This document shows positions 1 through 64,000 of a DNA stretch of 64,000 nucleotides, piece by piece. Location: NCBI RefSeq assembly GCF_932294415.1, contig NC_065543.1:44104277-44168276 (forward strand). Reading direction: 5' to 3'. How positions within the stretch are numbered: position 1 is the first letter of the stretch; every line of letters begins with the position of its first letter. The notes under the pieces were generated by a model, which did no database searches, had not been told where the DNA came from, and worked only from the letters and a program-made list of their open reading frames with translations. The translations under genes were made by a program, and so were the position numbers. This stretch comes from Quercus robur. Taxonomy: Eukaryota > Streptophyta > Magnoliopsida > Fagales > Fagaceae.

Positions 1-170
1 TACAAGATAGATTCCATTTTGCCAGACTATGAGCTACAACATTCGTACATCTTGGAACCCAAGTGAAAGAAACACTGAAATTGCAAGGAAAGCAGGGAAA
101 ATTCCTGCATTATAGAGTTGATTCTCCACGGCATGCTGGCTGTTGGGGAGGAAATAAGAAGTGAGAGCAT
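1..170 (-). pseudogene. LINE RNase H tail fragment (left edge)
   Basis: Read on the minus strand, bases 1 to about 92 encode VSFTWVPRCTNVVAHSLAKW. This is the typical end of the RNase H domain carried by plant L1-type LINEs, with the tryptophan-proline and A-H-S-L-A-K signature. A short stretch upstream (about 92-170) continues the domain in another frame, so the copy is broken. The rest runs off the left edge of the window. Only the domain tail is visible, so the element's length and ends are unknown. Confidence 0.6.
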
Positions 171-232
171 CTTCAATAAACCCTTTAAAGTCATGTTTGG
201 AGAGCAAACCCACAAAAATTAGTTCCAACAAC

Positions 233-372
233 CTCTCCAAAATCTAAAAAATAGAATAGATTAGCCACAGTACTCTCCACACATGAAGATAATAACATGA
301 AGCTCTCCAAAATCTAAAAAATAGAATAGATTAGCCACAATACTCTCCACACATGAAGATAATAACATGAAG
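233..372. repeat. 70-bp tandem duplication
   Basis: Bases 233-302 and 303-372 are the same 70-bp unit beginning CTCTCCAAAATCT. I see a single difference (CACAGT against CACAAT), so this is a recent local duplication. It has no coding content. Confidence 0.9.
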
Positions 373-1440
373 AGTTATTATCGCTCTCCAAATGAATTTT
401 TATGACTAAAATATTCAGCCTCTTCTCTCCACTAATTAAAATATTCAACTACTCTCTCTTTTTCTATGCACATTAAGAATAAAGAATAAAGAAAGAACAA
501 AGAAATGATGAGAAATTAATATTCAAACATGATAGAAAACAGATAGGAACTGTTTGAAAATGTATTAGAATAAGTACAAATCAATGTAAAAATTTGACTA
601 GGCTACTAGAAATGACTCGAGTCTCATTAAAAAAATGATTAATTCAACACTTCCATCAGCTAATAAAATTCATTACCTATCTTAAAATCTCAACTTTTGC
701 CTTAAAAGCCAAAGGTTTTGTAATTGAATTAACACTTTGCCATGCACAAAGTGTTTGGGGGTTTAGGAAGGAAATTGTTCGAATTGTAGGGTTAACAGTA
801 TATTGTAATTATTTCTAAAAAAAAAAAAAAAAAAATTCTGCCTTAAGGACAACTAACAACACCTCATTACATTCTCAAAAAAAACAACACCTCATTAGTT
901 TTTTAATTAAGACCTGAAATATATAGCATTTATTAAGATATCATGTATGATAAGATATATCCATATTTTAATAATATCTTTATTGCAAGGTGTAAATCCA
1001 TTATAGAATTTAATCAATTTAACAAACAATTTAGAAAATAATTAATTTAATAATAATGTGCCCAACAGGAAACGCTCCTCCCTCGTCTGATTAGGTAGGT
1101 AAGAGCGCTGCGCCGCTGTCATATTCCTGATTAGAATTTGTAGGGCCCATTTAAAAAAGGTAGACCCAACTTGGCCTACCATACCAAAATTTCCTTCCAA
1201 TTACACCAAAGTCACGGGACCCACCACCACATTTATTTACTCCTCTTTTATTTGACCAAGTCCACCCAACTCGCAAAACAGTGAAAACACCCAATCATTT
1301 ACTACACTTCACAACGGCACAAATCACCGAAATTACCAAAACACCCTCCTCCATCACTCTACTAGATAAACTTGTATTACCTGCTACTCCCGGTCTCTCT
1401 TCTTGACTACCGGTATTTCCCGGTCACCGCCATTGCCGTT
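373..1440. other. AT-rich intergenic stretch, upstream flank of the 14-1-1-like gene
   Basis: I see no gene or element here. There are A-runs near 820 and 880. The sequence becomes less AT-rich from about 1070 toward the gene, which fits a promoter-proximal region. Confidence 0.5.
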
Positions 1441-1466
1441 ACAATCTTCATGTTTTTCTGAAACCG

Positions 1467-1474
1467 TATATAAA
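1467..1474 (+). promoter_or_regulatory. TATA box of the 14-1-1-like gene
   Basis: TATATAAA lies 66 bases upstream of the ATG at 1533, a normal spacing for a short plant 5' leader. The leader is purine-rich (GAGAGAAAGAGAGAG). The gene assignment is by position only. Confidence 0.6.
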
Positions 1475-1532
1475 ACCCAGGCCTCAGAGAAATAAGAGAG
1501 AGAAAGAGAGAGATATCTAGGGTTTGTAGAAA

Positions 1533-2123
1533 ATGGTTGCAGAAACGTCTCACAGTCACAGAGACATTGAAACGAACAGTGAGGATGTAACCAACACACT
1601 GATGGGAAACAATCGGTGTTGTTGCTTCCCTTCAATCTTTACTCCGTCATCGCGAAGATCCTCCGCCGTCGGATTATCCTGGTGGGAACGGGTCGGGTCG
1701 AGCGACGATAAGTGGTGGTCCGGAGGCTTTCGCGCCTTGAAGAAAGTCCGGGAGTGGTCGGAGATCGTCGCCGGACCGAGATGGAAGACGTTCATTCGCA
1801 GATTCAATCGGAGCAAGAGCGGAGGCGGAAGCAGCGGCGGCGGCGGCGGCGTTGGTAATTGTAATCGGCACGGAAAATTCCAATACGATCCGTTGAGTTA
1901 CGCGCTGAACTTCGACGAAGGCCCGGGGCAGAACGGTAATCTGGACGAAGACGACGATTACCACTTGTTTCGGAACTTCTCAACCCGGTACGCTTCGGTG
2001 CCGGGTCAGTTGCCGGCGAAATCGGCGAATTCTTCATCATCTTCGACTTCGTCCACGTCGACGAAGTTGTTATCGACGCCGCCGCCTTTGGATTCCGGTA
2101 GACACGTGGCAGTATCGACGTAA
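1533..2123 (+). CDS. Syringolide-induced protein 14-1-1-like protein
   Basis: This is an intronless reading frame of 196 codons with a TATA box 66 bp upstream. The protein has a short Cys-rich N-terminal patch (NNRCCCFPS, about residues 26-34). A basic/aromatic region follows with WWSGGFRALKKVREWSE and RWKTFIRRF. Next come a Ser/Gly-rich linker and the hallmark block KFQYDPLSYALNFDEG (about residues 114-129), then a Ser/Thr/Pro-rich tail. This layout matches the plant family named after soybean syringolide-induced 14-1-1, whose members are small, intronless and often induced by stress. The biochemical role is unknown, and no catalytic motif, signal peptide or membrane segment is visible. The poly-Gly run (GGGSSGGGGGVG) is GC-rich and probably length-variable. 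Gene reality looks firm; the function is not established. Confidence 0.85.
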   Translation: MVAETSHSHRDIETNSEDVTNTLMGNNRCCCFPSIFTPSSRRSSAVGLSWWERVGSSDDKWWSGGFRALKKVREWSEIVAGPRWKTFIRRFNRSKSGGGSSGGGGGVGNCNRHGKFQYDPLSYALNFDEGPGQNGNLDEDDDYHLFRNFSTRYASVPGQLPAKSANSSSSSTSSTSTKLLSTPPPLDSGRHVAVST

Positions 2124-2579
2124 TATGCGGCGTGAACAGCGCAGGCGCTGAGCTGGATGGTGTTGGATGATGACAAGATAACGTGGCGGCGGCAATTACT
2201 TTTTTATTTATTTATTTAATATTTAATATTTATTGTTTGATATTTTATAGATACTTTTTTTGATATATATATTAATAAAGAAAAAAATTATGAATGATGC
2301 GTGTGTGATTAGGATTAGTGAAACAAAAGGATTGGTTTTGCAAATGGCATTTGCCATTAATTTGGTTAGGTAAAAGGTTGGGTTGTCTTTGTGACGAAAG
2401 GTGTAAAGGTGTTGGGTGTACATTTCTATGATATATGAACATATGAGGTGTCTTATGTTTGAACAAAGTCAAATAATCCAATAACAATGTTACCTTGCTG
2501 ATGGGTTTTTGTAAAATTATACTATGTTCCTGTATGTGGATAAGGTATATAATGTTTCGAGTATGTATATTTGAACTCT

Positions 2580-2815
2580 CACGGACTCATTAATGTATGG
2601 ACATTACGCGTTGTGAAAAAACAGAAGAAATATAATATCTTTTTGCTTGTTGTAGGTTCTTATAGAAAGCACATTAATGTATGGATTTTATGTGTTGTGA
2701 GAGAGCAGAAGAAACATAATATCCTTTTGCTCCTCATTGTATGTTTTTATAGAAGACTCATTAATGTATGGATTTTAAGCGTTGTGAGAAAGTAAAAGAA
2801 ACATATTACGTTTTG
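2580..2815. repeat. Three-copy tandem repeat, 84-87 bp units
   Basis: The phrase CATTAATGTATGGA recurs at about 2588, 2672 and 2759. Each copy is followed by GTTGTGA, GAAGAAA, TAATATC and TTTTGCT blocks. The last unit is interrupted by the MITE at about 2808-3170, and its tail (CATATCTTTTTGTTTGTTGTAGG) resumes right after that element. The single open frame over this stretch is a by-product of the repeat. Confidence 0.8.
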
Positions 2816-3170
2816 AACAAAATTTAGTTACAAAATTGTTTGTAATTTAAGATTACAGCTTTACTCAATAAAATAAATATTACTGCACATTTTGAAAATA
2901 TAACCGTTAAATTACATTCTTTATGCTTTTAATACACATGTCAAATTTTGTGTCAATCATATATTATTTACTAATTTTAAACTACAAAAACTTTCAATTT
3001 AAATAATTTATTGATGGCATAAATATTGATCTTTAATTTTCTAAAACTTTTGTAAGGAGAATATAAGAAGAAAATGTAATCTAATAATAAATTTGTCAAA
3101 TCTCCAATGAATAGATATTGAGCAAAATTATAATCTTAGATTATAACAAATTTTGTAACTAAACTTTTTT
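2808..3170. mobile_element. MITE with about 50-bp inverted ends
   Basis: The left end (AATTTAGTTACAAAATTG, then AAGATTACAGCTTTACTCAAT) is mirrored by the right end when the right end is reverse-complemented (AGTTTAGTTACAAAATTTG, then AAGATTATAATTTTGCTCAAT). No coding content is present. The element splits a tandem repeat unit, and CATAT occurs on both sides. I cannot fix the superfamily because the target duplication is unclear. Confidence 0.6.
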
Positions 3171-3714
3171 CATATCTTTTTGTTTGTTGTAGGTTCATAA
3201 TAACTTTTTGCTTGTTGGTAGTTCTTATGTAGCTTCCAACGCAATTTTCATTTTTCTTTTTTCCTTTTTTTTTTTTTTTTTGTGTTTTTGCTATGAATTG
3301 TGATGTAAATGTGATGCAATTCTTTAGTGAGCTAAATTGTATAGTTCTTTTTCACACTACTTTCCGCGAAAGAAAATTTGTACCATATATCCCTTTTATA
3401 CTAATTTAAATGTGTTTTGCTTGACGTTACAAAAAGAAAGTGTCTTGCTTTTTACTTTTCGGATGTTTTAAGATAAATATTTGTTCTCTCCAACCAATGG
3501 ATAAAAAAGAAGTAAAACGAGGAACATTCCTTTCCCCCTCTACAAAGGCTTCTACAAATGTAAAGACTTGATTTTTTTTTTTTTTTTTTTTTTTCATTTC
3601 CTTAAACTATTCTTCTTTTTAACTTCTTCTATTTTTATTTATTAGTGTTATATATTTTATTTGTAGTTAGTTTAAACCTAAGAAAAAGGTCTTAGGCATT
3701 AAAAAAGAAGTTCA

Positions 3715-4565
3715 GTGTAGGCTGAATGCTAGACTAAAATTTAGTTATTTTGTTATGAATGAATTTACTTCAATTAGTCTATTTAAAATTTATAGTCAAT
3801 CTCTTTTACTCTTTGACTTCCCAAAAAAATTAATAGTTAATCTCAAACTCTTGTGACTAAAAAATTAATGTTATTGTTGTATTCGTATTATTTAAAAACA
3901 TAAAGAAGATTATATGAAGGTTTTTATTTGAAGCTTTCTCCACTTCTAGCATGGTGTTAAGAAGATTCTTTTTTTTTTTTTTTTAAATGTTGTTTTAGAT
4001 TGGTGTAGGTTGAATGCTAGACTAAAATTAAGTTATTTTGTTATAAATGAATTTACTACAATTAGTCTATTTAAAATTTATAGTCAATCTCTTTTACTCG
4101 TTGAGTTCCCAAAAAAATTAATAGTCAATCTCAAACTCTTGTGACTAAAAATGTTATTGTTGTATTTGTATTATTTAGAAAAATAAAGAAGATTATATGT
4201 AGGTTTTTATTTGAAACTTTCTCCACTTCTAACATGGTGTTAAGAAGATTCTTAAAAAAAAAAAAAAAGTGTTTTAGACTAGTGTAGGTTGAATGCTAGA
4301 CTAAAATTTAGTTATTTTGTTATGAATGAATTTACTACAATTAGTCTATTTTAAAATTTATAGTCAATCTCTTTTACTCGTTCACTTCCCAAAAAAATTA
4401 GTAGTCAATCTCAAACTCTTGTGACTAATAATGTTATTGTTGTATTCGTATTATTTAGAAAAATAAAGAAGATTATATGGAGGTTTTTATTTTAAACTTT
4501 CTCCACTTCTAACATGATGTTAAGAAGATTCTTTTTTATAATTAAAAAAATGGTGTTTTAGACTA
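3715..4565. repeat. Three tandem copies of a 280-290 bp AT-rich unit
   Basis: Units start at GTGTAGG near 3715, 4003 and 4282. All contain TGAATGCTAGACTAAAAT, GAATTTACT, TAGTCAATCTCTTTTACTC, CTCAAACTCTTGTGACTAA and TTCTCCACTTCTA in that order. Differences are scattered point changes and variable T/A runs. The spacings are about 288 and 279 bp. The units are non-coding. Confidence 0.9.
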
Positions 4566-4574
4566 TTTTATTTT

Positions 4575-4943
4575 GGTTAAAAAGCAAAACTGACCCTCTA
4601 ACTTTTTTCAAATTTTATTTCAGTCCTCTAACTTTGATTTCATTCATTTCAGTCCTCTAAATTTCAAATTTATTCAATTAAAGCCTTTCTCTTAACTTTT
4701 GTTAAAATTTTTTGAAATAAAAAATCTGGAAAATATTTTTCAATCATTAATTGAATTTTTTTAATTTAAAAATTTTGAATTTTTTTTATAAAATTGAAAA
4801 TTAACCACAACATATAACAAAAGTTGATGGAAAATTCTTAATTGAGTAAACTTGAAAGTTAGAGGACTGAAATGAACAAAAGCAAAGTTAGAGGATTGAA
4901 ATAAAATCTGAAGAAACTTAGAGGATTAGTTTTGCATTTTACC
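4575..4943. mobile_element. MULE-type MITE with long inverted ends
   Basis: This 369-bp element has left-end text (CTCTAACTTTTTTCAAATTT, CAGTCCTCTAACTTTG) that is the reverse complement of its right end (CAAAGTTAGAGGATTGAAAT and so on). The tips are GGTTAAAA and TTTTACC. ATTTTATTTT is present directly on both sides (4565-4574 and 4944-4953). A 9-10 bp target duplication with long inverted ends points to a Mutator-type non-autonomous element. It sits at the end of the three-copy tandem repeat. Confidence 0.75.
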
Positions 4944-4953
4944 ATTTTATTTT

Positions 4954-6936
4954 TCATTAATAATCTTGTTATTTATAATCAAGACACATATCTTGGGTGG
5001 GAGGAACTACCGATCTATGCGAAAGAACAATTAATAATGTTCATCTGAATTGTTCAAACTTTCAACTTGTTTCTTGAATTTTATGAAAGACTTGCACAAT
5101 TTTTGTATCTTTCTTACTTTTGTCTTTTGTGCAGTCTGAATAATGTTGTAATTCATATTCTTTGCACAATTAATAATGTTATGTTACGTCAGTTTAAAGT
5201 TCGTATTCTTTGGGTCCGTCCTACAACAAATGAAAGTTTGTGAACATACTATGTTGAAGAATGATAAAGAACAAAGTAATGGATGTGAGTGTTAGCAAGG
5301 GCAGAAAAAAACCCAAGAAGCCCCTCTCTCTCACCCAAAATGACAAATGCCCCATGGATTGAGAATGTATCTACTACATCAGCCATATGTAATATGCTGT
5401 TTACAAACTTTTGGATCTCACATATGAGCATCTTCCATTTAACATCTTTTCCTTCTCACACTCAAAAAGACAAACACCTCCTCAATAGAGAACTTCTGAA
5501 AATAATAAGGTCGACAATTGTGAGAGGCATGTTGCATTGATCGGATGCTTAAGAAACTAATTAATCTTGCTAGGTTTAGTGTTGGCAAATTCCATGACAA
5601 TGTAAATAGTTAAGTGTGTCTGTAATAAGTTTATTAAAGTTCAAGACAATTTGTACAAGATGCAGCTCAATAAAGACAACGTTCAGTTGTCCTTAGATAG
5701 AGGCTCAATTGCCCCTCTATCGAGAACAAAGTAATGATTGCCACTCAATCAAGACTGGACGTTTCAGTTGTGAATGCAAGTGAGTAATTTGTGAAGCACT
5801 CAAATAATCGGAGAGTTCAAAGGTTTGGAGTAGTAGAATGTTTTTAATGTAAGTTATGTACTGGGATTGTAGGGTTTAGGTTAGAGGTTTTAACCTCAAT
5901 TGTAACAACTTCTCTTAATTATAATGGATTGCTTATTTGGGGAAGATTTTCTTTTTAGTGGGTTTTCCTTTGGAGTTTGGAGTGTTCTCTATTGGTTTTC
6001 TACTTCGTTTAGTTTGTTATTGTATCGTTGTCTCATATTTATTGTGGTTGATTGATTTGCAATTGATGACGCCTCATGCCTATGCTACTTTAAATTGATT
6101 ACAACTTTATTGGTTAAATTGGCATAATTTGACTTAATCTATAAAATTCATTGTATAATATACAACTGGGGTATAAAATACCTAACATTTATCATACCTT
6201 TTAATACTTTTACAATAAATTTTTTAATTTACTTTTAAATTTTATTTTTACTTATTTTATCTTATTAAGATATATTATGCATATCTCCTTACATATCTGT
6301 GTTTAAAATTTTGTTTTGACAGTTACTATCTCAATGTGATTCAAAGAGCAAGCTTAACCAATTGAATATGTTATAAAGGATGTTGAATATTTTTTCCCCA
6401 ACTTCATATTGTGAAACAGATACTTTTATTCTGATTCTTAAAAAAAGTTATACTTTTATTTAATTTTTTTTTTAATATAATTTTGTTATATCGATTATTT
6501 TTTCACAATTAATTTTGTTCAATTTTGTCAATTATAACTAAAATTCTATTTCACCACTCAGTTTAATTCTACACATCCATGATCTACCTCAGACTAATTT
6601 TTGAGAGATTTTAATGTTTATTTTATTTCATAAATATATATTTAGTATTACAAACTTTCATTTAATGTGAAACAAAAAAAAAAATGATTTTCAAAGTTGA
6701 AATAACTTTGTGGAATATTGTTAACTACAAAATATTTTTTATAACTATTAAGTTGTTAAATTATTACTAATTCTTATTTGAGTTCATTGCTAATACTATT
6801 TTATTATCTATAATTCAAATGTCACAATTCCTAATGTGAAAACAGTTATGCCTCTAGACTGATTACTTTGTGATGAATGGGTGTTTAAAAGCAACTCAAT
6901 GCAGCTGAACTAACGCAGAACTGAGCTGATTTTGAA
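4954..6936. other. Intergenic, no gene recognised
   Basis: AT-rich sequence without a supported gene. The frame over 5289-5540 shows no family signal. The 5560-6100 stretch has the look of a decayed retroelement long terminal repeat, but I found no partner or flanking duplication and do not call it. Confidence 0.4.
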
Positions 6937-7052
6937 TTCTAGACGGGTCATAGTTCAACAGAGTAGTGAGGAAAGCTTGGAGGAAATACTGTGAAAAAAA
7001 AAAAAAAAAAAAAAAGACTTCTAGACGGGTCATAGTTCAACAGAGTAGTGAG
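6937..7052 (+). mobile_element. Tiny poly(A) retroposon flanked by a 34-bp target duplication
   Basis: The 34-bp phrase starting TTCTAGACGGGTCATAG is identical at 6937-6970 and 7019-7052. Between the copies lie only 48 bases: about 23 of unique sequence (GAAAGCTTGGAGGAAATACT and a few more) and then a run of about 22 A. This is what a severely 5'-truncated LINE-mobilised insertion looks like, with an unusually long target duplication. Confidence 0.7.
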
Positions 7053-7351
7053 TTTTGATGGGCAGACTTGACTACCCTGGTCACAGTCTCTTTCTTTTTT
7101 GGGGTCCATCCTGTAACCAGGATTTTGAGAATATTTTGTGTGTCAGCTATGGAAAATGGCCGACATTAAAGTGGCTAGAGGATTCTAATCTTCTTTTTTC
7201 TTTGATAGAGAGAAAGAGGATTCTAATCTAGATGTACTATGACTACAAACTTTTAAAATTAAATGTTTCATCCTCTTTTTTCTTTTCTTTTTTTCCTTTT
7301 ATCTTTCTTTTTTAGGAAAAAAAAAAACTATCATTCACGTAAGTGAAACAT

Positions 7352-7558
7352 TTACGTCCGAGAAACATTTACGTCAAAGAACAAAACTTCTAAGACAGGA
7401 GGAGAAAGATTTTCCATCCAAGTTACATCATTAAAGATATATTTAACAAACTTAATTAAAAAGTGCGCTATTGAATTACCAGATCGATTGACACATGAGA
7501 AAAAGCTATCACGAAGACCAGCATCAATGTCTTTATTTCTTGCAAAATATTTGTTCAC
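7352..7558 (-). pseudogene. LINE RNase H C-terminal fragment
   Basis: The minus-strand translation contains FFSCVNRSGNSIAHFLIKF, then WMENLSPPVLEVLFFDV. This matches the end of the RNase H domain of plant non-LTR retrotransposons (the usual pattern is V-x-R-x-G-N-x-A-H, then WMED-x-P). Nothing of the reverse transcriptase is present, so the copy is heavily 5'-truncated. A pyrimidine-rich run at about 7265-7320 could be the remains of its poly(A) tail. Confidence 0.65.
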
Positions 7559-7559
7559 A

Positions 7560-8935
7560 TTACATAATTGACTACATATGCACAGCTAGACATAAGTTGC
7601 TTGTTTTTTATGTTATCAACATTGCAGTGTCACGCAAATTTTTTTAATATTTTTTTATTTATTAACAAGATGTCACAGAATTTTTATTTTTCTCTCTCTT
7701 TAAGATATCTGTTTTTGAAACTTTATTATAGTTTTTTGGATGATGGTGGTCTATAAAGGTGGTGAATGATGAAGAGGATGTGTGTAGGATAAAGTATTTT
7801 TTTATTTGTATTTTTTTAATATATGGAGGTAGAAGACAAACTTTTCATTGTTGTGTGTTGAGAGAGTTTATTCTATGGGGATAAATTAAATAATGGCCCT
7901 AAACTTATCGTAAAAAGAACTATTCTTGAATTCCTTTTGTTTGTTAATAAAGATATAGGGATACGAATCTAATCTCATGTTATTCTTGAATTAGGCTATT
8001 GTGGGTATTTGGATGTTTTAGAAGCATCTTCCATTTACAAATTAGAAAAGAAAGAAATTTAAAATAAATAAATTTAGTAATTTTTTTAATGTGAATAATA
8101 AATGTAGTAATTGTATTGTATCAAAGATACACAACTCCTTGGGAGTAAAATAGTACTAAGTCTTCATGGATTGAACATATGCCCTCCCAAATAAGAGAGT
8201 ATGGAATTACCTTTGACCCAAATACTCCTTGATTAAAGCATTTATAATTCAAGTATATAATTGTGTACAAGTCAAGGGCCTCTATTTATTATTATTATTT
8301 TTTATTTAAGGGACGAGAAGGGGAGAGAAAAGAGCCCGTGGTATGAGTACTGGAGACATAGAAAGGTGCCAATTGGATTGTAATCTCAATGTGTTAATGA
8401 CATTATTTATTTTTTTATTTTTTATTTTTTTGTTTACATCAAAGTACCGAATGTGAGATTTGAACTCAAATTTTTTGTAGTAGAATTAGATAATTTTATT
8501 GAGTTACAAAACTTTTAATATTATTAAATGAAACTACCTAAGCCAATGAAAAGGACAACTATCACCCCCCACCCAAAAAAAAAAAAAAAATTCATAGGTG
8601 CTGTGACTGCTGTCATCTTCAAAGTAATCTGATTTCCAGCCTTGGTTTTCTCAAATACAACCTACACGCAATATACACTTCACTATAACTTTTTCTTGCT
8701 TGTACAGTTGTACGTAATCATTATTTTTTTGCCGCACATTACATCACCAAAAGGGCACATCTGTTGGGTCTGGCTTAGGCCAACCTCAATTCCTAACAAG
8801 CGCCATTTTCCCTAAAATATAAAGTTCAAAGTTTGACTAGTATGATGGATATAAGAAAGAAAAATATAATTTAATGGTAGATTTGTTAAAATTTAAATCT
8901 AATAAAGTTTGGTTACAAATTTGGCTAGAGTCTTA
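7560..8935. other. AT-rich intergenic, no gene recognised
   Basis: Low-complexity A/T runs, with no reading frame that has family signal. A mixed C/A run occurs near 8563-8590. Confidence 0.4.
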
Positions 8936-9185
8936 GGGGCGGTTTGGATCCCACATTTCTGTATTGCGTTTTTTGCTATGCGAGTTTTTTTTTTTTTTTG
9001 CTTCAGCCGCACCTTTTGACTAAGTCAATTGTGAACAGTGCATTGTTCACAAATTACATTTTTCAGCAACTTTTTCATTAAAAATAGGTCCTACAATACT
9101 ATTCACACATTTAAAAATTATTTTGCTACAAGTGTTTTCAGTTTTCAGTTTCAACAAAATAAGTTCTATCCAAACAAACCCTTGT
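8936..9185. mobile_element. hAT-like MITE
   Basis: The ends GGGCGGTTTGGAT and ATCCAAACAAACCC are imperfect inverted repeats. The inner text (CAGTTTTCAGTTTCAACAAA, ACTATTCACACATTTAAAAA) recurs in related form in the 16500-16760 and 17672-19240 stretches. The target duplication is unclear, so the hAT label rests on TIR style only. Confidence 0.5.
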
Positions 9186-9340
9186 TCCTTAACTCACAAT
9201 ATGAAAATGAAGGAAAATGAGGCAGCCTAAGGCATTCTCAGCAAGACAAATTTGTATGATATATGCACACAAGGCATAAAAGGCAGATATACATGATTGT
9301 TCAAAATATAAGATATAACATCTGCATATGAACTCTAATG

Positions 9341-9600
9341 GGCCAAAATGTCACAATAGCACTGTTCATTGAAATATATATCAATCTACCTCTGTTTCAA
9401 AAATATATAAAGATCTACTACTTTTTAGGTACTTGAGTTCTATAGAAAAATTTTGTGGCAATTTTGAAGGTAATTTTTTCAAAGAATTCAAGTTATACGA
9501 CAAACTCAAGTTTCACATGAATTTAAAAAAGGTGATAGATCCAAAATAATGGTCGATTGATATATATTTCGGTAAACAGTAGTATTTGGCCATTTTGGCC
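9341..9600. mobile_element. 260-bp MITE with about 60-bp inverted ends
   Basis: The left end GGCCAAAATGTCACAATAGC, followed by a block ending AAATATATATCAATC, is mirrored by the right end (GATTGATATATATTTCGG to TTGGCCATTTTGGCC). CTCTAATG precedes it and TTCTAATG follows it, a target duplication of about 7-9 bp. It lies about 200 bp past the RDR2 stop codon. It has no coding content. Confidence 0.65.
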
Positions 9601-9801
9601 CTTCTAATGCTCATTGGTAGTTTATATCAATGGCCTAAGGCACATATTTGGGTAACAATCTAAACTTGGGTCATTGCTCATAGGTCATGCTGAAAGAGTC
9701 AACTACAAGGGGAAAGTACTTTCCCAATCAATCCAGATTTATACAACAATTCATTATCCTGCAAGGGGTACAACATGAATAAATTCCTGAACACAAACTG
9801 G

Positions 9802-12800
9802 CTACATATGATCTGTTTTTATGCGAACTTTTCTGCCATTCACATTTTTAATGTTCAATAAATAATCACCTACGATCCATGGAAAGCTCAAGTAATTAAG
9901 GCCTTCCCGGCAATAAGTAGGGTGATAAGTAACATAATACCATGCTGAGGCCATCTGCTGACGCTCATGCATTTTGCAGCAATCTTCAAACCATTCTTTA
10001 GTATCTCTTTGTAGCCTCTTCACTGAGAGCAGAATCCGATCCCTCAAATCACCATATCTCCTGTTATCACGCTGCAAATATGCTGCACGTTTCCGCAGAT
10101 TACCCGTCAGCAATTCATCCTCACTCTCAGCATCATAATATTTCATTAAGGTACTCATTTTCTCTGTATACTGGTCTTTGTGTCTTTCTGCAGTTTCAAG
10201 GAAGGCCTCAAAACCGTCCACTTCAAGATCATTATCATAAGCTTCTTTAGCAAACTTCTCCAACCAGACCAAGTTTGGCCTTTCTTGCACTGCTGACTCA
10301 ACAAAGGCATGGTAGAGCTTCCCCAATACGCTGTTGGAGGTATACATGGGCTTGTCTAGCCTCTCCATGAAATCTGGAAACTCCTTTGGTTTCAGAACCC
10401 TAGGCATTTCAGCTGGTGCACCAGTCTTTGCAAAGTCAACGGCCATTGAGTGAAGGTTTGCCAACTCTAGACATTTTTGACTTCGGGCTTTATCTGACTC
10501 ATGGTCAGCATGAACTAAATGTGCGGTAGAGATGGCACCCAAAGTATCATTGATCATGTAATCAACAAAAAACTTTTGGATTTCCTGCAAGTTCACCAAG
10601 ACTATGAGAAGAGCAATAAATAAATCACAAAAATATAATTAAACTTCTATTTCAACTCTAAAGGGTAAAACTAAGTTTAGAAAATATACCTCTAAGGTCA
10701 CATCATGATCCATTTTCCGAGGTCTTCTCCCTGTGTAGTCCATTGGGGGCTCAGTTTGACAGGGGATCAGATCTTTATCCCAGCTTATGAAGAACTGGTC
10801 TCCATCAAGATCACCACCAGAGCATTCATTTGGATGTGGCCTGTGGACACAAATTCTTGACACCATTATTATCTGTTTAAGAACTAACCATCTCTTCATG
10901 CCCTATTATGTGTTGTTATAACACACAGCTCAAGACATTGTTGTAGGAAATGACTGCCCAGTGCAGTTAAGTGACTAAACAGAATGAGATGTTAACTGCA
11001 AGTAAAGGTGGTTAGACAGAATGAAATGAAAATTTCCATTTCCTGGCAAGGGAAAGTGGGTTTCATAAGTAGCTGCTAACCAGGATGCTAACTAAAAATG
11101 CTCCTGTGAGAAGGCATTAGATTGTCACAATCACTAATGAAATGAAAATTTCCTTTTCCTAGCAAGGGAAACTGGGTTTCAAGAGTAGTTGCTAACCAGG
11201 ATACTATTAAAATTGCTCCTGAGAGAAGGCATTAGATTGTCGCAATCACTAATGACATAAAGTGTAAATGCATCATCTAAAAAAACAAAAAGGAAGTAGT
11301 AAAAATAGTAGTAAACTCAGATCAATAATTTTCTTTAACAACAATAATAAACAAGGGAGAACTCCATGAGGAAAGGAATACAGATTTTCCACTAAAACCA
11401 AGTCAATATTAACATATCCCTAATATGAAATTAACAGCCTAACTTCACTACACAGTGACATGCCCAAATGTAAACTCTACAGTTCATATGCCGATAGTAC
11501 CTGTCAACCTGATCTTGTAATTTATAACAATCTGAGGACCTAAATACTTTAGGATAGTCAAATTAGGAAGAGGAGTTTTTCATGATATTGTCAAATCATT
11601 GTGGTAAAATAAAGGTTGAGCAATGCAATGGTTCTAATAATTACACCTCACTAATGTACCATATCTGGTGCAGCCATAATAATTGCTGACTCTAATCCAA
11701 ATATGTAAATTAAAAACAATTAATCTAGAGATGCGAAGTATACCGTTGTCCTTTCTGAGGGAAGATAAGGCAATCCACCAGACCCTTCTCCTCTAATTCC
11801 ACTTCATAGATAGCCTCAAGAACTCTGATGTCTCCTGGGTGAAGACAAGGGTTTTTGGTCACAACAACCTTCCCTACTACTATACATGTTGTCTCATCCA
11901 CCTTCCGGAAGAAACTCTGATCCTCAGATTGCAGTTCTGCTTTTGTCATGGTAATGCGGACATACACTTGGCCATAATTTAAAATACCGGTTTCATCCAG
12001 GCAACCAATCAGGATTCGACCCTTTGGGACAAATATTCGACATCTACTTTTCAAATCAGACAAGAGGTTCTCATAATGTGCTTGAAGCATCATTGAGAGA
12101 TAAGGTTCCTGATTTGGCTCATAACCCTGAAGCAGCATTTTTACCAGAATGTTTCTAGAATCTGATCCATTCAATATCTGTAAGACCTTTATAGCTGCCT
12201 CTCTATTGGTCAACATTTTGCCCAGCAGACACAGTTGTTCCTTTTGCATTGCCTCAAATGCTTCGTCCTTTACTCCCAAGGTAGACAGGAGGGTAATAAT
12301 CTCTCGATTCAAATAGCAGGGCATGGAATCACTCCATTTAGTGACATTAAGCATCCTGTTCTTTGATTCAAATTTTTCCATACTTTTACGCAGAGATAGC
12401 TTCCGGTAGGAATTACGGTCAACAGTGACAACACCTTTAAATCCACCATATCGAATTTGAAACGCTGAAGGGGTTTTATTTAATCCACACTTTTGAGCAA
12501 CTAGCCAAGCAAAAGACTGAGAAATTTTTCCAATGCCATCTGAGAAGCAGTACTCAATATCATCTGTGATCACTTTGATATCAGGAATAATCTCTACATC
12601 TTGTCCAGGGACCTCAAGTGTTTGCATAGAGGAACTGAACAACTGACCCATCCTTGCTGCACATTTAGATACACTGCGAATCTTGTTGAAACACCCCATC
12701 CATTCTCTAATATCTTCTGCTTTTACTTTGTCATTAGAAGCAAACATCCAAACAGAATTTGATCGCAGTTGACTAGCAGAAAAAGCTAAAAACTGAAATC

Positions 12801-15800
12801 TTTTAGCTCCAATCACAATCCCATCTCGAAGAACAGTCAATATGCGATGATATATTCCAGTTCTAAAAGGTTTGGCAAAAATACCTCGCTGGACACTTGT
12901 GGAAATGGCATTTGCAGGAAGCTTACTCCAATCCTCTTCAACAAAAGTAACTCTCATAAAATCTGAAGCATATGTTGCAAAATTCTTCACCACATAATTA
13001 GAAGTTTCAAACTCAGGTCCCAAGCAATAAATCTTTGACGGGGTAATTAGTGCTCTATGACAACTCATTACATTTTGATCTTTTAATCTATTGTAGGAAG
13101 AGGGGGGAACACTCTTACGGTTTCTTTCTTGGATATGAAATTGAGTCTTTACAAATGGTACAGGCTCATAACAAGTGGAATTTAGCTTGTGCAACTTCTG
13201 AAGAACCATAAGAGCAGTTTCAACATCTTTCTTGCTAAGTATCTCAATCAGATCAGTACCTGCAGCAAGGCTAATTTTCTGGGTATGGACAAGGGAATTG
13301 AGTTGGAAAAGGATCTCATATGCTAAGTTAGAGGCCAATTTGTATTTCACAAGTGGAACTATCTCAGATTTTGAAGAGAATTCCTCTCCATCCTCTAAAA
13401 TTAGATCATTCATATCTTCTCTATAATGGGGGAAACTTGTAAAAAAATCTGAACTCGTTAATCCTTCAATTTCCCAACAAAATGAAGTTGAGTGTCCAAT
13501 TGACTTTTTACTGGAAAAGTCTATCGTGCGAACCCAACGAAAGTCAAAATCTTCCTTGCAGAAATTGTACCGATCAGCACTAAATTTTGAAGTTATATCA
13601 GGTCCAGAAATTTTCTGATAGATCCTTGGTCCATACTTGAGCTGAGAGAGTAGATTAGTACACTTTGAGTCAGAGTATTCTAAAGCCAGAAACCAATCAA
13701 CAGGAGTAAGTAATGTCAGAAGATAGCTATAGTTATTGAAAAATGGTAATTTCATCCAAGTGTTGTATGCTACAAACTCCCAGTCCCCACTTATTCCCTT
13801 TTTTACAACCCCAAGCAAATGATATTACAAGGTTTGAGTAAAGCATCCTCCTTATAAAGTTGCCAGTGTTCATGCATCATCACAGAGACTTTACCAATAT
13901 AAATGCCTAAGAGGGAATTTAATCATTACGAAGCTCATTATGCCTTTACTAATTCATTTGTGAAGCTATCTGCAATAGAGTCAAAACATATACTATTTAT
14001 AAATAAACTCTATAAATTCATCAATACAAACCTATCCTTGAATCCTAATCAACAAGATAAATTTAGTTAAACTCACTATTGACTCCACCTCTATGGATTA
14101 ACTATCAACTTAACTTAATAAAGAATCTTCAAAAAGGTTGTCAGTTACATCATGCAGGTAATTTACTGATGCATTCATTATTTAGTAGAATAAAAAGGAA
14201 AAAAAAAATCCAGAAACTCCTATAACAAAGGAAAGAAACAATTTTCAATTTTCATAAATCTTTTGAAACAAAGGTGGCAGGGAACTACCAGAAGGGATAG
14301 GCTGCATTATTATGCAAGTATCTACTTCTTGCTTAGCACAAAAATGTGACACAAGCTTTGGCAGCAATTGCAATCATCCATATTGGGTTCACATTCAACT
14401 GAATCTACCCAATAATCCTTTACTCCACAATGTAAATCAACTCACAGCCTATTGATCATGCATTCTCAAGAGAACCAGGCTAGACAAGACATTTGTCACA
14501 AGACACGACAAAAGAATAATAACAGAAATTGAAATGAAAGTGTACTTATTGCACCTCTTCCCTAGAATGTCCCAAATTAAAAACATCTTCTATCCTACAT
14601 TGTACACCAAGATAGCAGCAAACACAATCAGACAAGGTAACATCAACAAAAGCCAAACCAAAAGAAATATCTCAGCATACATATCAGACACTGCCACTCA
14701 ACAAATTTGAGACAAACCTCAAAACTTTTATTTTGAATTCAAGGAAAACATTGACAGATAAATTGGCAAAATCTTTGTTTTTTTGTTTTAATAAGTACTT
14801 GAAAAGGAAAAACAGCAATGTTCCCCGTAAACAAGAAGTGTAGTAGGGAGGCTACAAACATATACCAAGAAATTCCTCCAAACTAGAAAAAGAGTGACTG
14901 CTTAAAGCAGCCGTCCAATCATACAAAGAATGTACAAACAAATATTTTATCTCCAACAACGAACTTTCAAACCTTTCAAATGTACGTTGACTGATGTTCC
15001 CAAATAGTCCACATAATACATAATGGAATCTTCCTATTTTGTAAATTCTCGGGTTGAAAACAAGCCCTCTTCCTCCACCAAAATCTCAAAGCTTTTCAAT
15101 TCGATTTTAAACAGGCTTTTACCACCCATGTTTGGGAAAAAGAAGCAAATTTGAGAGACTACTGCCTCTCCACCCAAGGATCTCCCAATTTAGCTGTTTA
15201 ACAACAACAAGGGTGATCCATTAAAGGTGCTGATGTTTCCCTAGGGGAAAGCTTTTCGCCAATCAGAGTCTCCCAAAAGCCATAAATCAACCCAATGTAC
15301 CAATAACATAACGTAATTCAATCAACAGATACACTAGCAGAAACCATTAACAGCCTATCTAGCTCTGTAACTAAACTAGAGAGTAATAAAAGGCATAAAA
15401 ATGTTCCCTATTCTCTCATTCTTATTCCTACAAACAATCCAAGACAGAACAAACAATCAATCAAAACTCGCTTCTGTTCATATTAAAAAAAAAAAAACAC
15501 ACACACACACACAAGCTGCAACACATTCATCATTCTTATTCCTACAAACAATCAAAACTTGTTTCTTTGCCTACTAAAAACAAACAACAAAATCAGCACA
15601 AGCTACAACACATTAATCATAAAACAACAAAGACATACCAAAAAAGCAAGAAAAACAAAAGTAAAAAAATCAAACCTTTAAGACCAAGGCATCGCCATCC
15701 CCATCAGCAAAATGACTCCGAAAAGTGTCCAAAACATCATGAAACATAATCTCAAGTTTATAACACTCCCCACCTTGCCAAACCCAGAACTCGACCCTTT

Positions 15801-16206
15801 CTCTCTCGGGCATAACCCAGACCCTCACACCCTCCCAAGAATCCAACACACTCATGCAACCCTCTCGAGCTATAAAACCCACATGCAAAACACAGTTATC
15901 TAGGCGGTGCTTTGGGTTCACGGGGCGTGGGACGATGTCGTCGTAGGTTGTCTCGGAGAGTCTGAGAGTTTGGGACTTGAAGGTGAGAGTGACAGACATG
16001 GCCTTGGACTTGGCCTCGAGAGTGGTGAACTGGATTCGACCGAAGCTTCGGGGCTTCCATTGCTTGTGCTCGGTGGAGATTTCGAGGGCGAAGATGGAGT
16101 CACTGCCGAGCTGGGATTCGAGGAAGTGACGGAGGTCGTGGGCAGTGATTGTTTGAGGAAGGTTTGAGACCCCAACTGTGGGTCTCTCCGCCGCAACAAC
16201 ACTCAT
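9802..16206 (-). CDS. RDR2: RNA-dependent RNA polymerase 2 (four exons)
   Basis: This enzyme copies Pol IV transcripts into double-stranded RNA for 24-nt siRNAs in RNA-directed DNA methylation (family knowledge). Exons by GT-AG signals and homology: 16206-15676, 13641-11744, 10840-10690 and 10584-9802; all joins keep frame. The product is about 1120 residues, close to the usual 1130 of RDR2. The N-terminus has the RRM-like block (VGVSNLPQTITAHDLRHFLE). Exon 2 holds the conserved KYGPRIYQK, FDFRWVRT, YCFSDGIGKIS and SAFQIRYGG blocks. The catalytic loop DLDGD is at residues 820-824 in exon 3. The C-terminus has SAWYYVTYHP and SFPWIVGDYLL. Identity with RDR2 rather than RDR1 or RDR6 rests on the close residue-by-residue match throughout. 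Intron 1 is about 2.0 kb, intron 2 about 0.9 kb with a tandem duplication, intron 3 105 bp. I see no disabling change. Confidence 0.95.
11020..11250. repeat. Tandem duplication in RDR2 intron 2
   Basis: Two units of about 116 bp (11020-11135 and 11136-11250) each start AATGAAATGAAAATTTCC and end with GGCATTAGATTGTC, CAATCACT. They differ by scattered changes. The duplication lies wholly inside the intron between the second and third exons. Confidence 0.85.
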
Positions 16207-16429
16207 TGGTTTGCTCTGCTTAGTTGCGAATACTGAGAGTATCTAATAAGCAGTGAAGTGAAGAGTAAAGAGCGAAGAGAGAGAATCTAAGGAGACAGAC
16301 CCAAGTTTGGGAGCTTTAAGCGAGAAAACAGGAAAAAGTTCCGCCCAACACTTGTCTGTGGTGGTTTTTTGTTTTTTGTTTTTTTTTTTTTTTAATAAAA
16401 ATCATTTGTCCTTGCCCTTCTTGGAATAA

Positions 16430-16463
<34 letters not shown>

Positions 16464-17516
16464 GGTAAGAGACTGTGCGTGGGTTAACATTTTCCATCAC
16501 TTCGGGTCAGTTTAGATATAATTTATTTTGTTAAAAATTGAAACTGAAAACACTTTAGTAAAATAAATTTTAATATATAAATAGTATCGTAGGATCTATT
16601 TTTAATATTTTTTTTGAATAAAGTGGTTGTAGATCTCGTGAACAGTATTCAACAGTGCATTCTGTCGAGAGAAAGTTTGAAAAGCATGCAGCAAAAAAAA
16701 AGAGGAAAATGCAAAATGCAAACGTTGAAGGAAACGCCAGATCCAAACACTACCTTAATAAACAATAACGAGTGAGAGAAAAAAAAATTTAGGGCCCATT
16801 TGGTACATGTGTTTAAACAATAATTTTCAATTTTTTTGAAAAGCGAAAAATGTATGAAAATACTTGTAATATTATTTAAAAACTGAAAACATGTATTTGA
16901 ACTCACGTAGCAAGCCCTTATTTTACAAAATGGTATTATAAGTGACTCTGTGGGAATCCCACAAATATAGGTCTCATAAGACACCTTCACTGGAGGCTAA
17001 AGAGATTACTCTTTATATTCTCATTTTCTAAAGGAAGGAATAATAAATTAGCCTCATTGCAATGAGGCTTTTTTTTTTGGGTATATAATCATAATTTTTT
17101 ATTTATTCATCCTTTTTCGGGCACTAAAAATCTGTGATGAATTTGAATTTGTTGAATGTCTAGAGTAACTATTTTAATTTTTTTTTAAATGATAAAAGAT
17201 GAGGAGGAAAATATGTGTGTTTGTTTAAATTTCAAAAATGATAAGTGATAAGGAGATTACAATGTAATTTAGAGTGTGCCTATTTATATTTAAATAATAA
17301 TAAGAGATGAGAAGGAAAATATGATTCTTCTCTTTTAAATTTCAAAAATGATAGGAGATAAAGAGATTGTAAACTACTAAGAATGTGAGTTTGGTTTTAA
17401 ATTATGAGCTTTTATTTTATGAATCTGTCCACCTTCCATAAATGGCTTGGGTTAAAATGGCTTGAAAACCCCTCAAATAGTAATATAAATATAGAAGTTG
17501 AATAAGGAATTTAGAA
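16207..17516. other. RDR2 5' flank with MITE remains and a local repeat
   Basis: The RDR2 leader is purine-rich (16245-16300). Beyond T-runs at 16380-16460 lie two stretches with hAT-like MITE text: about 16500-16760, ending AGATCCAAACACTACC, and about 16795-16930, starting GGGCCCATTTGGTACATG. At about 17186-17390 a 119-bp unit containing TTTCAAAAATGATA and AGGAGA is present twice. No gene is seen. Confidence 0.5.
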
Positions 17517-17525
17517 TGGTATTTA
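17517..17525. repeat. Left 9-bp target duplication of the composite MULE
   Basis: TGGTATTTA directly abuts the first base of the terminal repeat at 17526. The identical 9-mer, in the same orientation, directly abuts the far end at 43962-43970. Confidence 0.65.
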
Positions 17526-17671
17526 GGGAAAATTGTCCACATACCCCTAAACTTTCAACTAGTGGCCAAAATACTCCATGAATTATTATATTACGAAATT
17601 TACTCTGTAAACTATACATATCTATCAAATCAGTACTTCAGTTAGTCTAACGTTAAAACATTAACAGAATA

Positions 17672-19240
17672 AGGGTCTGTTTGGATACTGTTTATTTGTT
17701 GAAAACTGAAATTTTATTGCTGAAAATACTGTAGTAAAGTAATTTTTAAAAATAAGAATCGTACTATGGACCCAAAAATGTATGGGCATGCGCGTTTTTG
17801 TGTTTTTGGTTGGGTCGTGAACAATACCGTGGGACTCAGCCAAAAACAAAAACGCAAATGCAATGCTAAATCATTTGCACGCAAACGCATACTAAGAGCA
17901 TCCACAGCAGTGGAGCTAAAAATTTAGCTTTTTAACTCCATCAAAAGTTATTTTATCTATTTTACCTACATACATGCTGCAGCAGTGGATCTATTTTAGC
18001 TTTCAACACAATAAAATAATATAAATATCACAATAAAATAATATAACCATTACAATGAAATAATATATCCCACTACCAAAAAAAATCTACAGCACCCACC
18101 ACAACCACTTCTACCATCAGCCACAGCTATAGCCACAACCACCACCACCACTGGCCACCAGTCCACATCAGGAAAAAAAAAAAAAAAAAAAAAAAAAACC
18201 CAAATCTCCAATCTTTTTCCTCAACCCAAACCAAACAAATCACCAATCACAAACAAAAAAAAAAAAAAAAAAAAAATGCAGCACAACCACCACTAAGGCA
18301 CCAACACAGCATCACCAACAAACCCACAGCCACCACAAAACAAACCCACAGTACATCACAAAACAAACCCACAGCCACAAATCACAAATCGGACCCATAA
18401 ATCACAAATCGAACCCACGCTGATACGACCCACCACCAGCAAAACAACCCACCACCACCACCATCTCCACCGTGACTCCTGAAATCCAACAACCCAAACG
18501 CCGAAACCTACCAAACCCAAATCCAGCTACCCAAACGTCGAAACCACACATCGAAACAAAAACCCAGCCCGAAACACAAAGCCGAAACATAAAGCTGAAA
18601 CACAAGTACAGCTCGAAACACAAAACCGAAACGTCAAAAATAGAAAAGAGAGGCCGAAATGGGTCAGGTCGGCGGTCGAACTTAGGTCGACAACCAAGCG
18701 TGGGTCGGCGGTGACGGGTCTGTGGCAGCTGGGCTCGTGCAGATCAGCGATAGGTCTTTGAGGAAGAAAGAAGGGTCTATGAAGGAAGAAAGAAGAGATG
18801 GGGAGGCAGGAAGGAGAGAGAGACAGAGAAAGGAGAATGAAGGAAAGAATAAAAAATAAAAAAAGAAGTGTGAACACAGAATAAAAAATTATTTTTCATT
18901 TTAGCTTTGAGCTACAGTGCACATCTATCTATAGATGTGCATTGTAGCAAAAAACTAAAAAAATTTAAGTATAGCTCCATTGCTATAGCCTCTTTTTTGT
19001 GTTTTGCTGCTACGAATGCTCTAAGCGTGCATTTGGATTGGGCGTTTTGCCCAATCGTGTGTCTGTGTTATTTTAGCAAGTCTCATGGGCACTATTTACG
19101 GACCTACAAAAGTCAGTAAAATACAAATTTCTAAGTAAATCTGGATCTTATTATACTGTTCACAAATTTAAAAATTATTTTATTACAGTATTTTCAACCA
19201 TAAACTTCTTATTTTTAGCATATCAGCGGTATGTAAACAT
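17672..19240. mobile_element. hAT-like MITE material nested in the E1 terminal repeat
   Basis: E1 reads AACAGAATAAG to 17671 and resumes at AGCATGTGAGATGC near 19241. The E2 right end reads straight through this point (ACAGAATAAGCATGTGAG), so about 1.57 kb was added here. The insert begins GGTCTGTTTGGATACTG and ends with TGTAAACATGCTC. Both halves share the text TTGAAAATACTGTA/GAAAATACTGTAG near their ends. It is itself split by the PIF-type MITE at 17896-19021. One or two hAT-like copies may be involved. Confidence 0.55.
17896..19021. mobile_element. PIF/Harbinger-type MITE
   Basis: This 1126-bp element has inverted tips GAGCATCCACAGCAGTGG and GCTGCTACGAATGCTC (reverse complement GAGCATTCGTAGCAGC). 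TAA flanks both sides (17893-17895, 19022-19024), the 3-bp target duplication of PIF/Harbinger elements. Inside are A-runs, an ACC/CCA-rich stretch (18080-18480) and a hairpin-like ACATCTATCTATAGATGTGC near 18920. The reading frames inside are compositional and show no family. Confidence 0.75.
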
Positions 19241-20582
19241 GCTCTAAAAGCATGTGAGATGCCTGTGTTCCCCGCAGAGAGGAGAGACCTCTGACCAACA
19301 GAAAAGAAAGAAAGGCGGTGAAACTAGAGCCACCGCAGAACTTCTCTCCGCCGTCTCGCCGCCCTTGTCCCGGCAATGCTTGGTGGTTTCGCTGCACCGT
19401 TCAATACCCAGCACCTGGTATTTTTTTTTTCCTTTCATTCTTTACCTGAGTTTAAATCCATAAAGAACTCTTTATTTTTCTGATCTCCATGTGCAAATTT
19501 CTTGGTTTGGTTTAGTTTTGGGGACTGGGTTTCTGCTTTGTTTGTTTCATAGAAATTAATGGAATTTACAAATGAAATAAACATTAAATTTGGGGGTATT
19601 ACAATATATATATATATATATATATATATCAAATGAATGAATTATATTCTTTATATTGTTTTGCAATTGATGCTTATGTGGCTAGTGATCTAGTGAACGT
19701 GTATTGCATTATTACTTTTGAGTATGCTATACAGCTATTTGATGAAATGCCTGTGTGAGATATGGCTACTGCATCATCCTAGACTTAGAGGATATGGTGG
19801 TTGCTTCCTCACACTTAGTATTGGCTAGAATAATTGTTTTAGATTATTTTGCATCAATTTGCAGATCATAAGACAGATGCATTATTTTAAGAACTCTTAA
19901 AATTAGATTCCACCTTCAGGGTCATTGAGTGTTGTTCAGGATTGGATCTAAAAAGTTAGAACTAGTTCAAGGTTGAAATTTTCTACGGACTCCAAAAGCA
20001 AGAAATGAATATTTAGATATCTTTTCAAAACTCTAATAATTATTTATAGAATCTAGGCTACGTGCTAAAATTTATGGAGTATTCTATTTGGAGACCTCAT
20101 TGAAGAAGAGAGGAATTGTCCTTTTACTACATTCAAGTTTGTTTTGATGTATTTCTAGTAACTTTTGTGGGCTAAAGACTTCATTTTAATTTTCAACGCC
20201 TTCAATTGCTAACTCATTTTCTTCCTTTCTGGTCTCTTTTCAACTGGTGGAACAAGAAAGAAGGAAAACACAATTTAGAGTGTAATTTAGCGAGCTTGCT
20301 GATAGGTGATTTTTTAGCACAGTGTGTATATTGTTTGATGTGTTGGCAATCTAGTTGCTAAGCATTTGACTCTTTATTGGCCATTTGCAATGAATTATAT
20401 TCTCCAAATTGTTTTATTTAAATAAGTAGACTGGTAAAAATACTAGCTTTAAGGGAATAGTTTAGCTTATGGATTAGGAGTTCAGTGTATTTTTTCCCTA
20501 TTTCTATATTGGATTTTTTTTTTTTTTTTTTTCTTTTTCCAGCTCTTTCTGTTAGTCTTCTTGTTAATTTTCTATTGTAGCC

Positions 20583-21008
20583 ATGGATGAATGTCTACTT
20601 TTACTCCCTGCAAATGCACCTTTTATGCCAAATGTACCACCCTCAAAATTGCCTACATCCAGTGCTTAAGTTGCTCTAGCAAAGCCCTTATCTGCCACTG
20701 GGAGTAGTACACTTCAGCTCAGTTCATCTTGTGTAAAACGTTCAAGCCACATTTTCTATGATTCTGATGATTACTTAGATCGAGATATTTATGAGATTGT
20801 AGATGCTATGGCTACTGAGTCTGAACCGTCTACATCCGGTGCTGCACAACCTACATTATTTGATATGATGGATCTCCTGCAACAGATTCTACCTTGCTTA
20901 TATCAGATTCTACATTACCTAAATCGTATTGAACAAGATATTAAAGAGATTAAGGAGGGTCAAGAGTTAGGAGTTGATAATTTAGTGATGTACTTATGTT
21001 CTTTGTGA
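20583..21008 (+). pseudogene. Small second ORF of the MULE (E1 copy), unknown family
   Basis: From ATG at 20583 the frame reads MDECLLLLPANAPFMPNVPP, an in-frame stop (TAA) follows TSSA, and the frame then continues open to 21008. The downstream part has SSTLQLSSS, an acidic DSDDYLDRDIYEIVDAMA block, a Ser/Thr-rich TESEPSTSGAAQPTLFD, and a helical end DMMDLLQQ then LNRIEQDIKEIKEGQ that could form a coiled coil. E2 carries the same ORF on its minus strand, with TAG at the homologous stop codon. It points toward the SWIM remnant, the convergent layout known for mudrA/mudrB of maize MuDR. I see no sequence match to mudrB. Function is unknown. Confidence 0.5.
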
Positions 21009-21461
21009 ACTTGCTGGTTTAGTACCTTGTGAACTTTGATGCTTAGTTATAACAGTTTGTTTTTGTACTTAAAACATACTTTACTTTATACTCCTTGCTT
21101 CCTGTAGGTTCTGAATATTGTCAATGTATGTATCAATTTCTTTCAGACTTTTCTTTTTTCTTGATTTGGTCTTAAAATTACAAAGAATTTAATATTCTTT
21201 TGCTCAACTGCCAATTTTATATACTTCCATGTAACTTTTAGGTGACCATGTTATTATTTACATGTAATCATGCAAGCAGAGCAATTTTTATGAATGATTG
21301 AATGGTGGCAGGCTATGTAACTTAATTAATTCTTTTCATAGTGTAGGAATAAAAATATTGGGGTGTCCCTCAGAGAAAAGCATTCAAGTTTTTTAAATGC
21401 GTGGGGACACAAGATTTGAGAGTGGCATGTGAATCTAATTAATTTTAATTCTCTGTTAATC

Positions 21462-22937
21462 CACAACACTGACTCACTACTCTACAAAGTCTTCAAAGCC
21501 AAATATTTTCCACATTGTACAATCTTGGATGAGGAGGTTAAGATGAAAGGATCCTATGCTTGGCAAAGCATTTTGAAAGCTAGAAGTCTGGTGCGTATAG
21601 GGTCAACTTGGAGAATTGGCGATGGAGAAAAAGTCCTTATAAGAGGTGATAATTGGCTACTTGAACAGTTTTCCAAGCAAGTCATAGATGAAGAAATCCC
21701 TTGCTGGTTGGAAGAAAGAGTCTGTGAAGAACTGATGCCGCATGAAGCCAATGCTGTCCTCAGTATACCCCTTAGCAGCAGGCAGCCAGAAGACACTCTA
21801 ATATGGTAAAAGTCAAAAAATGGAGTTTACACAACGAAGAGTGCTTATCGTTTACTAGCTGACAGTGAGGCCTTGAAACAACCTGGACAATCTAACCCGA
21901 CAGCTAATAATGGACTATGGAAGAAATTGTGGAGTCTTGACATCCCTAACAAAGTGAAGCACTTTTTATGGCGTGCTAGTTGTGAATCACAAATATCACT
22001 CGCAATGATATGTGCGAAATATGCGATGGCGAAGCAGAAGATACCATTCATGCATTGTGGGATTGCCATGTACTGAAAGAAATTTGGTGGGAGATGGACA
22101 TTTGCAGGAGTAATCTTGCTACTCGTTTCACTTGTTTTAGTGATCTCCTAACAGGAATTTTTAATAGTCAAGAACCAAACCAGGCCGAGGTGTTTGCATT
22201 TGTAGCTTGGGAGATTTGGAGAAAGAGGAATGCTTTAAGGGTGGGTGTTGACTCCATACCGTACTCAAAAATATTTGTGGAAGCCATTGAGAGATTGCAA
22301 GAGTTCCAAGCAGCACGGTCTGATCAAATCTTAACCAACCAGAGGAATGGTTTCACTAGCTGGGTCCCATCTCCTAACCCTCTGCTGAAAGTTAACTTTG
22401 ACGGGGCGGTATTCCAGGATACGTACCATGCTGGAATTGGTGTTGTAATCAGGGACTCCGAAGGCAAAGTTTTAAGTGCTTTATCTGAAAGGATCAAATT
22501 AACCCCAACGGTGGACGATGTTAAAGCAATGGCATGCAGGAGAGCAATTGAGAATGGACTACAACAAGCACTGTTTGAAGGGGACTCGGCAACAGTCATA
22601 AACGACATTCAAGCTGGTCCACCTTGTCTGGCTTCGTTTGGGCATATTATTGAGGATGCCATCAACTTGACTTCACACCTCTATTACTGCTCCTTTTCAC
22701 ATGTGCTACGAAAAGGCAATACTGTGGCTGACAAGGTAGCTATAAATTAGCTAAGTTTGTTTTGTACCCAAATTTTGGAAGGAGTACATCGCTAATGATG
22801 TCAGCTCTCTTGTATTACTCGACAGCAGCTTTGCGTTGGCTTAAATAAAATGGTTGACTACCGGGCTTTCTGGCCTAAGTGGTACCCAGTTCACTTGGTG
22901 ACCGCCAACTCATCCCCTGCATAAACAATTACCCAGC

Positions 22938-22989
<52 letters not shown>

Positions 22990-23031
22990 TAAAATGGTTG
23001 ACTGGTTTCTCAAAAAAAAAAAAAAAAAAAA
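21462..23031 (+). mobile_element. 5'-truncated LINE (zf-RVT and RNase H), nested in E1
   Basis: Only the 3' end of an L1-type LINE is present. The frame from about 21440 gives LLIHNTDSLLYKVFKAKYFP, then the zinc-binding part (KHFLWRASCE, CEICDGEAEDTIHALWDC) and a full RNase H domain (KVNFDGAVF, GIGVVIRDSEGKVLSA, ALFEGDSATVINDI, YCSFSHVLRKGNTVAD). The coding region is broken by an in-frame stop near 21807, a frame change around 21995-22040, and a small insertion near 22737 before LAKFVL. A poly(A) tail ends at 23031. E2 preserves the empty site: host text ends ...CTGTTAATC and resumes CTTCCC, without a clear target duplication. Reverse transcriptase and endonuclease are absent. Confidence 0.85.
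22860..22986 (+). mobile_element. SINE-like poly(A) retroposon inside the LINE 3' UTR
   Basis: The 17-bp phrase AAATAAAATGGTTGACT is present at 22843-22859 and 22987-23003. Between them are about 80 bases (ACCGGGCTTTCTGGCCTAAG...) followed by an A-run and an AT-repeat tail. This is a short poly(A) retroposon with its own target duplication. I cannot see a clear tRNA-type A/B box pair, so SINE against truncated LINE stays open. Confidence 0.65.
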
Positions 23032-23670
23032 CTTCCCAAAAGACAATTGGAATCCTTATAGCTTTGATATCAATTATAAAATAATATTGTTTGGCTTAAG
23101 ACTTTACCTATTAACTAGGTTTAAGCCTTTCATGCTCGACTGATGGACAACCTTAGAATATGAGATAATTTAAAACAAACTTGAAGTCCTTGTTTTTGCA
23201 TTGGAATAAAGGATGATGAAGTCCTTGTCTGAATTGAACTTTATGCAATAACTCTAAGGCTCTTTAATTTATTTATTATAAAAAAAAAACTTTCAACTTT
23301 TTTACATCCCCATAGAAAAAAAAAGAAAATAAATCTTGTCATCAGAGTAATTCAAATTTGTAATGTACTAATATCATATCATAAACACCAAAAACTGAAT
23401 ATGTCTCGATCTCCCATGGATTGGAATAATAATGAATGTTTACAAATAGTATATTGTTTGCTAAAAAAAAAAACAAACACTCAATGAATCAATAATTACA
23501 TTTTTCTAGCAATATTGAAAGACAAAAGTATACCGGCTCCATTAGTAAACAAAATATTGAATTAAAAAACTATTTATCTTCTTCGTACCACTAGACCTTA
23601 GTCTTTCCCTTGTCCTTCTTGCTTCCACTAGTGTTGTCAACATAATTCTTAAGTTGCTCTCCATGCTCAA

Positions 23671-23916
23671 TTATTGTAGAAGCAATAATTTTGCGATAAT
23701 TAAGCATGGAAAACATGGGATTCCACTCAATCCCCTTCTCCCACAACCACAAGTCCTCTCATTCAAGTCCACCACATATCTTCGACCATAAATATACTCC
23801 ACCTCATATTTGGACTCTCCATTCCAATAAGAAATGCAATGTACAACCTCGCTTTTTATCCTCTCAAGATCATACATGATGGGTACACATTGTGTTACCA
23901 CTTGATTATTAATCAA
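23671..23916 (-). pseudogene. MULE transposase SWIM-domain remnant (E1 copy 1)
   Basis: The minus strand encodes SKYEVEYIYGRRYVVDLNER, then TCGCGRRGLSGIPCFPC. This is the SWIM zinc finger at the C-terminus of MURA-type transposases (usual pattern C-x-C-...-C-x-H). The final histidine is replaced because the sequence after C-F diverges. It corresponds to the better-preserved copy at 39756-40076. The catalytic DDE domain is missing. Confidence 0.65.
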
Positions 23917-24094
23917 GCCTCAACCATTATGAAAGACTAATAACTAATTAACAAACAAAAGTATATCGGCTCCATCAGTAAACAAAATACTGAACTAAAA
24001 AATTATTTATCTTCTTGGTACCACTAGACCTTAGTCTTTCCCTTATCCTTCTTGCTTCCACTAGTGTTGTCTACATAAGTCTCAAGTTGCTCTC

Positions 24095-24141
24095 CATGCT
24101 CAATTATTGCAGAAGCATTGCTTCTGCAATAATTGAGCATG
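24095..24141. repeat. Perfect 47-nt hairpin (23-bp arms, 1-nt centre)
   Basis: CATGCTCAATTATTGCAGAA continues to GCA, then one T, then its exact reverse complement ending GAGCATG. The arm sequence comes from the MULE SWIM-exon tail, so this is a local inverted duplication inside the second SWIM copy. Confidence 0.95.
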
Positions 24142-24184
24142 AAAACATGCAATCCCCTTCTCCCACAATCACAAATCCTCTCAT

Positions 24185-24412
24185 TCAAGCAATAATTCTG
24201 CAATAATTGAACATGAAAACATGCAATCCCCTTCTCCCACAACCAAAAGTCCTCTCATTCAAGTCCACCACATATCTTCGAACGTAAATACACTCCACCT
24301 CATATTTGGACTCTCCATTCCAATAATAAATGCAATGTACATCCTCGCATTTTATCCTCTCATGATCATATATGATGGGTACACATTGTGTTACCACTTG
24401 ATTATTAATCAA
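24185..24412 (-). pseudogene. MULE SWIM-domain remnant (E1 copy 2, tandem duplicate)
   Basis: About 430-490 bp after the first copy the same segment recurs, from the AAAGTATA-CGGCTCC motif through AACCATTATGAAAGACTAATAACT. Its translation has SKYEVECIYVRRYVVDLNER and then diverges after GCGRRGLH. It carries extra local duplications (CAATCCCCTTCTCCCACAA twice) and the 47-nt hairpin. E2 has only one copy, so the duplication is specific to E1. Confidence 0.65.
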
Positions 24413-24792
24413 GCCTCAACCATTATGAAAGACTAATAACTAATTAACAAAACAAATGCAACAGCAGATCAATTTGAAGCAGACCTCGGCTATGACTATG
24501 TAAATATATTTAGAAATCTCTGCAGATAACAGCAACAATTTAGAAATGTAAAAAATCAAATAAAAAATAGTAGTAATTTAAGAAATATTTTATGGGCGTA
24601 TAAGACTGTAAAAACACTGCTGTCGGGCAGGAGATAAAACATAGAATACAATGCTGTGATTCTAAATCTACTACATTGGTGTACAACACCAAAATGGGAA
24701 TAGGATACCACTAAGTAATACACTGAGAAGTTACAGTACATAATAGGATGCTCCATGCACTATCACACCACCCCAACTATTCTTCTTGCACA

Positions 24793-24799
24793 TATAAAT
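24793..24799 (+). promoter_or_regulatory. TATA box of the BAHD gene
   Basis: TATAAAT lies 97 bp before the ATG at 24890 and only about 42 bp after the end of MULE E1 homology at 24751. The leader is CT-rich (CTCTCTCTCTCTCAC). Confidence 0.6.
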
Positions 24800-24889
24800 T
24801 CACTCTTGCTCCCATTTCCCTTGTAAACATATCAAGCATATTTTCATTTGCACGCTCTCTCTCTCTCACACACAATAGCACTTATTATC

Positions 24890-27800
24890 ATGGATATGCA
24901 TACAGAGATAAGAGACTTCATGGTGACTGTGAGCAAGAAAGAGGTGGTGGCAGCCAAATTTCCAAATCAAGAGCATTGGCTACCACTATCTAACCTAGAA
25001 ATGTGTTTTGGGCCTCCATTGGATTTTAGTCTCTTCTTTTGTTATACGAAGCCAACCTGTGAAGACAACTGGACATTTGTGTCAAAGGTTGAGGTTCTAA
25101 AGAAGGCCTTGGCAGAACCTTTGGTTCCATACTACGCTCTTGCTGGTGAGATAATTCCAAACTCCATGGGTGAACCTGAGATTCTTTGCAACAACCGTGG
25201 GGTAGACTTCATTGAAGGTTTTGCAGATATAGAACTTCAAAACCTCAACTTGTATAGAGCTGATGAGACCATTGGCTGCAAACTTGTACCCAAGAAGAAG
25301 AATGGCGTGCTGGCTGTTCAGGTCAGGGTCAACGCTATACTTTGTTTTGATTTATTTATATAATATTTTTTTTTTGTTAGTTTAATACTTAAATTTATTC
25401 TTAAAAATATTATTTTTGCACAACCTAATTTAAATTTTATATACTCTTATTACAAATATTTCCAACTATAAGAGTAAAAATAACTAAGTATTTAATTAAG
25501 GATTGTAAGTATCACTCTTTATCATAAATTTATATTAGAATAATGCTCAAATTACAAACTATTTTACAAAATGTTAATATGACCTACTTCTTATTGGTTT
25601 TTATTTAAACCCACTATTAATATCACTTTTTTATTTATCAATAATCACTCACCACGCTAGCCGTTTGTAAAAAAATTTGTAAAATAGTTTGTATTTTTAG
25701 CATTATTCTTTATATTATATGTGTGTGAATGTATCTAATATTGATTTTATGCATTACTTTTTGTTATAATGTTATTTGTGTAAATAATAATGTGTGTAGA
25801 AGTTTGTGTGTACCTTATAAATATAAGGGAAATGTTTTGACATCATTTTCATGGGAAATATAACAATTGCCCTAAAGGTATCTATTAACATGATCCTAAA
25901 TATAATATAATTTTATCTAATTTAGTAATTAGGAAATAGAAAAGGTTTGTTGCATGTGTGTATTGTTATCATGTTATAATAATCTTTTTTTATAAAGTCA
26001 GAAAAATTCAAGAAAAAAATTGTAAAGTTAGTGATTGTTCAAGTATTTTATTAGTTAAGTAGACATGTAGTATATTATTTATGTATGAATGAGTATAGTT
26101 ATGTGCATCAATAATTAATACAAAACCAATGAGTTGAGTTTATTTATTTAGTTTAAATTATTTTTATAAAGACAAAGACAAATAGATAATAACAACTACA
26201 TAAAAATAAAAATAAAAATATTAGACAAACTTAACAAAATAAAATGGTCATAACTACCTACAATGGCAATAAATACTCATATTGAACTATCATATAATAA
26301 TTCAAAATTTGAAAACTTTTAAAAAGAAATTGTAAAACTTCAATTTTTTTTTTGGTATCAATAACTCGATATATTCAAGTTCTCTATCTTTTTATTATTA
26401 TTTTTTTTTCATTTAAGTTTTTTAATGAACCCCCTAAACAAAATTTTTGGAGCCACCACTGGTTTAGGTTTGTAAAGGAACAATGACCTTGGAGATTTGA
26501 GGCTATCCTAGAAGACATTAATTCTTTGATCTTATCCGATTATATGGTAGTATTTTTTTTTCTACTATGACTAAGTCTCACATACATCAAGTTATTACAA
26601 AGAGAAATCCATTGGAGGCAACCCTAAAATATTAGTAAGATGTTTCAAAATTAGGAATAGGATCTCATGGATATCATAACACCTTAAAAACCACTTACCA
26701 TTGATAGATCAAATGATATTAATCTAAAACTTAGAGGAACTAAAAGTACTTTGGATTATAAAAAAATACATGGTTAATTTTTTTTTTTGGTTAAATCCAA
26801 ATTACACCATTTAAGTTGGATAAATTGTCATTTTTGTCCTCAAAGGATTTTTTTTTAATCATTTTAATTCCTAAACTTTAATAAATATGTCAAGTCTATT
26901 ATCCCGTACATTCACGTTCATAAAATTATTATTGAGTTCAATAAAATAACGTCGCCTTACATAAGTAAAGTTTTATTGTTGGAATAACCAATCTTGACAA
27001 GAATATTAAAGTTTAAATATTAAATGAGAAAGAATAAACTCTAAGGATGAAAACTCACTACTAAAGGGGTATACTGTTGATTGTAGGTTTCCCCCCTTTT
27101 TTTTGGGTTAGTCTTTTGCTAAATTAATGCCATGAGACCTACTTGTAGGCTACTGGGTTCAAATGTGGCGGACTTATGGTGGCATGCACTTTTGGCCATC
27201 AAATAATGGACGCATACTCGGCCAGCATGTTTCTTATCTCATGGGCTGAGGTTGCTCAATCTAAACCTTTCTCTTCACTACCAACATTCTGCCGATCATT
27301 GCTCAATCCTCGAATCCCCGGTTCCTTTGATTCTTCGATTGAAAACTTGTGCATCCCCATCACAACGTTCCACCCAACCAAAGAGCCAAACCTGGGCGCT
27401 AATAACTTTGTTAGCCGCACGTACATTGTTAAAGCCAACATTATCAACCAACTCCAATCACTAGCCAGCACCAATGAATGCAAAAGGACTAAAGTTGAGT
27501 GTTTCAGTGCACTCCTATGGAAAATTATTGCCAAAAGTGGTACGACTGACAAAAATATATCCAAACTGGGCATTGTTGTTGATGGAAGGACAAGAATTGG
27601 CCGTGGAGACGAAGAGAAAACAAAGATATTGGCTTCTTACTTTGGATTCGTGTTGTCCATTCCTTATGGAAGCAAGAACGTAGATGAGCTTATTGAAAAA
27701 CCATTGAGTTCGATAGCAAATGAAGTTCATGGAATTGTGGAAAGTGCAATGACTGAGCATTTCTTGGATTTGTTAGATTGGGCAGAGGCTCATCGTTCAG

Positions 27801-28138
27801 TTCCTAGGTTGTTAAAGATATATGCCTATGGCAGCAGAGAAGGTCCTGCTCTTGTGGTTTCGTCTGGTTTGAGGTTTCCATTATCAAAGGTGCAGTTTGG
27901 ATGGGGAAGACCAACTTGTGTGTCATGCTATTTCCCATGGGGTGGAGATGCTGGGTATGTGATGCCAGTGCAAAGCCCTTCTGAAAATGGTGATTGGATC
28001 GTGTACATGCACCTCTTGAAGGAGGAATTGGAATTGATAGAACGTGAAGCTGGTCATGTGTTTAGGCCTTTAACTATGGAATACCTCAATGAATTTGAAC
28101 AAGAACCTCTTGTTAGTTTATCAAATGTGACTGTTTGA
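24890..28138 (+). CDS. BAHD acyltransferase (two exons)
   Basis: BAHD enzymes move an acyl group from CoA to an alcohol or amine in specialised metabolism, in the cytosol. Exons are 24890-25321 and 27149-28138, with GT/AG borders and in-phase joining, giving 473 codons before the stop. The start MDMHTEIRD was chosen over an upstream ATG because it follows a TATA box and a CT-rich leader. The N-terminus shows [20 protein letters not shown]. The catalytic motif HQIMD (HxxxD) is at residues 161-165, immediately after the intron join. The structural motif near the C-terminus reads QFGWG at residues 393-397 instead of DFGWG. The general style resembles coniferyl-alcohol/hydroxycinnamoyl transferase-like members, but the substrate cannot be read from sequence. 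No break is seen. It lies between two inverted MULEs. The intron is 1827 bp. Confidence 0.9.
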
Positions 28139-28223
28139 TCATGTTCACTAGTTATCTTATATTATATTATGCAAACGTGTCATGTATATATTTAGAATAA
28201 GTTTATGCATTTATATGTAACAA

Positions 28224-28250
28224 CTAGTTATAGGTCCGTGCGTTGCACGG
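28224..28250 (-). mobile_element. Helitron 3' terminus
   Basis: On the minus strand, the hairpin CCGTGCAACGCACGG (28250-28236) is followed by eight bases and then CTAG (28227-28224) next to a T. A GC-rich hairpin just before a CTRR end is the Helitron 3' signature. The body would extend to higher coordinates. I could not locate the 5' TC end, so the length is unknown. It lies about 85 bp after the BAHD stop. Confidence 0.55.
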
Positions 28251-29213
28251 TTTTATGAAAAAGCTTATAAAATAAATGTATAAATAATTATATATTTTAA
28301 TAGATTCAATAAAAATAAAAGAAAAAATTATCAAAGTATAAATAATTATCTCACTAAAATAAGGGGTAAGATTTCATCCTGAAACTAAATTAAATTGATA
28401 ATTCCAAATTGAGTTTTAAATTGATAATTTTTTTTTAAACGTACTAAACAATTGATAATTCTAAAATTAATATATTCTTGATAATATTATAAATTAAAAT
28501 TAAAGTTGATAATTCAAGAATATACGTGTAAAACATCTTGATAATTTGATGTAACATAAAAATCAAATAAGAAAATTGTTAAAATTAATCTATTAATTCT
28601 AACCATATTTAATCATTAATTCTAAGACCCTAACCCTAAGCATATAAATTAGATCAAAGCTAAGAAAATTAGTTTAAACAAAAGGCAACCAATACACAAA
28701 ACCTAATCAATTTAATAAAAACAAAATACAAAAACAAAGAAGGAGCCTTTAGAAAATTGACAATGTTTTTGAATGTTTGGAATTCATTAATTAAAATCAC
28801 ATGAAGACAAAAAAACCAATAATAACACTAAAGAAAATAAAAAAAAATGAAAATAATAATAATAAAAGAAGAAAGAATGCATACTTGCATTGTCATAGGA
28901 TTTAGGCATTCACATATTAAAATAAGCTTCACTCCAAAAAGGATATATAGGGTTATATATATTGGTAGAGTTCCATTTGAAATATAATTCATTTAAATCT
29001 TATTGAAATTAAAGATATCTAATCAATGTGTTTGTTTTTATCCCATAAAAATTGGAATTAAAAAAAGGTCATATGAATATAATGAAAAAAAGAAAGAAAA
29101 AAAAAGAGTTGATTCAACATAATGTAACATATAAAAATTTTAAAATTAAAATTTTTTTTTTTAAAAAAAAAAAAAGAGAAAAAGAGAACTTGGTTGATAG
29201 CTATAAGGAATTT

Positions 29214-29252
<39 letters not shown>

Positions 29253-30538
29253 AATGTCATTATCGTAGAAATTATCAAATTAATGAAGGTATATACTTTT
29301 TTTTGGAATAGATAGAGATTTTCAAATTATTGGAGATATATACTGTTTCTTGGGGTAGATTTATATTAATCACCTCTTGAAGAATTTGGATTGTGCTTAT
29401 CCCTTAATAATCAAGTTTTATAACTTGATATTTTGATAAAATAATATTAATTTAATAATATTAAAATTTTGAAAATTTAGATGATAAATATTATCTAAAT
29501 TAAATTTTTGTATGTTAAATATTATCCCCTAATTTAAGAAATATATCCTAACAAATAAAAAAATAATGTTAATTAGATGATAAATATTATCTAAATTAAA
29601 TTTTTGTATTTTAAATATCATCCCTTAATTTAAGAAATATATTCTAACAAATAAAAAAAATAATGTTAATATAATTTTATTTAATGATAAGAATGTATTA
29701 GAGTCCTGGTAGTATACTTTTTTTTTTTTTCCTTTCTTTTTGAGTAAACAGTAATATTTATTAGAATACACACGAAAATAGTAATATTAGTGTTTTAAAT
29801 CAGGTTTATAATACATTACATAACCAGAGTACAACTACAAAAGAGCCTAACTTTTGTAGTTCTTTAAAAATCTAAAAATTTAATAAATTTTTTACAATTT
29901 GGTGAAGTCACATGGCGCAACCACGGCGTCTAAGTCCAACTTTTATTATATATAATATGATATATAACAAGATTTTTTTTTTTATACAAGATAGAATTTC
30001 TACTCTAGCAGTCTAGCCTCATCTAAGTGTATATCTGTGTGAAACTCCCTCTTGAAAACTTAAACCGCGGTCCTTACTCCCCACACCTTATAAGCATTTA
30101 TACTTGTGGAGTGACCACTCCACCAAGGGTGCGCGATAGTAGCTATATATAATTATGAATAAAAAACCAGCCTAAATAATAATAAAAGACCATTAACGTA
30201 CGTTATATTATGTTCATCCATGAGAGGCTCTTTTACATATGAATAAATCATTTTTTTATTTTATTTTTTTATCAAGTTCCCACTTCTTTTTAATAGCTAG
30301 GATAACCTCAAGTATAGCCCATGTGAATTTTGATAAGTTGGCTAATATAGATTCATAAATGATTAAATTGTAATATTTTTACGAACAACGTTTGACTTCA
30401 AATATGTTTGAAGCCTTGAGCACCTCTAATAACCCATAAAAAAAATGACATTAATCCTTGTCATGTGCAACACACATAATTCACTTTAAGTTAGTAATGT
30501 GCATTGCATATGATGAGATAAATATCATAAAAATATAA
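28251..30538. other. AT-rich stretch, probable Helitron body and unclassified repeats
   Basis: No gene is seen. There is a (TA)n run at 29217-29250 and a 96-bp tandem duplication (29480-29575, 29576-29671; unit starts GATGATAAATATTATC). A segment around 30050-30140 (GTGGAGTGACCACTCCACCA) can form a hairpin. An unknown part of this stretch may belong to the Helitron that ends at 28224. Confidence 0.4.
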
Positions 30539-30689
30539 GGAAAAATGCCCATATACCCCCTGAACTTTTAACCATTGGCCAAAATATCCTCTTAATTTTT
30601 TTATTGGCCAATTTATTGGTTTTTTTTAAAAAAAATAACTATAAAACCCAAACTATATTATTAGTTAGGAAACGTTTCAAACATATTTG

Positions 30690-30960
30690 GTTTCTAACAA
30701 TTCGAGTCCAGAGGACTCGATTTTCGGGTTATAAATTGAGTATATTGTACTCGAGTTTCCTATTTTGCCAGCAGCTGAGGTGGACAAAGTGTCCACGTAC
30801 ACCTAGAAATCGAGTTTAATGGACTTGGTTTTTGAACATAGAAATCGAGTCTTCTGAACTCGGTTTTTGTACATAGAAATTGAGTCCACTGGACTCGGTT
30901 TTGTACATAGAAATCGAGTGCTCTGAACTCGTTTATGGAAAATGAATCTATTGAACTAGA
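30690..30960. repeat. Left subterminal array of GACTCG/CGAGTC palindromic boxes
   Basis: Repeated boxes of the form CGAGTC(C)-n-(G)GACTCG recur every 30-50 bp (for example GAGTCCAGAGGACTCGA, GAGTCCACTGGACTCG) with AAATCGAG spacers. GTGGACAAAGTGTCCACGT also occurs. The mirror array is at 37480-37760. Confidence 0.75.
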
Positions 30961-31848
30961 TTTCTTTTCGGCCCTCCACGTGTCCTAATAGATCACATTC
31001 AAAAAACTTGAGTTTAAAACACACTCACAATTGTCTCACTCTCATTCCCTCCCACTCTCAGTCTGTCTCTCACTCTCACTCTCATTCCCTCTCGCTTTGT
31101 CGTCGTCCGTCACTCTCAGTCTCATTCCCTCTCCTCATTCCCTCTCGCTCTGTCGCCGTTGCCCCCTCTCTCTCCGTTGCCGTTGCCCCCTCTCGCTCCG
31201 TCGTTTCGTCGCCGTCATTGCCTTTCGCTCTCGTCGCTCCGTCTTTGCCTCGCTCAACTTTTCTCCCGCAAAAACTAATTTTGGTTGGCTTCGTTGGTAG
31301 TCTATCACAAAAGTAAGGACTCTCTCTCTATTCCTTGCAACTGATAGAATCATATATGGGTTTGCTTTGATTATTTCTTTTTTCTGGGTTTATTGGTAAT
31401 GGATGATTTTCTATTGGCATGCATTGTACTTGATAGCAACACAAATAGTGAACATAACTATATTTTTGCATATGGTGATCGTCTTCCTATTATTGTTGTT
31501 GCTATGATCATCTATATTAAAATCATAGTTGAAATTTCCTATACAAATTGTTATGAAAACCAAAAAATTGTAATGTTCTGATTTGTTAAAGCATTGCTCT
31601 AACTCCTCAGAACACATTTGAATGAAAATGGAGAAATGTAGAAGGCTTAATTAATTAGCTCATACTGAGTTTTTAGTAGCATATTGAGTTTTTTATATGT
31701 ATGTTTATTCCCTGTGGTTGATTGTCATACTTATCGTTTGTGCTAGAAATTAGGCTATACATTGAGATCTTTGCCAATTTATCTTCAATATGTGCTTATA
31801 TTACTCTTGACTCCCTAAACTTCATGCAGTTTGGCTACTGTTCCTGCT

Positions 31849-34800
31849 TAGATCCCTGATGAGTTCGGTCCTGGTCCCATTGAGGATTCCGTGTTAAGGT
31901 TTGTAAAAGAACATTGATCATGTGCTATTTGGGAAGGCAAGGTAAAATTAAAACCGACCACCTGCTAAATATTCTCTTCTTATCCTTTTACATTATATTG
32001 ATTTTCTTTTTCTTCCCATTTCTAAAATTCTAAGTTTGTCAATGGTATTACTAGCTTTGAATGCATAGTCATGCCCATTAGTTGGGTTAAGTTAGATTGG
32101 TTGACTGTTGCACACCCTTACATAAATGTTACACTTAGATAATTAAAGATATTGCCATTGATAAGATTTAGAGAGGTTTGACTGTTTCAGTCTTTTAGCA
32201 TTGGACTAAGATAACCAAATTGAATTGTGAGAGCTAGAGAGAATCAAATTTTGATGTATGTATTCGTTGTAAACATGGTGGGTAATGGGTTTGATTGCAA
32301 TTATGGCAATGTTTACACTAGCATGCATGGCATAAGTAGCAAGATAAATGGCTAAAAACAAATGTATCAAGTGCATTGCATCCTTTTATTTTTCTCCTGT
32401 TGTTGCTTTTTTTTTTTTTTTTTTGAGATGATATTTTAATTTTCCTTGATAACCGCTTTATTTTTGTTTTTTGGGATCAATAGCTACAATCATATATACA
32501 AAGGTTATGGTATATTGCATCTCATCACCATGGTCCTATCATGTGCAGGATTCGAGGGCACTGAAATGTTGCGGTCGTAATGACGAGTTCTAAAAATGAC
32601 GCCGGATAGTGGTGGATGATTGCATCATTGACATTGTCAAGAGAGTTGGATTAGAGGGGTTGCATAGGACCCCATGTAGAGAGATTGATCATAGCTTGAT
32701 AACGGTCTTCGTTGAGCGATGGCGGCCTAAAACCCATACCTTCCACTTGCCACATGGTGAGACAACGATCACATTACAAGATATGGAGGTTCTTTTGGGG
32801 ATTCCAATCGATGGTGAGTCAATTGTTGGAACAACTGACTTGACATGGGTTGCTGAATGTCAAAGTATGCTTGGAATTGCTACTAATGGTGTGGTGCTTA
32901 AAGGACAAAGGATCCTAATTAAGAAGCTACTAGAAAAAAATTGACCAAGGGTTGCCCGATGGTGCAGCAGAGGTGGTTGTGCATCAATATGCACGGTGTT
33001 ATATTCTAGTACTCCTGGCAGACACAATTTTCGCCAACAAGTTTGGTGATAGGGTGCATAGGATATGGTTGCAGATGTTGAAGGACCTTTGCAATTGACC
33101 TCAGTACAGTTGGGGGAGCGCTTGCCTTGCACGATTGTACAGAGAGTTATGCAGGGCAATCGACAGAGGTGCCAGTCAGATTGGTGGGGCCTTGATACTG
33201 GTTCATTAGGCATGGATCAAATTCCCTTTTTTGTGCCCAAAGATAGACCTCCCACCAGATGGTGCATATGGCCTACCATTTGCACCTTCTCCACTGTCCA
33301 TTAAGTAAGTCTCTTCCTTGACCAATTCTCTCTATTGGAAATAAATCTATAATTTTAAACACATTGTTAGACATAGAAAATAAAATTTTCACCTTGATAT
33401 TCCTCAAATTTTGAAAATTAATAGGATTTTTATTTATTTTTATATATCATTTTACAACCACTGAGGTCATATGTTATGATTGATATATAATACAAGTGTT
33501 ATTAATTTCTAACTCCACCACTAATCATATGTTTAGATAATCAATTATTGGTATAAACTTAGTGGTATGTAATGTTAAATTTACGATTGCCCATCATTTA
33601 TTGTTGTTGATTACTTCAAATTCTCAATTCCAAGTATTGACTCCCTCTTTCTTAATTGTAGGACCGTGTGGGTCGTGAGCACCTTGAATAGCCCCGCTAA
33701 AATTTGTCTGGTCCGGTACTGTTAGCTATTAGATTCTATACATCCCAAGCAGGTACCCAAATTGTGTTTCTTCTATTGTTTATGACTATTGTATTTATAA
33801 CTGTAAAAGAGCTCATAGTCGAAAATAATGGAACATTGCATAATGTGCTGCCCTTTTATTTGGCTATTTTAGGGGGTGGCAACCATATGAAATTGAATTA
33901 GCCCGCCTGCCTGTGTTTTGTGTCGCAAGAAGGGACGTATGGACGGCGAGGGTGCCGCTTGTATGTTTCTGGCTAGTAAAGAAACATACATCGGACCGTG
34001 TTGTTCGTCAGTTTGGGATGGTACAAGAAATCGCCCCAAATGTTGATACTGACGAAGCCCTTCATGCCATAGACCTGAGGGGGAAGATGAAGGTGAATTG
34101 GAGGGACAGACATTATGGCCATATCCAAGTATGGAATAGTCGAGCATGATCTCTATGTCATGAAGCACGAGTAAAGGGTGATATGTCGTCTGCTCATCCA
34201 TACTTCGATTGGTATAGTAGGGTGACTTAGAGGTTCGTCGACCACACTACGGTTGTACTTTTTATTATGGTAATTTCTTCGACCTTTCTTTTCAATTTTT
34301 GTTGCGAATCACCATTTTTGTGTTAGATGTACTAATTGTATTTATTTACTTGCAGGTTGCCAGTCACAAGCAGCTGTTGACGCGTTATACAGTAGGCAGT
34401 CCTGAGTGCAAGCATATTTCAGCTATACTTAAGACAGTGGAACGCCTTCACCGTATAACTGTCCAACTTCCAATGGAAGAGACCAATGGGGCAAATCCAG
34501 AAGCGCCAAAAGATACTGGATGACCAAGCACGAGCTTAACTCGTGCTAGCCATAGCCATAGTCAGCGTGCTGCATCCCATCAAGTTGTCAGTAGGTCGGA
34601 CCCCACATGCATCTCCTACCCCAGAGTTCCCTCCACCTCCACCTCCACATGCATCTCTTTCCCCAGAGATCCCTCCACGTACTGCTTATGCAGTTCCTGA
34701 CCTAGAGATCCCTTTACCCACTACTTATGCATCTTCTCACCCTGAGATCCCTTCACACACCCCACGTACATTTTTTGATCCCGCTCATCTTTCATTTACT

Positions 34801-35181
34801 CCGCCATCCTTTAATCTCAGTCCTGATTTCAGTCAGACCCCTCCTGTCATGTACACTCAATCCCCCTCATACAGCATTGGTCATATAGACCATGTACCAC
34901 CCCATAGTCACTCCATGTCATTCATGCCCACTCCTGGACTGCATATAGATCCCATGACTATAGGCCTCACTCATATTTCATCTGTTACACCATCCTCCCC
35001 CGCAATTGTAGGATCTTCAGTTGTTGGGAGTCAAGCAAAACAGCCAAATGTGCATCTTGAAAATGAGCAAGTAGTTGGGTTACAGTCACCTCCACAAGGT
35101 CAACCTAAATGCACAACAAAAGCACCTCCTTGTGAGACAGGTGGTCACAAAGCAAGACACAAGACTGGCCCCATAATATGA
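31849..35181 (+). pseudogene. Plant mobile domain (PMD/MAIL-like) gene remnant
   Basis: PMD genes are carried by plant transposons and gave rise to host MAIN/MAIL genes that act in silencing and meristem maintenance (family knowledge). Exon-like pieces in order: DEFGPGPIEDSVLRFVKEH at about 31858; MVDDCIIDIVKRVGLEGLHR through VERWRPKTHTFHLPHGETTI and DMEVLLGIPIDGES at 32609-32944; a broken stretch to a donor-like GTAAGT at 33305; WQPYEIELARLPVFCVARRD, VPLVCFWLVKKH and VVRQFGMVQEIAPNVDTDEA at 33870-34150; FDWYSRVT; then a Pro-rich tail (34543-35181) with repeated PEIP units. Several in-frame stops and frame changes mean no full protein is made. No transposase is visible in the element. Confidence 0.75.
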
Positions 35182-37480
35182 CAAGTCATTTAATGTAATG
35201 AATATTGAGTAACTGCTTTTATGGTTGATATTAGAATTCATGTAACCCATTGTTTGGTTGTAATTCCATCTTTGCAGCAATGCGAGGAGCCTCATCAAGG
35301 AGAAGCAGCACCCCCTCCCCTACATACGAGACACTATACGAGACAGCATAAGCGTAAAATGCATTAGGATTAGCACCCCATCTGAATGTGTATGTGAATT
35401 TTGTTATTGAGTTTTCAATTTGTTTATTTTAGGCTATATGTAATATATTGGATGACTTTGACCTTCTGACCATCATAATGGGAGAGGGGCCTTTGGAGAG
35501 GTTAGAGATGTGGATATTTTATAAACTACATACAAGCTTCGTTGTCAAGATCTTTCCCAAAACAGTCCTCGTGTTCATCTTCAACTACTGGAACTGTAAA
35601 GGATTCACCTCGATGTGTACAAAATTGATCTTCATATCTATTTCCAAGTTTGCTCTCAATTGTTGTTGGTGTCTCTTGAAAAGGGGGTGTATAGCCTCCC
35701 AATGTGGTGCATCAATCATCTAGGACTGCAAACTGTAGAGATGTAGTTGTTTGTACAATTTCCTCTACACCGACTTCCGCATGCGGCTCCAAAGTGACGT
35801 ACAACTCAAAATTTGCTACTTGTTCCCATTTTTTGCATCTTACTAAACATGAATTTCACATGTTTGTCCTCTGCTATCGCCATATATTTGTAATTAATGC
35901 ATTGATTGAGGACTTCATGTGGAGAACGGAAAGTAATATGTATGTTATGCAAAGCAGGGTTCACTTACAACTCTTCCATAATTTTTACTTTCAAATCATT
36001 TAGGGTCTTTAGCTTACAACATATCATCATATAGTAGCATTGGATACTCGGACCTTGAAATGAGAATCCGTCATAAGGGTTGACATTGCTAAGGGGTCCA
36101 CTGTAGTATATATTTATATGGATCATTGTCAACCTATAGATCATCAAGTGCAATGGTGTTAGTGACAAATTTATAACACTCAATCAACATCAATCACAAA
36201 ACTTTGCGTATGAAATGCCAACAATACTAACCTCAACCAAATTTGCATATACTCACCTCAGGTCACATACAAAAATAGTCATTACCAATTTCATATTCTT
36301 TTAAAATTCCAAATCATTCTAGGGGCATGACTTTCAAAACCCATTCAAATAAGTTATGATGAACAAAAAAATTATATACCAACCAGTTATCCATTGAAAT
36401 CTCTGTTACAAATCTTAAATAAATATATCTTGAAATAATTTATGGTAAAAAGACTACAAATACTATCTTAGGTATCAAACTCATAATCCATTTCATATCC
36501 ATGATAAAGACCTAAAAGTACTAAATATTCCTAACAATTGATCACAATATTTAGTACTAAATGTTCCCAATAATTAATCATAATATTAATTTTTAAAAAA
36601 AAACTTAGCATATTATCACAATATTTACACTAACAAACAAAACAAAACAAATATTCCCATATGTTATAATAACATAATTAATCACAATATTTGGTACTAA
36701 ATATTCCCAATAATCACAATATTAATTTTTTTTAAAAAAACTTAGCAAATAATTTAATCACAATATTTACACTAACAAAAAAAAAAAAAAAATTCCCAAT
36801 ATGTTGTAATTTAATCACAATATTTAGTACTAAATATTCCCAATAATTAATCATAATATTACTAGTCGTTATAGATATTTTTTCTTAAGTAGATTCATGA
36901 TCTTATATAAATGTGTCCAAATATTCAGACATTGGTTTGGCGGTAAGTAATCAAGTTCATCATTCAATTGAGCACTAATGTCAAAACTCAAATAGCTTCA
37001 CTTGTCATGATTAAATGCAAGCTATCAAAATAAAAGGACTGAACAAAACCAATTTCAAGATATTACTAGTTTTTTGGACATAACATGAGTAATTTGAGGG
37101 TGATTACACTTTTTATAATTAATCATAATATTAATTTCAAAACAAAAAAACTAGCAAATAATCACAATATACTAACAAATAAACTAATCACAATTTACTA
37201 ACAAATAAATTAATCACAATATTTACACTAACAAAAAAATAAATAAATAAATAACTTTTCCTAATATGTTCTAAATTTTACTTTAAAAAAAACTAGCAAA
37301 TAATCACAATATTGTAAAAACGTTACCTGAGATAAGTGTTGTGTGAGATGAGTGTTGTGTGAGACAGTTTAGGAAAGTTGTGAGTGAAGAGAATATACTA
37401 AGAGCTGAAGAGACAGGTAAGGAGGAAAATAGGTCCCAGCTGGGACCCACGGCAACACGTGGAGGGCTGGGGACCATTCA
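35182..37480. other. AT-rich inner part of the PMD element
   Basis: No gene is supported. From 36535 to 37310 a unit with AATCACAATATTT, TAGTACTAAATATTCCCA and AACTTAGCAAATAAT recurs about every 140 bp in diverged copies. The mirrored terminal repeat begins at about 37330. Confidence 0.5.
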
Positions 37481-37973
37481 TAGAAATCGAGTCCAGTAGG
37501 CTTGATTTCCAACTCAGTATCCACGTGACCAAAAACTATTGATGTTGTGGGATGAGACTAGTAAATCGAGTCTAGTAGACTCGATTTCTATGAACAAAAA
37601 CCGAGTCCATCGGACTCGATTTCTATGTACAAAAACCGAGTTCAATGAACTCGATTTCTGGGTGTATGTGGACACTTTGTCCACCTTAGTTGCTGGCAAA
37701 ATAGGAAACTCGAGAACAATATACTCAATTTATAACCCGGAAATCGAGTCCTCTGGACTCAAATTGTTAGAAACCAAATATGTTTGAAATGTTGCCTAAC
37801 TAATAATATAGTTTGGGTTTTATAGTTATTTTTTAAAAAAACCCCAATTTACTCCCTAAACTAATAGAATAAAAGCATGTGAGATGCACGTGTCCTTAAA
37901 AACTAACTAAACCACACACTCGATAGAAAGCTGTGTGAGGAGAGACTAGAGATCTGACCAACAGAGAAAAGAG

Positions 37974-38711
37974 GAATTTTTTTTTCTAAATAACAATAAA
38001 TATTAAAAAATTTAGTTAGTTGTCACGTTTCAAAATAATATTGAAAACTAGCATCTCGAGTGTCTGAAACTCGAGTTTTTAAGTCTCGGTTTGCATGTGG
38101 TGGTAACTGAGGTGGAGGTAAAATCCACGTGGAACTCGAGTTTGTAAGGGTCGAGTTCTACTTTTTAAGACTCAAGTTTTAAAAACTCGAGTTTTACCAT
38201 ATGATTTTCCTTTTTCTTCCTCACGTTCTTCTGACCCAGCGTTGTTCTTCTTTGTTCTTCGACACTGCAGATCGTCCTCTTCAGATCGGAGCTCCAGCGT
38301 TCATCAAATCGTTGTTCTTCGACACTGCAGATCGTCCTCTTTAGATCAGAGCTCCAACGTTCATCAGATCGTCGACGCTGCACATCGTTCCTCTTCAGAT
38401 CGGAGCTCCATCGTTCCTCTTCAGTTCTTCCTCTGTTCTCTGTTCTTCGTCAGATCGTACTTTGTGTTTTTAGGTATCAAAATCGAGTCTTAGAGACTCG
38501 GTTTTGCTTTTTAGAACTCGAGTCTATAAGACTCGAGATCTATCTGGCAAAAACTGACCAAATCAGCCAATGGAATTCGAGTATTTGAGGGTCGATATTT
38601 AGAACGCATCTCGACCCTTTTAAACTCGAGATGCTAGTTTGCAGTTTTATTTCTACGCATGTCAACTTATTATATTATTTCCCTCACCACCGTTATTCTG
38701 CACATTCCCTC
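37974..38711. mobile_element. Short MULE-type element with CGAG-box ends, nested in E2
   Basis: This 738-bp element is flanked by an exact 10-bp direct repeat GAGAAAAGAG (37964-37973, 38712-38721). Its inverted ends are imperfect at the tips but strong inside: AACTAGCATCTCGAG near 38047 mirrors CTCGAGATGCTAGTTT near 38625. Further AACTCGAG/CTCGAGTT boxes lie between. A middle part (38220-38460) holds three copies of a unit with GATCGTCCTCTTCAGATC/GGAGCTCCA. E1 lacks this insertion at the homologous place. Confidence 0.7.
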
Positions 38712-39755
38712 GAGAAAAGAGAGAGAGAGGCGATAAAACTAGAGCCACCTCAAAGAGTCTTCCGGTCGTCTCGCCACCCTTGTACTTGCGGCATTTTGGT
38801 AGTTTAGCCATGCCGTTCACCACCCACCACCTGGTTTTTTTTTTTCCCCTCTTACGTATTGCTCTTTAAATCCACAAAGAACTTTTTTTCCATCTCCATG
38901 TACGAATTTCTATAGTGGAAATTATTTGTTTGGTTTAATTTTTGGGTTGGGTCTCTGTGATTTTTTTTTTTTCCTCCATATGCCATTCACTGGCTGTTCG
39001 ATTAAATGCCTGAGAGACATATGACTACTGCTCTAATGGTTTAACCAATGAAGCCTGAAACTGGCTACATGCATCAGTGGGTGTGCAAAATATGCGCCTA
39101 ATGTCAATGCTGTAATTGTCAAATATGGAACTCTAATAATTTTTTATAGTAATCTTACTTCCATAGATTAATTTTTTACCATGGAAAAAGGAATCAGTCG
39201 ACGACATTATGCATCCTTCAAACCAGACTTGATAAATGCCAAAACGTGTACTCAGAGTTGGGTCTCTACTGAACTCAAGTTCATGGTTGAACTTCTCTGG
39301 GTTTTGGGGAAATGCAGGAAGACTTCAAATTGGTAGACGAATGAATTCAGTATTGAGTGCATTTGGCTCATGTGGCTGATACTTTTTTTTGTTACTTTTC
39401 CTGAAAGGTTTACTTTCCCTACGAATTGCATATGTACTATAGCTTCTCAGTGTATTTCCATATTGGCATCCTATTATGTACTGTAACTTCTCAGTTTATT
39501 ATTCCTTAGTGGTATCCTATTCACATTTTGGTGTTGTACTCCAATGTAGTAGCTTTAGAATCACAGCATTGTATTCTATGTTTTATCTTCTGCCTGACAG
39601 CAGTGTTTTTACAGTCTTATACGTCCACAAAATATTTTTTAAATTACTGCTATTATTTATTTGATTTTGTACATTTCTAAATTGTTGCTGTTATCTGCAG
39701 AGATTTCTGAATGTCTTTACATAGTCACAGCCGAGTCTTTCATAATGGCTGAGGC

Positions 39756-40076
39756 GTGATTAATAATCAAGTGGTAACACAACATGTACCCATCATATAT
39801 GATCTTGAGAGGATAAAAAGCAAGGTTGTACATTGCATTTCTCATTGGAATGGAGGGTCCAAATATGAGGTGAAGTATATTTTTGGTGGAAGATATGTGG
39901 TGGACTTGAATGAGAGGACTTGTGATTGTGGGAGATGGGGATTGAGTGGAATCCCATGTTTTCATGCTGCTTCTGCAATAATTGAGAATGGAGAGCAACT
40001 TGAGACTTATGTAGACAACACTAGTGGAAGCAAAAAGAATAAAGGAAAGGCTAAGATTCTAGTGGTAGCAAGATAA
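39756..40076 (+). pseudogene. MULE transposase C-terminal SWIM-domain exon (E2)
   Basis: The plus strand encodes SKYEVKYIFGGRYVVDLNER, then TCDCGRWGLSGIPCFHAASAII. This is a complete SWIM zinc finger (C-D-C ... C-F-H) of MURA-type transposases, which helps DNA binding. A short Ser/Lys tail follows (TSGSKKNKGKAKI). The DDE catalytic core that should precede it is not in the element, so this is a fragment. It faces the small ORF on the other strand at 41155-41500. Confidence 0.75.
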
Positions 40077-41139
40077 AAAATTTTTTAGTTCAATATTTTG
40101 TTTACAAATGGAGCCGGTATACTTTTGTTTTTCAATATTGCTAGAAAAGTGTAATTATTGATTCATTAAGTGTTATTTTTTAGCAAACAATATACTATTT
40201 GTAAACGCTCATTCTTATTTCAATCCATAGGAGATTGAGACATATTCAGTTTTTGGTGTTTATGGTATGATATTCGTTCATTACAAATTTGAATTACTCT
40301 AATAACAAGATTTATTTATTTATTTTTTATAGGGATGTAAGGAATTAAAATTTTTTTTTTGTTTTTTATTTATTTATAATAAAGAAATTAAAGAGCCTTA
40401 GAGTTATTGCATAAAGTTCAATTCGGACAAGGACTTCATCATCCTTTATTCCAATGCAAAAACAAGGGCTTCAAATTTGTTTTAAATTATCTCACATTCT
40501 CAGGCTGTCCATCAATCGAGCATGCAAGGCTTAAACCTGGTTAGCAAGTAAAGTCTTAAGCCAAAAAATATTATTTAATAATTGATATCAAAGCTGTAAG
40601 GATTCAAATTGTCTTTGGGAAGATGATTAACAGATAATTAAAATTAATTAGATTCACATGCCACTCTCAAATCTTGTGTCCCCATGCATTTAAAAAACTT
40701 GAATGCTTTTCTTTGAGGGACACCCCAATATATTTATTCCTACTCTATGAAAAGAAATAATTAAGTTACATAGCCTGCCACCATTCAATCATTCATAAAA
40801 ATTGCTCTGCTTGCATGATTACACGTAAATAATAACATGCTCACCTGAAAGTTACATGAAACTATATAAAAGTGGCAATTGGGCAAAAGAATATTAAATT
40901 CTTCGTAATTTTAAGACCAAATCAAGAAAATAGAAAAGTCTTAAAGAAATTGATACGTATATTTACAATATTCAGAATTTACATGAGGCAAGGAGTATAA
41001 AGTACAGTATGTTTTAAGTACAAAAATAGACTTTTATAACTAAGCCTCAAAGTTCACAGGGTACAAAAACCAGCAAGTTCACAAAGAACATAAGTACATC
41101 ACTAAATTATCAACTCCTAACTCCTAATGCTCCTTAATC

Positions 41140-41496
41140 TCTTTAATATCTTGTTCAATACGATTTTAGTAATGTAGAATCTAATATAGTCTGCTGCAGG
41201 AGATCCATCATATCAAATAATGTAGGTTGTGCAGCACTGGATGTAGACGGTTTGGATTTAATAGCCATAGCATCTGCAATCTCATCAATATCTCGATCTA
41301 AATAATCACCAGAATCAAAGACGGTGTGGCTTGAAAGTTTTACACGAGATGAACTGAGCTGAAGTGTACTACTCCCAATGGCAGATAAGGGCTTCACTAG
41401 AGTAGCCTAAGCACTGGATGTAGACAATTTTGAGGGTGGTACATTTAGCATAGAAGGTGGATTTGCAGGGAGAAAAAGTAGACATTCATACATGGC
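41140..41496 (-). pseudogene. Small second ORF of the MULE (E2 copy)
   Basis: On the minus strand this segment matches the E1 ORF at 20583-21008: an ATG-like start near 41496, a stop (TAG) at the homologous codon after TSSA, then KPLSAIGSSTLQLSSS, DSGDYLDRDIDEIADAMA and SAAQPTLFDMMDLLQQ. A small deletion relative to E1 then shifts the frame (TILDSTLLKSY), before the LNRIEQDIKEIKE part. The family is unknown. It is convergent with the SWIM exon. Confidence 0.5.
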
Positions 41497-42597
41497 TACA
41501 ATACAAAATTAACAAGAAGATTAATTGAAAGAGTCAAAGAGCTGGGGAAAAAAAAAACAATATAGAAATAGGGAAAAAATACACTGAACTCCTTGTCCAT
41601 AAGCTAAAATATTCCCTTAAAGCTAGTATTTTTACCAGTCTACTTATTTAAATAAAACAATATGAAGAATATAATTCATTGCAAATGGTCAATAAAGAGT
41701 TAAATGATTAGCAGCTAGATTGCCAACACATCAAACAATATACACACCATGCTGAAAAATCACCTATCAGCAAGCTCGCTAAATTGCAATCTAAATTGTG
41801 TTTTCCTTCTCTCTTGTTCCACCAGCTGAAAAGAGACTAGAAAGGAAGAAAATGAGTTAGCAATTGAAGACGTTGAAAATTAAAATGAAGTCTTTAGCCC
41901 ACAAAAGTTACTAGAAATACATCAAAATAAACTTAAATGCAGTAAAAGGACAATTCCTCTCTTCTTGAATGAGGTCTCCAAATAGAATACAACATAAATT
42001 TTAGCATGTAGCCCAGATTCTATAAATAATTATTACAGTTTTGAAAAGACACCTAAATATGCATTTCTTGCTTTTGGAGTGTGTAGAATATTTCAACCTT
42101 GAACTAGTCCTAACTTTTTAGATCCAATCCTGAACAACACTCAATGACCTCGAAGGTGGAATCTAATTTTAACAACTTGGAATTGAGTTCTTAAAATAAT
42201 GCATCTGTCTTATGATCTGCAAAATTGACGCAAAATAATCTAAAACAATTATTCTAGCCAATACTAAGTGTGAGGAAGCAGCCACCATGTCCTCTAAAGT
42301 CTAAGATAATGCAGTAGCCATATCTCACACAGGCATTTCATCAAATAGCTGTATAGCATACTCAAAAGTAATAATAAAATACACATTCACTAGATCACTG
42401 GCCACATAAGCATCAATTGCAAAACAATATAAAGAATATAATTCATTCATCTGATATATATAGTAATTTCAAGCCCCAAATTTAATGTTTGTTTCATTTG
42501 TAAAGTCCATTAATTTCTATGAAACAAACAAAGCAGAAACCTTGCCCCAAAAACTAAACCAAACCAAGAAATTTGCACATGGAGATCAAAAAAATAA

Positions 42598-43182
42598 GGC
42601 CAAAATGGGAAATTAACCTTGATTTTCAAACATTATAATTAGTAAGCTACGTTTTCAAACTATATTTTTTACTAGTATCTCAAGTCTTAAAGACTCGATT
42701 TTGGCCTATAAATCGAGTCTCAAATACTCGATTTCCATGGTCTGATCCCATCTGATGTGACATTTTTTCCACGTGGCGTTCACTTGGAAATCGAGTCTCT
42801 AAGACTCAATTTATAAACCAAAAAAATTTTAAGTCTCAAGTCTCTCAGCCATTCCCAGAAATACCCAAAAAAAAAAAAAAAATTAAGAAATCCAAGAAAT
42901 GCAACAATCCAGCACAATCAAATTAGAGACACACCAGAAACACAATAATCCAGCATATTCAGATCAAAGACACAACAATCTCAGCACAATCAGATCATAG
43001 AGAGAAAGATCTAGAGACCCAGATTAGATAGGAGAGAGAGAGGCCGCGCTGCTTAGGGTCGGGTTGCCCAGGGCAGCGCGGCCTGGGACCATGGGTGGGT
43101 GGGTTTCAAGTCGACGTGGGTGGCTTCAACTCGAGTGGATGGCTTCAGATCTTGAGCTTGCATCTCCATTTCTTCTTCTTAT

Positions 43183-43213
<31 letters not shown>

Positions 43214-43509
43214 TTTTCTTTCTTTATGTGTTTTTGCTGTTTCTGCATTTTGGGTCTTCTGAGTATGAATGATTGTAATTATTTTTGGGTTATAAATCGA
43301 GTCTTAGAGACTCGATTTCCAGGTAGACACCACGTGGAAAAAATACCACATCAGACGTTATCAACCTATGAAAATCGAGTCTCAAAAACTCAATTTATAG
43401 GCCCTAAATCGAGTCTCTTAAACTTGAGATGTTAGTAAAAAATATAGTTTGAAAACGTGGCCTACTAATTATAATGTTTGAAAATCAGGGTTAATTTCCC
43501 ATTTTGACC
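42598..43509. mobile_element. Short MULE-type element with GACTCGAT-box ends, nested in the E2 right terminal repeat
   Basis: This 912-bp element has tips GGCCAAAATGGGAAATTAAC and (reverse complement) GGTCAAAATGGGAAATTAAC, and about 90-bp inverted ends (TTTTCAAACTATATTTTTTA mirrored). Flanks AAAAAATAA (42589-42597) and GAAAAATAA (43510-43518) are a 9-bp duplication with one difference. E1 preserves the empty site (GATCAGAAAAATAAAGAG when reverse-complemented). AAATCGAGTCT/AGACTCGATTT boxes repeat near both ends. The centre holds a (CT)n run at 43185-43208. There is no coding signal. Confidence 0.8.
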
Positions 43510-43719
43510 GAAAAATAAAGAGTTCTTTGTGGATTTAAACTTAGGGAAAGAATGAAAGAAAAAAAAAATACGAGGTGCTGGGTATTGAACGGTGCGGCAG
43601 AACCACCAAGGCACTGCCGGGACAAGGGCGGCGAGATGGCAAAGAGAAACTTTACAGTGGCTCTGGTTCTATTGCCTCTCTCTCTCTCTCTCTTCTGCCG
43701 GTCTGAGGTCTCTCCTCTT

Positions 43720-43759
<40 letters not shown>

Positions 43760-43961
43760 CTACCGTGCGATTGAATTTGTTTTGTAAGGAAGTGGGGAAC
43801 ACGTGCATCTCACATGCTTATTCTGTTAGTGTTTTTACGTTAGACTACAGTACTGATTTGACAAGTATTTATAGTTTAAGGAATAAATTTGCTAATATAA
43901 TAGTTCATGGCCTGTTTTGGCCGGTGGTTGGAAGTTTAGGAAGTGTGTGGGCATTTTTTCC

Positions 43962-43970
43962 TGGTATTTA
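43962..43970. repeat. Right 9-bp target duplication of the composite MULE
   Basis: TGGTATTTA follows the last base of the E2 terminal repeat, identical and in the same orientation as 17517-17525. Confidence 0.65.
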
Positions 43971-46900
43971 ATTGTATATGTGCACACCCAATCCGCGGTT
44001 AATGGGCCAACTGTATGGTTGGGCTCACAATTTACTTCTTTTTGTGGGTTTATGAATATCCTACAATGGGAAGTTCCCTAAGACAAGATGGCTAATCAAA
44101 CTGACCGAACACCCTTATTCCTAATTGTCCTTCTTCTCTCTCTCTTCTTTAGTTTTTCTCTCTTCAATGTCTAGCCCCTTTTTTCTCCTACCTTTCCTCT
44201 ATTTATAGCCTTCCTTTAGTGGGTCAACAATGATTGCTTTCTAACAATCCTCGTGCAGGTGGGGCCTATTTGGATTATTCCTGACAAAGGTGGACCCCGC
44301 TTTAGAAACAGGAATTTGAATATTGGAACTAGTGCTAGACGCCAAATGGTGCTCGGCGGCGATATTCCCTAAGGTACTACCAAGGTATTTCGGGATGCAT
44401 TCGAGCAATAATGACACCAAGGTTCGAACAGGCCTTGGCCTAACCTGCCGTGCATTTCATACCAACTGGTCCCATCAATGATGGGCCTATGACCGCACAC
44501 CGTACAGCCTTGGGCCCAACAACAATGGGCCTGTAGCTGCATGCCGTACATTATATATTTTTTCTTCTTAATAAATTCGATAATTACATTGGGAGAGGGA
44601 TCTGAATTTAATCACTCAAATTGGAAGAAGTTAGAGAGGAAGGGTTCTAGTATATTAAATTTTTTTAAATTTTACCCTTAACCTTTTCTTTCTTCTTAAA
44701 CTTACTAACTATAAACTACAACCTAATTATGTTGATCAAATTACTCATCAAGTTTTCTCTTGCTATGAATTCTTCATTTGAGCGCCATCAGTATTCTCAT
44801 TAGCCTAGTTAAAACATCATTTAGTCAAAACTCTCATACATTAAGCTCAATATTTTGTCTGAAAAACTTGACAATGTACAGCGTGTTAAATTACGATTAT
44901 TGAGCATTGTTCACTCAATACACCACTCTTTTTTTTTTCTTTTCTTTTTTTAATTTCCATTCTCTAACACTCTCTTTCCCTTCATTTGTGAATCTCTCTC
45001 TCCACGACCCGCGAGGATTTGTAGGCATTTTTCTTCCAACTCTTCAAACTCTCAAATCTCGTAGCAAACTCACAGTCACTCCAATCACTCATCCTAAACC
45101 ATAGCCACTTCAAAGTAAATCACAATTACTCTTAAAAGTTAAAACTCACAGAAAAATCACAATCGTAGGCGTTGTGCTTGTATGTAAATAGAATAGAGGG
45201 AGAGATATTGAAGCTGATGTATATGGATGTAAATCTAAGTTTTTAAAATAGTAAAAGTGAGATTTTTAGACCAAATTTGACGAAAATTGGATTGAGGCTT
45301 ATTTGAATGATGTAATTGCAAAACATTGTGGTACTCTCTTGTTAAATTTATGGTATTTAAAACTACTACTCTAATTAAGTTTATGGGTTCTTCCCACAGC
45401 AAAGTATTTGCAAATAGTAACTAAAGCTAAAAATTTTATGTCTAATTTATTAAGTGCAATGTGCCAATGTCCCTAAGAAACAGCAGATTTTGTTCTGGAT
45501 TGTAAAGAATCTTATAAACTCAAGCGAATCCATAGTGTTAGACTTACATATGTACAGGAAGAATATCTAGCTACTACCCATTGGTTATGTTAGGATTGTA
45601 TTTGATGGTATTTTGACTTCAGTAGTCAGTACATTGTTATCATTAAAAATCATGGTATAGTAACTCTCCTACTCCAACCAACAGTTGAATTGCAATGTGG
45701 GATTCACGTCAGTAGTGACTTAAATTAGACTCAATTGCAAATTTATTAGCTTTTTAAATGTACTCAACGATGGTCCAATTGTAGCCTTCAAGTCTTCATA
45801 ATACGTGAAATTATATGCTGTTGGGTATATGTGTTGAGAAATTAATATAACATATTTAGGCTTATAATTTTTTGTTTAGTGATGTAGCCTTAATTGAAGT
45901 TTTTCTAACAAGTGACATTCACTTGTTACATCAGAGCCCATGAACGTCCCCTGCGCAATTGGAGTAAAACAAAGTGTATGTACATTGAATCCACACAAGT
46001 GTGCCTCGCATATCCATGGATGAGCATACAAGCCTGGTATGTGGTTTCAAAAATTGGCTTATATGTTATATTAATTAACATTGACAAGTGACAAATAGAT
46101 TGGCATCAGATTAAGATATATATTTAAAGAGAGACATCAAATTAATCTTTCTTGACTCAACGAAGGATAGCTAACTATGTCTAGCAAAGTTGGGGCCTCT
46201 GTGAATGAGCTAGAAAAGCTCCACTGATACACCAAAGTAAGGCTTCTGCATATATCATTTTTGTTCTGGAAAATACGAACATATAAACAGTAAAGGCATG
46301 CTCTTCTAGTGAATATGCCCAAAGAAAATAATCAATGCGATTTTTTTTCAGTTGACATCATGCTGCCCAGGTTCCTCCCCATTATATCTTGTTCATTACT
46401 TATCAATGAGGTTGCCTGAGAAGAAAGTACCTGACATGAACAATGCTAATGCATTACAACAACATTGTATTGTCTATCTTTTATGCTGCTTATTAGACCA
46501 GTTCTCTTGTCATAAAATGTGATTTTGGCAGACCCTAACGGTATTTATTAAGTTTTGGCCATCATAATTTCTGTACTTCTTGTCATACAGGTCCCTCTAT
46601 TGTTTTGGTGACCATTACTTGTAACATTTTGTTGTAAACTAGCAAAATTTCCTACAAAACCTCTACAAGTTGAATTTCTCTGATCTTTTCTGTAATATTT
46701 GCAAGAAATGTAAAGATGAGGTGGGGGGATTAGGATTTCTGGACTTTCTTTCTTGCAAGATGTAATGACTCCTACACTCAGATGCTCATTGTAATATAGC
46801 GGAACAAAGAGAACTAAGGATGAGAAATAGAAGATACTGGAAAAACCCACCAATACTATCTGTATGAAGCAGAGGCCCAGCCTGAGAGAGAGAGAGAGAG

Positions 46901-47833
46901 AGCAAAGTTATCATGACCATAAATCTTTCTTACCACTTTCAAGATCTCCCCCTCCTATATCTAATTACAAACAGGAGGACTATAGTTCAAAGGATGAGTT
47001 TTTTAGTCATAAAGACAAGGGAAAGAATTCCCAAGCCTCAAAAGCATGATGGAAAAGCAACTGTCAATCATGCTTCCTTTCATTAGCACTTTCACTAAAA
47101 GGAAAAACTCTATACACACAACACAACAATACAAACATGAATCTAGCCTCCCTAAATGATTAACCACATACCCCAAATTTCAACCAATTCATATCTTCAT
47201 GTTGCATTAGATTTTTAGCATAAACATATGAGAAAAAAAATGTAGGCAAAGCATAGAAAGTTGTAGGTGATAATAGTAAATAAGCCTGTTTTCAAAGGAC
47301 TGTCTTGACTATTCATTCTCGAAAAGCAAAAGTTTATGCTTAATTAATTGACAGGTTGCAATTAACACCATCTTTGCTAATCTTATTCATGGAATTGTCT
47401 TTGACTGAATGCTGCCTAATAAGATAACAAAATGGAAGAGTGGAGAAAAGTAATTATTCAGGTGAAGATCTAAATCACGTGTGTCTCGCTTTTGGGAGCC
47501 AAAGACAATTCTAGCTTTAAGAAGGTCCAACGACATCTGAAATGTTAAACAAAAGAGGGCCTTAACTTTCACAAGCTCATTTTTCTACATGCCCCAAAAA
47601 ATTTACAGAAAAAATAATAATAATAATAAACCAACCTTCTCTAACAATCTTTAATTTCATTACTGCAACATATTGTCCTTGAAACTTTTGGCAAAAGATG
47701 AGAAAATTTTTAAATAAGAGTTATATCTTTACATTATAACTAGAAATGAGAAAAACAGAACACAACATTACTAGCTTATACGTGTGTGATTGATTAATCA
47801 AGAGAGAACACAAAAAATTTAGTCATGCACCTT
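43971..47833. other. Intergenic, no gene recognised
   Basis: A 44270-44560 stretch has repeated GATGGGCC/AATGGGCC ... CCGTAC phrases and may be part of an old repeat. A (GA)n run lies at 46885-46901 and an (AAT)n run near 47610. The frames over 44907-45104, 46548-46853 and 46864-47049 show no family signal. From about 47640 it is the downstream flank of the RING gene. Confidence 0.4.
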
Positions 47834-48958
47834 CTATACAGCATGAGTTTCATCATTATTAATTGGGAGACTTGCATTAAGAGAAGGCAACAAATCCATA
47901 CGATTGTTCGAAGAACTTGGAAATCTGCTCTTCTTTGACCAAAGCCAGATCTTGGATACGGAGAAGCTCTCACCTTTAGTGTGGCCAATGATTTTCTTTC
48001 CCTCCACATCCCCGGTATCTGAAAAATTTGCAAGGTATCCTCTTTCATTGGCATGATTCACATTACTACCTCCATCACCAACACCACTACTATCAGATAA
48101 TGCCACTTGTAGATTTGAATCATCGACCACATACTGATATGTGCCCATTGAATAACATCTTCTAGCATCCAAATTACAGCTACTTGTTTCCCCCTCTCTC
48201 CTTCCACTACCTACCCCATCATCATGTAAGCTTCTGAACTTCCCAAGTCTCACAGAAAATACCCTCTTTTCACAAACAGCTTCCTCTATATTTATTGGGT
48301 TCTGACTACTGGAAGACCTATTCTCTCCATTACTAGGAAACCTATTTGATTGCTCCCTGGAAACAGCAAAATTAAGTGCTGGAATTTCCATAGGATTGCC
48401 AGAGGCCGATAGAGTCCCTCTACAAAGAGGGCATGTTGAGTTTGAAAGAAGCCATACATCTATACACTCAGTATGAAAAGCATGACTACACGTTGGAAGC
48501 AACCTTAGCTTGTCAAGGTCAGAAAATTCACATAAACAAACAGCACAATCAGATGGCTCCCTCAAACCCATTATATCTTTGTAGAAGAACACTGGTAGAG
48601 CATCAATGAAAGCTTGGTCTAGACCTGAGTCATGTAAGCGAAAGAGTTGTTGAAGCTGTCTTTGGAAAGTATGGGAGCCAGAGGTTTCTGGGTATCTATT
48701 TGATTGAAAAACAGCTGAAGAAGATGGCACTTTCATACAAAATCTTACAAGTAAATGGAGAAGGCCATAGATGAAGAAGATTACTGCTAGAATTACTATA
48801 AGCAAAAGAAGTACTGGACTAATTCTGTTGAAAGATGATGTTGGGGTTGCTTCTGTCTCATAGTTAGTACTAAAATATGGAGCAGAGAGAGATGACTGAG
48901 GAGGTGGGTATACCAAACTACCATCTTTTTGCTTGATTTCAAATGGAATTTTATACAT
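47834..48958 (-). CDS. ATL-type RING-H2 finger E3 ubiquitin ligase (ATL46/ATL47-like)
   Basis: ATL proteins are membrane-anchored E3 ligases that pass ubiquitin from an E2 to target proteins. This intronless frame has 374 codons. A hydrophobic membrane segment spans about residues 47-72 (SPVLLLLIVILAVIFFIYGL). The ATL signature GLD is at residues 112-114 within GLDQAFIDALPVF. The RING-H2 finger has all eight ligands: C138, C141, C157, H159, H162, C165, C176 and C179, with the E2-contact tryptophan W169 and Pro177 next to C176. The long Ser/Asn-rich C-terminal tail (about 190 residues, with VFSVRLGKFRSLHDD) resembles the ATL13/46/47 subgroup, so I name it by that group without claiming orthology. 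The start is the first ATG in frame; the membrane segment follows at the usual distance. No disabling change is seen. Confidence 0.9.
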   Translation of the reverse strand: MYKIPFEIKQKDGSLVYPPPQSSLSAPYFSTNYETEATPTSSFNRISPVLLLLIVILAVIFFIYGLLHLLVRFCMKVPSSSAVFQSNRYPETSGSHTFQRQLQQLFRLHDSGLDQAFIDALPVFFYKDIMGLREPSDCAVCLCEFSDLDKLRLLPTCSHAFHTECIDVWLLSNSTCPLCRGTLSASGNPMEIPALNFAVSREQSNRFPSNGENRSSSSQNPINIEEAVCEKRVFSVRLGKFRSLHDDGVGSGRREGETSSCNLDARRCYSMGTYQYVVDDSNLQVALSDSSGVGDGGSNVNHANERGYLANFSDTGDVEGKKIIGHTKGESFSVSKIWLWSKKSRFPSSSNNRMDLLPSLNASLPINNDETHAV

Positions 48959-49667
48959 TTTTGACAGATGGGTACGCTCAAAATCAAATCTTTCTCATAA
49001 GTTTCTTGAGCTTAGTCACTTAATCTTTGAAAAGCGCATTGCTTTCAATTCCAAGAGACATTCTTTCCTGCATTGAGACCATGGAAGAAAAAAAAGGGAA
49101 TGCAAGCTAGAAGATATTACAAAGCTAGAATTATGCTATGCTATTGACAACCAGCAAATTCTCTCAGATTTATGAGGAAAATAAATGCTTTCAGATGGGA
49201 TTTTGCTGCTATTACATGAAAGCTGAATGATGAAATTATCAAGATTAGAAAGAAGAAGATGGGTTTTTTTGGAGAAGTGAGGAAATGTTAAAAGTTGCAG
49301 AGTATCTACCTTTTGAGGAGAGTACACTAGAAACCATAGAACTGCAGTGTTTTTTGTTGGTGAAGATGAGATGTTCTTGTTTTGAATTCTTTTTGCGCCA
49401 CATAATAGGTCCCAAGAGGAAGGGTTTTTTTTTTTATTGGTAGTTTTAATAGTACAAGCCACAAGGGAAGGTGCTGGGTAGGTGAGGTTGATAGTGCCTG
49501 TTGAGAGTGGATTGGATAGGAGCCCATAGTGATGATAGCGAAGCTAACATGCTCTAAACTTAGATTTTCCTTATTCTCTCTCTAGGATGGCAAAAATACG
49601 AATACCCCAACCCATCCTGCACCACTTGACTGTTTGGTGTGTGTTTTCAAAACTAGTTGTTTAAAGC

Positions 49668-49953
49668 TTTGTTTGTTTTGTTGTAAAACGTTTTTATTTC
49701 ATTAAAATATTTTCAGTTATTTTGTGTAACATGTAAAAATTTTCAACCAAAATGATTGCTTCGACAATCAGACTGGCGACCGAGTTACCAGATGGTGGGG
49801 GGGGAGGGAACCATGGTGTGTTTTTATAAATATTTTTCCCAAGTTTTTCTTACAATATTTTACAAAGGTGTTTACCAAATTTTACAATGAAATAAATACA
49901 ATAAAATGGTCAAAGTATTTTATGTAAAACATTTTACTGTGAAACAAACGAAG
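49668..49953. mobile_element. MITE-like element
   Basis: The left end TTTGTTTGTTTTGTTGTAAA is mirrored by the right end TTTTACTGTGAAACAAACGA. The inner ATTTTATGTAAAACATTTT text is also mirrored loosely. A G-run lies in the middle near 49796-49805. The target duplication was not identified. Confidence 0.45.
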
Positions 49954-50110
49954 TGTTAGTGTTTAGAGAATTTATTCTCAAAAAAAAAAAAAATTGTTTT
50001 CTAGTGTTTTTCCACCCCAAAATACAAGTTAAATTTGTTTGTTACATTGTTTTCTTGTCTAGTTGTTTTTTTCCTTCCCATTCTTCTATTTCATTTTTTT
50101 CCTCAATTTT

Positions 50111-50235
50111 GCCAAGGCCATGGCAACCCCGTGGGCACACTGCAAAGGCCATGACATGCATATGGGCATGCTGCCAAGGCCATAGTAGCCCTATAGGCAT
50201 GCTGCTAATGCCATGGCATGCCCTAGGGGCATGCT
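50111..50235. repeat. 31-bp minisatellite, four units
   Basis: Units at 50111-50141, 50142-50172, 50173-50203 and 50204-50235 share the pattern GC-AAGGCCATG...GGGCATGCT. A fragment (CCAAGGCCA) follows. It is GC-rich within AT-rich surroundings. Confidence 0.85.
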
Positions 50236-51223
50236 ATTACCAAGGCCAAATAACCTCTCTCTTCATCTAGTTGCTTTTTCCCTCCCTTTTTTCTATTTCA
50301 TTTTTTTCTCAATTCCTTTTCTCTTCCAATAAAAAATCTCCACCAGACATCACCACCTGAATCCTATGTAGGTTGAAAACCATATCCACCACCACCAAAC
50401 CCAAATTTAGGTTAAATTTGATTGGATCCAAGAGAAAATTTGTGTCTCAAAGTGATTGGACTATTTTAGAACTTTCATTATATTCTTCTTCTCTGTTAGC
50501 CTAATACCTAACAATTAGAAAAGTTTGTTTTAATTCTTTTATTATTCATTCTCATTTTTTACAAATAATTTAGTAGTGTCTTTCTATTATGATTACATGG
50601 TTACAAAGGAGAATACAATTTTAAAACTTTCTATGTTACTTAAAGATCAAGATTAAAGTATAACAAAGGACAAGGCAATTTAAATAGACACATTAGCCAA
50701 CCACTTAGGAAAAGAGATCTAGGATTTAATTTTCGCCTATATTAAAAATCGAGATTTCTTAGTTTGATGATAGAGAGCTATTATTAGGAGCAGACGCTAT
50801 ATATGTTGAAACTCTAAAAAAATATAAATAAATAAATAAAAACACTTAGGAAAGGAAAAAGATGCGTCCCAATAGTGAAAGGAATGGAAAAAGGAAATTG
50901 TTTAGAACATAGCGATTGGAATTTACTAACCTACCATTGTCTTCAAATGTAGCTATTATTGTTCCCCACAAAAAAAAAAAAAAAAAAAAAAAAACTAACT
51001 GTAGCTATTATTGTTGTCGAATACATTATAAATTAGAGATTACCAAAACCAAAATAGTTGGAGTCTTGGAGATAACCAATTTAGGTCTAAAAATAAATTG
51101 AGAGATTTCTACATTAAACACTTCAATTATAATTTCAAATGCTTCTATAATGGGGAAATTATCATAATATCTTTTTTTAAACTATTTTTTTGCAAAGGAA
51201 AACAGTCAATTTTATTAAATCAT

Positions 51224-51257
<34 letters not shown>

Positions 51258-51277
51258 AGGAAAAAGTTTACCTTTAA

Positions 51278-52204
51278 GGCTGCGTTTGTTTCGATGGTAA
51301 AGGAAATCCGGAAGATATTTAACACCCTTGAGGATGTTTGGATGCACATGAAAATTTAGTCAAATTGAAAACCAATTTCAATTGACCGTAAAATAGGCAC
51401 CCCAACTCTGTAAAACCAATTACATACTCATTTTACCTTCAAATGATTTCCAGCCTCACTCATAACTCAACAACCCGAAGAGAGAGAGAGAGAGCACCAG
51501 AGGAATCAGACCACCGTGCAAGTTATGGTCGTCGTGCAAGCTCCGTCCATCATCCGTCGTTTGCCTGCAAGCTCCGTCCACCATCTGCCGTCCGTCGTGC
51601 AAGCTCCATCCACCGTCCCTCTTCTCTTCCTCCCTCGTTCTCTCTCTTTTCCTCTGACCAACCATGGCCGAATCTTCAACTGCATGTCATTGATCTACAA
51701 CCCACCACCCATCACCCACCCCCGCCGTCGTTGCCACCTCTAAATCAAACCACCGATCTCGTCACCCAAAGCCCCAAGCTTGATATCGATCTTGACAACC
51801 GATCTGGCCGCCACCGATCATCAACCCACTCCACTCCACCCCTAAAACCCACCTGATCTGGTCGCTGCTGTCCTCCATCCACTCCAATCCTCTCTTTCCC
51901 TCGTTCTCTCTCTTTCCCGATCTGACGAGTTTGTGAATAAAAAATGTTTTTATTTTGATTTTTGGTTGTGTTAAGCGTTATTTTGAAATTTTCTGTTATA
52001 AAATTTGTTTGGGAGCTAAGAAAATGTGAAAATTTTGTAGGAAAATAGCATTTTCAGAATGTTACCAAATACTAGAAATCGTTTTCCGGATTATTTTCCA
52101 TTGTAGAACCAAACACCCGGATTTCATTTTCCTTATGGGAATTCACTTTCCCCTGCATTCATTTTACACTTGGAAAAGGATTTACATCGAACCAAACATA
52201 GCCT
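51278..52204. mobile_element. PIF/Harbinger-like element, GGCTGCGTTTG family (copy 1)
   Basis: The ends GGCTGCGTTTGTTTCGATGG and (reverse complement of the right end) GGCTATGTTTGGTTCGATG match. TAA flanks both sides (51275-51277 and 52205-52207). The inner part (51480-51900) is CT/CCG-rich with repeated GCAAGCTCCGTCCA/CCATC phrases. It has no transposase. A second copy of the family is at 62397-63380. Confidence 0.55.
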
Positions 52205-53686
52205 AAATCAGTCCGATGAATCATCCTCTAAATCAGTCCAATAAATCATCCTTCAACTCACTATGTGGTAGTTGAAAAGATCATTCACGTGTAAGACTTT
52301 TAGTCATATGAACTTTTTATGAGTCATGCGACTTGTTTAAATAATACAAATAAATAGTTTTATAAATTACCACCTAATCGGTTAGAGGAAATTCCTATAA
52401 ACTTGTTTGGTTAAACTTTGTCCTAACTCCTAACTATAAGCAAGTATGTGGGGCTATGATTCACAAGGCACGATCCATGAAGCTGCTTTTGGTCTAATTA
52501 TTAACTAGAAATAAATTAAATAATAACCAAACAAGCCTATGCTTCTTCTTTTTGAACCTTTCTTGCGTCACTCATTTTAAGATATAGATGAGTACATGTA
52601 TTAGTAAAAAGTTAAATGATGTTGACCACATTGCAAGGGAAAATTAGGAATGATTAACAGGTCCACCATTACACACACAATTCGATTGTTCACAGTAGTC
52701 TTTGTGACTTCTTTGTTTACCAGAAAATTATCAAAATAATTACCCAGCAATGATGATTTCCTGTATCATTTCTTGCCACTAGCAGATTTTTCCATCAATC
52801 CTGGCATGACTTCAGTTTATGAGCCATTCTTGATGGAAAAATCTTGACCAGGAAAAAGGAAAAAGGCAATTTTGATTTGATTAACCATGAGGTATAATTA
52901 ATAAAAGATTAGCAGAGTTAATAATGATGATGATTTATTAAGGAACAAGACATTTTAAGACTTAAGTAATGGCTACAAAGTAATTCACTCATGCTGAAAA
53001 GAACCCTAGCAGTCGGTGTTAGATAATGCCTTATTTTTGGCTCATAAAGAATGAAATAAATTTTAGATTAAATTATAAATTACATCCTCTAAATTTGGTT
53101 TGTTTTCAATTTAATCCTTTAGATTTTTTTTCTAGTCCTTTAATTTCCATTTGTTGTCAATTCAGTCTTTTAATTCACTCTCATTAAGTGGATTGTTGTT
53201 AAGTGCTAAAAAAATAAAAAGCAGCTTTGATATTTTTGAATTTTTTTTCCAAAAAAAAAAAATTCATAATAGAAAAATGAATTTGACTTGATTTTCAAAC
53301 TGATGGAAGAATTCAAAGAAGAGGAAAAAAAATTGGTTGTTGTTAATTTTCTTTATGCTTTGGTCCCTTTCATCTACTAAGGGTTCAATATCTTTTATTA
53401 GGATATTTTTTCAGTTTTTTTTTTTTTTTAATTTTTAAAGAAACAACGTATTTGGATTAAACGAGCTATCTTTTAAAATCTTCATTATTTTTACCTTCTT
53501 ATTAAAAAATTATTTTTAATTTTGTAAAAATTAAAAAATTAAAAAATTATATATATATTAGTCAATCGCCTTAATATATATAGATAAGTGATAAGTGATT
53601 ATAAGTCTGCTATATACCGACATTAATTTCTCATCAAAAAAATTTTTTAACTATTTACCGACATTAATTTTAGCCGTGAGTTTCTC

Positions 53687-53718
<32 letters not shown>

Positions 53719-54733
53719 AGCCATGACACTTCGTGTGGACAAAACGATATATATGATGGGATGAGAGAAAGAAGTAAAAAAATCTCAAAGGTGGACAAAA
53801 CTTGATGGTGGGGTCCCAGAGTGTTTTTTCTTGCACGCATGGCATTTCACACACCCATGATAGATCGCACTCAAAGTTGGTGGTGATTATATATATATGT
53901 AACCATGTTAGTTTTTTTGATGGCTTTGACAATTCTGTGAGATTTTCCCTACCAAGATGATTTTGTTTGGTTATTGGCTTTTTAGTTCTAGACTCAAACC
54001 TCCAAAATGTAATCATGCTGTATGACTAGCTAGTTTGGTATATGTAATCCATGAGTAATTAGGACCAATAAATGTTTTTAAACACCAACTAAATGGTTTT
54101 CAATTATGTGATATATGTAATGTAATCCATGAGCAATGTGTAATGTAGAGGTCTAAAACACAATCTTTTCTGTACATAAAAGTTGTCTTCTACTATGAGT
54201 ACTTTTTATGAATCCTTAAATCACTAATCACACACTTATGCATGTAACTTGTTGATCTGTATTACATAAACCCTCTAGAAGATCACAGTTTAGACTGAGA
54301 CAGTGCAAGTGTTAACACAGATCTAACACATGTTAGAATTTGTTCACCAAAAGATGTCTTAAAAGTTAAAAATTTCTTAAATTCTTCTACCATTTTCTTT
54401 GTTTGAAGAATTCTATCATTTTCAAATATACTTGATTTTATTTGTTTTTGCCATGGGAATTGAAATTTCCTCTAATATTGTAGGTTCTAGTTTTGGTATA
54501 AACCCAACTAGCACCACTGCATATTGATGAAAAGTTAAAAGCATAAAAGATGAGCATTGCCATGAGATGAATATTAATTTTAGTAAATGGCAAATAAAGT
54601 TCATTCATAAAATTAAATTCATATGTTTAAGTTCAAGAAAAGAATTGTTCTCCATGCAAAGGGATACAGCTTCGCTTGAAACTATGTATGTATTCGGATA
54701 TAGGGATAAATAGAAATTTCTGAGTCCTTTCAC

Positions 54734-55273
54734 CTATGAAGCACGGGTGCGTTTCGGGACTCGGGTGCGGGTGCGGGACTCGGCAATTTTTGAAAAAGTA
54801 GGGTGCGGGTGCGGCGGGACTCGGCGATTAAAAAATTATTAAAAATATTTTTATTTATATTTTTACTATTAAAATATTCTTAAAAAACACATTAATATAC
54901 TTGATTCACAAAACAAAGAAAGAATAAGGCAAGAAACGCATTTGAGGCCAGAATTTCGGCCTCTCCGGCGATTTTCACGGCCGATTTCGGCCTGTTTCGG
55001 CCGATTCCGGCCTGTTTCGGCCGTATCGGCCGTATCGGTCGCCGGCCGATATGGCCGATACGGCCGATACGGACCGATTCGGCCCGATTTCGACCGCGTC
55101 GGCGCCGATTTTGCCCGAGTCGGCCCGCGTCGGCCCGAGTCGGATCCGCCACGTGGCGCGACGCGGCACGACGCGGGACGGACGCGCGGTCTGCGGCGTC
55201 CCTCCCGCGTCGCCGCGTCCCGCCGCGTCGGACGCGGGTGCGCCGGCCTGGGAGCCGCGTCCGTGCATCCTTG
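54734..55273. mobile_element. GC-rich non-autonomous hAT-like element at the RLK stop codon
   Basis: A 540-bp island far more GC-rich than its surroundings is flanked by an exact 8-bp direct repeat CCTTTCAC (54726-54733, 55274-55281), the hAT target-duplication length. Its ends CTATGAAGCACGGGTGCG and (reverse complement) CAAGGATGCACGGACGCG share the core GCACGG-GCG. Left subterminal text repeats GGGTGCGGG and GGGACTCGG. The middle (54950-55150) is a dense array of TCGGCC/GGCCGATAC units. The long open frames across it are due to composition, not coding. The right-hand duplication contains the stop codon of the neighbouring receptor-kinase gene. Confidence 0.7.
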
Positions 55274-55277
55274 CCTT

Positions 55278-58064
55278 TCACAGTTGATGGCCCATATATA
55301 TCCCTGAAGTATCAAAGGAGATTGAACTCTCTTCTTCCTGTTTTAATGTATTTAATGTTACCGCAATATGGTTCATGCTTGGCCTTTCATTTGGGGAAGG
55401 ATTTATGCAATTCAATGCTACCGTGCAACAAGTTCACCATCCTTTCTTCTCTAGCACCTTCTGAGAGCAAAGCTTTGTTAAAGACTTCAACAGTCCATTC
55501 CTCTCTAACTACTGAATGCACCCATGTAGCCAAATCAGTCCCATTGTTCTGGACCAGCTTCCCCGTCAGCAGCTCGAGAAGAATCACACCAAAGGCATAA
55601 ACATCCAGCTTGAAATTGTCATGTGTATTGACTCCATTCGGATTATTGTTTTTGAAACTACTGGTTCGGGAAAGATATGGTTGTTCTTCTTTGTCAGCCT
55701 CCATTAGACCATATTCACTGATGCACGCATTCATGTTTCTGTCAAACAAAATGTTGGTGGACTTTAGGTTGCCATGAGCAATCTTATCCTCATGCAGCTC
55801 CTTGTGCATGTATGCCAAGGCCTCGGCAATGCTCGCTGCAACACTTAGTCTGCTTCCCCAGTCAAATTTATGGCCATTTTGTAATTCTGCAGATAAAAAA
55901 GTGATGCAAATATAGTTACTTGTGCATTTTTTTTGTTTCTGAAAATTTATCTAGTACCTTGTTTTTCCAAGTCAAAATGGGTGTTTAGAGTCTCTAGACC
56001 CTGTGAAGAATAAATGGGAGAAAGGAACTGCTAAAAGAAACTAAGGGGATGGATGCAACATTCAACAAATCCCTAGCAGTCTAGAATTTAAAACAGGTTT
56101 CATGGCTAGTCAATCTGACGTTGAGTCTAAAATGTTTTTTCAGTTGCACGATTATTGGGATGGTCTCACAATCCATCGTCTCCTAGTAAAAATGCAAATC
56201 CTAGTCTTTCAAGCTCGCTGGCATAGGCTTCTGTCTATGTGTGCATTCTGTTAGAATACAATAGGCTACACTATAGATATTATAGAGCATGGTTTTGTAT
56301 AATATCATAGGCTATAGTGATTCAGTTACCATATTAAGCCTATTGTATTTCTATTTGTATTAGGGTTATAATTATCTACTGCATTTTTATTCTGCATTTC
56401 TAATTACACTCTAGGGGTTCATTGTTACACACAAAGCACAACAATAAAGATTAGCTGTTTGGAGCTTTCTGTTGTGGATGTAATCAGCTAAAACTGAATC
56501 ACATTAATTTTGTGATTTTTTTTTCTCTTTACTTCTTCCCAATATATTCTTATTCTAAGATAATATCAGGGCATTGTCTCACCTTTTACAAAACCTTCTT
56601 TGGTCTCTTATTCTACTCATATTATGCATGTTTTAGTACAAACTAACAGCTGCAAATTTCCCACTTATTTATTGGGGAAAAGAAAGAGGGATGGAGAGGG
56701 TGTTTTTTGTTTGGGGGGGGTGTTGGTGGGGTGGCTAGCTATATATTGAGAATGAGAAACTTACCATGGAGAAGCTGGAAGAGGCTGCCTTTCTGCTGAT
56801 ATTCGTAGACCAAAATCTTCTCTTGATTGGAGCAATAAAATGCAACCGGTGGCAATATATTTGGATGCCTCACTTGGTCCATCTTCTGCAGCCTACTACG
56901 GAATTCTTCTTCGGAAATTCCCCAATCCTTGATCCTCTTTACAGCCAAAACGACCCCACTATTAAGCGCGACTTTATAGAGGCTTCCATGCTTTCCTCTC
57001 CCAAGCAATTCAGCTGGAGCTTTAAGCAAGTCCTCAAATTGCAGTTCCTTTGCCAATGGACTCGTGAGAACTAAAAGTGTAGATGGAGTGACTGCACTTT
57101 CAAGAGATGTCATTGATAAATCTGACCTGTTTACACCAAACCCAAACTCATTGGAGGTTTCACTAGGCTTGTCATCGACAATAATATTCTTTTCAACATC
57201 ACCCTTTTCTTTTTTAGGCTTGTTTTTGGGAATAAATTTGAGGGCTAATGAGAGCACTATAACCACACCTAGAATTATGTAGCCTAAGTATATAAAAAAC
57301 CCTTTATATGATGGTGTTGAGTCCTCTGCAGATGGTAAAGGAGCAGGAGAAGGTGGACAAGCAGTTGACAGTGGTTCTCCACATAATTCTGAATTACCAA
57401 AAAAGCTATCTGCAGTCAAATGGCCTTGGAGATACGGAATTCGACCGCTGAAATTGTTGTTGGTGACATTAAATTCATATTTTTTGAAGTTTTCAAAATC
57501 AAAATTTGGTATTTTCCCACTCAAATGATTGTTCTGGGCTAAGAAGGTTACCAGGCCTGAAATCCTAGGCAGATCAGGAAGCTCACCATTGAAGTTATTG
57601 TCAGATATATCAAGCCTCTTCAAGTTAACCAATTGTGAGAGAGAATTAGGAAGGCTACCAGAGAACTTGTTCCCACTTAAATACAAATGAGTTAGCTCCT
57701 TGCATTGTCCTATCTCTTCTGGTATTGATCCACTTATTTGGTTCTGCTTCAGACTGAGGATAGTAAGAGAATTTACCATGCAAATAGAACCGGCATCAAA
57801 AACTCCAGTGAGATTGTACCCATCAAGTGCTATTTTCCCCACAGACACATTCTCTGGATAGTTGCAATACACTCCCGCCCATTGGCCACTGCAAGGATCT
57901 GAACTCATGTTCCAACCCCAGTTGATATTTCGTTGTGAACTTCCTGGTGAGAGTTTGTCCATAAATTGAACTAGCGCCTGCTTCACATCCTCATCTAATG
58001 AAATTGACATTGGAGTGATGAGAATGATTAAAATGGGGAGTAACCAGATGGAAATTCGATCCAT
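55278..58064 (-). CDS. LRR receptor-like pseudokinase (LRR-III type), two exons, C-terminal frameshift
   Basis: Probable plasma-membrane receptor-like kinase of the 'probable inactive receptor kinase' type. Exon 1 is 58064-56765, exon 2 starts at 55886 (GT/AG borders, phase 1, joined as LLHELQNGHKFDWG). The start MDRISIWLLPIL was preferred over an upstream ATG because it opens a signal peptide (residues 1 to about 23). Then come LRRs (CSGQWAGVYCN to about residue 230), a Pro-rich stretch, a membrane helix (GYIILGVVIVLSLAL) and a kinase-like domain. Lys is kept in AVKRIK, but the catalytic loop reads HGNLKSTN for HRDLKxxN and the DFG site reads EYG, so it is likely inactive. A +1 shift at about 55421-55425 (CACGG) ends the read frame at 55387 (599 residues). 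The shifted frame continues the normal end (CINPSPNERPSMN) to a stop at 55280-55278. It could be real or an assembly error. Confidence 0.85.
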
Positions 58065-61000
58065 CTTTCGATGAACAAGTATGATTTTTTTTTTTTTGGG
58101 GTACAAATTGCTACTTTGTTTTCCTGTCAATAATGTGGATTGGTTATTTGTAAAAGAAGAAAAAAGTAACAAGGTTGATGTTCCTTTTTTTCTTCTAAAC
58201 AACAAGGTAAATGTTGTTTGTTAAATCACTAATGATTTGCAATTTTCTGATATTAATATGTAGTTTGTAAGACCGTATGTGACAACCAATAGGTACTTGT
58301 GGAAAAGAGCCAAAAGCCACAGAGTTAACCTTTTAAACAATTAGGAGTCGGCAGCTTGAAATGGTCACATTTTGAATGCAATGTCCTTGTTGGCTTCTCA
58401 TAGACTTGAATGTTTACTGGTGCTACTAACATATTAATCGTCATATCTTTATGTATGCAAAGAGACCAGCCAAAAAGAACAGTAACTTGTATTCAAGAGC
58501 TACATTCCAATTGTTCTAAAGGGGTACTTACTAAAACAGACTAGATGAATTCGATTGGCTTCTCCTCTCCTTCTTGGAAAAGATTGGAAAAGGTAAATAT
58601 CAAAGAAATGGCTACTTCAATTGAGCAAACAAATTTGGAATAAAGAATCTAAGAGAGGCACTTGTCAGAATGGTAAAATCTTTGTTCCAACTGCGATAAC
58701 AGACAAAATCAAAAAATTGCCTACTTCTGCTTATTATATTTTGCATGCAAATGACTTAAAATTATAGATTGATGATTATAATTGGTACCTCTGTGAATCC
58801 ACAGGGACAAAAAATGACAAAAACAGCTCAAACTGTAATTTAAAATGGGAAAAGTTAACAAATGCACTAAGAAAACCTTTTTATGAAATAATTAAAAAAA
58901 AAAAAAACAACTGAATTTCTTGACATATTTTAATATTTTTCATGAAAGTAGTATTAAAACTTTTTTAAAATAATCTATTAACAAATACCACTTTTTTTTT
59001 GTTTTTGTTTTTTGTGAAAACATTAACAAATGCTCTAAGAGCCTCCGTTAACTGGATCTATTTAAAAATTAGGCCATAACAACTCTTTGCTCTTGTAAAA
59101 GCTGGCCACATTCGACCAAAGAAAACTTTCAAATCTCACTCCACTCCACATATATGAACTATTGGGCACCACTAAAAGTTCCTTTTGTCACAAATTAATT
59201 GCAGCAATCTCTCTGCTGAAAAAGGTGTCCTATTTATCTCAGTAAGATTGTCTTTCTACCCTTTATTATTTATTAATCAATTTAAAGTTCATGAATTGGT
59301 GTGCCATGGCTCCAACATTATGTTATGTGAGAGCGATACCAGTAGTTATCACTCTTTTTTTTCGTTTTTTTCCAATACGTGGGATAGGTGTGTCATGAAC
59401 TCATGCGTCCCAATTCCAAGTTGTTTAACAAAATGGTTCATGCCCTATTAACATTCACTATTAATTTACTCTGTCATCAATTATTTGAATCATTACTGCT
59501 CATGGATGACTTTATAAATTATGTTGTCATAAAATATTTTGTTACATAATTATGTAGACCCAACACACAAGAAAGGGTTAAGGTGTTGAGATCTGATATC
59601 CGCTAGAGGAAAGAAAACAAGATTCTTTTTAATTGATATAAGATTTTCTATATTTGCATAAGCCTTGTAGCTTGACCAGTATTTTATGATGTTTCTAACA
59701 AAGATTTTCAGGATTTAAATCTCCTCTCTCCTGTTGTAACTATTGAATTTTATAATAATAATAATAATAATAATACTTTCATTTACAGCTTAAAAGCTAA
59801 TTTAAAGGTTTTGAAAATGCTTTTAATTTCCTAAAATACTTGAACTTGCATGTGATGTAATAGACCTCACACACACATATATAAAAAAGCTCCTACCTAC
59901 TAAGTAATAGACCTTTCACATTTATAGTATTATTAAAAGCATAATGAATTGAATCTTTTTATATTTTCTAAGGTTTAGATCCATTAAGTTTTGTGCAAAT
60001 ATACTTAACACATATTCAGAATTTAGAGTATATAATTGGAAGGACACTTTGCATAAAATTAAAGTGTTTAAATTTTGATAAATGCTACATTCACAATATT
60101 TTCACAACAAATTTTAAGTAGCAAGCTATTATTGGTGGATAAAAAATTGATGTTAGTGGTAGCTTGGATTAAAACCAGTAATAACTGGTTACTTAAAATT
60201 TGATATGAAAAAAAATATTATAAACGTAACATTTCTCTTAAAATTTAGACACTTAACATCAAATGGTAGGTCAATTGACATTGAAAAAAGAAAAATGTCA
60301 ATTAGAATCACACTTGTACAAAATCGGATTGCAATTAAAATTAGATTCTTAATTGAATTTTCTCTGAGCTCTGACTCTTAAATATAGTATATATAAAATA
60401 AATTTTGCACCGGATAAGGTTGGTTAGCCTAAATCATGGGCCTACCGATAAGCTTGATCAGTTCAGGCATGGTGGGTTGGGCCTAATTTCATTTGGACAT
60501 TTATAGTGGAGTGGGCCTAAATTAATTTGGACCTAAATTTCTTGATCACTGGCCCAAAGAATTTGACGCTAAAAAGTTTTTCTTCTTTTTTAACACTAGG
60601 CACTTCTTAAAAGTGGCTAATCAAGTCATCCGAAGTACTTAAGTGTATGTGTTTAACGGTTAATTTGTTTCTTAAAATAAAAGAATAAAAAAAAAAGTCA
60701 TCCAAAGGAGCCCGCAGTTACAACTTACGACCTTTGTTACTTTGGATAACAGTGTGACTTTATTATTTTTATTAATAACTTGATAATTGAGGGGTAAGGG
60801 AAATTTAAACCTTAAACATTTTTGTTGCAAAATTAAGAAGTGCCAGTTGAGTTATAAAACTCTTAGCAACAATGTGAGATTTTAAATTTTTTTTTTTTGA
60901 TAAATTTTAAATTTTGTTAATTTGAACAACTGTCATAATAAGTAAAAAAAAAAAAAAAACCTCAAAACTTCATACTTTCTAAGCTCTAATTAACTATTAA

Positions 61001-62396
61001 CAAGATTGATTCATCCACAATCTTATACCTTTGATTCTCAAATTCTTCTACTCTCACCCTCTCCATTGTCATACCCTTGAGAGGATCTTTATCCAAATCC
61101 TTACCTCACCATATTCATACCAGTGAGAAAGTTATTTGGTGCTTGCAAAGCAGTTCAGAGAGGACTAATTTATTTGGTTAATACAATGGGCTTATTGTGG
61201 GATCCAAAAAGCTAGAGAAGACATAATTAGGTTTAACCTTGTTGGAGTAAGAAGTTTGGAGGGTTTAAGTGCATCAGGTAGATTAGGCGCATCAGGTAGA
61301 TTAAGTTTGGAGGGTCTATTACTATTCATGTATCCCAATTAATTTTTAGTGGATCATTTTACCGCTTAGAGGGCGGTGGAGAGATTCTTCGCCGAGTTTT
61401 TCGGTTTCCTCTTCAATAACACTTGCCAGTGTTATCTTATGTTTGCATCTTTCTAACCCTTACTCTTTGCTTTTAATTACTGTTGTGTTGTGATTAAATT
61501 ATGACTTAGAGTTCTTTGCTTGTTTGGATATAGCTTGTACTTATCATTCCGCACATATATTGTTTAAGTATAAGCTTGTGTTAGTAATTTTGAAATTGAA
61601 GGTCTAAACATTCACTAGTATTTTACACACTAAGTGAACTTTCACAGCCATTCAAGTTGTGAGCTTTGACAATATTCCCTCATTGCTTGTGATCCAAATA
61701 TCATTCCAGAAGCATCAAGTGGTTGTGCACCAAGCCCAAACACCATATCAATTCGTTACCAAAGTCATACAGCATATAATTCCAAAAGTCTTCTTTTTGG
61801 ATCTTTGATACAATTAAAAAAAACGATATTCTCTTCACAAGAGGATAACTTAATATTCAAAGCAAATTCTTAGGAGCCTATCCACCAAAAAACCAATGAG
61901 TAAGAAAAAACTGACAAGTGTGATTTGGCCCTTGGGAATAAAATACAAGCCAACATTACAAGTTGAACCTAAAGATATAGATATGATAGATGTCCATGTA
62001 CTAAGGGTATTTGATTTAAAGTATTGAAAGGGATAAATGAAATTGGGGTGGAAGAGTGCACTGATGTCGAAGGGTGGCACCGAATGGTGCGAGGAGTTGG
62101 CATAATCATGCACAACAAACCATGCTGTATCTGCATGTATCAGCATAGAATTTCTAAGGAAACACGCAATCATGTAGTTACTGCTCATTGAAAAGAGGCT
62201 CAAGGTTGAAGGAGTCAATGAATTGAAACTGCAAAAGAACCAGGGCCCCATTCACGTTAAGTTATTGAATTGTTTACAGCCATCCACTTCAAGATTAGAT
62301 CAGAAGACTCTATTTTAAATTATTTTTTTATTCATCTGACTCTGTCAAAAATAGACAAATGTTCTAGACCATGAAAAAGCTTTAGAAAATACCTGA
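58065..62396. other. Intergenic, no gene recognised
   Basis: Upstream flank of the receptor-kinase gene, then AT-rich sequence. An (AAT)n run is at 59752-59774. A 61100-61450 segment has the style of a decayed retroelement long terminal repeat, but no partner was seen. The 133-codon frame at 62251-61850 on the minus strand is open but unrecognised. Confidence 0.4.
61850..62251 (-). other. Open frame of 133 codons, unrecognised
   Basis: The translation starts MGPWFFCSFNSLTPST, has STWTSIISISLGSTCNVGLY in the middle, and ends with a hydrophobic stretch (ITLVSFFLLIGFLVDRLL) that could be a membrane segment. I recognise no family, there is no clear promoter, and the surroundings are repeat-rich. 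It may be a gene fragment or chance. Confidence 0.2.
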
Positions 62397-63380
62397 GGCT
62401 GCGTTTGCTTCAGTGTAAAATATTTTTCCAAATGTAAAATGCTTTCAGGTGAAAATATTTTTCGGAAAAAAAAATATTTTCAAGTGTTTAGCTGCATTAT
62501 AAAAATTGTTTTAGAAAATGTTTTCAGGTGTTTGGTTGCATTCTAAAAATGCTATTTTCTATTAATTTCTCACATTTTCTCAGTCATTTTCTCAACTTCC
62601 AAACAAATTTTATAATAGAAGATTTCAGTATATACAATTAACAACATAAAAATCCATTAGCTCCATTCATTCACAAGCTGAACTCGGTCAAACTGAGAGA
62701 GAGGGAGGAAGAAAGAGTGAGAGATTAAGGGAAAGAGAGATAGATCAGGAAAGAGATGGAGATCAGGTCAACGAGATTGGTCTTCAACGGCGACAACGAG
62801 ATCGGTCTTGGGTCGAGAACGAGATCGGTCTTGGGTGAATTGGGTATTGTAGAGGGTGGGTTTGAGAGAAGTGTTTCGCCAGCGACATGGAAGCGACGGA
62901 TTGGAGATGTTGGAGGAGAGATGGGCTTCGCCAGCGTGAAGGGGGACTTCGGACCAGCATCTGCGTGTGGGGTGGAGCTGTGTTTCTCTCTCGTTGGTGC
63001 GTGGGGTGGAGCTATGAGCTCTCACTGTGGGTGGATCAGCGGCGCTCGTCGGACTATGGGTGGAGCTTAGACTGGCGTGAGGGAAAGGGTGGAGTTGAGT
63101 TTGGCGTGAGAGAGAGGGTGGAGCTCAGTCACAATTGAGCTTGGAGAGTACCAGTGATGTCTATGAGGAGTGTGTGTGAGAAGCTTCAAGAGAGTGTGTG
63201 AGAAGTGTAAATCATTTGAAGGTAAAATAAGAACGGAAATGGTTTTACGGGCGAGAAGGGTTATTTTACAATCAACGGGGAAAATAATTTCTATTTGACT
63301 CAATTTTCTATAGGTGCCAAACACACAACCTGGTGTAAAATAATTTCTTGAAATCCTTTTTAGACGAAACAAACGCAGCC
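62397..63380. mobile_element. PIF/Harbinger-like element, GGCTGCGTTTG family (copy 2)
   Basis: The ends GGCTGCGTTTGCTTCAGTG and (reverse complement) GGCTGCGTTTGTTTCGTC match each other and copy 1 at 51278-52204. Flanks are TGA (62394-62396) and TAA (63381-63383), consistent with a 3-bp TAA duplication with one change. The inner part 62690-63130 is G-rich (GAGATCGGTCTTGGGT repeated) and its long frames show no protein family. The 984-bp element ends about 300 bp before the germin-like gene. Confidence 0.55.
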
Positions 63381-63584
63381 TAAGACTTTCCATTTTTCTA
63401 TCTCTATCAAAGCTAATTGATCCTTTGACAGTTTCCAAGAGGGACACGATTTGCTAATACAAAATTTAAAAGATAATTTGACCACAGCCCGTCTTCAGTG
63501 GACTTTGTTGCTGCTTGTGTCACTACCTATGTCTCAGCATCAGCAAAACTAAGAAGTCATTGGGGTTTTCACATAGAAAGAGAG

Positions 63585-63593
63585 TTATATATA
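63585..63593 (+). promoter_or_regulatory. TATA box of the germin-like gene
   Basis: TTATATATA lies about 95-100 bases before the ATG at 63688. The leader contains CAACCACAAAACCAACCAAA, typical of an A/C-rich plant 5' UTR. Confidence 0.65.
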
Positions 63594-63687
63594 GAACCAC
63601 GATCTTCATTCTTCAACCACAAAACCAACCAAAAACTCATCTTTTTACCATCTTGTACTCTCTAAAAAACAGGAGTCTCTAACAGCC

Positions 63688-64000
63688 ATGATGAAATCAT
63701 CAAACTCACCCCTCTACCTGCTATCTTGCCTTCTAATGTTACTGCTTCTCCCGGTGCCTTCCCTATCAGCTGACCCTGATTCGTTACAGGACTTTTGTGT
63801 TGCAGATTTGAATGCATCCATATCAATCAATGGATTTCCTTGCATACCTGCCTCAAAAGTTAGTGCAAGTGATTTTTTCTTTGATCTGAGCAAAGAGGGT
63901 ATCACTAACACTTCGAACTTAAACTTCAGTGTCACTCCTGCAAATGTCCTTTCATTTCCTGCTGTCAACACTCTTGGGATTGCAATGAACCGTGTAGACT
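63688..64000 (+). CDS. Germin-like protein, 5' part (runs off the right edge)
   Basis: Germin-like proteins are secreted, hexameric, manganese-binding cupins of the cell wall, some with oxalate oxidase or superoxide dismutase activity. The first 104 codons are in the window. They comprise a signal peptide ([20 protein letters not shown] then PVPSLSA), the mature start [20 protein letters not shown], the conserved [17 protein letters not shown] with the second Cys of the N-terminal disulfide, and then [23 protein letters not shown], the usual lead into the first cupin motif. The metal-binding HxH box lies beyond the window. ATG at 63688 is followed directly by a second ATG; either could start. 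The subfamily is not certain; it resembles the subfamily T/9 style. No intron is seen in the visible part. Confidence 0.9.

Follow-up and report, generated by a model that had tools for sequence, protein, structure and literature searches.

Mutator-like elements (MULEs) have long terminal inverted repeats with GGG...CCC-type ends and a MURA/MULE transposase, and produce target duplications of about 9 bp (7 to 12 bp). According to the accessible portions of the cited papers, on which we draw here and below, up to half of the genes of Arabidopsis reportedly moved after the split from papaya (PMC2869330). The movement of whole genes with their promoters and introns is rarely readable, and Pack-MULEs are usually small. 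In maize, the ends of two Ac/Ds elements act jointly and carry the intervening DNA, as macrotransposons of 10.3 kb, 28 kb, and up to 100 kb (PMC9910405, PMC3260210). VANDAL-type MULEs were not proposed to undergo alternative transposition until 2025, on the basis of somatic data from Arabidopsis in which the ends of a head-to-head VANDAL21 pair were apparently used together (PMC12312487). Pack-MULEs enclose host sequence between MULE ends, and one Arabidopsis gene that transposed recently, AT1G49715 (defensin-like), is described as such an element, with 10-bp duplications (PMC9168764, PMC2869330). Multi-TIR MULEs have an outer target duplication and an inner terminal repeat that lacks a duplication of its own (PMC3310237).

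We analyzed a window of 64,000 nucleotides on contig C39 of Quercus robur (NC_065543.1), in which two inverted MULEs, E1 and E2, enclose a BAHD acyltransferase gene (Table 1; coordinates are window positions). This composite resembles the Ac/Ds macrotransposons in the apparent joint action of two elements' ends. However, Ac/Ds belong to the hAT superfamily, make 8-bp duplications, and are described from maize laboratory alleles, whereas the present pair consists of MULEs, makes 9-bp duplications, and forms an old natural insertion with an intact gene. The VANDAL21 pair likewise consists of inverted MULE copies, but its rearrangements are somatic, in met1 plants, with about 200 bp between the elements; its target duplications are not fully resolved, and the accessible part of that report describes no gene carried elsewhere (PMC12312487). 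While Pack-MULEs usually hold 2 to 3 kb inside one element, here a two-exon gene and its flanks lie between two elements, and unlike the inner repeat of multi-TIR MULEs (PMC3310237), the one found here is part of a two-tipped element in identifiable donor DNA. Among the literature matches listed, which cover few subscription papers, we found no MULE macrotransposon with an intact gene. The composite would be an inherited natural case of the movement of an enzyme gene with an intact open reading frame (ORF). A single genome here preserves the ends of the transposons, their target duplication, the source cluster, and undisturbed copies of the E2 insertion site.

Table 1. Features of the composite and its surroundings in the window
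Feature	Position	Strand	Basis
Left outer 9-bp target duplication, TGGTATTTA	17517..17525	+	Position search, flank comparison
E1, MULE without inner end (outer tip 17526)	17526..24751	-	Alignment to E2
LINE-like insertion in E1, not in E2, with terminal poly-A	21462..23031	+	RVT_3 ORF 21986-22750
Junction of E1 and BAHD segment, 4-bp microhomology ATGC	24748..24751	.	Comparison of E2 and C5 BAHD locus
Donor segment, colinear with the BAHD tandem array at C5:84.593-84.617 Mb	24748..30537	+	Genome alignment
BAHD acyltransferase, exon 1	24890..25321	+	PF02458
BAHD acyltransferase, exon 2	27149..28138	+	PF02458
E2 left flank, AAAAATATA	30529..30537	+	C5 copies uninterrupted here
E2, two-tipped MULE, E3 nested inside	30538..43961	+	Alignment, tip scan
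E3, putatively MULE-like, 284-bp arms at 91%, plant mobile domain gene	30618..37844	+	Alignment, domains
SWIM domain in E2, transposase-type remnant (E 1.5e-7)	39753-40076		Domain search
Right outer 9-bp target duplication, TGGTATTTA	43962..43970	+	Position search, flank comparison

The outer ends of two MULEs share one target duplication

The outer tips of E1 (17526; GGGAAAATTGTCC, read inward) and E2 (43961; GGAAAAAATGCCC, read inward) each adjoin TGGTATTTA in direct orientation, and this outer flank pair matches at 9/9 positions. Both tips belong to one family (GGGAAAAATG), aligning in inverted orientation at 80% identity over 150 columns, and both elements have the long terminal inverted repeats and GGG...CCC-type termini of MULEs. 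The flanks match at 9/9 in all eight single family members checked as controls, indicating that a shared 9-mer is the normal insertion mark of the family and that its duplications, like that of the composite, have the length expected of MULEs. Flanks read by eye at further family elements match at 9/9 (C2:21.43 Mb) and 8/9 (C6:17.08 Mb). The initial annotation had described two inverted MULEs with a single outer 9-bp duplication, and two separate elements do have one duplication in common at their outer ends. It had also assigned a different flank to the left end of E2. That flank is unrelated to TGGTATTTA, matching at 4/9 positions, or at 2 to 3 of 9 with the boundary shifted by one or two bases; the tip itself lies at 30538 rather than 30539.

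Equal outer flanks could also arise by chance if E1 and E2 had inserted separately around a resident BAHD gene. Two random 9-mers from the window are identical with a probability of 3.5e-5, which A/T-rich targets raise to 2.8e-4 (both 9-mers A/T-rich), and a third copy of TGGTATTTA lies in the window at 45351, with three or more copies present in 18 of 100 shuffles. However, the 56 ordered cross pairs of control elements gave a 9/9 match only twice, both times between two TA-repeat flanks, E2's own flanks mismatch, and the BAHD gene belongs to a cluster on another contig, C5. We therefore consider separate insertions extremely improbable.

E1 lacks an inner end and the left end of E2 is split

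The E1 body is an inverted copy of the E2 body in gapped pieces of 83 to 91% identity, the longest of which reaches 90.8% across 2005 columns. One alignment of the two elements was poor across the outer 2 kb, where we relied on a separate alignment. Homology of E1 to E2 ends at 24751, and a tip scan between this point and 30538 found no E1 inner end; the best inverted candidate there, at 25968, has 10/28 mismatches and is no better than matches elsewhere. E2 has both tips, and E3 sits in its left terminal repeat, splitting the left end of E2. The flanks of E3, CAATTTATT and CAATTTACT, match at 8/9, and its features suggest a MULE-like element. Because E1 has no inner end and the left end of E2 is split by E3, the outer ends are the sole undamaged pair. 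The MULE catalytic domain was not found in the seven E1 and E2 ORFs tried, and the SWIM zinc-finger match in E1 (23671-23919, minus strand, E 0.027) is weak, falling under Pfam's cut-off.

We rejected a fold-back duplication that made E1 a recent inverted copy of E2, since the two tips agree at just 80%, and other family members come closer to each of them, at up to 85%. The bodies of E1, E2, and the element at C2:21.43 Mb are roughly equidistant (89.9-91.5%). Inversion through recombination between E1 and E2 was discarded by reasoning, as it would not yield equal outer flanks.

The enclosed BAHD gene belongs to a family clustered on C5

The gene between the MULEs has an intact ORF of two exons, with 473 codons and a stop, and its second exon encodes HQIMD and QFGWG at the positions of the motifs HXXXD and DFGWG. 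A genome search placed its nearest relatives in a tandem cluster on C5, and all close BAHD matches outside the window are on that contig. In a tree of 13 rows, the window gene is sister to the pair C5:84594 and C5:84613 (100/100), and these three group with other C5 copies (92/89). The donor segment follows the C5 cluster except at 25324-26461 and 28224-30142, which are unmatched at C5:84.593-84.617 Mb. Both the intact two-exon gene and its presence at another locus, as raised by the initial annotation, are borne out, the latter as a family on C5 with the segment being of C5 type up to the E2 tip.

The limits of this homology locate the two junctions. C5 homology begins at 24748 in four C5 places. 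It ends in five, two of them belonging to gene copies and three to short pieces, at 30544, which is seven bases inside the E2 tip; the C5 sequences remain alike past both points. Since these copies continue unbroken past the start of E2, E2 had inserted into BAHD-cluster DNA, today starting 2.4 kb downstream of the gene. The intervening DNA can thus be assigned to the donor locus of E2, whose tip lies in C5-type DNA, whereas for E1 a position upstream of the gene in the donor DNA is suggested by its junction with the BAHD segment only. At that junction, the ATGC microhomology is common to the C5 BAHD locus and E2, the latter standing in for an intact E1.

The inner end of E2 could alternatively be an extra internal terminal repeat of a single MULE, moved as an ordinary element. 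The tomato multi-TIR elements have just such a solo internal TIR, with target duplications outside and none inside (Ferguson and Jiang, PMC3310237, in its accessible part). Here E2 is two-tipped, and the five C5 places show unbroken DNA where its left tip sits; the inner end therefore belongs to a separate insertion. At the last jump, moreover, this account differs from macrotransposition in wording only, and we judge it very unlikely. A host gene does lie between one pair of MULE ends, as in Pack-MULEs, with the BAHD gene between the outer tips, but the composite is not a single element, because a second two-ended element, E2, is enclosed.

Neither the whole unit nor its junctions were seen elsewhere among the genomic matches scored. 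No other genomic copy of the composite was found, none of the 10 other matches crosses the junction of E1 and the BAHD segment (every candidate scored), and none of 40 other matches contains both sides of the junction of the BAHD segment and E2 (40 of 149 candidates scored). No donor composite was seen across the 80 kb surrounding the nearest C5 paralogues or in two further 10-kb C5 stretches, where neither E1 nor E2 has a match above 60 bits, and E2 is present at none of the five C5 places that match its downstream site.

Macrotransposition and in-place capture

We propose that the pair of MULEs probably moved from a C5-type locus to C39 as a macrotransposon of about 26 kb, together with the BAHD gene. 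E2 would have inserted downstream of the gene in a cluster of the type now on C5, with E1 upstream in opposite orientation. A deletion would have removed the inner end of E1 and fused E1 to the BAHD promoter region. The transposase may have paired the outer ends of E1 and E2 as if they were the ends of one element, so that the DNA between them would have moved to C39 with the usual 9-bp duplication. A single transposition would have moved the whole unit, and the donor copy would have been lost afterwards.

The outer flanks would also be expected to match if E1 had inserted alone on C39, leaving TGGTATTTA on both sides, and a break had been repaired from a C5-type locus carrying the BAHD gene and E2. 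The copying would have switched template at ATGC, taken in the gene together with the whole of E2, and rejoined the right end of E1 via the shared terminal repeat, as a Pack-MULE style acquisition on a large scale. Such a capture is consistent with the 4-bp microhomology at the E1 junction and with the acquisition of host sequence by MULEs, as functional genes or fragments (PMC9168764, accessible part). It would, however, need interchromosomal copying of about 12 kb (5.8 kb and, with E3 excluded, about 6.2 kb of E2), whereas Pack-MULEs are usually 2 to 3 kb (PMC9168764, same portion). Copying also keeps the donor, yet E2 occurs at 0/5 of the C5 places, where it may have been lost later. We regard in-place capture as unlikely. 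The outer footprint fits both courses alike, so macrotransposition is a likely mechanism rather than a proven one. In this form the macrotransposon proposed in the initial annotation is supported, by the shared flanks, the C5 kinship of the segment, and the 9-bp habit of the tip family.

The loss of the inner ends, through the E1 deletion and the insertion of E3 into E2, might have left the outer ends as the sole usable pair and forced their joint movement, an idea that we put forward tentatively and consider rather doubtful. If true, the decay of linked inverted MULEs would be a general route by which complete genes, promoter and introns included, move between plant chromosomes.

The target site on C39

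The composite lies on C39 between an RDR2-like gene and a RING-H2 gene. Its right flank consists, from about 43979, of the terminal part of a dispersed repeat, and 18 of the 19 loci fetched contain this right-flank repeat, with L054 carrying a MULE tip instead. Among these 18 copies from the same genome, none spans the insertion point as an empty site would (40 of 198 candidates scored). As no copy crosses the junction, we rejected the idea that the composite had entered this repeat and that its other copies preserve the unoccupied site. A further model, in which flanking direct repeats recombine to move the gene (PMC2869330, accessible part), was likewise set aside, as the 9-bp duplication is the sole direct repeat found at the outer edges. 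Sixteen repeat copies were aligned upstream. Most have no common DNA there beyond simple repeats, the exceptions being L046, L048, and L050, which have upstream DNA in common.

Flanks and structure of the paired elements

The outer tips of the Mutator-like elements (MULEs) E1 and E2 are, as the initial annotation had it, inverted ends of one family, each adjoining a copy of TGGTATTTA. The left end of E2 had been given a different flank, and indeed E2's own two flanks agree at 4/9 positions. Chance identity of two 9-mers stands at 3.5e-5 for random window pairs and 2.8e-4 for A/T-rich pairs. As controls, we took all facing plus and minus tips at most 15 kb apart among 33 matches to the tip (40 of 149 candidates scored), yielding eight pairs of the same family spaced 1.2 to 7.5 kb apart. 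Flanks are identical (9/9) in all eight, two of which sit in TA repeats, where a flank match says little; the 56 ordered cross pairings of control flanks reached 9/9 twice, both between the two TA-repeat pairs, and at most 7 otherwise. Two more family elements were read by eye: the one at C2:21431194-21434447, on another contig of the assembly, has 9/9 flanks, TATCAAAAA, and the other, which is small and located at C6:17.08 Mb, has 8/9 with a one-base shift. In a barley MULE family with GGG...CCC ends, 267 of 278 elements are described as having made 9-bp duplications, in TA-rich sites (PMC9168764). Facing tips of the E1/E2 family also lie 62 kb apart at C5:32006467 and C5:32068286, outside the control set, and could represent two ordinary elements or another composite.

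Features of the locus, in window positions
Feature	Position	Strand	Description
Tandem array	3714-4565		280-bp unit, 2.9 copies, 90%
RDR2-like gene	ORFs between 9802 and 16242	minus	RdRP and PH_RDR2 domains; left neighbour of the unit
Outer duplication, left	17517-17525		TGGTATTTA
E1, start	17526		Outer tip
BAHD gene, exon 2	27149-28138		Acyltransferase
E2, tips	30538 and 43961		Both present
E3	30618-37844		7.2-kb MULE-like element with plant mobile domain (PMD) gene; splits E2's left terminal repeat
Outer duplication, right	43962-43970		TGGTATTTA
Dispersed repeat	43979-44560		Onset about 8 bp beyond the right-hand duplication; at least 30 further matches, mostly 69-79%
RING-H2 gene	47834-48994		Right neighbour of the unit

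The body of E1 (19472-24751) is an inverted copy of E2 (42597-39466), 83-91% identical by piece, and the homology stops at 24751. E1 lacks an inner tip: the best inverted candidate between 24751 and 30538, at 25968, has 10 mismatches in 28, no better than elsewhere. A transposase-type SWIM zinc finger is detected in E2 (1.5e-7) and falls below the cut-off in E1 (0.027); none of the seven E1/E2 ORFs tried yielded a MULE catalytic domain. The arms of E3 align over 284 columns at 91%, with 8/9 flanks. Parts of the shared E1/E2 body (40625-42172 and its inverted E1 counterpart) resemble a tandem locus at C4:10.59-10.76 Mb, with 70-89% identity by piece; an earlier capture of a host fragment by these MULEs may thus also be present.

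Origin of the BAHD segment

A protein search of the assembly (786 Mb, 42 contigs) with exon 2 gave 53 matches, with 122 of 133 candidates scored. Among these, the 12 best beyond the window all lie on contig C5 at 84.6-89.0 Mb (60-86% identity), and the next is on C41 (36%); the search for the gene at another locus, which the initial annotation suggested for species lacking the insertion and which was run here within this assembly, places its closest relatives in this cluster. We compared window 17001-45000 with C5:84570001-84650000 and two 10-kb stretches at C5:86.86 and 86.90 Mb. All matches above 60 bits are confined to 24748-30544; homology begins exactly at 24748 in four C5 places and ends at 30544 in five (two gene copies and three short cluster pieces). 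Beyond both points, in alignments with flanks, the C5 sequences remain alike while the window diverges into E1 or the E2 tip, indicating that the left tip of E2 sits in DNA uninterrupted on C5.

The E1/BAHD junction has a 4-bp microhomology, ATGC, and is crossed by none of its 10 other matches in the assembly. Both sides of the BAHD/E2 junction occur together in none of 40 other matches, with 40 of 149 candidates scored; five C5 matches extend into the tip by seven bases, and the start of some tip matches lies up to 19 bases before it. Window 25324-26461 and 28224-30142 lack a match in the C5:84.6 Mb genes and are probably later insertions; about 160 bp of the latter, near 29973-30135, resembles other C5 places. 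In two cluster pieces of about 300 bp (C5:84599208-84599507 and C5:84601506-84601803), roughly 200 bp from the start of the unit run straight into the final 70-80 bp, so that the pieces resemble internally deleted copies.

A single event using the outer ends of E1 and E2 would move the whole unit, and would explain the shared flanks, the mismatched left flank of E2 and the kinship with C5; the absence of an inner end in E1 is consistent with such an event. Gap-repair capture inside an E1 already on C39, the contig that holds the window at 44104277-44168276, predicts the same outer flanks but is less likely, because about 12 kb would have to be copied and the BAHD gene should remain with E2 on C5, where none was seen (not decisively, as clusters turn over).

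Macrotransposons are established for Ac/Ds (PMC9910405, PMC3260210). Among MULEs, a head-to-head VANDAL21 pair in somatic tissue of Arabidopsis has been proposed as a case of alternative transposition, in a paper remarking on no earlier such link for VANDALs (PMC12312487); this process is also discussed for citrus MULE-linked deletions, in a paper whose own deletion is said not to fit (PMC4334395). Multi-TIR MULEs are described in tomato and others (PMC3310237). One Arabidopsis gene that has transposed is described as a Pack-MULE, with duplications of 10 bp (PMC2869330), and the term transduplication denotes the capture of a gene, complete or partial, by a DNA transposon (PMC6710886); that DNA transposons carry genes is therefore not in itself new.

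Kinship and coding state of the BAHD gene

An exon 2 tree was built from 13 of 20 fetched BAHD loci; four fragments, two distant rows and one copy containing four stops were excluded. In this tree, C5:84594 and C5:84613 together form the sister group of the window gene (support 100/100), and these three cluster with three other C5 copies (92/89). Exon 2 identity is 93% between the window gene and this pair versus 96% within the pair, indicating that the window gene split off before the pair duplicated. Against C5:84613 (470 codons, NG86), Ks is 0.107 (31.0/309.7 sites) and Ka 0.068 (72.0/1100.3 sites); this Ks would set an upper bound on the age of the move, and the Ka/Ks of 0.64, which is not divisible by lineage, is weak evidence of constraint. 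The gene had been called intact and appears so from its reading frame, open over 473 codons. The nearest solved structures to its protein, by sequence, are hydroxycinnamoyltransferases (5e-17). The paralogue C5:84594 carries TAG at the position of the window gene's ATG (G000:C5:84596681), with the next ATG shortly downstream.
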